Of a stretch of 64,000 nucleotides of DNA, positions 1-64,000 are shown piece after piece. The DNA lies in assembly GCA_947561715.1 (NCBI GenBank), contig OX387197.1:18956266-19020265 (forward strand), in the 5' to 3' direction. This stretch comes from Ascidia mentula. Its lineage: Eukaryota; Chordata; Ascidiacea; Phlebobranchia; Ascidiidae. Within the stretch, counting starts at the first letter, position 1, and each line of letters opens with the position of its first letter. A model generated the notes under the pieces. It made no database searches. It saw nothing but the letters and a program-made list of their open reading frames with translations, and was not told the origin of the DNA. The position numbers and the translations under genes were made by a program.

Positions 1-399
1 GCGTTTGAACTGCACCTGTTTGTTGATATTTTACCAACTTACGGATGAGTGCAAATCAAGGGTTTCTGTCAGTCTCAATAAAAATAAAAATAAATGCGGC
101 TTTCCAATATTGTTGATGCTGGTGGTGGTTATGGAGGTTTTTGATATACGATAAGTCCCTTCCAACGCTGCAAGTCATTTTGTACGGCATTCATAAGGAA
201 TATAAGGATTAAAATGATCTACTGAAATATCCAAGCTAATTTACCTATAGAGCGAAAAGAGAATTTGCGAACAACATAAAGGTATTGCACTTTTGTCACA
301 GATGTTTAAGTACAAATCAACTAACAAATCAATTTACACAAAAGCAAGTGGAGCCAATAATATGACACTATGGCTAAGCAAAAGCTAAAACCATTAGTA

Positions 400-442
400 C
401 CGTCAGGCCCAGTGATGACTATTGTGACACAGGGTCTGACGG
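400..442. other. Conserved hairpin in array 1 units
   Basis: An 11-bp stem (CCGTCAGGCCC paired with GGGTCTGACGG, one mismatch) closes a 21-nt loop. It recurs in every unit, for example near 4009, 7285, 10560, 14337 and 17857. It may be a structured RNA element, a decayed transposon terminus or chance. No protein is encoded here. Confidence 0.45.
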
Positions 443-1064
443 CATCAACTTACATTTGTGCCAATCATTTCGGTTGTATTTCTCAGCAAAACAGAAACAT
501 TCACAGCACTGTTGACGGGAACAGTCAAGCGTAACCGCTTTTACTTGAACTGTGGCTCAAAGAAAACATTAACATTTCCAATCTGGATATAAGCCCTAAG
601 ACCAGGAAACCCAAGAACGATTATCTAGTGACTTTCACATTTTCCCAAAGCCGATTGCCAGAATTAATGACCCAGTAAAGTCACGGACTTAGTGTACGAC
701 TTAAAACCCGTTAACCGCCACGGTCCCCTGTATGGGACCAACACCTGTAATTACAGCACATTTTTCAAATGCGCATATCTCGCGCTATAGTGGGCCTAGG
801 GACAAAAGGTTTTTACCACTAGATAGCTTGAACACAGTAGTTTTTATAAAAAATAAAAAAAAATTAACTTCCCATTTGAAATTTTTCTCTAATTAGCCAA
901 TTAATTAGAGGCAATTTCTTGCAAAAACTAACAAAAGGTGTGAAAGGAGTGACTGCACATTTGTAAACATTGCTAATTATGTGTTGGTTGTAGCTGAAAA
1001 TGATCTACAGAAGAATTGTAGAGGAGGGTCTAACCTTTCGAACGTTGTGTTCGGTTTCTCTCTA

Positions 1065-1098
1065 TGACGTCACAATGGCGAGATGTGCGCATGCAAAT
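1065..1098 (+). promoter_or_regulatory. CRE / NRF1-like / octamer motif cluster
   Basis: Within 34 bp there is a full cAMP-response element TGACGTCA (1065–1072), an ATGGCG core like a YY1 site, an NRF1-like TGCGCATGC (1086–1094) and the POU octamer ATGCAAAT (1091–1098). The cluster is kept in all units, with the CRE at 4670, 7946, 11225, 15002 and 18522. It looks like a core promoter region but sits about 1.9 kb before the signal-peptide exon. Function is inferred from motifs only. Confidence 0.3.
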
Positions 1099-1376
1099 TT
1101 AGACTGGTGGGATTGCTGTATTTTTTGCGTACAAAACAACAAAATAGCAGGAAGAAATGTACATAACATAAAATAAACATTATGAGGGTGCAGTATAAAA
1201 AAAATAATAATAAAAATTATAATAAATAAAGAAAGAATTTTTTTTTTTTTCGCCAAACCAAAAAAAAATTCCAATTTACAAAAAAAGTAGAAAACCTTCA
1301 TTTATTTTAGTTACAGGTTTTTATTCTGGTTCCATAACACTGGTTTTGCTTCCTAACAATAGACAATTGAGTAATT

Positions 1377-2200
1377 CTTTCCTCAGCATAACAATCGCCA
1401 ATGGTTTTCGGAAGGGTATATCCAAAACATATCCAAAAGTTCCATGATGATGATTTGGTCATGTCACAGTCACATCTTTCATGCATAATTTGCTGTCAAA
1501 GCATCATATATGAAAGCATATTCATGCAATTTGTTCAAGAATCAAACACATATGGGTATGGCGGTGGGCGTCACTCAGTAAATAGGGTCGCTTCAATTTC
1601 ATACAACTGATTTTTTCCTTGTCTTTTTTCTAGAGTGTCTATGTAATGTTGTGACTAAGGCTTATACACTGGTAGTTGGCTTGTTTATTCAATTATTCAC
1701 ATTCTTTTCTTTGCATAACAATCGCCAATTGTTCTCGGAAGGGTATATCCACAAAAAGTTCCATGATGATGATTTGGTCATGTCACAGCATCATATATGG
1801 AAGCATATTCATGCAATTTGTTCAAGAATCAAACACATGTGGGTATGGCTGTGGGCGTCACTCAGTAAATAGGGTCGCTTCAATTTCATACAACTGATTT
1901 TTTCCTTGTCTTTTTTCCAGAGTGTCTATGTAACGTTGTGACTAAGGCTTATACACTGGTAGTTGGCTTGTTTATTCAATTATTCACATTCTTTTCTTTG
2001 CATAACAATCGCCAATTGTTCTCGGAAGGGTATATCCACAAAAAGTTCCATGATGATGATTTGGTCATGTCACAGTCACATCTCTGATGCATAATTTGCT
2101 GTCAAAGCATCATATATGGAAGCATATTCATGCAATTTGTTCAAGAATCAAACACATGTGGGTGTGGCGGTGGGCGTCACCCAGTAACTAGGGTAGTTTC
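1377..2200 (+). repeat. 287-bp sub-repeats, three copies (R1)
   Basis: Three diverged copies are seen by the recurring string CATAACAATCGCCAAT at 1387, 1714 and 2001. Spacing is 327 then 287 bp. The middle copy lacks about 32 bp containing GCATAATTTGCTGTC. Each copy translates into a similar open frame of about 70 codons, but the frames differ between copies and none starts with a family-like sequence, so I treat them as non-coding repeats. Confidence 0.9.
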
Positions 2201-3028
2201 AAATGTATACAGCTGATTCTTTCCTTGTCTTTTTTATACATTGTCTCTTTTATGTTGTGGAAAAGGTTTATATGCACTGGTAGAAGACTTGTCTATTCAA
2301 TTATCACTATATATTGATGTTATGACTTCTTTTTCATCAACTTGCTGACATACACTTACCAGTTAAAAAAAAAACAAAAAAAAACAAAGAAAATAATTTT
2401 TTTAGAGGTGTTGTCAAATTCATCTGCTATCAGTAAGCAAACGCCTGAGCTGTGTAACAAAGCTTACAAGCCCTTTTACAATCAATTACTAACAGCATAA
2501 GTAGGTTATACCAAAAAAACTACCTAAAATTTCAGTTTACTAGACAGCACCGTCGCTCAAAAATATCAAATGCAGCGATCCAGTTTTTTCGCTTCATTGC
2601 GTCTTGGTGTTCACACTGATTCAAAAAAAAGTCGAATTATTTCAAAATTCGCACAATTTCGGGAGTTATGGACATTTTTATACAGGGTACTATGGCTTAG
2701 AAGCTGTTTTAGTAGGGATGGTTGTATTTTTAGGTATAACTACTCGAAAACATGGAGTTATTGAACTGGAAAAGCGATGATTGTGTAGAGTATTAATTTT
2801 CATATGATTTTTGTGTTTTAATTTTTAGTCTCGCGTTTGTAGATAAAAAGTTATAGCTACCTGAACTTAAGCAATCAAAAACCTTAAATTGTTATATTGA
2901 ACGTGGCGCTTAATGGGTTAAAGGGTTAAGCTATAGAACAAATATCGTTTCTTTTGAAACGTATTTCCAAATTTTTTCTGTCGTTTAGGTATTTTGTGGT
3001 AGCGACAAGTTTTGTGTTTTTCTTGAAT

Positions 3029-3293
3029 ATGGAAACCAAACTGTTTTTATTCGTATTCCTGCTACTGGTGATACATTTTTCTGTTAACGGATCAAACGCT
3101 GAAGAAAAGACCAACTTTAAGATGAGGTCGAGTACAACCTATTTGTTCTCTTTTGTTTGTAACTTAGTTTGATTTTCCAGATCCAATTGAAGATGTTTTT
3201 AAACAGCGGGTTTTCATTACCTACAAAAAAATTCTCTTGCAGACAAGAAAAAATCCACAAACGAAGTGTTCAAATGGGACCAGAATTCGTTAG
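3029..3293 (+). CDS. Candidate small secreted protein, R1 copy (two exons)
   Basis: The ATG at 3029 opens a strong signal peptide: METK, a hydrophobic core (LFLFVFLLLVIHFSV), then a likely cleavage after NGSNA before EEKTNFK. The frame ends about 50 codons on, so splicing is needed. The favoured model joins 3029–3131 to 3181–3293 over a 49-bp intron ending TTTTCCAG, giving 71 residues with a basic C-terminal part. Its donor (A|GTACAA) is weak. Two alternatives use a second acceptor at 3242: one ends in a Val-rich membrane segment (stop near 3417), the other in a Gly-rich tail with KR dibasic sites (stop 3385–3387). An AATAAA lies at 3686. The two substitutions in R2/R3 are silent only in the favoured frame. 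No known family was recognised. Confidence 0.42.
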
Positions 3294-4982
3294 ACACGTC
3301 AGAAATCTCAAATATTTTCAAAAACGAAGTGTTGAAGAACAATCTAATCATCCTCGTGGTGGTGGTGGTGGTGTTGGTGCTGGCTAGGTTTTTTAAAACT
3401 CCCTAAAAACCAAAAATATTATGACCAATCATCTATTTGATTCGTCATAATATCCGACAATCACAAGGAACTCAATGTTTACACATACCAAAAGGACATT
3501 CTCATATAGTTATAAGATCATTTAAACAACAGACTACATCAGAAGCACCATTTATCGACATATTACCAAACTGTAAAAAGTGTATATTATACTGTATATT
3601 ATGTGTGTTGCGTTTGAACTGCACCTGTTTGTTGATATTTTACCAACTTACGGATGAGTGCAAATCAAGGGTTTCTGTCAGTCTCAATAAAAATAAAAAA
3701 AAATGCGGCTTTTCAATATTGTTGATGCTGGTGGTGGTTATGGAGGTTTTTGATATACGATAAGTCCCTTCCAACGCTGCAAGTCATTTTGTACGGCATT
3801 CATAAGGAATATAAGGATTAAAATGATCTACTGAAATATCCAAGCTAATTTACCTATAGAGCGAAAAGAGAATTTGCGAACAACATAAAGGTATTGCACT
3901 TTTGTCACAGATGTTTAAGTACAAATCAACTAACAAATCAATTTACACAAAAGCAAGTGGAGCCAATAATATGACACTATGGCTAAGCAAAAGCTAAAAC
4001 CATTAGTACCGTCAGGCCCAGTGATGACTATTGTGACACAGGGTCTGACGGCATCAACTTACATTTGTGCCAATCATTTCGGTTGTATTTCTCAGCAAAA
4101 CAGAAACATTCACAGCACTGTTGACGGGAACAGTCAAGCGTAACCGCTTTTACTTGAACTGTGGCTCAAAGAAAACATTAACATTTCCAATCTGGATATA
4201 AGCCCTAAGACCAGGAAACCCAAGAACGATTATCTAGTGACTTTCACATTTTCCCAAAGCCGATTGCCAGAATTAATGACCCAGTAAAGTCACGGACTTA
4301 GTGTACGACTTAAAACCCGTTAACCGCCACGGTCCCCTGTATGGGACCAACACCTGTAATTACAGCACATTTTTCAAATGCGCATATCTCGCGCTATAGT
4401 GGGCCTAGGGACAAAAGGTTTTTACCACTAGATAGCTTGAACAGCACAGTAGTTTTTATAAAAAAAAATTAACTTCCCATTTGAAATTTTTCTCTAATTA
4501 GCCAATTAATTAGAGGCAATTTCTTGCAAAAACTAACAAAAGGTGTGAAAGGAGTGACTGCACATTTGTAAACATTGCTAATTATGTGTTGGTTGTAGCT
4601 GAAAATGATCTACAGAAGAATTGTAGAGGAGGGTCTAACCTTTCGAACGTTGTGTTCGGTTTCTCTCTATGACGTCACAATGGCGAGATGTGCGCATGCA
4701 AATTTAGACTGGTGGGATTGCTGTATTTTTTGCGTACAAAACAACAAAATAGCAGGAAGAAATGTACATAACATAAAATAAACATTATGAGGGTGCAGTA
4801 TAAAAAAAATAATAATAAAAATTATAATAAATAAAGAAAGAATTTTTTTTTTTTTCGCCGAAGCCAAAAAAAATTCCAATTTACAAAAAAAGTAGAAAAC
4901 CTTCATTTATTTTAGTTACAGGTTTTTATTCTGGTTCCATAACACTGGTTTTGCTTCCTAACAATAGACAATTGAGTAATTC

Positions 4983-5470
4983 TTTCCTCAGCATAACAAT
5001 CGCCAATGGTTTTCGGAAGGGTATGTCCAAAAGTTCCATGATGATGATTTGGTCATGTCACAGTCACATCTTTCATGCATAATTTGCTGTCAAAGCATCA
5101 TATATGGAAGCATATTCATGCAATTTGTTCAAGAATCAAACACATATGGGCATGGCGGTGGGCGTCACTCAGTAAATAGGGTCGCTTCAATTTCATACAA
5201 CTGATTTTTTCCTTGTCTTTTTTCTAGAGTGTCTATGTAATGTTGTGACTAAGGCTTATACACTGGTAGTTGGCTTGTTTATTCAATTATTCACATTCTT
5301 TTCTTTGCATAACAATCGCCAATTGTTCTCGGAAGGGTATATCCACAAAAAGTTCCATGATGATGATTTGGTCATGTCACAGCATCATATATGGAAGCAT
5401 ATTCATGCAATTTGTTCAAGAATCAAACACATGTGGGTGTGGCGGTGGGCGTCACCCAGTAACTAGGGTA
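4983..5470 (+). repeat. 287-bp sub-repeats, two copies (R2)
   Basis: The same string starts near 4992 and 5308. The second copy has the 5' half of the middle R1 copy and the 3' half of the last R1 copy (the GTCACCCAGTAACTAGGG version), so this block looks like an unequal-exchange product that removed one repeat. Confidence 0.88.
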
Positions 5471-6304
5471 GTTTCAAATGTATACAGCTGATTCTTTCCT
5501 TGTCTTTTTTATACATTGTCTCTTTTATGTTGTGGAAAAGGTTTATATGCACTGGTAGAAGACTTGTCTATTCAATTATCACTATATATTGATGTTATGA
5601 CTTCTTTTTCATCAACTTGCTGACATACACTTACCAGTTAAAAACAAAACAAAAAAAAAACAAAGAAAATAATTTTTTTAGAGGTGTTGTCAAATTCATC
5701 TGCTATCAGTAAGCAAACGCCTGAGCTGTGTAACAAAGCTTACAAGCCCTTTTACAATCAATTACTAACAGCATAAGTAGGTTATACCAAAAAAACTACC
5801 TAAAATTTCAGTTTACTAGACAGCACCGTCGCTCAAAAATATCAAATGCAGCGATCCAGTTTTTTCGCTTCATTGCGTCTTGGTGGTCACACTGATTCAA
5901 AAAAAAGTCGAATTATTTCAAAATTCGCACAATTTCGGGAGTTATGGACATTTTTATACAGGGTACTATGGCTTAGAAGCTGTTTTAGTAGGGATGGTTG
6001 TATTTTTAGGTATAACTACTCGAAAACATGGAGTTATTGAACTGGAAAAGCGATGATTGTGTAGAGTATTAATTTTCATATGATTTTTGTGTTTTAATTT
6101 TTAGTCTCGCGTTTGTAGATAAAAAGTTATAGCTACCTGAACTTAAGCAATCAAAAACCTTAAATTGTTATATTGAACGTGGCGCTTAATGGGTTAAAGG
6201 GTTAAGCTATAGAACAAATATCGTTTCTTATGAAACGTATTTCCAAATTTTTTCTGTCGTTTAGGTATTTTGTGGTAGCGACAAGTTTTGTGTTTTTCTT
6301 GAAT

Positions 6305-6569
6305 ATGGAAACCAAACTGTTTTTATTCGTATTCCTGCTACTGGTGATACATTTTTCTGTTAACGGATCAAACGCTGAAGAAAAGACCAACTTTAAGATG
6401 AGGTCGAGTACAACCTATTTGTTCTCTTTTGTTTGTAACTTAGTTTGATTTTCCAGATCCAATTGAAGATGTTTTTAAACAGCGGGTTTTCATTACCTAC
6501 AAAAAAATTCTCTTGCAGACAAGAAAAAATCCACAAACGAAGTGTTCAAATGGAACTAGAATTCGTTAG
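6305..6569 (+). CDS. Candidate small secreted protein, R2 copy
   Basis: The signal-peptide exon is identical to R1 (6305–6407); the favoured second exon is 6457–6569. GGGACC in R1 is GGAACT here. In the favoured frame both changes are silent (Gly-Thr kept). In the membrane-tail frame they create a stop before the hydrophobic segment, and in the Gly-tail frame they change Gly-Pro to Glu-Leu. AATAAA at about 6962. Confidence 0.42.
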
Positions 6570-8258
6570 ACACGTCAGAAATCTCAAATATTTTCAAAAA
6601 CGAAGTGTTGAAGAACAATCTAATCATCCTCGTGGTGGTGGTGGTGGTGTTGGTGCTGGCTAGGTTTTTTAAAACTCCCTAAAAACCAAAAATATTATGA
6701 CCAATCATCTATTTGATTCGTCATAATATCCGACAATCACAAGGAACTCAATGTTTACACATACCAAAAGGACATTCTCATATAGTTATAAGATCATTTA
6801 AACAACAGACTACATCAGAAGCACCATTTATCGACATATTACCAAACTGTAAAAAGTGTATATTATACTGTATATTATGTGTGTTGCGTTTGAACTGCAC
6901 CTGTTTGTTGATATTTTACCAACTTACGGATGAGTGCAAATCAAGGGTTTCTGTCAGTCTCAATAAAAATAAAAAAAAATGCGGCTTTTCAATATTGTTG
7001 ATGCTGGTGGTGGTTATGGAGGTTTTTGATATACGATAAGTCCCTTCCAACGCTGCAAGTCATTTTGTACGGCATTCATAAGGAATATAAGGATTAAAAT
7101 GATCTACTGAAATATCCAAGCTAATTTACCTATAGAGCGAAAAGAGAATTTGCGAACAACATAAAGGTATTGCACTTTTGTCACAGATGTTTAAGTACAA
7201 ATCAACTAACAAATCAATTTACACAAAAGCAAGTGGAGCCAATAATATGACACTATGGCTAAGCAAAAGCTAAAACCATTAGTACCGTCAGGCCCAGTGA
7301 TGACTATTGTGACACAGGGTCTGACGGCATCAACTTACATTTGTGCCAATCATTTCGGTTGTATTTCTCAGCAAAACAGAAACATTCACAGCACTGTTGA
7401 CGGGAACAGTCAAGCGTAACCGCTTTTACTTGAACTGTGGCTCAAAGAAAACATTAACATTTCCAATCTGGATATAAGCCCTAAGACCAGGAAACCCAAG
7501 AACGATTATCTAGTGACTTTCACATTTTCCCAAAGCCGATTGCCAGAATTAATGACCCAGTAAAGTCACGGACTTAGTGTACGACTTAAAACCCGTTAAC
7601 CGCCACGGTCCCCTGTATGGGACCAACACCTGTAATTACAGCACATTTTTCAAATGCGCATATCTCGCGCTATAGTGGGCCTAGGGACAAAAGGTTTTTA
7701 CCACTAGATAGCTTGAACAGCACAGTAGTTTTTATAAAAAAAAATTAACTTCCCATTTGAAATTTTTCTCTAATTAGCCAATTAATTAGAGGCAATTTCT
7801 TGCAAAAACTAACAAAAGGTGTGAAAGGAGTGACTGCACATTTGTAAACATTGCTAATTATGTGTTGGTTGTAGCTGAAAATGATCTACAGAAGAATTGT
7901 AGAGGAGGGTCTAACCTTTCGAACGTTGTGTTCGGTTTCTCTCTATGACGTCACAATGGCGAGATGTGCGCATGCAAATTTAGACTGGTGGGATTGCTGT
8001 ATTTTTTGCGTACAAAACAACAAAATAGCAGGAAGAAATGTACATAACATAAAATAAACATTATGAGGGTGCAGTATAAAAAAAATAATAATAAAAATTA
8101 TAATAAATAAAGAAAGAATTTTTTTTTTTTTCGCCGAAGCCAAAAAAAATTCCAATTTACAAAAAAAGTAGAAAACCTTCATTTATTTTAGTTACAGGTT
8201 TTTATTCTGGTTCCATAACACTGGTTTTGCTTCCTAACAATAGACAATTGAGTAATTC

Positions 8259-8746
8259 TTTCCTCAGCATAACAATCGCCAATGGTTTTCGGAAGGGTAT
8301 GTCCAAAAGTTCCATGATGATGATTTGGTCATGTCACAGTCACATCTTTCATGCATAATTTGCTGTCAAAGCATCATATATGGAAGCATATTCATGCAAT
8401 TTGTTCAAGAATCAAACACATATGGGCATGGCGGTGGGCGTCACTCAGTAAATAGGGTCGCTTCAATTTCATACAACTGATTTTTTCCTTGTCTTTTTTC
8501 TAGAGTGTCTATGTAATGTTGTGACTAAGGCTTATACACTGGTAGTTGGCTTGTTTATTCAATTATTCACATTCTTTTCTTTGCATAACAATCGCCAATT
8601 GTTCTCGGAAGGGTATATCCACAAAAAGTTCCATGATGATGATTTGGTCATGTCACAGCATCATATATGGAAGCATATTCATGCAATTTGTTCAAGAATC
8701 AAACACATGTGGGTGTGGCGGTGGGCGTCACCCAGTAACTAGGGTA
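8259..8746 (+). repeat. 287-bp sub-repeats, two copies (R3)
   Basis: Identical arrangement to R2, with the same fused second copy. Confidence 0.88.
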
Positions 8747-9580
8747 GTTTCAAATGTATACAGCTGATTCTTTCCTTGTCTTTTTTATACATTGTCTCTT
8801 TTATGTTGTGGAAAAGGTTTATATGCACTGGTAGAAGACTTGTCTATTCAATTATCACTATATATTGATGTTATGACTTCTTTTTCATCAACTTGCTGAC
8901 ATACACTTACCAGTTAAAAACAAAACAAAAAAAAAACAAAGAAAATAATTTTTTTAGAGGTGTTGTCAAATTCATCTGCTATCAGTAAGCAAACGCCTGA
9001 GCTGTGTAACAAAGCTTACAAGCCCTTTTACAATCAATTACTAACAGCATAAGTAGGTTATACCAAAAAAACTACCTAAAATTTCAGTTTACTAGACAGC
9101 ACCGTCGCTCAAAAATATCAAATGCAGCGATCCAGTTTTTTCGCTTCATTGCGTCTTGGTGGTCACACTGATTCAAAAAAAAGTCGAATTATTTCAAAAT
9201 TCGCACAATTTCGGGAGTTATGGACATTTTTATACAGGGTACTATGGCTTAGAAGCTGTTTTAGTAGGGATGGTTGTATTTTTAGGTATAACTACTCGAA
9301 AACATGGAGTTATTGAACTGGAAAAGCGATGATTGTGTAGAGTATTAATTTTCATATGATTTTTGTGTTTTAATTTTTAGTCTCGCGTTTGTAGATAAAA
9401 AGTTATAGCTACCTGAACTTAAGCAATCAAAAACCTTAAATTGTTATATTGAACGTGGCGCTTAATGGGTTAAAGGGTTAAGCTATAGAACAAATATCGT
9501 TTCTTATGAAACGTATTTCCAAATTTTTTCTGTCGTTTAGGTATTTTGTGGTAGCGACAAGTTTTGTGTTTTTCTTGAAT

Positions 9581-9845
9581 ATGGAAACCAAACTGTTTTT
9601 ATTCGTATTCCTGCTACTGGTGATACATTTTTCTGTTAACGGATCAAACGCTGAAGAAAAGACCAACTTTAAGATGAGGTCGAGTACAACCTATTTGTTC
9701 TCTTTTGTTTGTAACTTAGTTTGATTTTCCAGATCCAATTGAAGATGTTTTTAAACAGCGGGTTTTCATTACCTACAAAAAAATTCTCTTGCAGACAAGA
9801 AAAAATCCACAAACGAAGTGTTCAAATGGAACTAGAATTCGTTAG
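9581..9845 (+). CDS. Candidate small secreted protein, R3 copy
   Basis: Exons 9581–9683 and 9733–9845 in the favoured model. The sequence matches the R2 copy, including the GGAACT variant. AATAAA at about 10238. Confidence 0.42.
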
Positions 9846-11468
9846 ACACGTCAGAAATCTCAAATATTTTCAAAAACGAAGTGTTGAAGAACAATCTAAT
9901 CATCCTCGTGGTGGTGGTGGTGGTGTTGGTGCTGGCTAGGTTTTTTAAAACTCCCTAAAAACCAAAAATATTATGACCAATCATCTATTTGATTCGTCAT
10001 AATATCCGACAATCACAAGGAACTCAATGTTTACACATACCAAAAGGACATTCTCATATAGTTATAAGATCATTTAAACAACAGACTACATCAGAAGCAC
10101 CATTTATCGACATATTACCAAACTGTAAAAAGTGTATATTATACTGTATATTATGTGTGTTGCGTTTGAACTGCACCTGTTTGTTGATATTTTACCAACT
10201 TACGGATGAGTGCAAATCAAGGGTTTCTGTCAGTCTCAATAAAAATATAAAAAAATGCGGCTTTCCAATATTGTTGATGCTGGTGGTGGTTATGGAGGTT
10301 TTTGATATACGATAAGTCCCTTCCAACGCTGCAAGTCATTTTGTACGGCATTAATAAGGAATATAAGGATTAAAATGATCTACTGAAATATCCAAGCTAA
10401 TTTACCTATAGAGCGAAAAGAGAATTTGCGAACAACATAAAGGTATTGCACTTTTGTCACAGATGTTTAAGTACAAATCAACTAACAAATCAATTTACAC
10501 AAAAGCAAGTGGAGCCAATAATATGACACTATGGCTAAGCAAAAGCTAAACCATTAGTACCGTCAGGCCCAGTGATGACTATTGTGACACAGGGTCTGAC
10601 GGCATCAACTTACATTTGTGCCAATCATTTCGGTTGTATTTCTCAGCAAAACAGAAACATTCACAGCACTGTTGACGGGAACAGTCAAGCGTAACCGCTT
10701 TTACTTGAACTGTGGCTCAAAGAAAACATTAACATTTCCAATCTGGATATAAGCCCTAAGACCAGGAAACCCAAGAACGATTATCTAGTGACTTTCACAT
10801 TTTCCCAAAGCCGATTGCCAGAATTAATGACCCAGTAAAGTCACGGACTTAGTGTACGACTTAAAACCCGTTAACCGCCACGGTCCCCTGTATGGGACCA
10901 ACACCTGTAATTACAGCACATTTTTCAAATGCGCATATCTCGCGCTATAGTGGGCCTAGGGACAAAAGGTTTTTACCACTAGATAGCTTGAACACAGTAG
11001 TTTTTATAAAAAATAAAAAAAAATTAACTTCCCATTTGAAATTTTTCTCTAATTAGCCAATTAATTAGAGGCAATTTCTTGCAAAAACTAACAAAAGGTG
11101 TGAAAGGAGTGACTGCACATTTGTAAACATTGCTAATTATGTGTTGGTTGTAGCTGAAAATGATCTACAGAAGAATTGTAGAGGAGGGTCTAACCTTTCG
11201 AACGTTGTGTTCGGTTTCTCTCTATGACGTCACAATGGCGAGATGTGCGCATGCAAATTTAGACTGGTGGGATTGCTGTATTTTTTGCGTACAAAACAAC
11301 AAAATAGCAGGAAGAAATGTACATAACATAAAATAAGCATTATGAGGAAGCCAAAAAAAATTCCAATTTACAAAAAAAGTAGAAAACCTTCATTTATTTT
11401 AGTTACAGGTTTTTATTCTGGTTCCATAACACTGGTTTTGCTTCCTAACAATAGACAATTGAGTAATT

Positions 11469-12545
11469 CTTTCCTCAGCATAACAATCGCCAATGGTTTT
11501 CGGAAGGGTATATCAAAAACATATCCAAAAGTTCCATGATGATGATTTGGTCATGTCACAGTCACATCTTTCATGCATAATTTGCTGTCAAAGCATCATA
11601 TATGGAAGCATATTCATGCAATTTGTTCAAGAATCAAACACATATGGGTATGGCGGTGGGCGTCACTCAGTAAATAGGGTCGCTTCAATTTCATACAACT
11701 GATTTTTTCCTTGTCTTTTTTCTAGAGTGTCTATGTAATGTTGTGACTAAGGCTTATACACTGGTAGTTGGCTTGTTTATTCAATTATTCACATTCTTTT
11801 CTTTGCATAACAATCGCCAATTGTTCTCGGAAGGGTATATCCACAAAAAGTTCCATGATGATGATTTGGTCATGTCACAGCATCATATATGGAAGCATAT
11901 TCATGCAATTTGTTCAAGAATCAAACACATGTGGGTATGGCTGTGGGCGTCACTCAGTAAATAGGGTCGCTTCAATTTCATACAACTGATTTTTTCCTTG
12001 TCTTTTTTCCAGAGTGTCTATGTAACGTTGTGACTAAGGCTTATACACTGGTAGTTGGCTTGTTTATTCAATTATTCACATTCTTTTCTTTGCATAACAA
12101 TCGCCAATTGTTCTCGGAAGGGTATATCCACAAAAAGTTCCATGATGATGATTTGGTCATGTCACAGTCCAGTCTGCAGAGTATGGCAGCTGCACGCGCA
12201 AGTTTGTCTTCAACTTTTTTTGTTTGCACGCCAAATTTTTCGCACTGCACGCGAAAATTTTTCAGCACGCGAATGTCTAAACAGAAAACAATTAACAGAA
12301 AGACGTTTTATCGTTTTCGTTGCACGCGGGTTTAGGGGCCGTGCACGCGGGCACGCGAAAAGATTTAGTCTTGCACGCCCGAGATCTCGTCGGGAACTGC
12401 CATATTCTGCAGACTGGGTCACAGTCACATCTCTGATGCATAATTTGCTGTCAAAGCATCATATATGGAAGCATATTCATGCAATTTGTTCAAGAATCAA
12501 ACACATGTGGGTGTGGCGGTGGGCGTCACCCAGTAACTAGGGTAG
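11469..12545 (+). repeat. 287-bp sub-repeats, three copies (R4), interrupted
   Basis: Three copies as in R1; the third is split by the inserted element at 12169–12417. Confidence 0.88.
12169..12417. mobile_element. Non-autonomous hAT-type element, 249 bp
   Basis: The element has 21-bp terminal inverted repeats with one mismatch (left end CCAGTCTGCAGA…, right end …TCTGCAGACTGG). It is flanked by a perfect 8-bp target duplication GTCACAGT at 12161–12168 and 12418–12425. The same site is uninterrupted in R1 and R5. The 8-bp duplication fits the hAT superfamily. The interior is much richer in GC than its surroundings and contains many GCACGC strings. There is no transposase, so movement would have depended on one elsewhere. 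A 161-codon open frame runs through it by chance. Confidence 0.93.
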
Positions 12546-13372
12546 TTTCAAATGTATACAGCTGATTCTTTCCTTGTCTTTTTTATACATTGTCTCTTTT
12601 ATGTTGTGGAAAAGGTTTATATACACTGGTAGTTGGCTTGTCTATTCAATTATCACTATATATTGATGTTATGACTTCTTTTTCATCAACTTGCTGACAT
12701 ACACTTACCAGTTAAAAACAAAAAAAAACAAAGAAAATAATTTTTTTAGAGGTGTTGTCAAATTCATCTGCTATCAGTTAGCAAACGCCTGAGCTGTGTA
12801 ACAAAGCTTACAAGCCCTTTTACAATCAATTACTAACAGCATAAGTAGGTTATACCAAAAAAACTACCTAAAATTTCAGTTTACTAGACAGCACCGTCGC
12901 TCAAAAATATCAAATGCAGCGATCCAGTTTTTTCGCTTCATTGCGTCTTGGTGTTCACACTGATTCAAAAAAAAGTCGAATTATTTCAAAATTCGCACAA
13001 TTTCGGGAGTTATGGACATTTTTATACAGGGTACTATGGCTTAGAAGCTGTTTTAGTAGGGATGGTTGTATTTTTAGGTATAACTACTCGAAAACATGGA
13101 GTTATTGAACTGGAAAAGCGATGATTGTGTAGAGTATTAATTTTCATATGATTTTTGTGTTTTAATTTTTAGTCTAGCGTTTGTAGATAAAAAGTTATAG
13201 CTACCTGAACTTAAGCAATCAAAAACCTTAAATTGTTATATTGAACGTGGCGCTTAATGGGTTAAAGGGTTAAGCTATAGAACAAATATCGTTTCTTATG
13301 AAACGTATTTCCAAATTTTTTCTGTCGTTTAGGTATTTTGTGGTATCGACAAGTTTTGTGTTTTTCTTGAAT

Positions 13373-13637
13373 ATGGAAACCAAACTGTTTTTATTCGTAT
13401 TCCTGCTACTGGTGATACATTTTTCTGTTAACGGATCAAACGCTGAAGAAAAGACCAACTTTAAGATGAGGTCGAGTACAACCTATTTGTTCTCTTTTGT
13501 TTGTAACTTAGTTTGATTTTCCAGATCCAATTGAAGATGTTTTTAAACAGCGGGTTTTCATTACCTACAAAAAAATTCTCTTGCAGACAAGAAAAAATCC
13601 ACAAACGAAGTGTTCAAATGGGACCAGAATTCGTTAG
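13373..13637 (+). CDS. Candidate small secreted protein, R4 copy
   Basis: Exons 13373–13475 and 13525–13637 in the favoured model; R1-type GGGACC. A 15-bp deletion shortly after the favoured stop removes one of two similar NEV(F/L)K-coding segments in the membrane-tail frame but keeps that frame open. AATAAA at about 14015. Confidence 0.42.
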
Positions 13638-15245
13638 ACACGTCAGAAATCTCAAATATGTTGAAGAACAATCTAATCATCCTCGTGGTGGTGGTGGTGG
13701 TGTTGGTGCTGGCTAGGTTTTTTAAAACTCCCTAAAAACCAAAAATATTATGACCAATCATCTATTTGATTCGTCATAATATCCGACAATCACAAGGAAC
13801 TCAATGTTTACACATACCAAAAGGACATTCTCATATAGTTATAAGATCATTTAAACAACAGACTACATCAGAAGCACCATTTATCGACATATTACCAAAC
13901 TGTAAAAAGTGTATATTATACTGTATATTATGTGTGTTGCGTTTGAACTGCACCTGTTTGTTGATATTTTACCAACTTACGGATGAGTGCAAATCAAGGG
14001 TTTCTGTCAGTCTCAATAAAAATAAAAAAAAATGCGGCTTTCCAATATTGTTGATGCTGGTGGTGGTTATGGAGGTTTTTGATATACGATAAGTCCCTTC
14101 CAACGCTGCAAGTCATTTTGTACGGCATTCATAAGGAATATAAGGATTAAAATGATCTACTGAAATATCCAAGCTAATTTACCTATAGAGCGAAAAGAGA
14201 ATTTGCGAACAACATAAAGGTATTGCACTTTTGTCACAGATGTTTAAGTACAAATCAACTAACAAATCAATTTACACAAAAGCAAGTGGAGCCAATAATA
14301 TGACACTATGGCTAAGCAAAAGCTAAACCATTAGTACCGTCAGGCCCAGTGATGACTATTGTGACACAGGGTCTGACGGCATCAACTTACATTTGTGCCA
14401 ATCATTTCGGTTGTATTTCTCAGCAAAACAGAAACATTCACAGCACTGTTGACGGGAACAGTCAAGCGTAACCGCTTTTACTTGAACTGTGGCTCAAAGA
14501 AAACATTAACATTTCCAATCTGGATATAAGCCCTAAGACCAGGAAACCCAAGAACGATTATCTAGTGACTTTCACATTTTCCCAAAGCCGATTGCCAGAA
14601 TTAATGACCCAGTAAAGTCACGGACTTAGTGTACGACTTAAAACCCGTTAACCGCCACGGTCCCCTGTATGGGACCAACACCTGTAATTACAGCACATTT
14701 TTCAAATGCGCATATCTCGCGCTATAGTGGGCCTAGGGACAAAAGGTTTTTACCACTAGATAGCTTGAACACAGTAGTTTTTATAAAAAATAAAAAAAAA
14801 TTAACTTCCCATTTGAAATTTTTCTCTAATTAGCCAATTAATTAGAGGCAATTTCTTGCAAAAACTAACAAAAGGTGTGAAAGGAGTGACTGCACATTTG
14901 TAAACATTGCTAATTATGTGTTGGTTGTAGCTGAAAATGATCTACAGAAGAATTGTAGAGGAGGGTCTAACCTTTCGAACGTTGTGTTCGGTTTCTCTCT
15001 ATGACGTCACAATGGCGAGATGTGCGCATGCAAATTTAGACTGGTGGGATTGCTGTATTTTTTGCGTACAAAACAACAAAATAGCAGGAAGAAATGTACA
15101 TAACATAAAATAAACATTATGAGGAAGCCAAAAAAAATTCCAATTTACAAAAAAAGTAGAAAACCTTCATTTATTTTAGTTACAGGTTTTTATTCTGGTT
15201 CCATAACACTGGTTTTGCTTCCTAACAATAGACAATTGAGTAATT

Positions 15246-16068
15246 CTTTCCTCAGCATAACAATCGCCAATGGTTTTCGGAAGGGTATATCAAAAACATA
15301 TCCAAAAGTTCCATGATGATGATTTGGTCATGTCACAGTCACATCTTTCATGCATAATTTGCTGTCAAAGCATCATATATGGAAGCATATTCATGCAATT
15401 TGTTCAAGAATCAAACACATATGGGTATGGCGGTGGGCGTCACTCAGTAAATAGGGTCGCTTCAATTTCATACAACTGATTTTTTCCTTGTCTTTTTTCT
15501 AGAGTGTCTATGTAATGTTGTGACTAAGGCTTATACACTGGTAGTTGGCTTGTTTATTCAATTATTCACATTCTTTTCTTTGCATAACAATCGCCAATTG
15601 TTCTCGGAAGGGTATATCCACAAAACGTTCCATGATGATGATTTGGTCATGTCACAGCATCATATATGGAAGCATATTCATGCAATTTGTTCAAGAATCA
15701 AACACATGTGGGTATGGCTGTGGGCGTCACTCAGTAAATAGGGTCGCTTCAATTTCATACAACTGATTTTTTCCTTGTCTTTTTTCCAGAGTGTCTATGT
15801 AACGTTGTGACTAAGGCTTATACACTGGTAGTTGGCTTGTTTATTCAATTATTCACATTCTTTTCTTTGCATAACAATCGCCAATTGTTCTCGGAAGGGT
15901 ATATCCACAAAAAGTTCCATGATGATGATTTGGTCATGTCACAGTCACATCTCTGATGCATAATTTGCTGTCAAAGCATCATATATGGAAGCATATTCAT
16001 GCAATTTGTTCAAGAATCAAACACATGTGGGTGTGGCGGTGGGCGTCACCCAGTAACTAGGGTAGTTT
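15246..16068 (+). repeat. 287-bp sub-repeats, three copies (R5)
   Basis: Three copies as in R1, uninterrupted; this is the empty-site counterpart of the R4 insertion. Confidence 0.88.
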
Positions 16069-16892
16069 CAAATGTATACAGCTGATTCTTTCCTTGTCTT
16101 TTTTATACATTGTCTCTTTTATGTTGTGGAAAAGGTTTATATACACTGGTAGTTGGCTTGTCTATTCAATTATCACTATATATTGATGTTATGACTTCTT
16201 TTTCATCAACTTGCTGACATACACTTACCAGTTAAAAACAAAAAAAAACAAAGAAAATAATTTTTTTAGAGGTGTTGTCAAATTCATCTGCTATCAGTTA
16301 GCAAACGCCTGAGCTGTGTAACAAAGCTTACACGCCCTTTTACAATCAATTACTAACAGCATAAGTAGGTTATACCAAAAAAACTACCTAAAATTTCAGT
16401 TTACTAGACAGCACCGTCGCTCAAAAATATCAAATGCAGCGATCCAGTTTTTTCGCTTCATTGCGTCTTGGTGTTCACACTGATTCAAAAAAAAGTCGAA
16501 TTATTTCAAAATTCGCACAATTTCGGGAGTTATGGACATTTTTATACAGGGTACTATGGCTTAGAAGCTGTTTTAGTAGGGATGGTTGTATTTTTAGGTA
16601 TAACTACTCGAAAACATGGAGTTATTGAACTGGAAAAGCGATGATTGTGTAGAGTATTAATTTTCATATGATTTTTGTGTTTTAATTTTTAGTCTAGCGT
16701 TTGTAGATAAAAAGTTATAGCTACCTGAACTTAAGCAATCAAAAACCTTAAATTGTTATATTGAACGTGGCGCTTAATGGGTTAAAGGGTTAAGCTATAG
16801 AACAAATATCGTTTCTTATGAAACGTATTTCCAAATTTTTTCTGTCGTTTAGGTATTTTGTGGTAGCGACAAGTTTTGTGTTTTTCTTGAAT

Positions 16893-17157
16893 ATGGAAAC
16901 CAAACTGTTTTTATTCGTATTCCTGCTACTGGTGATACATTTTTCTGTTAACGGATCAAACGCTGAAGAAAAGACCAACTTTAAGATGAGGTCGAGTACA
17001 ACCTATTTGTTCTCTTTTGTTTGTAACTTAGTTTGATTTTGCAGATCCAATTGAAGATGTTTTTAAACAGCGGGTTTTCATTACCTACAAAAAAATTCTC
17101 TTGCAGACAAGAAAAAATCCACAAACGAAGTGTTCAAATGGGACCAGAATTCGTTAG
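16893..17157 (+). CDS. Candidate small secreted protein, R5 copy
   Basis: Exons 16893–16995 and 17045–17157 in the favoured model. The coding sequence equals R4; the intron differs by one base beside the acceptor (GCAG for CCAG), still a valid 3' splice site. The 15-bp deletion is present as in R4. AATAAA at about 17535. Confidence 0.42.
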
Positions 17158-17458
17158 ACACGTCAGAAATCTCAAATATGTTGAAGAACAATCTAATCAT
17201 CCTCGTGGTGGTGGTGGTGGTGTTGGTGCTGGCTAGGTTTTTTAAAACTCCCTAAAAACCAAAAATATTATGACCAATCATCTATTTGATTCGTCATAAT
17301 ATCCGACAATCACAAGGAACTCAATGTTTACACATACCAAAAGGACATTCTCATATAGTTATAAGATCATTTAAACAACAGACTACATCAGAAGCACCAT
17401 TTATCGACATATTACCAAACTGTAAAAAGTGTATATTATACTGTATATTATGTGTGTT

Positions 17459-19041
17459 GCGTTTGAACTGCACCTGTTTGTTGATATTTTACCAACTTAC
17501 GGATGAGTGCAAATCAAGGGTTTCTGTCAGTCTCAATAAAAATTAAAAAAAATGCGGCTTTCCAATATTGTTGATGCTGGTGGTGGTTATGGAGGTTTTT
17601 GATATACGATAAGTCCCTTCCAACGCTGCAAGTCATTTTGTACGGCATTCATAAGGAATATAAGGATTAAAATGATCTACTGAAATATCCAAGCTAATTT
17701 ACCTATAGAGCGAAAAGAGAATTTGCGAACAACATAAAGGTATTGCACTTTTGTCACAGATGTTTAAGTACAAATCAACTAACAAATCAATTTACACAAA
17801 AGCAAGTGGAGCCAATAATATGACACTATGGCTAAGCAAAAGCTAAACCATTAGTACCGTCAGGCCCAGTGATGACTATTGTGACACAGGGTCTGACGGC
17901 ATCAACTTACATTTGTGCCAATCATTTCGGTTGTATTTCTCAGCAAAACAGAAACATTCACAGCACTGTTGACGGGAACAGTCAAGCGTAACCGCTTTTA
18001 CTTGAACTGTGGCTCAAAGAAAACATTAACATTTCCAATCTGGATATAAGCCCTAAGACCAGGAAACCCAAGAACGATTATCTAGTGACTTTCACATTTT
18101 CCCAAAGCCGATTGCCAGAATTAATGACCCAGTAAAGTCACGGACTTAGTGTACGACTTAAAACCCGTTAACCGCCACGGTCCCCTGTATGGGACCAACA
18201 CCTGTAATTACAGCACATTTTTCAAATGCGCATATCTCGCGCTATAGTGGGCCTAGGGACAAAAGGTTTTTACCACTAGATAGCTTGAACACAGTAGTTT
18301 TTATAAAAAATAAAAAAAAATTAACTTCCCATTTGAAATTTTTCTCTAATTAGCCAATTAATTAGAGGCAATTTCTTGCAAAAACTAACAAAAGGTGTGA
18401 AAGGAGTGACTGCACATTTGTAAACATTGCTAATTATGTGTTGGTTGTAGCTGAAAATGATCTACAGAAGAATTGTAGAGGAGGGTCTAACCTTTCGAAC
18501 GTTGTGTTCGGTTTCTCTCTATGACGTCACAATGGCGAGATGTGCGCATGCAAATTTAGACTGGTAGGATTGCTGTATTTTTTGCGTACAAAACAACAAA
18601 ATAGCAGGAAGAAATGTACATAACATAAAATAAACATTATGAGGGTGCAGTATAAAAAAAATAATAATAAAAATTATAATAAATAAAGAAAGAATTTTTT
18701 TTTTTTCGCCGAAGCCAAAAAAAACTCCAATTTACAAAAAAAGTAGAAAACCTTCATTTATTTTAGTTACAGGTTTTTATTCTGGTTCCATAACACTGGT
18801 TTTGCTTCCTAACAATAGACAATTGAGTAATTCTTTCCTCAGCATAACAATCGCCAATGGTTTTCGGAAGGGTATATCCAAAACATATCCAAAAGTTCCA
18901 TGATGATGATTTGGTCATGTCACAGTCACATCTCTCATGCATAATTTGCTGTCAAAGCATCATATATGGAAGCATATTCATGCAATTTGTTCAAGAATCA
19001 AACACATGTGGGTGTGGCGGTGGGCGTCACTCAGTAAATAG
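17459..19041 (+). repeat. Array 1, truncated unit R6
   Basis: The last array 1 unit follows the others up to the first sub-repeat and then stops at about 19040, where array 2 sequence begins. It retains the AT-rich block (about 18645–18712), so it resembles R1–R3 there rather than its neighbours R4 and R5. The gene-bearing part of the unit is missing. Confidence 0.95.
18834..19040 (+). repeat. 287-bp sub-repeat, partial (R6)
   Basis: One copy, cut after the GTCACTCAGTAAATAG segment by the junction with array 2. Confidence 0.85.
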
Positions 19042-19373
19042 TTAACAACGCCGAGCAGAACAGAAAAAAAAAACTTAACGAATTTATTTGTTGCTTGTCA
19101 ATTATGCGATGGGTGAGGTTGGTGCAATGACACCAATTTCTCAACATCAGGTTTCATGTTGGGCAAAAAACAATCGTAAGTGTCCTCTATTGACGATATC
19201 AAGAAGAGGTTTCTCTTTCCATCCAAAAGAGTAGTAAATGCGCTGAACGCACGTTCCACCGAGTAAGAGCTGAGAAAATTGCAGAAAGGTGCTCGCGTAT
19301 CTCCTGGAATTCGGTCGCGTACCACTAGTGGTAAACGTAACACCGGTCGGGAAACACTCGTCGGCCTAAACAA
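19042..19373 (-). pseudogene. hAT transposase C-terminal remnant (U1)
   Basis: A 91-codon open stretch on the minus strand ends with the hAT dimerisation-domain signature: SYSVERAFSAFTTLL, later NMKPDVEKLV and LHQPHPSH before the stop. This resembles Buster/ZBED5-type hAT proteins. A neighbouring frame contains LDIVNRGHLRLFF, a piece of the same domain, so the remnant is frameshifted. The array junction at 19041 has removed the element's terminus. Confidence 0.75.
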
Positions 19374-21626
19374 TATCCATCAAATGATGTGCGTAACATC
19401 CGTTAAACGCGCCCCGGTTCTCGGCGCGGAACGTCACACGAGGCGGAATTCCCGCAGTTAAAACAAGTATCTTTAATGGGCCTCAAACTCGCTCACTCAG
19501 TTGATGTTATTCTTGTTATCGAATGTGCAGTACGCACTCGTACGCAAGATAGAATGTATTCGAAGTGTAGACGATACAGACGTCGGGAGGAAACGAAAAG
19601 ACACGTAGGACACGTGGACCCTTAGAACACGGTTTCTACACAGAAGGCAATGTGTCAAACAAATACACTTCACACGTAGTAAAGTACAGCATAAGGCTCA
19701 CCAAATATTTGGGAACCGGGAAAACTCTGGGCCAAAAGACGGTCCAAGCAGTTACTGTCGCACACCTAAATGAAACAAGCAACATAAACTGTAATGCGCC
19801 ACTATGACGTAACACACACACTGCTTACCGATAACTTTGGGCGACAGAAGATTGAATACACCACGCTTCACGTGTGTACAGATGCAAGAGAGACACTGTG
19901 AGTACAAAGACAGCGTCAACACCGTGTGTAAACCTAATCACATAAATAAGGGCAGCTATATACTGTTCAGCGAACTGACTTCTAAGTCATCGCAGTTAAC
20001 TTTGCCAAAGTTACAATTTACACATTCATTTGGTACTTCAGTCGTTTCACACATATGTACAAATAGACTCACCAGAAAATGCTCGCTCGCAACACAAAAA
20101 ACCTTTTGCAGAATAAAAATGACGTAGCACTGTGCTGCACATTTGTCGGACACAAGAAGGACAAAACCACGTTGCGTTGTCACTTGAAACTTGGTCTCTT
20201 ATTATTACGTCACAGACCGTATGAGATTGCAACACACATTAGTATAGAGAAAAATGTGCATTCATAGAAATCGGCAAATTACTGGCAAACAAGATGTAAC
20301 GATGTGGAAAACGTCTGAAAAACTACAATTGTAAATGGTATGTAGCGCACATGTTAATAATTTCCTTTACAACATCTATTATTGTGACTTTGAATTTGAA
20401 CAAAATACAACCGTAGGCTAAATGTCCTGAAGCATATTTTCAACATTTCCTCTGACATGTAAGGACGTTGTTGTCACACGTGCTTTGTTATGTTTGCGTG
20501 TCACTGCAAAACGAGTTTCTAATACTGTGTTACCTGGCGAAAAAGCATGTCGTGTTATAATAAAAAGCGTCTTCTTTATAAAATATCTTCGCAAAAGACT
20601 GCACAGTTACTCTGAATAGTCTTTATTAAATAACATTGTGATATGGAACAGATGAGAACAATAATACCAATCCCTACCGAGCAAAACACAATTCAATTTT
20701 TCGGCACTAAGGGTTTAAAAAAAACTTCAACCTCTTGCAATAGTTTTGTGACCAGGTTAGCAAAAGACACTGATGTGTTGCAAGCATTGCAGGAGAAGGC
20801 AAGATAATTGCTACGTTTGTATAAATGTCATTCTTATACATCGTTTGCGCATAATAGTATACCTGGTGGTTTAAAGTTTGTGTAGTTTCAGATGTATGAT
20901 AAATCGGTCACCTGCACGCAAACAAAGCAGGTCGTATGCTTTACACTATTGGGGACCGTTTGCAATTTATCATTGCAATAGGTTTGTTATTAAAAAAACT
21001 TGAGAAAGAGTTACAAATGCTTGCATCATTGTGCAAGACAAAAATGCTGGAAATACTAGCATCCCAACGAAAGGTCCGCATCAATTGCTGTACAAAAAGC
21101 CAATAGCAATTACCTAATTACAATGAAATGTGCGATAAATTTTTGCTAACTTTTCAATTCCAATTTTACATGACAAAATGAAGTAATGACTGGAAAATAT
21201 TTCACGATGAAAGTTTGTGCCTTCTATGAGCATAGGCCTACATTATAAAACAACAAATGGGACCCATACCGAACGGAATTTACTTCAATAGACGGACAAA
21301 GCAAGCTTTATGTGCTACTCGTAAATATTTACCACGATTCAAGTCAAGCGTGAAGTCAAAAATTTTATTCGATAAAGCGTTTTTTCGACAACAAAAATGT
21401 TCAATCCGAAGCTGAACAAAGGCAACACTTCAGATGAATTGGTGACATTGCTTACTTTTAAAGTTATTTGCTACTTTTATCAGCTCTGCTACAAGCCTCC
21501 TTTTTCAAAATAAATTATTTTTTTTACAAATTAGACAGAAAACAGTCGCACCCGCAAATTGTAAAGTTAAAAAGTGTTGTATGTAACTTGTTGCATTTAT
21601 ACGCCTCGTCCAGGTCGCTGTGTAAA

Positions 21627-23610
21627 CTATTGCTTCTTTTCGTCGTCAGGTAACAGAACATCAATCGGCGTAAAACTGTAGAAGGTGACGTCACGTTTGC
21701 TATGTTCAGACTTCCTAAACCTCTTGTCGGTTTGATGAAAACCGTCCAGAAATCCGTTTGTGCCAAAGCACTCGTTGAAACTGGAATCAACACAGAAAAA
21801 AACATTTCAGGTTGTGAACAGGTTAACATCAAAGTTGCCAAAATATGAATAAAATGTGATGCCGCAGCATTACCAAAAACTAAAGTCACTCTACGTCATA
21901 AAATTCGTTAAAAAAGTTGCTTTATGTATTGTTAGGACTTTCACTTCAAGATACAGTTTTAGTGCAATCTAGATTTACTTTTTATTTCAGCATAGTTTCG
22001 ATTCAAACTTACTTATAGTGGTGAAAATCGTGAAACTGTGGGGAGCTAAGGAAAGGTAAGTGGTAGCCTGAGTGATGTATCAATGTGCTGATTTGGCCTT
22101 TAGCAACGTAATACCATGTAAGTATGATGTGGTTGCCAAGAAGAAATGTTCCCACGAAAAGCGGGACAAACTCCTCGATCTACAAGACACAAGAATTCCA
22201 TATATCTGTGTTTGAATTATAACGGAACTAAAGGTAAAATATATGTATTGCAGCCAATTTGGATTAAGTCGGAGCGAGATCTGAAAAACTGCGGGTGATG
22301 TTTAAACTCACGAACTGGGCTGACCAGGCCCAACGCTCTACCAACCAAACTACAGGAGCTCGGTGGTTTCACGGGGTATATTGTGGCCTGTTGTGAAAAC
22401 GCACAACTTACTGCGTTGCAGAAAAATAACGTCGGCAACGAAGCAGCTGCGGCTGAATATGTGGGTAATATTTGGTGATTTGGTGAACAAATTGACTCGT
22501 GTGAAAGTGAGTTCATTTATTCACACGCTTCGAAAGAAAAGTAACTTTCAAAAATTTTACTTACACAATTGTCGAACGGGTGGGCGTAACCTGAGTTCAC
22601 ACAGATTGGTGTAGTCCATTTGTGATGCTGTTTGTGAAAGAGTTTGTAGAATGGAGGCAAATGAAGAAATCTAGAAATTTAAAACCAAAGTTTATCCTGT
22701 CTGGAAGACTTTTTGCGCTCATTGTACCGAATATTTAAAAAATAAAAATGTGGTCTGTTGATGCAATTGCGTTTCTACACAAATACCTGTGACCGTAGTA
22801 AAATGTCGCTTCGTCGGCGTAACTCATCACATAAAACTGGATGATCAGAACCCAAATATCGGGAAGTGGGTTAAGAGCTGAGACGCCCCTTGCCTTTAGC
22901 AAAGGATAACAAAGGCAGAAGATGAAGCATGTGATGAGTTCGTTGCAGGTTGCGAGCAACGCACAGCGAAAGTAGCTTTTCTTGTCAATCTAACACATCG
23001 GAAAACATGCTGTTACTCACAGTAACGACCATGAATGCTGGATTCATGGATAAGACGATCATTGCGTTAAGAAATATCGCATGCGTGAGGTGCGACTATA
23101 TGTAACTGTATTTGTGACCATGCGTACGTTGAAGAAAATACATTGCTGTTATGAGGATACTTTTGCAGCTGAAACAATATCAAAAAGTTCCCGTTTTTTT
23201 CACACAAATTTACTTGTTTCTTTCTTTTTTGAATCTTGTACTTGAGAAGACAACTCGGTTTGCCTGTGAGATCCAATATCATGAAAAAGAAACTCACTAC
23301 CAGAAAGGGAAGCATTATAGCCAATATTGTGCCTGCAATCCAGTTAATACTCGTTGAAGTTTTATCATATAAGAGAAATTAACAATGACATTACATATTT
23401 TTACACCAGTAATGTATGCTTTATCGTTTATCACAACCAAAATCGTAAAGTTATTTTTCAATTTAGGCAGTTGTTATTCAATTATTTGTATTTAACTTAT
23501 TTAGTCTTCATACCTACGCATATGACAAACTTCTCGTCGTTATCAACAAAATCCAAAACTTTCGACCAATAAGTCTCCAACAACCTTTTTGTTTCGTGTT
23601 AATATTCCAT
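21627..23610 (-). pseudogene. FAXDC2-like fatty acid hydroxylase, copy 1 (stop at codon 4)
   Basis: Exons on the minus strand: 23514–23610, 23214–23332, 22787–22989, 22565–22670, 22013–22179, 21627–21780. Every junction is GT–AG and all phases agree (1, 0, 2, 0, 2), giving a 281-codon frame. It belongs to the membrane di-iron fatty acid hydroxylase/sterol desaturase superfamily, which oxidises lipids or sterols in the ER. Histidine boxes: HRFLH (139–143), HKQHH (152–156) and HDFHH (225–229), plus SGYH before the last. Hydrophobic segments lie near residues 34–54, 83–103, 115–130 and 179–201. Codon 4 is TAA (TAC in copies 4–7) and the next in-frame ATG is codon 38, so an intact product is unlikely. 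A minus-strand AATAAA lies at 21364–21369. Confidence 0.85.
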
Positions 23611-24819
23611 ATCTTTTTTCAACTAAAGATTTTTGGTTTCTGTTTCTGTTATTAGATGTGAAATACAGTAACCACATAAGTAAACAACCCCAATAGCAAG
23701 GGCATATATGTGGACGACCTGCGACCATTGCGGGCATCTGATCTCCGCGGGATTCTGAAAAAAACTGTTACCTCGTGCCTTCTGCTCGTTTGTATTTGTA
23801 TTTCAAACCTGCAAATAACATGCGACCGGTAACCTGACGATAACTGATGCCATTTCAGTAACTATTCTTACAAAGCATTTGCTTTAAAACTGAATCAGAC
23901 AGGTTTTAATTCAAATAAGAATAAATTTTCGCCCTGTGGGTTTTGGGAGTTCCGGTGATGTAAACACAAGAGCACAAGGTGGTCAGCGAGAAACGTGGAA
24001 CACTTCACATAAAGCAAGGAGCACCAGCACATTCTTACCGCTTACCCAATGAACCCGGATTATAATACTAAAGTGTCTATTGCCATTTACAGTTTGGCCA
24101 TTCACAAAAAAGAAAAAAAAACAGTTTGGCCCAATATCGCATGTTAGTTTGACACCGTTGACGTGAACCCGACACGAGGCTTTTCGCATTAAATGAGGCG
24201 TCGCACAATTTTCCACTTCCTGGGGCGTTCACTAAAAATCTGCGTGACCTTTCAGCTGTTAGACTTATATACAAAAACAATTATACTATCACTATTTCGT
24301 CCTATAAAACGTCTACGCTGTATATAATCTCTAAACTAAAGTTATGACAATTTGCTTTTTCCTCACAAGGAAAGTATTTTCTGCCAAGAGCGGCATTGTT
24401 GTGGTGTTTTTTTCTGGGACATCGCCAAAAGCGCACTCGGTTGGAAAACACCAATTTAATTTCTCGCTTCCTGTCTTTACAGATCGTATAATTCTCAAAT
24501 TGTCATTGAATTTTCTGTTGTTAAAGTGACAAATTAATTGGTTGGTATAGCTACGCTGTGAGGAGATCGTTCGAAGTAACAGATGCAAAAAAAACACACG
24601 AATTCAAAATATAAGTGGAAGACACCGCGCGTCGCAATGACTCGCGAAGCTTCCAAATCCAAAATGTCAAGGGACGGCACCACCTGCTCATTCCGTAAAT
24701 GCCAATGACAAAATTGCACATCGATGAACGTCAATGACCCGAGTCCAGTCAAACCGCGCACTACTACTTTTCACTTTATGGACGGAGGTGGCTAAATACT
24801 GCCTCAGAACGACCTAGAC
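23611..24819. other. Upstream flank of gene copy 1 (pattern for all units)
   Basis: About 1.2 kb between the first coding exon and the hAT remnant. A possible 3' splice site (AATCTTTAG on the minus strand) lies about 15–20 bp before the ATG, so a 5' non-coding exon or trans-splicing is possible. Short open frames here differ between units and are not coding. A 31-bp segment near the middle is missing in U1–U3 and present in U4–U7 (41673, 47394, 53051, 63362). Confidence 0.6.
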
Positions 24820-25206
24820 CACTGTTTCTCAAACTTTTTTTCTGTACCGCCCCCCCCCAAATACATTAGTCAATTAACAACGCCGAACAGAACGGACAAA
24901 AAACATAACGAATTTTTTTGCTGCTTGTCAATTATGCGATGGGTGAGGTTGGTGCAATGATACCAATTTCTCAACATCAGGTTTCATGTTGGGCAAAAAA
25001 CAATCGTAAGTGTCCTCTATTGACGATATCAAGAACAGATTTCTCTTTCCATCCAAAAGAGTAGTAAATGCGCTGAACGCACGTTCCACCGAGTAAGAGC
25101 TGAGAAAATTGCAAAAAGGTGCTCGCGTACCTCCTGGAATTCGGTCGCATACCACTAGTGGTAAACGTAACACCGGTTGGGAAACACTCGTCGGCCTAAA
25201 CAACAT
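24820..25206 (-). pseudogene. hAT transposase C-terminal remnant with terminus (U2)
   Basis: The same remnant with the element end preserved: CACTGTTTCTCAAACTTTTT at 24820, one base away from the usual hAT start CAGTGTTTCTCAAAC, followed by a C-run. The coding remnant is 24928–25206. The opposite end of the element was not found, so it is internally truncated. Confidence 0.75.
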
Positions 25207-26020
25207 CCATAAAATGATGTGCGTAACGTCCGTTGAACGCGCCCCGGTTCTTGGCGCGGAACGTCACACGAGGCGGAATTCCCGCAGTTAAAACGCGTAT
25301 CTTTAATGGGCCTCAAACTCGCTCACTCAGTTCATGTTATTCTTGTTATAATGTGCAGTACGCACTCGTACGCAAGATAGAATGTATTCGAAGTGTAGAC
25401 GATACAGACGTCGGGAGGAAACGAAAAGACAAGTAGGACACGTGGACCCTTAGAACACGGTTTCTACACAGAAGGCTCACCAACTATTCGGGAACCGGGA
25501 AAACTCTGGACCACAAAGACGGTCCAAGCAGTTACTGTCTCACACCTAAATGAAACAAGCAACATAAACTACAGTGCGCCACTACGACGTAACACACGCA
25601 ATGCTTACCGATAACTTGGGGCGACAGAAGATTGAATACACCACGCTTCACGTGTGTACAAATGCAAGAGATACACTGTGAGTACAAAGACAGCGTCAAC
25701 ACCGTGTGTAAACCTAATCACATAAACAAGGGCAGCTATATACTGTTCAGCGAACTGACTTCTAAGTCATCGCAGTTAACTTTGCCAAAGTTACCAATTT
25801 ACACATTCATTTGGTACTTCAGTCGTTTCACACATATGTACAAATAGACTCACCAGAAAATGCTCGCTCGCAACACAAAAAACCTTTTGCAGAATAAAAA
25901 TGACGTGGCACTGTGCTGCACAGTTATCGAACACAAAAAGGACAGAACCACGTTGCGTTATCACTTAAAACTTGGACTCCTATTAATACGTCACAGACCG
26001 TATGGGATTGCAACACACAT

Positions 26021-26162
26021 AGGCCGAGTCCACACTCAAGCTTTGCGGCGGTGGATTCTTTGTTTGTTTCATTATACGCCAGAGTGCGGGCGTACGCTCG
26101 GGACAATGAAACAAACAAACAAACAATCCGCCGACGCAAAGCGTGAGTGTGGACCCGGCCTT
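26021..26162. mobile_element. Foldback MITE (U2)
   Basis: Almost the whole element is an inverted repeat. The left arm starts AGGCCGAGTCCACACTCA and the right arm ends with its complement (TGAGTGTGGACCCGGCCT), with CAAACAAA runs near the centre. No coding capacity. U1 has no element at the matching place (20237). Target duplication is unclear; a short TA/TTA type is possible. Confidence 0.85.
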
Positions 26163-27488
26163 AGTGTAGAGAAAAATGTGCATTCATAGAAATCGGCAAA
26201 TTACTGGCAAACAAGATGTAACGATGTGGAAAACGTCTGAAAAACAACAATTATAAATGGTATGTAGCGCACATGTTAATAATTTCCTTTACAAAATCTG
26301 TTATTGTGACTTTGAATTTGAACACCAAACAACCGGAAATGTCCTGAAGCATATTTTCAACTTTTCCTCTGGCACGTAAGGACGTTGTTGTCACACGTGC
26401 CTTGTTACGTTTGCGTGTCACTGCAAAACCAGTTTCTAATACTTTGTTCCCTGGCAAAAAAGCAAGTCGTGTTATAATAAAAAGTGTTTTCTATATAAAA
26501 TTTATTCGTAAAAGACTGCACAGGTACTCTGAATAGTCTTCATTAAAAAAATTGTGATATGGAACAGATAAGAACAATAATACCAATCCCTACCGAGCAA
26601 AACACAATTCAATTTTACGGCACCAAGGGTGAAAAAAAACTTCAACTTCTTGCAATAGTTTTGTGACCAGGTTAGCAAAAGACACTGATGTGTTGCAAGC
26701 ATTGCAGGAGAAGGCAAGAGAATTGCTACGTTTGTATAAATGTCAATCTTTACATCGATTGCGCATAATAGTATACCTGGTGGTTTAAAGTTTGTGTAGT
26801 TTCAGATGTATGATAAATCGGTCACCCACACGCAAACAAAGCAGGTCGTATGCTTAATACACTATTGGGGGCCGTTCGCAATATATCGTTGAAATAGGTT
26901 TGTCGCAAAAATGCTGGAAATACTAGCATCCCAACGAAAGGTCCGCATCAATTGCTGTACAAAAAGCCAATAGCAATTACCTAATTACAATGAAATGTGC
27001 GATAAATTTTTGCTAAATTTCTAATTCCATTTTTACATAACAAAATGAAGCAGTGACTGGAAAATATTTCATGATAAAAGTTTGTGCCTTCTATAAGCAT
27101 AGGCCTACATTATAAAACAACAAATGGCACCCATACCGAATGATGGAATCCACTTCAATAGACGGACAAAGCAAGCTTTATGTGCTACTCGTAAATATTT
27201 AACACGATTCAAGTCAAGCGTGAAGTTTATTCGATAAGGCGTTTTTCCGACAACAAAAATGTTCAATCCGAAGCTGAACAAAGACAACACTTCAGATGAA
27301 TTGGTGACATTGTTTACTTTTAAAGTTATTTGCTACTTTTATCAGCTCTGCTACAAGCCTCCTTTTTCAAAATATATTATTTTTTTTACAAATTAGACAG
27401 AAAACAGTCGCACCCGCAAATTGTAAAGTTAAAAAGTGTTGTATGTAACTTGTTGCATTTATACACCGCGTCCAAGTCGCTGTGTAAA

Positions 27489-29470
27489 CTATTGCTTCTT
27501 TTCGTCGTCAGGTAACAGAACATCAATCGGCGTAAAACTGTAGAAGGTGACGTCACGTTTGCTATGTACAGACTTCCTAAACCTCTTGTCAGTTTGATGA
27601 AAACCGTCCAGAAATCCGTTTGTGCCAAAGCACTCGTTGAAACTGGAATCAACACAGAAAAAAACATTTCAGGTTGTGAACAGGTTAACATCAAAGTTGC
27701 CAAAATATGAATAAAATGTGATGCCGCAGCATTACCAAAAACTAAAGTTACTCTACGTCATAAAATTCGTTAAAAAAGTTGCTTTATGTATTGTTAGGAC
27801 TTTCACTTCAAGATACAGTTTTAGTGCAATCTAGATTTACTTTTTATTTCAGCATAGTTTCGATTCAAACTTACTTATAGTGGTGAAAATCGTGAAACTG
27901 TGGGGAGCTAAGGAAAGGTAAGTGGTAGCCTGAGTGATGTATCAATGTGCTGATTTGGCCTTTAGCAACGTAATACCATGTAAGTATGATGTGGTTGCCA
28001 AGAAGAAATGTTCCCACGAAAAGCGGGACAAACTCCTCGATCTACAAGACACAAGAATTTCATATATCTGTGTTTGAATTATAACGGAACTAAAGGTAAA
28101 ATATATGTATTGCAGCCAATTTGGATTAAGTCGGAGCGAGATCTGAAAAACTGCGGGTGATGTTTAAACTCACGAACTGGGCTGACCAGGCCCAACGCTC
28201 TACCAATCAAACTACAGGAGCTCGGTGGTTTCACGGGGTATATTGTGGCCTGTTGTGAAAACGCACAACTTACTGCGTTGCAGAAAAATAACGTCGGCAA
28301 CGAAGCAGCTGCGGCTGAATATGTGGGTAATATTTGGTGATTTGGTGAACAAATTGACTCGTGTGAAAGTGAGTTCATTTATTCACACGCTTCGAAAGAA
28401 AAGTAACTTTCAAAATGTTTACTTACACAATTGTCGAACGGGTGGGCGTAACCTGAGCTCACACAGATTGGTGTAGTCCATTTGTGATGCTGTTTGTGAA
28501 AGAGTTTGTAGAATGGAGGCAAATGAAGAAATCTAGAAATTTAAAACCAAAGTTTATCCTGTCTGGAAGACTTTTTGCACTCATTGTACCGAATATTTAA
28601 AAAATAAAAATGTGGTCTGTTGATGCAATTGCGTTTCTACACAAATACCTGTGACCGTAGTAAAATGTCGCTTCGTCGGCGTAACTCATCACATAAAACT
28701 GGATGATCAGAACCCAAATATCGGGAAGTGGGTTAAGAGCTGAGACGCCCCTTGCCTTTAGCAAAGGATAACAAAGGCAGAAGATGAAGCATGTGATGAG
28801 TTCGTTGCAGGTTGCGAGCAACGCACAGCGAAAGTAGCTTTTCTTGTCAATCTAACACATCGGAAAACATGCTGTTACTCACAGTAACGACCATGAATGC
28901 TGAATTCATGGATAAGACGATCATTGCGTTAAGAAATATCGCATGCGTGAGGTGCGACTATATGTAACTGTATTTGTGACCATGCGTACGTTGAAGAAAA
29001 TACATCGCTGTTATGAGGATACTTTTGCAGCTGAAACAATATCAAAACAATAGTTTTTTTCACACAAATTTACTTGTTTCTTTCTTTTTTGAATTTTGTA
29101 CTTGAGAAGACAACTCGGTTTGCCTGTGAGATCCAATATCATGAAAAAGAAACTCACTACCAGAAAGGGAAGCATTATAGCCAATATTGTGCCTGCAATG
29201 CAGTTAATACTCGTTGAAGTTTTATCATATAAGAGAAATTAACAATGGCATTACATATTTTTACACCAGTAATGTATGCTTTATCGTTTATCACAACCAA
29301 AATCGTAAAGTTATTTTTCAATTTAGGCAGTTGTTATTCAATTATTTGTATTTAACTTATTTAGTCTTCATACCTACGCATATGACAAACTTCTCGTCGT
29401 TATCAACAAAATCCAAAACTTTCGACCAATAAGTCTCCAACAACCTTTTTGTTTCGTGTTAATATTCCAT
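27489..29470 (-). pseudogene. FAXDC2-like fatty acid hydroxylase, copy 2 (stop at codon 4)
   Basis: Exons 29374–29470, 29074–29192, 28649–28851, 28427–28532, 27875–28041, 27489–27642, with lengths identical to copy 1 (97, 119, 203, 106, 167 and 154 bp). The first exon has the same TAA at codon 4. The rest of the frame is open and all histidine boxes are kept. Intron 2 is altered near its start (29041–29060) but its splice sites survive. Likely polyadenylation signal at 27226–27231. The intact remainder suggests the nonsense change is recent or that the copy is kept by sequence exchange. Confidence 0.85.
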
Positions 29471-30679
29471 ATCTTTTTTCAACTAAAGATTTTTGGTTTC
29501 TGTTTCTGTTATTAGATGTGAAATACAGTAACCACATAAGTAAACAACCCCAATAGCAAGGGCATATATGTGGACGACCTGCGACCATTGCGGGCATCTG
29601 ATCTCCGCGGGATTCTGAAAAAAACTGTTACCTCGTGCCTTCTGCTCGTTTGTATTTGTATTTCAAACCTGCAAATAACATGCGACCGGTAACCTGATGA
29701 TAACTGATGCCATTTCAGTAACTATTCTTACAAAGCATTTGCTTTAAAACTGAATCAGACAGGTTTTAATTCAAATAAGAATAAATTTTCGCCCTGTGGG
29801 TTTTGGGAGTTCCGGTGATGTAAACACAAGAGCACAAGGTGGTCAGCGAGAAACGTGGAACACTTCACATAAAGCAAGGAGCACCAGCACATTCTTACCG
29901 CTTACCCAATGAACCCGGATTATAATACTAAAGTGTCTATTGCCATTTACAGTTTGGCCATTCACAAAAAAGAAAAAAAAACAGTTTGGCCCAATATCGC
30001 ATGTTAGTTTGACACCGTTGACGTGAACCCGACACGAGGCTTTTCGCATTAAATGAGGCGTCGCACAATTTTCCACTTCCTGGGGCGTTCACTAAAAATC
30101 TGCGTGACCTTTCAGCTGTTAGACTTATATACAAAAACAATTATACTATCACTATTTCGTCCTATAAAACGTCTACGCTGTATATAATCTCTAAACTAAA
30201 GTTATGACAATTTGCTTTTTCCTCACAAGGAAAGTATTTTCTGCCAAGAGCGGCATTGTTGTGGTGTTTTTTTCTGGGACATCGCCAAAAGCGCACTCGG
30301 TTGGAAAACACCAATTTAATTTCTCGCTTCCTGTCTTTACAGATCGTATAATTCTCAAATTGTCATTGAATTTTCTGTTGTTAAAGTGACAAATTAATTG
30401 GTTGGTATAGCTACGCTGTGAGGAGATCGTTCGAAGTAACAGATGCAAAAAAAACACACGAATTCAAAATATAAGTGGAAGACACCGCGCGTCGCAATGA
30501 CTCGCGAAGCTTCCAAATCCAAAATGTCAAGGGACGGCACCACCTGCTCATTCCGTAAATGCCAATGACAAAATTGCACATCGATGAACGTCAATGACCC
30601 GAGTCCAGTCAAACCGCGCACTACTACTTTTCACTTTATGGACGGAGGTGGCTAAATACTGCCTCAGAACGACCTAGAC

Positions 30680-31066
30680 CACTGTTTCTCAAACTTTTTT
30701 TCTGTACCGCCCCCCCCCAAATACATTAGTCAATTAACAACGCCGAACAGAACGGACAAAAAACATAACGAATTTTTTTGCTGCTTGTCAATTATGCGAT
30801 GGGTGAGGTTGGTGCAATGATACCAATTTCTCAACATCAGGTTTCATGTTGGGCAAAAAACAATCGTAAGTGTCCTCTATTGACGATATCAAGAACAGAT
30901 TTCTCTTTCCATCCAAAAGAGTAGTAAATGCGCTGAACGCACGTTCCACCGAGTAAGAGCTGAGAAAATTGCAAAAAGGTGCTCGCGTACCTCCTGGAAT
31001 TCGGTCGCATACCACTAGTGGTAAACGTAACACCGGTTGGGAAACACTCGTCGGCCTAAACAACAT
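30680..31066 (-). pseudogene. hAT transposase C-terminal remnant with terminus (U3)
   Basis: Near-identical to the U2 copy; coding remnant 30788–31066. Confidence 0.75.
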
Positions 31067-31880
31067 CCATAAAATGATGTGCGTAACGTCCGTTGAACGC
31101 GCCCCGGTTCTTGGCGCGGAACGTCACACGAGGCGGAATTCCCGCAGTTAAAACGCGTATCTTTAATGGGCCTCAAACTCGCTCACTCAGTTCATGTTAT
31201 TCTTGTTATAATGTGCAGTACGCACTCGTACGCAAGATAGAATGTATTCGAAGTGTAGACGATACAGACGTCGGGAGGAAACGAAAAGACAAGTAGGACA
31301 CGTGGACCCTTAGAACACGGTTTCTACACAGAAGGCTCACCAACTATTCGGGAACCGGGAAAACTCTGGACCACAAAGACGGTCCAAGCAGTTACTGTCT
31401 CACACCTAAATGAAACAAGCAACATAAACTACAGTGCGCCACTACGACGTAACACACGCAATGCTTACCGATAACTTGGGGCGACAGAAGATTGAATACA
31501 CCACGCTTCACGTGTGTACAAATGCAAGAGATACACTGTGAGTACAAAGACAGCGTCAACACCGTGTGTAAACCTAATCACATAAACAAGGGCAGCTATA
31601 TACTGTTCAGCGAACTGACTTCTAAGTCATCGCAGTTAACTTTGCCAAAGTTACCAATTTACACATTCATTTGGTACTTCAGTCGTTTCACACATATGTA
31701 CAAATAGACTCACCAGAAAATGCTCGCTCGCAACACAAAAAACCTTTTGCAGAATAAAAATGACGTGGCACTGTGCTGCACAGTTATCGAACACAAAAAG
31801 GACAGAACCACGTTGCGTTATCACTTAAAACTTGGACTCCTATTAATACGTCACAGACCGTATGGGATTGCAACACACAT

Positions 31881-32025
31881 AGGCCGAGTCCACACTCAAG
31901 CTTTGCGGCGGTGGATTCTTTGTTTGTTTCATTATACGCCAGAGTGCGGGCGTACGCTCGGGACAATGAAACAAACAAACAAACAAACAATCCGCCGACG
32001 CAAAGCGTGAGTGTGGACCCGGCCT
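31881..32025. mobile_element. Foldback MITE (U3)
   Basis: As in U2 but with one extra AAAC unit in the central run, a length shared with U4. Confidence 0.85.
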
Positions 32026-33351
32026 TAGTGTAGAGAAAAATGTGCATTCATAGAAATCGGCAAATTACTGGCAAACAAGATGTAACGATGTGGAAAACGT
32101 CTGAAAAACAACAATTATAAATGGTATGTAGCGCACATGTTAATAATTTCCTTTACAAAATCTGTTATTGTGACTTTGAATTTGAACACCAAACAACCGG
32201 AAATGTCCTGAAGCATATTTTCAACTTTTCCTCTGGCACGTAAGGACGTTGTTGTCACACGTGCCTTGTTACGTTTGCGTGTCACTGCAAAAACCAGTTT
32301 CTAATACTTTGTTACCTGGCAAAAAAGCAAGTCGTGTTATAATAAAAAGTGTTTTCTATATAAAATTTATTCGTAAAAGACTGCACAGGTACTCTGAATA
32401 GTCTTCATTAAAAACATTGTGATATGGAACAGATAAGAACAATATATACCAATCCCTACCGAGCAAAACACAATTCAATTTTACGGCACTAAGGGTGAAA
32501 AAAAACTTCAACTTCTTGCAATAGTTTTGTGACCAGGTTAGCAAAAGACACTGATGTGTTGCAAGCATTGCAGGAGAAGGCAAGAGAATTGCTACGTTTG
32601 TATAAATGTCAATCTTTACATCGATTGCGCATAATAGTATACCTGGTGGTTTAAAGTTTGTGTAGTTTCAGATGTATGATAAATCGGTCACCCACACGCA
32701 AACAAAGCAGGTCGTATGCTTAATACACTATTGGGGGCCGTTCGCAATATATCGTTGAAATAGGTTTGTCGCAAAAATGCTGGAAATACTAGCATCCCAA
32801 CGAAAGGTCCGCATCAATTGCTGTACAAAAAGCCAATAGCAATTACCTAATTACAATGAAATGTGCGATAAATTTTTGCTAAATTTCTAATTCCATTTTT
32901 ACATAACAAAATGAAGCAGTGACTGGAAAATATTTCATGATGAAAGTTTGTGCCTTCTATAAGCATAGGCCTACATTATAAAACAACAAATGGCACCCAT
33001 ACCGAACGGAATTCACTTCAATAGACGGACAAAGCAAGCTTTATGTGCTACTCGTAAATATTTAACACGATTCAAGACAAGCGTGAAGTTTATTCGATAA
33101 GGCGTTTTTCCGACAACAAAAATGTTCAATCCGAAGCTGAACAAAGACAACACTTCAGATGAATTGGTGACATTGCTTACTTTTAAAGTTATTTGCTACT
33201 TTTATCAGCTCTGCTACAAGCCTCCTTTTTCAAAATATATTATTTTTTTTACAAATTAGACAGAAAACAGTCGCACCCGCAAATTGTAAAGTTAAAAAGT
33301 GTTGTATGTAACTTGTTGCATTTATACGCCTCGTCCAAGTCGCTGTGTAAA

Positions 33352-35396
33352 CTATTGCTTCTTTTCGTCGTCAGGTAACAGAACATCAATCGGCGTAAAA
33401 CTGTAGAAGGTGACGTCACGTTTGCTATGTACAGACTTCCTAAACCTCTTGTCAGTTTGATGAAAACCGTCCAGAAATCCGTTTGTGCCAAAGCACTCGT
33501 TGAAACTGGAATCAACACAGAAAAAAACATTTCAGGTTGTGAACAGGTTATCACCAAAGTTGCCAAAATATGAATAAAATATGATGCCGCAGCATTACCA
33601 AAAACTAAAGTCACTCTACGTCATTAAATTCGTTAAAAAAGTTGCTTCATGTATTGTTAGGACTTTCACTTCAAGATACAGTTTTAGTGCAATCCAGATT
33701 TACTTTTTATTTCAGCATAGTTTTGATTCAATCTTACTTATAGTGGTGGAAATCGTGAAACTGTGGGGAGCTAAGGAAAGGTAAGTGGTAGCCTGAGTGA
33801 TGAATCAATGTGCTGATTTGGCCTTTAGCAACGTAATACCATGTAAGGATGATGTGGTTGCCAAGAAGAAATGTTCCCACGAAAAGCGGGACAAACTCCT
33901 CGATCTGCAAGACACAAGAATTTCATTTTTCTGTGTTTGAATTATAACGGAACTAAAAGTAAAACATCCGGCAGTTAAGATTAGATAATTTCTTTGAAGC
34001 CTAGAGAAAACACAGAAAGAAAAAAAAGGTTAACAGGCTTCGCATCCCAGACATTGCAGCCTAGTTGGATCAAATCGGAGCTCCCAGTGAGGTTTGAACT
34101 CACGACTTTAGGCTAACCAGGCCCGACGCTCTACCAACCGAATTACAGGAGGTCTATATTGTGGCCTGGTGTGAAAACGCACAACTTACTGCGTTGCAGA
34201 AAAATAACGTGTGCAACGAAGCAGCTGCGGTTGAATATGTGGGTATTGTGAGTCAAAGATCTGGTGAATAAATTAACTCGTGTGAAAGTGAGTTCATTTA
34301 TTCACACGCTTCGAAATAAAAGCAAAAATTAAAAAATTTTCACTCACAAAATTGTCGAACGGGTGGGCGTAACCAGAGCTCACACAGATTGGTGTAGTCC
34401 ATTTGTGATGCTGTTTGTGAAACCGCTTGTAGAATGGAGGCAAATGAAGAAATCTAGAAATTTAAAACCAAAGTTTATCCTGTCTGGAAGACTTTTTGCG
34501 CTCATTGTACCGAATATTTAAAAAATAAAAATTTGGTCTGTTGATGCAATTGCGTTTCTACACAAATACCTGTGACCGTAGTAAAATGTCGCTTCGTCGG
34601 CGTAACTCATCACATAAAACTGGATGATCAGAACCCAAATATCGGGAAGTGGGTTAAGAGCTGAGACGCCCCTTGCCTTTAGCAAAGGATAACAAAGGCA
34701 GAAGATGAAGCATGTGATGAGTTCGTTGCAGGTTGCGAGCAACGCACAGCGAAAGTAGCTTTTCTTGTCAATCTAACACATCGGAAAACATGCTGTTACT
34801 CACAGTAACGACCATGAATGCTGGATTCATGGATAAGACGATCATTGCGTTAAGAAATATCGCATGCGTGAGGTGCGATTAATGATGTAACTGTATTTGT
34901 GACCATGCGTACGTTGAAGAAAATACATCGCTGTTATGAGGATATTTTTGCAGCTGAAACAATATCAAAAAGTTCCCGTTCTTTTTCTCACAAATTTACT
35001 TGTTTCTTTCTTTTTTGAATTTTGTACTTGAGAAGACAACTCGGTTTGCCTGTGAGATCCAATATCATGAAAAAGAAACTCACTACCAGAAAGGGAAGCA
35101 TTATAGCCAATATTGTGCCTGCAATGCAGTTAATACTCGTTGAAGTTTTATCATATAAGAGAAATTAACAATGGCATTACATATTTTTACACCAGTAATG
35201 TATGCTTTATCGTTTATCACAACCAAAATCGTAAAGTTATTTTTCAATTTAGGCAGTTGTTATTCAATTATTTGTATTTAACTTATTTAGTCTTCATACC
35301 TACGCATATGACAAACTTCTCGTCGTTATCAACAAAATCCAAAACTTTCGACCAATAAGTCTCCAACAACCTTTTTGTTTCGTGTTAATATTCCAT
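33352..35396 (-). pseudogene. FAXDC2-like fatty acid hydroxylase, copy 3 (stop at codon 4, hybrid)
   Basis: Exons 35300–35396, 35000–35118, 34570–34772, 34348–34453, 33738–33904, 33352–33505. The first exon has the TAA of copies 1–2. Exon 4 has the variants of copies 4–5: YKRFHKQHH instead of YKLFHKQHH, and an exon end of FDNF with donor GTGAGT instead of FDNC with GTAAGT. Intron 4 contains the tRNA-like sequence. The copy therefore joins a copy-1-type 5' part to a copy-4-type 3' part, with the exchange point between exons 4 and 1. All other splice sites and histidine boxes are intact. Confidence 0.85.
34081..34152 (-). repeat. tRNA-derived sequence in intron 4 (copy 3)
   Basis: On the minus strand the 72 bp reads like a tRNA: a CTCCTGT acceptor side, D-arm GGTTGGTAGAGC (A box), a perfect 5-bp T stem around TTCAAAC (GTGAG/CTCAC, B box), and a partly paired TGGGAG end. 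The anticodon arm is poor, so it is more likely the head of a SINE or a pseudo-tRNA than a working tRNA. Confidence 0.6.
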
Positions 35397-36603
35397 ATCT
35401 TTTTTCAACTAAAGATTTTTGGTTTCTGTTTCTGTTATTAGATGTGAAATACAGTAACCACATAAGTAAACAACCCCAATAGCAAGGATATATGTGGACG
35501 ACCTGCGACCATTGCGGGCATCTGATCTCCGCGGGATTCTGAAAAAAACTGTTACCTCGTGCCTTCTGCTCGTTTGTATTTGTATTTCAAACCTGCAAAT
35601 AACATGCGACCGGTAACCTGATGATAACTGATGCCATTTCAGTAACTATTCTTACAAAGCATTTGCTTTAAAACTGAATCAGACAGGTTTTAATTCAAAT
35701 AAGAATAAATTTTCGCCCTGTGGGTTTTGGGAGTTCCGGTGATGTAAACACAAGAGCACAAGGTGGTCAGCGAGAAACGTGGAACACTTCACATAAAGCA
35801 AGGAGCACCAGCACATTCTTACCGCTTACCCAATGAACCCGGATTATAATACTAAAGTGTCTATTGCCATTTACAGTTTGGCCATTCACAAAAAAGAAAA
35901 AAAAACAGTTTGGCCCAATATCGCATGTTAGTTTGACACCGTTGACGTGAACCCGACACGAGGCTTTTCGCATTAAATGAGGCGTCGCACAATTTTCCAC
36001 TTCCTGGGGCGTTCACTAAAAATCTGCGTGACCTTTCAGCTGTTAGACTTATATACAAAAACAATTATACTATCACTATTTCGTCCTATAAAACGTCTAC
36101 GCTGTATATAATCTCTAAACTAAAGTTATGACAATTTGCTTTTTCCTCACAAGGAAAGTATTTTCTGCCAAGAGCGGCATTGTTGTGGTGTTTTTTTCTG
36201 GGACATCGCCAAAAGCGCACTCGGTTGGAAAACACCAATTTAATTTCTCGCTTCCTGTCTTTACAGATCGTATAATTCTCAAATTGTCATTGAATTTTCT
36301 GTTGTTAAAGTGACAAATTAATTGGTTGGTATAGCTACGCTGTGAGGAGATCGTTCGAAGTAACAGATGCAAAAAAAACACACGAATTCAAAATATAAGT
36401 GGAAGACACCGCGCGTCGCAATGACTCGCGAAGCTTCCAAATCCAAAATGTCAAGGGACGGCACCACCTGCTCATTCCGTAAATGCCAATGACAAAATTG
36501 CACATCGATGAACGTCAATGACCCGAGTCCAGTCAAACCGCGCACTACTACTTTTCACTTTATGGACGGAGGTGGCTAAATACTGCCTCAGAACGACCTA
36601 GAC

Positions 36604-36990
36604 CAGTGTTTCTCAAACTTTTTTTCTGTACCGCCCCCCCCCAAATACATTAGTCAATTAACAACGCCGAACAGAACGGACAAAAAACATAACGAATTTA
36701 TTTGCTGCTTGTCAATTATGCGATGGGTGAGGTTGGTGCAATGATACCAATTTCTCAACATCAGGTTTCATGTTGGGCAAAAAACAATCGTAAGTGTCCT
36801 CTATTGACGATATCAAGAACAGATTTCTCTTTCCATCCAAAAGAGTAGTAAATGCGCTGAACGCACGTTCCACCGAGTAAGAGCTGAGAAAATTGCAAAA
36901 AGGTGCTCGCGTACCTCCTGGAATTCGGTCGCATACCACTAGTGGTAAACGTAACACCGGTTGGGAAACACTCGTCGGCCTAAACAACAT
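36604..36990 (-). pseudogene. hAT transposase C-terminal remnant with terminus (U4)
   Basis: Coding remnant 36712–36990. Here the terminus keeps the canonical CAGTGTTTCTCAAAC at 36604, preceded by ACCTAGAC, the expected position of one 8-bp target duplication. Confidence 0.77.
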
Positions 36991-37804
36991 CCATAAAATG
37001 ATGTGCGTAACGTCCGTTGAACGCGCCCCGGTTCTTGGCGCGGAACGTCACAGGAGGCGGAATTCCCGCAGTTAAAACGCGTATCTTTAATGGGCCTCAA
37101 ACTCGCTCACTCAGTTCATGTTATTCTTGTTATAATGTGCAGTACGCACTCGTACGCAAGATAGAATGTATTCGAAGTGTAGACGATATAGACGTCGGGA
37201 GGAAACGAAAAGACAAGTAGGACACGTGGACCCTTAGAACACGGTTTCTACACAGAAGGCTCACCAACTATTCGGGAACCGGGAAAACTCTGGACCACAA
37301 AGACGGTCCAAGCAGTTACTGTCTCACACCTAAATGAAACAAGCAACATAAACTACAGTGCGCCACTACGACGTAACACACGCAATGCTTACCGATAACT
37401 TGGGGCGACAGAAGATTGAATACACCACGCTTCACGTGTGTACAAATGCAAGAGATACACTGTGAGTACAAAGACAGCGTCAACACCGTGTGTAAACCTA
37501 ATCACATAAACAAGGGCAGCTATATACTGTTCAGCGAACTGACTTCTAAGTCATCGCAGTTAACTTTGCCAAAGTTACCAATTTACACATTCATTTGGTA
37601 CTTCAGTCGTTTCACACATATGTACAAATAGACTCACCAGAAAATGCTCGCTCGCAACACAAAAAACCTTTTGCAGAATAAAAATGACGTGGCACTGTGC
37701 TGCACAGTTATCGAACACAAAAAGGACAGAACCACGTTGCGTTATCACTTAAAACTTGGACTCCTATTAATACGTCACAGACCGTATGGGATTGCAACAC
37801 ACAT

Positions 37805-37949
37805 AGGCCGAGTCCACACTCAAGCTTTGCGGCGGTGGATTCTTTGTTTGTTTCATTATACGCCAGAGTGCGGGCGTACGCTCGGGACAATGAAACAAAC
37901 AAACAAACAAACAATCCGCCGACGCAAAGCGTGAGTGTGGACCCGGCCT
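37805..37949. mobile_element. Foldback MITE (U4)
   Basis: Matches the U3 element in length and AAAC number. Confidence 0.85.
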
Positions 37950-39239
37950 TAGTGTAGAGAAAAATGTGCATTCATAGAAATCGGCAAATTACTGGCAAAC
38001 AAGATGTAACGATGTGGAAAACGTCTGAAAAACAACAATTATAAATGGTATGTAGCGCACATGTTAATAATTTCCTTTACAAAATCTGTTATTGTGACTT
38101 TGAATTTGAACACCAAACAACCGGAAATGTCCTGAAGCATATTTTCAACTTTTCCTCTGGCACGTAAGGACGTTGTTGTCACACGTGCCTTGTTACGTTT
38201 GCGTGTCACTGCAAAACCAGTTTCTAATACTTTGTTACCTGGCAAAAAAGCAAGTCGTGTTATAATAAAAAGTGTTTTCTATATAAAATTTATTCGTAAA
38301 AGACTGCACAGGTACTCTGAATAGTCTTCATTAAAATCATTGTGATATGGAACAGATAAGAACAATATATACCAATCCCTACCGAGCAAATCACAATTCA
38401 ATTTTACGGCACTTAGGGTTTAAAACAAATTCAACCTGTTGCAATAGTTTTGTGACCAGGTTAGCTAAAGACACTGATGTGTTGCAAGCATTGCTGGAGA
38501 AGGCAAGAGAATTGCTACGTTTGTATAAATGTCAATCTTTACATCGATTGCGCATAATAGTATACCTGGTGGTTTAAAGTTTGTGTAGTTTCAGATGTAT
38601 GATAAATCGGTCACCCACACGCAAACAAAGCAGGTTGTATGCTTAATACACTATTGGGGGCCGTTTGCAATTTATCGTTGAAATAGGTTTGTCGCAAAAT
38701 GCTGGAAATACTAGCATCCCAACGAAAGGTCCACATCAATTGCTGTACAAAAAGCCAATAGCAATTACCTAATTACAATGAAATTTGCGATAAATTTTTG
38801 CTAACATTTCAATTCCAATTTTACATAACAAAATGAAGCAATGACTGGAAAATATTTCATGATGAAAGTTTGTGCCTTCGGGACCCATTCCGAACGGAAT
38901 CCACTTCAATAGACGGACAAAGCAAGCTTTATGTGCTACTCGTAAATATTTACCACGATTCAAGTCAAGCGTGAAGTTTATTCGATAAGGCGTTTTTTCG
39001 ACCACAAAAATGTTCAATCCGAAGCTGAACAAAGGCAACACTTCAGATGAATTGGTGACATTGCTTACTTTTAAAGTTATTTGCTACTTTTATCAGCTCT
39101 GCTACAAGCCTCCTTTTTCAAAATAAATTATTTTTTTTACAAATTAGACAGAAAACAGTCGCACACGCAAATTATAAAGTTAAAAAGTTTTTTATGTAAC
39201 TTGTTGCATTTATACACCGCGTCCAGGTCGCTGTGTAAA

Positions 39240-41279
39240 CTATTGCTTCTTTTCGTCGTCAGGTAACAGAACATCAATCGGCGTAAAACTGTAGAAGGTG
39301 ACGTCACGTTTGCTATGTACTGACTTCCTAAACCTCTTGTCAGTTTGATGAAAACCGTCCAGAAATCCGTTTGTGCCAAAGCACTCGTTGAAACTGGAAT
39401 CAACACACAAAAAAATCAGGTTGTGAACAGGTTAACATCAAAGTTGCCAAAATATGAATAAAATATGATGCCGCAGCATTACCAAAAACTAAAGTCACTC
39501 TACGTCATAAAATTCGTTAAAAAAGTTGCTTCATGTATTGTTAGGACTTTCACTTCAAGATACAGTTTTAGTGCAATCCAGATTTACTTTTTGTTTCAGC
39601 ATAGTTTTGATTCAATCTTACTTATAGTGGTGGAAATCGTGAAACTGTGGGGAGCTAAGGAAAGGTAAGTGGTAGCCTGAGTGATGAATCAATGTGCTGA
39701 TTTGGCCTTTAGCAACGTAATACCATGTAAGGATGATGTGGTTGCCAAGAAGAAATGTTCCCACGAAAAGCGGGACAAACTCCTCGATCTGCAAGACACA
39801 AGAATTTCATTTTTCTGTGTTTGAATTATAACGGAACTAAAAGTAAAACATCCGGCAGTTGAGATTAGATAATTTCTTTGAAGCCTAGAGAAAACACAGA
39901 AAGAAAAAAAAAGGTTAACAGGCTTCGCATCCCAGACATTGCAGCCTAGTTGGATCAAATCGGAGCTCCCAGTGAGGTTTGAACTCACGACTCTAGGCTA
40001 ACCAGGCCCCACGCTCTACCAACCGAATTACAGGAGGTCTATATTGTGGCCTGGTGTGAAAACGCACAACTTACTGCGTTGCAGAAAAATAACGTGTGCA
40101 ACGAAGCAGCTGCGGTTGAATATGTGGGTATTGTGAGTCAAAGATCTGGTGAATAAATTAACTCGTGTGAAAGTGAGTTCATTTATTCACACGCTTCGAA
40201 ATAAAAGCAAAAATTAAAAAAATTTCACTCACAAAATTGTCGAACGGGTGGGCGTAACCAGAGCTCACACAGATTGGTGTAGTCCATTTGTGATGCTGTT
40301 TGTGAAACCGCTTGTAGAATGGAGGCAAATGAAGAAATCTAGAAATTTAAAACCAAAATTTATCCTGTCTGGAAGACTTTTTGCGCTCATTGTACCGAAT
40401 ATTTAAAAAATAAAAATTTGGTCTGTTGATGCAATTGCGTTTCTACACAAATACCTGTGACCGTAGTAAAATGTCGCTTCGTCGGCGTAACTCATCACAT
40501 AAAACTGGATGATCAGAACCCAAATATCGGGAAGTGGGTTAAGAGCTGAGACGCCCCTTGCCTTTAGCAAAGGATAACAAAGGCAGAAGATGAAGCATGT
40601 GATGAGTTCGTTGCAGGTTGCGAGCAACGCACAGCGAAAGTAGCTTTTCTTGTCAATCTAACACATCGGAAAACATGCTGTTACTCACAGTAACGACCAT
40701 GAATGCTGGATTCATGGATAAGACGATCATTGCGTTAAGAAATATCGCATGCGTGAGGTGCGACTGTATGTAACTGTATTTGTGACCATGCGTACGTTGA
40801 AGAAAATACATCGCTGTTATGAGGATATTTTTGCAGCTGAAACAATATCAAAAAGTTCCCGTTCTTTTTTGCACAAATTTACTTGTTTCTTTCTTTTTTG
40901 AATCTTGTACTTGAGAAGACAACTCGGTTTGCCTGTGAGATCCAATATCATGAAAAAGAAACACACTACCAGAAAGGGAAGCATTATAGCCAATATTGTG
41001 CCTGCAATGCAGTTAATACTCATTGAAGTTTTATCAAATAAGAGAAATTAACAATGACATTACATATTTTTACACCAGTAATGTATGCTTTATCGTTTAT
41101 CACAACCAATATCGTAAAGTTATTTTTCAATTTAGGCAGTTCTTATTCAATTATTTGTATATAACTTATTTAGTTTTCATACCTACGCATATGACAAACT
41201 TCTCGTCTTTGTCAACAAAATCCAAAACTTTCGACCAATAAGTCTCGAACAACCTTTTTGCTTCGTGGTAATATTCCAT
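39240..41279 (-). CDS. FAXDC2-like fatty acid hydroxylase/sterol desaturase, copy 4
   Basis: Exons 41183–41279, 40883–41001, 40455–40657, 40233–40338, 39622–39788, 39240–39393; the 281-codon frame is open throughout. It starts MEYYHEAKRLFETYW; the ATG sits in a good context (AACATGG). The N-terminal part leads to FVICVG, then a membrane segment and KYKIQ, as in the family. Boxes HRFLH, HKQHH and HDFHH are complete, followed by a C-terminal exon with FGTNGFLDGFHQTD, the usual end of the domain. One unusual residue in the first membrane segment is VVCFFF instead of VVSFFF. It is of FAXDC2 type rather than methylsterol oxidase, because SGYHLPF and the short C-terminus fit better. Substrate is unknown. 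Confidence 0.9.
39966..40037 (-). repeat. tRNA-derived sequence in intron 4 (copy 4)
   Basis: Same 72-bp tRNA-like sequence with a few substitutions in the anticodon arm (GGGGCC for CGGGCC). Confidence 0.6.
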
Positions 41280-42445
41280 GTTTTTTTTCAACTAAAGATT
41301 TTTGGTTTCTGTTTCTATTATTAGATGTGAAATACATTAACCACATAAGTAAACAACTCCAATAGCAAGGGTTTATATGTGGACGACCTACGGCCATCTG
41401 ATCTCCGCGGGATTCTGAAAAAAACTGTTACCTCGTGCCTTCTGCTCGTTTGTATTTGTATCTCAAACCTGCAAATAACCTGCGACCGGTAACCTGACGA
41501 TAACTGATGCTATTTCATTATCTATTCTTACAAAGCCTTTGCTTTAAAACTGAATCAGACAAGTTTTAATTCAAATAAGAATAAATTTTCGCCCTGTGGG
41601 TTTTGGGAGTTCCGGTGATGTAAACACAAGAGCACAAGGTGGTCAGCGAGAAGCGTGGAACACTTCACATACAACGCAGATGACGACAAAGTAGCGTTGT
41701 TAAAGCAAGGAGCACCAGCACATTCTTCCCGCTAACCCTATGAACCCGGATTATAATACTAAAGTGCTTATTTCCATTTACAGTTTGGCCCTTCTCGAAA
41801 AAGAAAAAAACAGTTTGGCCCAATATCGCATGTTAGTTTGACACTGTTGACGTGCACCCGACACGAGGCTTTTCACATTAAATGAAGCGTCGCACAATTT
41901 TCCACTTCCTGGGGCGTTCACTAAAAATCTGCGTGACCTTTCAGCTGTTAGACTTATATACAAAAACAATTATACTATCACTATTTCGTCCTATAAAACG
42001 TCTACGCTGTATATAATCTCTAAACTAAAGTTATGACAATTTGCTTTTTTCCTCACAACGGAAGTATTTTCTGCCAAGAGCGACATTGTTGTGGTGTTTT
42101 TTTCTGGGACATCGCCAAAAGGGCACTCGGTTGGAAAACATCAATTTAATTTCTCGCTTCCTGCTTTTTACAGATCGTATAATTCTCAAATGGTCATTGA
42201 ATTTTGTATTGTTAAAGTGACAAATTAATTGGTTGATATAGCTACGCTGTGAGGAGATCGTTCGAAGTAACAGATGCAAAAAAACACGAATTTCAAACAT
42301 AAGTGGAAGACACCGCGCGTCGCAATGACTCGTGAAGCTTCCAAATCCAAAATGTCAAGGGACGTCACCACCCATTCATTCCGTAAATGCCACTGACAAA
42401 ATTGCACATCGATGAACGTCAATGACCCGAGTCCAGTCGAACCGC

Positions 42446-42585
42446 AAGAGATTTCTCTTTCCATCCAAAAGAGTTGTAAATGCGCAGAACGCACGTTCCA
42501 CCGAGTAAAAGCTGAGAAAATTGCAGAAAGGTGCTCGCGTACCTCCTGGAATTCGGTCGCATACCACTAGTGATAAACGTAACAC
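42446..42585 (-). pseudogene. hAT transposase remnant, 3' end deleted (U5)
   Basis: Keeps only the stretch up to LLDGKRN; the C-terminal ~40 codons and the TIR are lost in a deletion that joins unit flank (CGAACCGC) to the remnant at 42446. Confidence 0.65.
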
Positions 42586-43488
42586 CGGTTAGGAAACACT
42601 CGTCGGCCAAAACAACATCCATAAAATGATGTGTGTAACGTCTGTTAAACGCGCCCAGGTTCTTGTCGCGGAACGTCACACGAGGCGGAATTCCTGCAGT
42701 TAAAACGCGTATCTTTAATGGGCCTCAAACTCGCTCACTCAGTTGATGTTATTCTTGTTATCGAATGTGCAGTACGCACTCGTACGCAAGATAGAATGTA
42801 TTCGAAGTGTAGACGATACAGACGTCGGGAGGAGACGAAAAGACACGTAGGACACGTGGACCCTTAGAACACAGTTTCTACACAGAAGGCAATGTGTCAA
42901 ACAAATACACTTCACACGTAGTTAATTAAAGCATAAGGCTCACCAACTATTTGGGAACCGGGAAAACTCTGGACCACAAAGACGGTCCAAGCAGTTACTG
43001 TCGCACACCTAAATGAAACAAGCAACATAAACTACAATGCGCCACTATGACGTAACACACACAATGCTTACCGATTACTTTGGGCGACAGAAGATTGAAT
43101 ACACCACGCTTCACGTGTGTACAGATGCAAGAGAGACACTGTGAGTATACAGGCATCGTCAACACCGTGTGTAAACCTAATCACATAAACAAGGGCAGCT
43201 ATATACTGTTCAGCGAACTGACTTCTAAGTCATCGCAGTTAACTTTGCCAAAGTTACCAATTTACACATTTATTTGGTACTTCAGTCGTTTCACACATAT
43301 GTACAAATAGACTCACCAGAAAATGCTCGCTCGCAACACAAAAAAACATTGTGCAGGATAAAAATGACGTGGCACTGTGCTGCACAGTTGTCGGACACAA
43401 GAAGGACAAAAGCACGTTGCGTTATCACTTAAAACTTGGACTATTATTATTACGTCACAGACCGTATGGGATTGCAACACACATACCT

Positions 43489-43622
43489 AGGCCGAGTCCA
43501 CACTCACGCTTTGCGCCGGCGGATTCTTTGTTTGTTTCATTATACGCCGGAATGCGGGCGTACGCTCGGGACAATGAAACAAACAAACAATCCGGCGCAA
43601 AGCGTGAGTGTGGACCCGGCCT
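43489..43622. mobile_element. Foldback MITE (U5)
   Basis: Shorter centre and better-matched arms (CTTTGCGCCGG paired with CCGGCGCAAAG) than U2–U4. The left flank has four extra bases (ACCT) before the element. Confidence 0.85.
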
Positions 43623-44957
43623 TAGTGTAGAGAAAAATGTGCATTCATAGAAATCGGCAAATTACTGGCAAACAAGATGTAACGATGTGGAAAACGTCTG
43701 AAAAACAACAATTATAAATGGTATGTAGCGCACATGTTAATAATTTCCTTTACAAAATCTATTATTGTGACTTTGAATTTGAACACAAAACAACCGTAAA
43801 AGTCCTGAAGCATATTTTCAACATTTCCTCTGGCACGTAAGGACGTTGTTGTCACACGTGCCTTGTTACGTTTGCGTGTCACTGCAAAACCAGTTTCTAA
43901 TACTTTGTTACCTGGCAAAAAAGCAAGTCATGTTATAATAAGTAAAGTGATTTTTCTTCTGTATAAAATAAATTCACAAAAGACTGCACAGGTACTCTGA
44001 ATAGTCTTCATTAAATAACATTGTGATATGGAACAGATGAGAACAATATATACCAATCCCTACCGAGCAAAACACAATTCAATTTTACGGCACCAAGGGT
44101 GAAAAAAAACTTCAACTTCTTGCAATAGTTTTGTGACCAGGTTAGCAAAAGACACTGATGTGTTGCAAGCATTGCTGGAGAAGGCAGGAGAATTGCTACG
44201 TTTGTATAAATGTCAATCTTTACATCGATTGCGCATAATAGTATACCTGGTGGTTTAAAGTTTGTGTAGTTTCAGATGTATGATAAATCGGTCACCCACA
44301 CGCAAACAAAGCAGGTCGTATGCTTAAAACACTATTGGGGGCCGTTCGCAATATATCGTTGAAATAGGTTTGTCGCAAAATGCTGGAAATACTAGCATCC
44401 CAACGAAAGGTCCGCATCAATTGCTGTACAAAAAGCCAATAGCAATTACCTAATTACAATGAAATGTGCGATAAATTTTTGCTAAATTTCTAATTCCATT
44501 TTTACATAACAAAATGAAGCAGTGACTGGAAAATATTTCATGATGAAAGTTTGTGCCTTCTATAAGCATAGGCCTACATTATGAAACAACAAATGGCACC
44601 CATACCGAATGATGGAATCCACTTCAATAGACGGACAAAGCAAGCTTTATGTGCTACTCGTAAATATTTAACACGATTCAAGTCAAGCGTGAAGTTTATT
44701 CGATAAGGCGTTTTTCCGACAACAAAAATGTTCAATCCGAAGCTGAACAAAGACAACACTTCAGATGAATTGGTGACATTGCTTACTTTTAAAGTTATTT
44801 GCTACTTTTATCAGCTCTGCTACAAGCCTCCTTTTTTAAAATATATTATTTTTTTTACAAATTAGACAGAAAACAGTCGCACCCGCAAATTGTAAAGTTA
44901 AAAAGTGTTGTATGTAACTTGTTGCATTTATACGCCTCGTCCAAGTCGCTGTGTAAA

Positions 44958-47000
44958 CTATTGCTTCTTTTCGTCGTCAGGTAACAGAACATCAATCGGC
45001 GTAAAACTGTAGAAGGTGACGTCACGTTTGCTATGTACAGACTTCCTAAACCTCTTGTCAGTTTGATGAAAACCGTCCAGAAATCCGTTTGTGCCAAAGC
45101 ACTCGTTGAAACTGGAATCAACACAGAAAAAAACATTTCAGGTTGTGAACAGGTTATCACCAAAGTTGCCAAAATATGAATAAAATATGATGCCGCAGCA
45201 TTACCAAAAACTAAAGTCACTCTACGTCATTAAATTCGTTAAAAAAGTTGCTTCATGTATTGTTAGGACTTTCACTTCAAGATACAGTTTTAGTGCAATC
45301 CAGATTTACTTTTTGTTTCAGCATAGTTTTGATTCAATCTTACTTATAGTGGTGGAAATCGTGAAACTGTGGGGAGCTAAGGAAAGGTAAGTGGTAGCCT
45401 GAGTGATGAATCAATGTGCTGATTTGGCCTTTAGCAACGTAATACCATGTAAGGATGATGTGGTTGCCAAGAAGAAATGTTCCCACGAAAAGCGGGACAA
45501 ACTCCTCGATCTGCAAGACACAAGAATTTCATTTTTCTGTGTTTGAATTATAACGGAACTAAAAGTAAAACATCCGGCAGTTAAGATTAGATAATTTCTT
45601 TGAAGCCTAGAGAAAACACAGAAAGAAAAAAAAGGTTAACAAGCTTCGCATCCCAGACATTGCAGCCTAGTTGGATCAAATCGGAGCTCCCAGTGAGGTT
45701 TGAACTCACGACTCTAGGCTAACCAGGCCCCACGCTCTACCAACCGAATTACAGGAGGTCTATATTGTGGCCTGGTGTGAAAACGCACAACTTACTGCGT
45801 TGCAGAAAAATAACGTGTGCAACGAAGCAGCTGCGGTTGAATATGTGGGTATTGTGAGTCAAAGATCTGGTGAATAAATTAACTCGTGTGAAAGTGAGTT
45901 CATTTATTCACACGCTTCGAAATAAAAGCAAAAATTAAAAAATTTTCACTCACAAAATTGTCGAACGGGTGGGCGTAACCAGAGCTCACACAGATTGGTG
46001 TAGTCCATTTGTGATGCTGTTTGTGAAACCGCTTGTAGAATGGAGGCAAATGAAGAAATCTAGAAATTTAAAACCAAAGTTTATCCTGTCTGGAAGACTT
46101 TTTGCGCTCATTGTACCGAATATTTAAAAAATAAAAATTTGGTCTGTTGATGCAATTGCGTTTCTACACAAATACCTGTGACCGTAGTAAAATGTCGCTT
46201 CGTCGGCGTAACTCATCACATAAAACTGGATGATCAGAACCCAAATATCGGGAAGTGGGTTAAGAGCTGAGACGCCCCTTGCCTTTAGCAAAGGATAACA
46301 AAGGCAGAAGATGAAGCATGTGATGAGTTCGTTGCAGGTTGCGAGCAACGCACAGCGAAAGTAGCTTTTCTTGTCAATCTAACACATCGGAAAACATGCT
46401 GTTACTCACAGTAACGACCATGAATGCTGGATTCATGGATAAGACGATCATTGCGTTAAGAAATATCGCATGCGTGAGGTGCGACTGTATGTAACTGTAT
46501 TTGTGACCATGCGTACGTTGAAGAAAATACATCGCTGTTATGAGGTTATTTTTGCAGCTGAAACAATATCAAAAAGTTCCCGTTCTTTTTCGCACAAATT
46601 TACTTGTTTCTTTCTTTTTTGAATTTTGTACTTGAGAAGACAACTCGGTTTGCCTGTGAGATCCAATATCATGAAAAAGAAACTCACTACCAGAAAGGGA
46701 AGCATTATAGCCAATATTGTGCCTGCAATGCAGTTAATACTCATTGAAGTTTTATCAAATAAGAGAAATTAACAATGACATTACATATTTTTACACCAGT
46801 AATGTATGCTTTATCGTTTATCACAACCAATATCGTAAAGTTATTTTTCAATTTAGGCAGTTCTTATTCAATTATTTGTATATAACTTATTTAGTTTTCA
46901 TACCTACGCATATGACAAACTTCTCGTCTTTGTCAACAAAATCCAAAACTTTCGACCAATAAGTCTCGAACAACCTTTTTGTTTCGTGGTAATATTCCAT
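44958..47000 (-). CDS. FAXDC2-like fatty acid hydroxylase/sterol desaturase, copy 5
   Basis: Exons 46904–47000, 46604–46722, 46176–46378, 45954–46059, 45344–45510, 44958–45111; open over 281 codons. It differs from copy 4 by HETKRLF in exon 1 and VVSFFF in exon 2, while sharing YKRFHKQHH and FDNF in exon 4 and the tRNA-like sequence in intron 4. All metal-binding histidines are present. It is the most typical intact copy of the U4/U5 class. Confidence 0.9.
45687..45758 (-). repeat. tRNA-derived sequence in intron 4 (copy 5)
   Basis: Near-identical to the copy 4 sequence. A more decayed relative occupies intron 4 of copies 1, 2 and 6 (for example 22291–22359). Confidence 0.6.
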
Positions 47001-48165
47001 GTTTTTTTTCAACTAAAGATTTTTGGTTTCTGTTTCTATTATTAGATGTGAAATACATTAACCACATAAGTAAACAACTCCAATAGCAAGGGTTTATATG
47101 TGGACGACCTACGGCCATCTGATCTCCGCGGGATTCTGAAAAAAACTGTTACCTCGTGCCTTCTGCTCGTTTGTATTTGTATCTCAAACCTGCAAATAAC
47201 CTGCGACCGGTAACCTGACGATAACTGATGCTATTTCATTATCTATTCTTACAAAGCCTTTGCTTTAAAACTGAATCAGACAAGTTTTAATTCAAATAAG
47301 AATAAATTTTCGCCCTGTGGGTTTTGGGAGTTCCGGTGATGTAAACACAAGAGCACAAGGTGGTCAGCGAGAAGCGTGGAACACTTCACATACAACGCAG
47401 ATGACGACAAAGTAGCGTTGTTAAAGCAAGGAGCACCAGCACATTCTTCCCGCTAACCCTATGAACCCGGATTATAATACTAAAGTGCTTATTTCCATTT
47501 ACAGTTTGGCCCTTCTCGAAAAAGAAAAAAACAGTTTGGCCCAATATCGCATGTTAGTTTGACACTGTTGACGTGAACCCGACACGAGGCTTTTCACATT
47601 AAATGAAGCGTCGCACAATTTTCCACTTCCTGGGGCGTTCACTAAAAATCTGCGTGACCTTTCAGCTGTTAGACTTATATAAAAAACAATTACACTATCA
47701 CTATTTCGTTCTATAAAACGTCTACGCTGTATATAATCTCTAAACTAAAGTTATGACAATTTGCTTTTTTCCTCACAACGGAAGTATTTTCTGCCAAGAG
47801 CGACATTGTTGTGGTGTTTTTTTCTGGGACATCGCCAAAAGGGCACTCGGTTGGAAAACATCAATTTAATTTCTCGCTTCCTGCTTTTTACAGATCGTAT
47901 AATTCTCAAATGGTCATTGAATTTTGTATTGTTAAAGTGACAAATTAATTGGTTGATATAGCTACGCTGTGAGGAGATCGTTCGAAGTAACAAATGCAAA
48001 AAAACACGAATTTCAAACATAAGTGGAAGACACCGCGCGTCGCAATGACTCGTGAAGCTTCCAAATCCAAAATGTCAAGGGACGTCACCACCCACTCATT
48101 CCGTAAATGCCACTGACAAAATTGCACATCGATGAACGTCAATGACCCGAGTCCAGTCGAACCGC

Positions 48166-48305
48166 AAGAGATTTCTCTTTCCATCCAAAAGAGTTGTAAA
48201 TGCGCAGAACGCACGTTCCACCGAGTAAAAGCTGAGAAAATTGCAGAAAGGTGCTCGCGTACCTCCTGGAATTCGGTCGCATACCACTAGTGGTAAACGT
48301 AACAC
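48166..48305 (-). pseudogene. hAT transposase remnant, 3' end deleted (U6)
   Basis: Same deletion junction as in U5, so U5 and U6 inherited it from one event. Confidence 0.65.
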
Positions 48306-49205
48306 CGGTTAGGAAACACTCGTCGGCCAAATCAACATCCATAAAATGATGTGTGTAACATCCGTTGAACGCGCCCTGGTTCTTGGCGCGGAACGTCACA
48401 CGAGGCGGAATTCCCGCAGTTAAAACGCGTATCTTTAATGGGCCTCAAACTCGCTCACTCAGTTGATGTTATTCTTGTTATCGAATGTGCAGTACGCACT
48501 CGTACGCAAGATAGAATGTATTCGAAGTGTAGACGATACAGACGTCGGGAGGAAACGAAAAGACACGTAGGACACGTGGACCCTTAGAACACGGTTTCTA
48601 CACAGAAGGCAATGTGTCAAACAAGTACACTTCACACGTAGCAAAGTACAGCATAACCACCAACTATTTGGGAACCGGGAAAACTCTGGACCACAAAGAC
48701 GGTCCAAGCAGTTACTGTCGCACACCTAAACGAAACAATCAACATAAACTACAATGCGCCACTATGACGTAACACAAACAATGCTTACCGATTACTTTGG
48801 GCGACAGAAGATTGAATACACCACGCTTCACGTGTGTACAGATGCAAGAGAGACACTGTGAGTATACAGGCATCGTCAACACCGTGTGTAAACCTAATCA
48901 CATAAACAAGGGCAGCTATATACTGTTCAGCGAACTGACTTCTAAGTCATCGCAGTTAACTTTGCCAAAGTTACCAATTTACACATTTATTTGGTACTTC
49001 AGTCGTTTCACACATATGTACAAATAGACTCACCAGAAAATGCTCGCTCGCAACACAAAAAAACATTGTGCAGGATAAAAATGACGTGGCACTGTGCTGC
49101 ACAGTTGTCGGACACAAGAAGGACAAAAGCACGTTGCGTTATCACTTAAAAGTTGGACTATTATTATTACGTCACAGACCGTATGGGATTGCAACACACA
49201 TACCT

Positions 49206-49339
49206 AGGCCGAGTCCACACTCACGCTTTGCGCCGGCGGATTCTTTGTTTGTTTCATTATACGCCGGAATGCGGGCGTACGCTCGGGACAATGAAACAAA
49301 CAAACAATCCGGCGCAAAGCGTGAGTGTGGACCCGGCCT
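49206..49339. mobile_element. Foldback MITE (U6)
   Basis: Same form as the U5 element, including the extra flank bases. Confidence 0.85.
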
Positions 49340-50667
49340 TAGTGTAGAGAAAAATGTGCATTCATAGAAATCGGCAAATTACTGGCAAACAAGATGTAAC
49401 GATGTGGAAAACGTCTGAAAAACAACAATTATAAATGGTATGTAGCGCACATGTTAATAATTTCCTTTACAAAATCTATTATTGTGACTTTGAATTTGAA
49501 CACCAAACAACCGGAAATGTCCTGAAGCATATTTTCAACTTTTCCTCTGGCACGTAAGGACGTTGTTGTCACACGTGCCTTGTTACGTTTGCGTGTCACT
49601 GCAAAACCAGTTTCTAATACTTTGTTACCTGGCAAAAAAGCAAGTCGTGTTATAATAAAAAGTGTTTTCTATATAAAATTTATTCGTAAAAGACTGCACA
49701 GGTACTCTGAATAGTCTTCATTAAAAACATTGTGATATGGAACAGATAAGAACAATATATACCAATCCCTACCGAGCAAAACACAATTCAATTTTACGGC
49801 ACCAAGGGTGAAAAAAAACTTCAACTTCTTGCAATAGTTTTGTGACCAGCTTAGCTAAAGACACTGATGTGTTGCCAGCATTGCTGGAGAAGGCAGGAGA
49901 ATTGCTACGTTTGTGTAAATGTCAATCTTTACATCGGTTGCGCATAATAGTATACCTGGTGGTTTAAAGTTTGTGTAGTTTCAAATGTATGATAAATCGG
50001 TCACCTACACGCAAACAAAGCAGGTCGTATGCTTAATACACTATTGGGGGCCGTTCGCAATATATCGTTGAAATAGGTTTGTCGCAAAAATGCTGGAAAT
50101 ACTAGCATCCCAACGAAAGGTCCGCATCAATTGCTGTACAAAAAGCCAATAGCAATTACCTAATTACAATGAAATGTGCGATAAATTTTTGCTAAATTTC
50201 TAATTCCATTTTTACATAACAAAATGAAGCAGTGACTGGAAAATATTTCACGATGAAAGTTTGTGCCTTCTATAAGCATAGGCCTACATTATAAAACAAC
50301 AAATGGCACCCATACCGAATGATGGAATCCACTTCAATAGACGGACAAAGCAAGCTTTATGTGCTACTCGTAAATATTTAACACGATTCAAGTCAAGCGT
50401 GAAGTTTATTCGATAAGGCGTTTTTCCGACAACAAAAATGTTCAATCCGAAGCTGAACAAAGACAACACTTCAGATGAATTGGTGACATTGCTTACTTTT
50501 AAAGTTATTTGCTACTTTTATCAGCTCTGCTACAAGCCTCCTTTTTCAAAATAAATTATTTTTTTTACAAATTAAACAGAAAACAGTCGCACCCGCAAAT
50601 TGTAAAGTTAAAAAGTGTTGTATGTGACTTGTTGCATTTATACGCCTCATTCAAGTCGCTGTGTAAA

Positions 50668-52652
50668 CTATTGCTTCTTTTCGTCGTCAGGTAAAAGAAC
50701 ATCAATCGGCGTAAAACTGTAGAAGGTGACGTCACGTTTGCTATGTACAGACTTCCTAAACATCTTGTCAGTTTGATGAAAACCGTCCAGAAATCCGTTT
50801 GTGCCAAAGCACTCGTTGAAACTGGAATCAACACAGAAAAAAACATTTCAGGTTGTGAACAGGTTAACATCAAAGTTGCCAAAATATGAATAAAATGTGA
50901 TGCCGCAGCATTACCAAAAACTAAAGTCACTCTACGTCATAAAATTCGTTAAAAAAGTTGCTTTATGTATTGTTAGGACTTTCACTTCAAGATACAGTTT
51001 TAGTGCAATCTAGATTTACTTTTTATTTCAGCATAGTTCCGATTCAAACTTACTTATAGTGGTGAAAATCGTGAAACTGTGGGGAGCTAAGGAAAGGTAA
51101 GTGGTAGCCTGAGTGATGTATCAATGTGCTGATTTGGCCTTTAGCAACGTAATACCATGTAAGTATGATGTGGTTGCCAAGAAGAAATGTTCCCACGAAA
51201 AGCGGGACAAACTCCTCGATCTACAAGACACAAGAATTCCATATATCTGTGTTTGAATTATAACGGAACTAAAGGTAAAATATATGTATTGCAGCCAATT
51301 TGGATTAAGTCGGAGCGAGATCTGAAAAACTGCGGGTGATGTTTAAACTCACGAACTGGGCTGACCAGGCCCAACGCTCTACCAACCAAACTACAGGAGC
51401 TCGGTGGTTTCACGGGGTATATTGTGGCCTGTTGTGAAAACGCACAACTTACTGCGTTGCAGAAAAATAACGTCGGCAACGAAGCAGCTGCGGCTGAATC
51501 TGTGGGTAATATTTGGTGATTTGGTGAACAAATTGACTCGTGTGAAAGTGAGTTCATTTATTCACACGCTTCGAAAGAAAAGTAACTTTCAAAATTTTTA
51601 CTTACACAATTGTCGAACGGGTGGGCGTAACCTGAGCTCACACAGATTGGTGTAGTCCATTTGTGATGCTGTTTGTGAAAGAGTTTGTAGAATGGAGGCA
51701 AGTGAAGAAATCTAGAAATTCAAAACCAAAGTTTATCCTGTCTGGAAGACTTTTTGCGCTCATTGTACCGAATATTTAAAAAATAAAAATGTGGTCTGTT
51801 GATGCAATTGCGTTTCTACACAAATACCTGTGACCGTAGTAAAATGTCGCTTCGTCGGCGTAACTCATCACATAAAACTGGATGATCAGAACCCAAATAT
51901 CGGGAAGTGGGTTAAGAGCTGAGACGCCCCTTGCTTTTGGCAAAGGATAACAAAGGCAGAAGATGAAGCATGTGATGAGTTCGTTGCAGGTTGCGAGCAA
52001 CGCACAGCGAAAGTAGCTTTTCTTGTCAATCTAACACATCGGAAAACATGCTGTTACTCACAGTAACGACCATGAATGCTGGATTCATGGATAAGACGAT
52101 CATTGCGTTAAGAAATATCGCATGCGTGAGGTGCGACTATATGTAACTGTATTTGTGACCATGCGTACGTTGAAGAAAATACATCGCTGTTATGAGGATA
52201 CTTTTGCAGCTGAAACAATATCAAAAAGTTCCCGTTTTTTCACACAAATTTACTTGTTTCTTTCTTTTTTGAATTTTGTACTTGAGAAGACAACTCGGTT
52301 TGCCTGTGAGATCCAATATCATGAAAAAGAAACTCACTACCAGAAAGGGAAGCATTATAGCCAATATTGTGCCTGCAATGCAGTTAATACTCATTGAAGT
52401 TTTATCATATAAGAGAAATTAACAATGGCATTACATATTTTTACACCAGTAATGTATGCTTTATCGTTTATCACAACCAAAAAATCGTAAAGTTATTTTT
52501 CAATTTAGGCAGTTGTTATTCAATTATTTGTATATAACTTATTTAGTTTTCATACCTACGCATATGACAAACTTCTCGTCGTTATCAACAAAATCCAAAA
52601 GTTTCGACCAATAAGTCTCGAATAACCTTTTTGTTTCGTGGTAATATTCCAT
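50668..52652 (-). CDS. FAXDC2-like fatty acid hydroxylase/sterol desaturase, copy 6
   Basis: Exons 52556–52652, 52254–52372, 51828–52030, 51606–51711, 51054–51220, 50668–50821; open over 281 codons. Exon 4 is of the KLFHKQHH/FDNC type, like copies 1, 2 and 7. Distinct changes: SKLLDF in exon 1, a Leu-to-Pro change giving CYPLPKARG at the end of the second hydrophobic segment, and TDKMFRK in exon 6. The proline could disturb the membrane hairpin, but no reading-frame damage is seen. Confidence 0.9.
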
Positions 52653-53881
52653 ATCTTTTTTCAACTAAAGATTTTTGGTTTCTGTTTCTATTATTAGATT
52701 TGAAATACATTAACCACATAAGTAAACAACTCCAATAGCAAGGGCATATATGTGGGCGACCTACGGCCATGGCGGGCATCTGATCTCCGCGGGTTTCTGA
52801 AAAAAATTGTTACCTCGTGCCTTCTGCTCGTTTGTATTTGTGTTTTAAACCTGCAAATAACATGCGGGGAAACCTGACGATAACTGATGCCATTTCAGTA
52901 ACTATTCTTACAAAGCATTTGCTTCAAAACTGAATCAGACAGGTTTTAATTCAAATAAAAATAAATTTTCGCCCTGTGGGTTTTGGGAGTTCTGGTGATG
53001 TAAACCCAAGAGCACAAGGTGGTCAGCGAGAAACGTGGAACACTTCACACACAACGCAGATGACGACAAAGTAGCGTTGTTAAAGCAAGGAGTACCAGCA
53101 CATTCTTCCCGCTAACCCAATGAACCCGAATTATAATACTAAAGTGTCTATTTCCATTTACAGTTTGGCCCTTCTCGAAAAAGAAAAAAACAATTTGGCC
53201 CAATATAGCATGTTAGTTTGACATCGTTGACGTGGACCCGACACGAGGCTTTTCGCATTAAATGAGGCGTCGCACAATTTTCCTCTTCCTGGGGCGTTCA
53301 CAAAAAATCTGCGTGACCTTTCAGCTGTTAGACTTTTATACAAAAACAATTGTACTATCACGATTTCGTCCTATAAAACGTCTACGCTGTAAATATTCTC
53401 TAAACTAAAGTTATGACAATTTGCTTTTACCTCACAAGGAAAATATTTTCTACCAAGAGCGACATTGTTGTGGTGTTTTTTTCTGGGACATCGCCAAAAG
53501 CACCTGGTCGGGAAACATCAATTTAATTTCTCGCTTCCTGCCTTTTACACATCGTATAATTCTTAATTGGTCATTGAATTTTGTATTGTTAAAGTGACAA
53601 ATTAATTGGTTGGTATAGCTACGCTAGGAGGAGATCGTTCGAAGTAACAGATGCAAAAAAACACACGAATTTCAAATATAAGTGGAAGACACCGCGCGTC
53701 GCAATGACTCGCGAAGCTTCCAAATCCAAAATGTCAAGGCACCACCCGCTCATTCCGTAAATGCCACTGACAAAATTGCACATCGATGAACGTCAATGAC
53801 CCGAGTTCAGTCGAACCGCCCACTACTACTTATCGCTTTATGGACGGAGGTGGCTAAATACTGCCTCAGAACGACCTAGAC

Positions 53882-54268
53882 CAGTGTTTCTCAATCTTTT
53901 TTTCTGTACCGCCCCCCAAATACCTTAATCATTTAACAACACCGAACAGAACGGACAAAAAACATAACAAATTTATTTGTTGCTTTTCAATTATGCGATG
54001 GGTGAGGTTGGTGCAATGACATCAATTTCTCAACAGGTTTCATGTTGGGCAAAAAACAATCGTAAGTGTCCTCTATTGACGATATCAAGAAGAGATTTCT
54101 CTTTCCATCCAAAATAGTAGTAAATGCGCTGAACGCACGTTCCACCGAGTAAGAGCTGAGAAAATTGCAGAAAGGTGCTCGCGTACCTCCTGGAATTCGG
54201 TCGCATACCACTAGTGGTAAACGTAACACCGGTTGGGAAACACTCGTCGGCCTAAACAACATCCACAA
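53882..54268 (-). pseudogene. hAT transposase C-terminal remnant with terminus (U7)
   Basis: Canonical CAGTGTTTCTCAA end at 53882; coding remnant 53987–54268, one residue shorter (VEKLM, aspartate missing) than in U2–U4. Confidence 0.75.
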
Positions 54269-54792
54269 AATGATGTGTGTAACGTCCGTTGAACGCGCCC
54301 CGGTTCTTGGCGCGGAACGTCACACGAGGCGGAATTCCCGCAGTTAAAACGCGTATCTTTAATGGGCCTCAAACTCGCTCACTCAGTTGATGTTATTCTT
54401 GTTATGGAATGTGCAGTACGCACTCGTACGCAAGATAGAATGAATTCGAAGTGTAGACGATACAGACGTCGGGAGGAAACGAAAAGACAAGTAGGACACG
54501 TGGACCCTTAGAACACGGTTTCTACACAGAAGGCTCACCAACTATTTGGGAACCGGGAAAACTCTGGACCACAAAGACGGTCCAAGCAGTTACTGTCGCA
54601 CACCTAAATGAAACAGGCAACATAAAATACAATGCGCCACTACGACGTAACACACACAATGCTTACCGATAACTTGGGGCGACAGAAGATTGAATACACC
54701 ACGCTTCACGTGTGTACAAATGCAAGAGTGACACTGTGAGTACAACGACAGCGTCAACACCGTGTGTAAACTTCATCACATAAAAAAGTGTG

Positions 54793-54995
54793 CCATACCT
54801 TGCACTATGTCCATCATAGGTAAGTTTCTTAATTGTTAGGGTAGTCACGCTATACCTTGCACTATGTCCATCATAGGTAAGTTCGTTAATTGTTAGGGTA
54901 GTCACGCTATACCTTGCACTATGTCCATGATAGGTAAGTTTGTTCATTGTTAGGGTAGTCACGCTATACATTGCACTATGTCCATCACGTTAATA
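54793..54995 (-). repeat. 57-bp minisatellite, inverted arm
   Basis: About 3.5 tandem units of 57 bp (core CTATACCTTGCACTATGTCC) in the orientation opposite to the units that follow. The switch lies at about 54996–55005. Confidence 0.9.
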
Positions 54996-54999
54996 AACA

Positions 55000-55555
55000 T
55001 TAACGTTTAACAAACTTACTTATCATGGTCATATTGCAAGGTATAGCGTGACTACCCTAACGTTTAACAAACTTACCTATCATGGACATATTGCAAGGTA
55101 TAGCGTGACTACATTAACGTTTAACAAACTTACCTATCATGGGCATAGTGCAAGGTATAGCCTGACTACTCTAAAGTTTAACAAACTTACCCATCATGGA
55201 CATAGTGCAAGGTATAGAGTGACTACCTTAACGTTTAACAAACTTACCTATCATAGACATAATGCAAGGTATAGCGTGACTACCTAAACGATTAGCAAAC
55301 TTACCTGTCATTGACATAATGCAAGGTATAGCGTGACTACCTAAACTATTAGCAAACTCACCTATCATAGACATAATGCAAGGTATAGCGTGACTACTCT
55401 AACGTTTAACTATCGTGGACACAGTGTAAGGTATTGCGTGACTACCTTAACGTTTAACAAAGTTACCTATCGTGGACACAGTGCAAGGTATAGCGTGACT
55501 ACCTTAACGTTTACAAAGTTACCTATCGTGGACACAGTGCAAGGTATAGTGTGAC
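55000..55555 (+). repeat. 57-bp minisatellite, direct arm
   Basis: About ten units with core GGACATAGTGCAAGGTATAG. The spacing between successive GCAAGG strings is 57 bp (55036, 55093, 55150); later units are shorter. A last part-unit continues at 57504–57560, after the inserted element. An apparent open frame here is just the repeat. Confidence 0.92.
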
Positions 55556-57503
55556 CATAGTATACTCTTATGGTAGTGCAACGGCTCCTATTTTCTTTGT
55601 TTGTTTTATTGTCTGTGGGAAACTCCGTCACGCATGATTTCCAGGAGATCAAATGCGACTTTTTGCATACGAAGAGATAGGAAACACGCAAACAAATTGG
55701 AATTACTTAAAACGTGGGTAGAATTTTAAAACGAATTTTCAGTATGTTAAAACAAGTATTATACTGATTCGAATGGGTAAAAAAATAAGAAATAAATCAT
55801 TTCCTTTTTTGAAATAACGCATCGTTTTTCCGAAAAAATTTTTGAAGGCCTTGTGCAAATGGAATGAAAAAGCGTAAGTATGCCACTTTGCATTTGTTTT
55901 TCTTGTTAAGTGTGTTTCAACATGCCTCTGCTGACGTAATCTAACTGTGACGTAATCATGACGCAGATTGTGAGTACTAATCTGGCTAAAACAGCTTTGT
56001 TTGTTGTAGAAAGACATTTTAAGGCAAAATAACGTAGTCTGCCATAAGTAGACTATATTTTGAAGTTATTCCGGGTGTTCAGACATTTATAAATGTGCTG
56101 CTAATCTATGTTTGCATGTATCTTATATCTTGATGTAATATTTTAATAGGGTTTGACCATTTTTATGTGTTGGATATGTATCAATGCACTCCATAAACTA
56201 AAAAGTGACCAAACAAAGTTAGTAGATTTTGGTATTATGTCACAGGTTCGCATGTTGCAGTTTAAAGTAAAACTCCACTTAATCTGTCTTCCTTGCCTAA
56301 ATTTGTAAGTCCAAATTATCACATACTATTTTGCCAGAACAAGACAGAAGTAATATATTTCAGACAATCTTCAGGATTCTCAGATGAAAGAAGCAAGATT
56401 TTTGTACCAATCTCCACAAATTTATATCATTTGAATTCTGTCTCTGATGAAACCATTTAATTTGTTCAAATATTATAAAATTATTGTAAGTTTTATAGTG
56501 TATGATAATAAATTATAAATCAAAATGTATGACTAACTCCTGTCTAGAAAAAAACAATCACCACACAAAAAGTAAACAGGATACTTTATTTATGTACAAT
56601 TGCAAAGGAAATACTCATGTCATGCTTGCATCAGAATATATTTCAACAACATGAAACCCAAAGCTTCTTTGAAAAATACATTTTTGAATCTTAAGTTAAC
56701 AGGCACATCATGTATTGCTAACTTTTTTATCTAGTTTTGTTTCTCCACACTGTGAATTTTGTAAACAACAACCTAAAAGAATTCAAAAATATGTTTCTGT
56801 ATGGCAAATACACACAAGATTACATCTACATAACAAACTGACTCACATAGAAAAACCTGTAGGTGATTATGAAACATATCATATTACATAAATTTGTATG
56901 CATATTCTTCAAAAAAATATTTTTGCCTGTGGTAGCTAGGCTACTTAACTTTACCAGTTTCACAAAGTTTATTTCAGAGCAAGCAGCCCCAAAGCATTTC
57001 GACCTTTGGTCATTTGTTGATGTACATAGTAGTTAGGAATTGAATCTTGCATGAAAATCACAATACCTAAAAAAACGCATCTTTTACACGATAGGATACA
57101 TTATAACCGTATTTATGCCTATAAATTGACGTCATGATTACGTCACTAGATTTATTACGTCAACACAGGTATGTTTATACATACTCAAGCCAAATATTAC
57201 ATAAGGTGGTATACTTGCACTTTAAAATTTCCAATTTACACATGGTGTCCAAAAACTGTTCGACAAAACATCACCGTACCTCGGAAAGAAGGGTAGAAAA
57301 TATTTAATATTTTTAATTATTGGAATCAATATAGTACTAACTTTAACATACTAAAAATTCAGCTCGAAACTCTACCCACGTTTTAAGTAATTCCAATTTA
57401 TTTGTTAGTTTCCTATCTCTTCGTATGCAAAAAGTCGCATTTGATCTCCTGGAAGTCATGCGTGACGGAGACAATGGTTGCACTACCATAAGAGTATACT
57501 ATG
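55556..57503. mobile_element. Long-TIR DNA transposon remnant, 1948 bp, inside the minisatellite
   Basis: The ends are inverted copies: CATAGTATACTCTTATGG… on the left and …CCATAAGAGTATACTATG on the right. They are flanked by a 7-bp repeat GTGTGAC (55549–55555 and 57504–57510), possibly 5 bp if a further C/G belongs to the ends. Similarity resumes after a left-side insertion of about 35 bp and extends, weakly, to a TGACGTAATC-containing segment about 400 bp in (near 55935 and 57130). No transposase was recognised. Confidence 0.82.
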
Positions 57504-57700
57504 GTGTGACTACCTTAACGTTTACAAAGTTACCTATCGTGGACGCTGTGCAATATATAGGGTAAATGATTTCAATTACCCTCCTTGGATGAAAATATGT
57601 ACACGCCCTGTTTGCCGCTGCAGTCACGTGTTTAGGTTACCGATTTTATCCAGATTACTGATCTTGGACGCTAACCTATGTTGGCCGTAACGTTACAACC
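57504..57700 (+). other. Right flank of the minisatellite insertion
   Basis: Begins with a last minisatellite part-unit (to about 57560), then about 140 bp of sequence not seen in other units before rejoining unit sequence at GTTAACTTTGCC (57709). About 60 bp present in the other units (GCAGCTATATACTGTTCAGC…) is missing, so the block replaced rather than simply interrupted unit sequence. Confidence 0.7.
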
Positions 57701-57952
57701 CCTTCTCGTTAACTTTGCCAAAGTTACAATTTACACATTTATTTGGTACTTCAGTCGTTTCACACATATGTACAAATAGACTCACCAGAAAATGCTCGTT
57801 CGCAACACAAAAAACCTTTTGCAGAATAAAAATGACGTAGCACTGTGCTGCACAGTTGTCGAACACAAAAAGGACAGAACCACGTTGCGTTATCACTTAA
57901 AACTTGGACTCCTATTATTACGTCACAGACCGTATGGGATTGCAACACACAT

Positions 57953-58096
57953 AGGCCGAGTCCACACTCACGCTTTGCGCCGGCGGATTCTTTGTTTGTT
58001 TAATTATACGCCGGCGTGCGGGCGTACGCTCGGGACAATGAAACAAACAAACAAACAATCCGCCGGCGCAAAGCGTGAGTGTGGTGGACCCGGCCT
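57953..58096. mobile_element. Foldback MITE (U7)
   Basis: Best-preserved palindrome, with GCCGGCGGATT paired to AATCCGCCGGC; it has a GTG duplication near the right end (GTGTGGTGGACC). Confidence 0.85.
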
Positions 58097-59408
58097 TAGT
58101 GTAGAGAAAAATGTGCATTCATAGAAATCGGCAAATTACTGGCAAACAAGATGTAACGATGTGGAAAACGTCTGAAAAACAACAATTATAAATGGTATGT
58201 AGCGCACATGTTAATAATTTCCTTTACAAAATCTATTATTGTGACTTTGAATTTGAACACAAAACAACCGTAAATGTCCTGAAGCATATATTCAACTTTA
58301 CCTCTGACACGTAAGGACGTTGTTGTCACACGTGCCTTGTTACGTTTGCGTGTAACTGCAAAACGAGTTTCTAATACTGTGTTACCTGGCGTAAAAGCAA
58401 GCCGTGTTATGATAAGTAAAGTGACTTTTCTCCTTTGTAAAATATTTTTGCAAAAGACTGCACAGTTACTCTGAATAGCCTTCATTAAAATCATTGTGAT
58501 ATGGAACAGATAAGAACAATATATACCAATCCCTACCGAGCAAAACACAATTCAATTTTACGGCACTTAGGGTTTAAAACAAATTCAACCTGTTGCAATA
58601 GTTTTGTGACCAGGTTAGCAAAGACACTGATGTGTTGCAAGTATTGCTGGAGAAGGCAAGAGAATTGCTACGTTTGCATAAATGTCATTCTTTACATCGA
58701 TTGCGTATAATAGTATACCTGGTGGTTTAAAGTTTGTGTAGTTTCAGATGTATGATAAATCGGTCACCCACACGCAAACAAAGCAGGTCGTATGCTTAAT
58801 ACACTATTGGGGGCCGTTTGCAATTTATCGTTGAAATGGGTTTGTTATTAAAAAAACGAGAAAGAGTTATAAATGCTTGCATCATGGTGCAAGACAAAAA
58901 TGCTAGAAATACTAGAATCCCAACGAGGGTTCGCATCAATTGCGGTACAAAAAGCCAAATGAAGCAATGACTGGAAAATATTTCACGTTGAAAGTTTGTG
59001 CCTTCTATAAGCATAGGCCTGCATTATAAAACAACAAATAGCACCCATGCCGAAGGGAATCCACTTCAATAGACGGACAAAGCAAGCTTTATGTGCTAAA
59101 TATTTACTACGATTCAAGTCAAGCGTGAAATTAAAAACTTTATTCGATAAAGCGTTTTTTCGACAACAAAAATGTTCAATCCGAAGCTAAAAGCTGAACA
59201 AACGCAACACTTCAGACGAATTGGTGACATTGCTTACTTTTAAAGTTATTTGCTACTTTTATCAGCTCTGCTACAAGCTTCCTTTTTCAAAATAAATTAT
59301 TTTTTTTACAAATTAGACAGAAAACAGTCGCACCCGCAAATTGTAAAGTTAAAAAGTGTTGTATGTAACTTGTTGCATTTATACACCGCGTCCAAGTCGC
59401 TGTGTAAA

Positions 59409-62400
59409 CTATTGCTTCTTTTCGTCGTCAGGTAACAGAACATCAATCGGCGTAAAACTGTAGAAGGTGACGTCACGTTTGCTATGTACAGACTTCCTAA
59501 ACCTCTTGTCGGTTTGATGAAAACCGTCCAGAAATCCGCTTGAGCCAAAGCACTCGTTGAAACTGGAATCAACACACAAAAAAACATTTCAGGTTGTGAA
59601 CAGGTTAACACCAAAGTTGCCAAAATATGAATAAAATGTGATGCCGCAGCATTACCAAAAACAAAAGTCACTCTACGTCATAAAATTCGTTAGAAAAGTT
59701 GCTTCAAGTATTGTTAGGACTTTCACTTCAAGATACAGTTTTAGTGCAATCTAGATTTACTTTCTATTTCAGCATAGTTTCGATTCAAACTTACTTATAG
59801 TGGTGGAAATCGTGAAACTGTGGGGAGCTAAGGAAAGGTAAGTGGTAGCCTGAGTGATGAATCAATGTGCTGGTTTGGCCTTTAGCAACGTAATACCATG
59901 TAAGTATGATGTGGTTGCCAAGAAGAAATGTTCCCACGAAAAACGGGACAAACTCCTCGATCTACAAGACACAAGAATTCCATATATCTGTGTTTCAATT
60001 ATAATGGGGCCTGGTGTGAAAACGCACAACTTACTGCGTTGCAGAAAAATAACGTGTGTAACGAAGCAGCTGCGGGTGAATATTTGGGAAATACAAGTCA
60101 AAGATTTGGTAAATAAATTGCTCGTGTGGAAGTGAGTTCATTTATTCACACGCTTCGAAATTAAAGTAACTTTCAAAATTTTCACTTACACAATTGTCCA
60201 ACGGGTGGGCGTAACCTGAGCTCACACAGATTGGTGTAGTCCATTTGTGATGCTGTTTGTGAAAGAGTTTGTAGAATGGAGGCAAGTGAAGAAATCTAGA
60301 AATTTAAAACCAAAGTTTATCCTGTCTGGAAGACTTTTTGCGCTCATTTTACCGAATATTAAAAAAGTAAAAATGTGGTCTGTTGATGCAATTGCGTTTC
60401 TACACAAATACCTGTGACCGTAGTAAAATGTCGCTTCGTCGGCGTAACTCATCACATAAAACTGGATGATCAGAACCCAAATATCGGGAAGTGGGTTAAG
60501 AGCTGAGACGCCCCTTGCTTTTAGCAAAGGATAACAAAGGCAGAAGATGAAGCATGTGATCAGTTCGTTGCAGGTTGCGAGCAACGCACAGCGAAAGTAG
60601 CTTTTCTTGTCAATCTACAACATCGGAAAACATGCTGTTACTCAAAGTAACGACCATGAATGCTGGATTCATGGATAAGACGATCATTGCGTTAAGAAAT
60701 ATCGCATGCGTGCGGTGCGATTAATGATGTAACTGTATTTGTGACCATGCGTACGTTGAAGAAAATATATCGATGTTATGAGGTTACTTTTGCAGCTAAA
60801 AGAATATAAAAAGTCCCTTTTTTACTCATATTTACTTGTTGCTTTCTTTTTTGAATTTTGTACTTGAGAAGACAACTCGGTTTGCCTGTGAGATCCAATA
60901 TCATGAAAAAGAAACTCACTACCAGAAAGGGAAGCATTACAGCCAATGTAGTGCCTGCAATGCAGTTATTACTCATTGAAGTTTTATCATATAATACTAT
61001 GTTTCCATGTCGCGATTTGGCTTAGCCCAAAATGTTTGGTCCATGTTTTACGTTTTGGTCCTAAAACGGGTCGTGTTTCCATGTCGCGTACGCATTCAAG
61101 CGTAACAATTTTTCGCCCTTCACTGATCGTGTCGCGGGGTTTTTGAAAGTGCGAAAACCTGACAAATCGTCTCTATCGGACGCTTGTGTCTCAAAAAAGT
61201 TTGATTCGAACTGTGTGGCAGTTGTTTTAGTGTCTTTCCGCACTTTTAATTAGTTTTTTTCCAATTTTGTGCATAGTACAATAACCATGGTTCAACCTTG
61301 AAAACAGATTGGCAAAGTTCTTCCAAACAACACAAGAGGTATGTTTAACTTGACTTTTATTACTAATAATGAAAAAAACAACCACTGTCAATCTTACAGA
61401 TATTTGAGAATCACTGGAGAGAGATGATTACTGCCATACAAGTGCAAAACTGGACAAAATTATGAATGTTTTATATTGTCCTTTACTTGTTGATTTGTTG
61501 AATGGGCAAAGCTTTATTGCAAAAAAAAATAAACAAAATGGTCAGAACATGTTGTCACAGTCCTTGCTTGTCAGGCCACAACTTCTAATCCTGGTGCTTT
61601 TTTAAGAGTGTTTGTGCATCTTCACAAGGGTAATGGAAATGTAGCATGTTCAACAATTTAAATGAACTTTGACTTCCAGAACTATTTTCTAGTTCATTTT
61701 CTTGCATAACTAATTAATAAGTGTATTTCAACAACAGTTGGTCATTGTGCTAGCTGTGGATCTGGGAAAATGACACAAAAAAATCATTCTGTGTGTTTTA
61801 TCTCCAAAGCTATTAAGTACCTAATCTGATGCAGTTATCTAGAATGTGGAAAAGCTATTGTGTTCACCAATTTGTAATACCATATATTGCATGAACATGC
61901 AAAAACTTTTATATGGTTATCAATGCATCCACAGCACTCTTGTCCACTTTCTAAGTTAAATTTATGCACAAAACTTACCATCAAAATGTTACATTTAAAA
62001 CTGCAGTTCAACATAACATCCATGCATAAAAGGATGAGAAAGGCCTATATAATCCACTTGCAAAGTAATAAAACGCCCCTTGCTACCCATCAAAAAAGAA
62101 ATATATTCACAATAAAAGCGATTAACGGAGGCTGTAAGTAACTGAGGACATTCATTTAAATACCGTGCAAAACGCGCGTTAAATTAATCGAAAAAGCTGC
62201 TGTTTACTGCGCAAAAAACTACTAAACCCTGCAGCAGTCATTACATGGCCGAAAAATTACTTGGCCAAAGTCAGTTAAGGACCACCTATTTTGATGGCCC
62301 AAAAATTCAGCCGTTTTGGCCAAGTACTCGGCCTGCGTCATTTGCGTCACTTCCATATTTGGTCACATGGCCCAAATACATGGACAAAACTCGCGACATG

Positions 62401-62651
62401 GAAACATAGTATAAGAGAAGATAACAATGACATATACATATTTTTACACTAGTGATGTATGCTTTATCGTTTATCACAACCAAAATCCTAATTTTCTTTC
62501 AATTTAAGCAGTTATTATTCAATTATTTGTATATAACTTATTCAGTTTTCATACCTACGCATATGACAAACTTCTCGTCGTTATCAACAAAATCCAAAAC
62601 TTTCGACCAATAAGTCTCAAACAACCTTTTTGTTTCGTCGTAATATTCCAT
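59409..62651 (-). CDS. FAXDC2-like fatty acid hydroxylase/sterol desaturase, copy 7 (large intron 1)
   Basis: Exons 62555–62651, 60836–60954, 60412–60614, 60190–60295, 59795–59961, 59409–59562; open over 281 codons. Intron 1 is 1600 bp instead of about 180 bp because a 1417-bp TIR element sits in it; both splice sites remain. It is the most diverged copy: MEYYDETKRLFE in exon 1, TTLAVMLPF in exon 2, HPLDNC in exon 4 and GSSGFLDGF in exon 6. Intron 4 is short and lacks the tRNA-like sequence. The histidine boxes are unchanged, which argues for continued constraint. Confidence 0.88.
60995..62411. mobile_element. TIR element in intron 1 of gene copy 7, 1417 bp
   Basis: Ends TACTATGTTTCCATGTCGCG and its inverse CGCGACATGGAAACATAGTA, flanked by TAA on both sides (60992–60994, 62412–62414). 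The matching intron in the other copies reads straight through this point. A 3-bp TAA duplication fits PIF/Harbinger-type elements. An internal GTGTTTCCATGTCGCG near 61073 repeats the terminus. No transposase frame was seen, so it is non-autonomous. Confidence 0.88.
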
Positions 62652-62796
62652 ATCTTTTTTCAACTAAAGGTTTTTGGTTTCTGTTTCTATTATTAGATGT
62701 GAAATACATTAACCACTTAAGTAAACAACTCCAATAGCAAGGATATATGTAGAACGATCTACGGCCATGGCGGGCATCTGATCTCCGCGGGACTCT

Positions 62797-63139
62797 TTAA
62801 CACTACAACTTTTGCTGTTAACTAACCTTACGGAAACACATACAAACATTTAGCATGGGACAAGTGGGAGAATATGCTACGGTTCTGTGGTGGAGCAGAA
62901 TCGTGAGCGAATTCACGTTTCACATATAAAGTAGCAACAACATTCACCATTTAGATCTCTTTTTTAATCGTTATTTTTTCAAACCTGAATCATAAACGTT
63001 TGAATTCAAAGGTGGTTTAATTAACCACAACTCCCAATCGGACATGTCATTTTTGGCCCATTCCGACCACAGAGATGCTTCTAAATTGTTTAAATTCTTT
63101 CACTTCAAAATTGTAAATACAAGTAGTTAATCTATAAAC
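62797..63139. other. Unmatched insertion upstream of gene copy 7
   Basis: Between ATCTCCGCGGGA and TTACCTCGTGCC the other units have only about 15 bp. Here about 340 bp are present with no terminal repeats, coding frame or known motif that I can see. Confidence 0.6.
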
Positions 63140-64000
63140 TATTACCTCGTGCCTTCTGCTCGTTTGTATTTGTGTCTTAAACCTGCAAATAACCTGCGGT
63201 GAAACCTGACGATAACTGATGCCATTTCAGTAACTATTCTTACAAACTATTTGCTTTAAAACTGAATCAGACACTTTTCACCCTGCGGGCATCGGGAGTT
63301 ACGCTGATGTGAACACATCAACACAAGACAGCTAGCGATAAGCGTGGAACATTTTGCATAGGACGCAGATGACGACAAAGTAGCGTTGTTAATGCAAAAG
63401 GCCCCGTGTCTGGTCCAAATCAATTTGCCTCGTCCTGGGGCGTTTACTAAAAATCTGCCTGACCTTCCAACAATTATGTTATCACGATTTCGTTCTTACA
63501 AAAGTTTTCGCTCCTCCTTAAAATCGTCTACGCTGTAAATAATCTCTAAAAAGTTATGTCGATTTGCTTTTTCTACGCAAGGAAACTATTTTCTGTCAAG
63601 AGCGACATTGTTGTAGTGTGTTTTTTTCTGGGACATCGCCAAACGCACCTGGTTGGGAAACATCAATTTAATTTCTGGCTTCCTGCCTTTTTTACTTATA
63701 TTTTTTTACGTATAATTGCCAATTGGTGATTAAATGGTTTATGGTTAAAGTGACAATTAAAAGTTGATGATCATTGGTTTGAAGCTAACCTGTGAGGAGA
63801 GATCGTTCAAGGTAACGAATGCAAAAAAACACACGAATTTTAAACATAAGTGGGAGGTACCGCGCGTCGGAATGACTCGCAAAGCTTTCAAATCGGAAAC
63901 GTCAAGAGACGGAAGGTACCCTGTTCAAAAATATCAAACTGTTATTGAATGTGACTTGCTTCTATCAACGTGGCACCACCCACTCATTCCGTAAATGCCA

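Follow-up and report, generated by a model that had tools for sequence, protein, structure and literature searches.

A minus-strand cluster of tandem genes in the ascidian Ascidia mentula is, on our reading of the sequence, probably (roughly 80%) part of a young, homogenized tandem expansion of a FAXDC2-like di-iron lipid or sterol oxygenase of the endoplasmic reticulum (ER), with several of the copies broken. Seven PF04116-type units lie between positions 21627 and 62651 of the window (the whole 64,000-nucleotide stretch that was analyzed, C1:18956266 to 19020265 on chromosome 1), and all seven are at the coordinates given in the initial annotation. Four of these units have an open frame of 281 codons, and further members of the array lie outside the window.

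Results

To describe the units, we used W4 as the reference copy and read the exon model from the minus strand of this unit. The model contains six exons of 97, 119, 203, 106, 167, and 154 nt, which together make a coding sequence of 846 nt. Exon sizes are the same in W1 to W7, the five introns have GT-AG borders in 7/7 units, and each exon gave seven ungapped matches in the window (the exon 4 match was 2 bases short at its end in four copies). This agrees with the spliced gene structure proposed in the initial annotation. We dropped an alternative model with an additional or displaced exon between exons 2 and 3, because it would need introns of only ~22 to 31 nt and because the paralogs are joined at this point as in the W4 model.

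Three of the seven units are interrupted near their start. W1 (21627 to 23610; exon 5′ ends at 23610, 23332, 22989, 22670, 22179, and 21780), W2 (27489 to 29470; 29470, 29192, 28851, 28532, 28041, and 27642), and W3 (33352 to 35396; 35396, 35118, 34772, 34453, 33904, and 33505) all have six exons on the minus strand, and in each of them codons 1 to 4 read ATG GAA TAT TAA, which places an in-frame stop at codon 4. The next in-frame methionine in these copies is residue 39, which falls within the first hydrophobic stretch (amino acids 34 to 52); these three copies are probably noncoding or N-terminally truncated. The full 281-residue frame is open in the other four minus-strand copies, namely, W4 (39240 to 41279; exon 5′ ends at 41279, 41001, 40657, 40338, 39788, and 39393), W5 (44958 to 47000; 47000, 46722, 46378, 46059, 45510, and 45111), W6 (50668 to 52652; 52652, 52372, 52030, 51711, 51220, and 50821), and W7 (59409 to 62651; 62651, 60954, 60614, 60295, 59961, and 59562). 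Thus, the array is not open in every copy, and the earlier claim that every unit encodes a 281-residue enzyme holds for only 4/7.

W7 is the most diverged copy in the window, and its intron 1 (60955 to 62554) measures 1,600 nt versus 181 to 183 nt in W1 to W6, indicating an insertion of ~1.4 kb. The interval from W6 to W7, ~3 kb longer than the other spacings, contains 57-bp tandem repeats (54795 to 55555) in two oppositely oriented blocks (3.4 and ~10 copies) that form long inverted repeats. Intron 4 of W4 contains, at ~39960 to 40045 on the minus strand, tRNA-like box motifs that by eye resemble a tRNA-derived short interspersed element. ARAGORN found no tRNAs in the window, and Rfam found no structured RNAs there.

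We then assessed the family to which the encoded protein belongs. W4, the sole copy run against Pfam as a whole protein, matched PF04116 (fatty acid hydroxylase superfamily) over amino acids 126 to 248 with 62.7 bits (cutoff, 31; E = 6e-17), and three further Pfam families scored below their cutoffs. This agrees with the membrane hydroxylase family named in the initial annotation. Enzymes of PF04116 are membrane di-iron oxygenases. All three histidine boxes mentioned in that annotation were also recovered: HRFLH, HKQHH, and HDFHH (HX3H, HX2HH, and HX2HH) are present in 7/7 window copies, with the histidines at positions 139 and 143; 152, 155, and 156; and 225, 228, and 229. Kyte-Doolittle analysis of W4 gave hydrophobic peaks only near amino acids 34 to 52, 81 to 111, and 179 to 197. 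Searches of the sequences of solved structures in the PDB, with single sequences and with profiles, returned no matches, so the catalytic assignment rests on Pfam and the motifs. Among bacterial and archaeal sequences, 98 stretches fit a search pattern and none was confirmed as a relative. Of the longer frames of the region, which had been described as shadows, six (101 to 134 amino acids, from the W4 stretch with its 173 mechanical open reading frames) were rejected as genes; they had no Pfam match up to E = 1, consistent with that description.

The array extends beyond the window. Two six-exon copies (U1 and U2) and a fragment with exons 5 and 6 only (U3) lie 76 to 99 kb left of W1 and on the same strand. 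U1 (C1:18.8787 to 18.8810 Mb) carries the TAA at codon 4 and has no stop codon at the point where the frame normally ends. U2 (C1:18.8861 to 18.8884 Mb) is open, and U3 lies near C1:18.901 Mb. The six-exon search behind these assignments covered ten loci (L030 to L035 and L047 to L050) spanning 18.866 Mb up to the window and 10 kb past it, except for 266 bases at the left edge of the window; L030 (which holds U1), L031 (which holds U2), and L032 alone gave matches. Seven is thus the correct count within the window and too low as a total for the array. U1 and U2 share an H228N substitution in the third histidine box, and these copies may therefore be catalytically dead or altered. Overall, the codon 4 stop is found in 3/7 window copies and in 4/9 six-exon copies, and a conserved histidine is lost in 2/9.

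A second array, made up of genes for a putative secreted peptide, occupies C1:18902121 to 18973498 between the two hydroxylase blocks. It has 18 copies, with a spacing of 3.3 to 3.8 kb in 15/17 intervals and a larger one in two; five copies lie in the window on the plus strand (3029 to 17233; ATGs at 3029, 6305, 9581, 13373, and 16893). The putative precursor of ~80 amino acids would be spliced from two exons and has a signal-peptide-like start, a glycine-rich end, and KR sites that flank SVQMGPEFVRHVRNLKYFQ. The first 110 nt look alike in 18/18 copies, and the copies at 13373 and 16893 lack five residues (FQKRS), with loss of the second KR site. Because exon 1 and the KR-flanked segment are kept in two diverged relatives (C1:6574112 and C1:6576345), the sequence suggests that these genes are a real family. 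The precursor had only sub-cutoff matches in Pfam and no match in a phage collection.

To characterize divergence among the hydroxylase copies, we compared exons and introns of W1 to W7. In exons, 37/846 sites are variable, with no indels, and codon positions 1, 2, and 3 account for 8, 9, and 20 of the changes, respectively; in introns (W7 omitted from intron 1), 123/1,228 sites are variable, with 19 indel events (Fisher P = 1.4e-6). The absence of exon indels, the lower variability of exons than of introns, and the excess of third-position changes indicate that the coding reading is not due to chance. Among the nine six-exon copies, dS is ≤0.10, and dN/dS is 0.08 to 0.50 over 36 pairs (0.1 to 0.4 in 32 of them), values that in such young copies are partly inherited from the parent and rest on few changes (for example, 3 between W3 and W5). 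Relative to W4, the remaining six copies in the window show 2 to 14 residue differences, with stops counted. The suggestion that the copies reflect diversification thus finds no support inside the array.

W3 is a mosaic. Its first part, comprising 998 nt of upstream sequence and the gene from exon 1 through exon 2, has no differences from W2; the rest of the gene, intron 2 through exon 6, is nearer to W4 and W5 than to W2, except in exons 3 and 6. The switch is clearest in intron 4, where W3 differs from W2 at 48/356 sites, from W4 at 4/443, and from W5 at 3/443. Exon 3 of W3 has no differences from W2, W4, or W5, and exon 6 has none in 154 nt from W2 and W5 and one from W4. In the 1 kb downstream, W3 is closest to W2 again (9/997). 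Because W3 combines W2-like and W4/W5-like tracts in this way, blocks seem to have moved between copies by exchange or gene conversion, including the 5′ block with the stop codon.

The mitochondrial cox1 of this genome has AGA and AGG codons at glycine positions, in keeping with the ascidian mitochondrial code. Protein searches of the 195.8-Mb, 79-contig genome identified at least 11 diverged relatives outside the array, at C1:18.11, C2:12.50, C72:0.19, C72:2.45, C72:1.097, C72:1.102, C72:1.105, C72:6.242, and C72:6.247 Mb and two at C2:17.07 Mb; a more distant relative at C73:7.99 Mb is excluded from this number. Two such searches gave the same set of places, and the counts are lower bounds. 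The C2:12.50 Mb locus is either a single gene or two parts separated by 8 kb. All 11 relatives have open exons with AG/GT borders whose lengths match or nearly match those of the array, which, as exon phases were imposed during modeling, shows only that such open exons exist there. All six exons could be modeled in 4/11 (C1:18.11, C72:2.45, C72:1.097, and one at C2:17.07 Mb); models of the remainder lack exons that were either not seeded or not recovered, and at C72:1.102, 1.105, 6.242, and 6.247 Mb certain ends differ in length. In an alignment of W4 with seven relatives that are 40 to 63% identical to it, histidines 139, 143, 152, 155, 156, 170, 192, 211, 215, 225, 228, 229, and 246 are invariant. 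A midpoint-rooted tree of 12 rows placed W1, W4, W6, W7, and U2 in one clade, with C1:18.11 Mb nearest and C72:2.45 Mb next; this sampling leaves aside W2, W3, W5, U1, and U3, the incomplete models (C2:12.50, C72:1.102, C72:6.242, and the second C2:17.07 Mb locus), and the distant C71 and C73 genes.

Comparison with characterized enzymes makes it plausible that the array enzyme is FAXDC2-like. The locus at C72:6.247 Mb is the one that we take, by eye, to be the most FAXDC2-like in this genome, and a search of it against NCBIfam gave only a chance-level match to another family (E = 0.11). This locus, to which W4 is ~40% identical, falls outside the clade of array proteins. We also compared the array with a gene at C71:12.000 Mb, presumably AGMO-like, which belongs to the same superfamily by PF04116; its exon peptides by eye have HQTHH- and HRVHH-type boxes, in contrast to HKQHH and HDFHH in the array. 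W4 also matched OlsE, a bacterial ornithine-lipid hydroxylase (NF052566), but weakly (21.1 bits versus a curated cutoff of 475), a likeness at the superfamily level only. FAXDC2 is reported to act as a C4-methyl sterol oxidase, and three histidine motifs are given for FAXDC2 and MSMO1 (PMC10940096). Like these two enzymes, the array has a PF04116 domain, the HX3H, HX2HH, and HX2HH motifs (PMC10940096), and a small protein with hydrophobic stretches; unlike them, it consists of nine tandem six-exon copies and a fragment. Among the matches listed in open-access text, from which print may differ, there was no report of this hydroxylase family in ascidians.

Discussion

In the mechanism that we propose, each intact copy in the window (W4 to W7) would encode a small protein of the ER membrane, whose HX3H, HX2HH, and HX2HH boxes would coordinate two iron atoms and, with O2 and a supply of reducing power, hydroxylate or demethylate a sterol or other lipid. 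Most likely, the enzyme oxidizes such a lipid with O2 in the ER; the substrate, redox partner, and location are predictions. The copies may be redundant or may act through dosage, and their lipid substrate is possibly species specific. Not every copy appears to be needed, because a premature stop interrupts 3/7 copies (4/9 with U1 and U2) and U1 and U2 carry H228N.

How such an array is maintained can be explained in several ways. One is that it is mostly decaying and neutral, with one or two copies at work and the rest being by-products of unequal crossing-over on their way to loss. We give this somewhat less than an even chance, and it overlaps our preferred reading, in which the role of the copies stays open. 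The TAA at codon 4 common to W1 to W3 and U1, which in W3 lies inside the tract identical to W2, speaks for decay, as do H228N in U1 and U2 and the reduction of U3 to exons 5 and 6, whereas the exons of W1 to W7 are free of indels and show an excess of third-position changes. The dN/dS of ≤0.5 in 36/36 pairs also argues against it, although young copies inherit the constraint of their parent. The initial annotation had suggested dosage selection as an alternative to diversification. Under such selection, a large number of nearly identical genes would increase the production of a single hydroxylase, and this can still be entertained, since W4 to W7 are all open with intact histidine boxes and W5 to W7 differ from W4 at only 2 to 14 residues. 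We nonetheless consider it unlikely: it is weakened by the codon 4 stops (3/7 copies in the window and 4/9 overall) and by the histidine loss in 2/9, and duplication and exchange in the recent past would leave the copies just as homogeneous. Recent tandem duplication together with exchange between copies suffices to explain the pattern, and selection for copy number need not be invoked.

The high similarity of the units could also point to misassembly or haplotype duplication, but such an artifact is very improbable here. W1 to W7 differ pairwise by 0.5 to 3.2% in exons and by 0.8 to 10% in introns, the additional 1.4 kb in intron 1 of W7 is private to that copy, and the assembly is described as 74x HiFi with a QV of 64.9 (PMC11109543). 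A young, homogenized, and partly broken tandem expansion remains our preferred reading.

Ascidian lipids offer one setting for these enzymes. Ascidian eggs release sulfated polyhydroxysteroids, such as the Ciona attractant SAAF (3,4,7,26-tetrahydroxycholestane-3,26-disulfate) (PMC9265791), and A. mentula has known alkyl sulfates, one of which is henicosane-1,21-diyl bis-sulfate (PMC6780655). Both classes require hydroxyl groups, and no result here ties the array genes to either. It is a long shot that the array and its at least 11 relatives supply hydroxyls for sulfated lipids, be they egg-released, species- or genus-specific SAAF-like sperm attractants, as known from Ciona, or the alkyl sulfates of A. 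mentula. None of the matches listed named hydroxylase genes for either product. Should the substrates be sterols or long-chain lipids that undergo sulfation afterward, the family would offer candidates for the genes behind the sperm attractants and alkyl sulfates of ascidians, and, were the sulfated-lipid reading true, turnover of the cluster would help to change a chemical signal between species.

Collectively, an already known enzyme superfamily has undergone a real tandem expansion here, one that is recent and partly broken and that looks like ordinary young gene-family growth. For a chordate near the vertebrates, it is a well-resolved case of a young array of genes in which copies are added, sequence is exchanged, and several members have the same premature stop.
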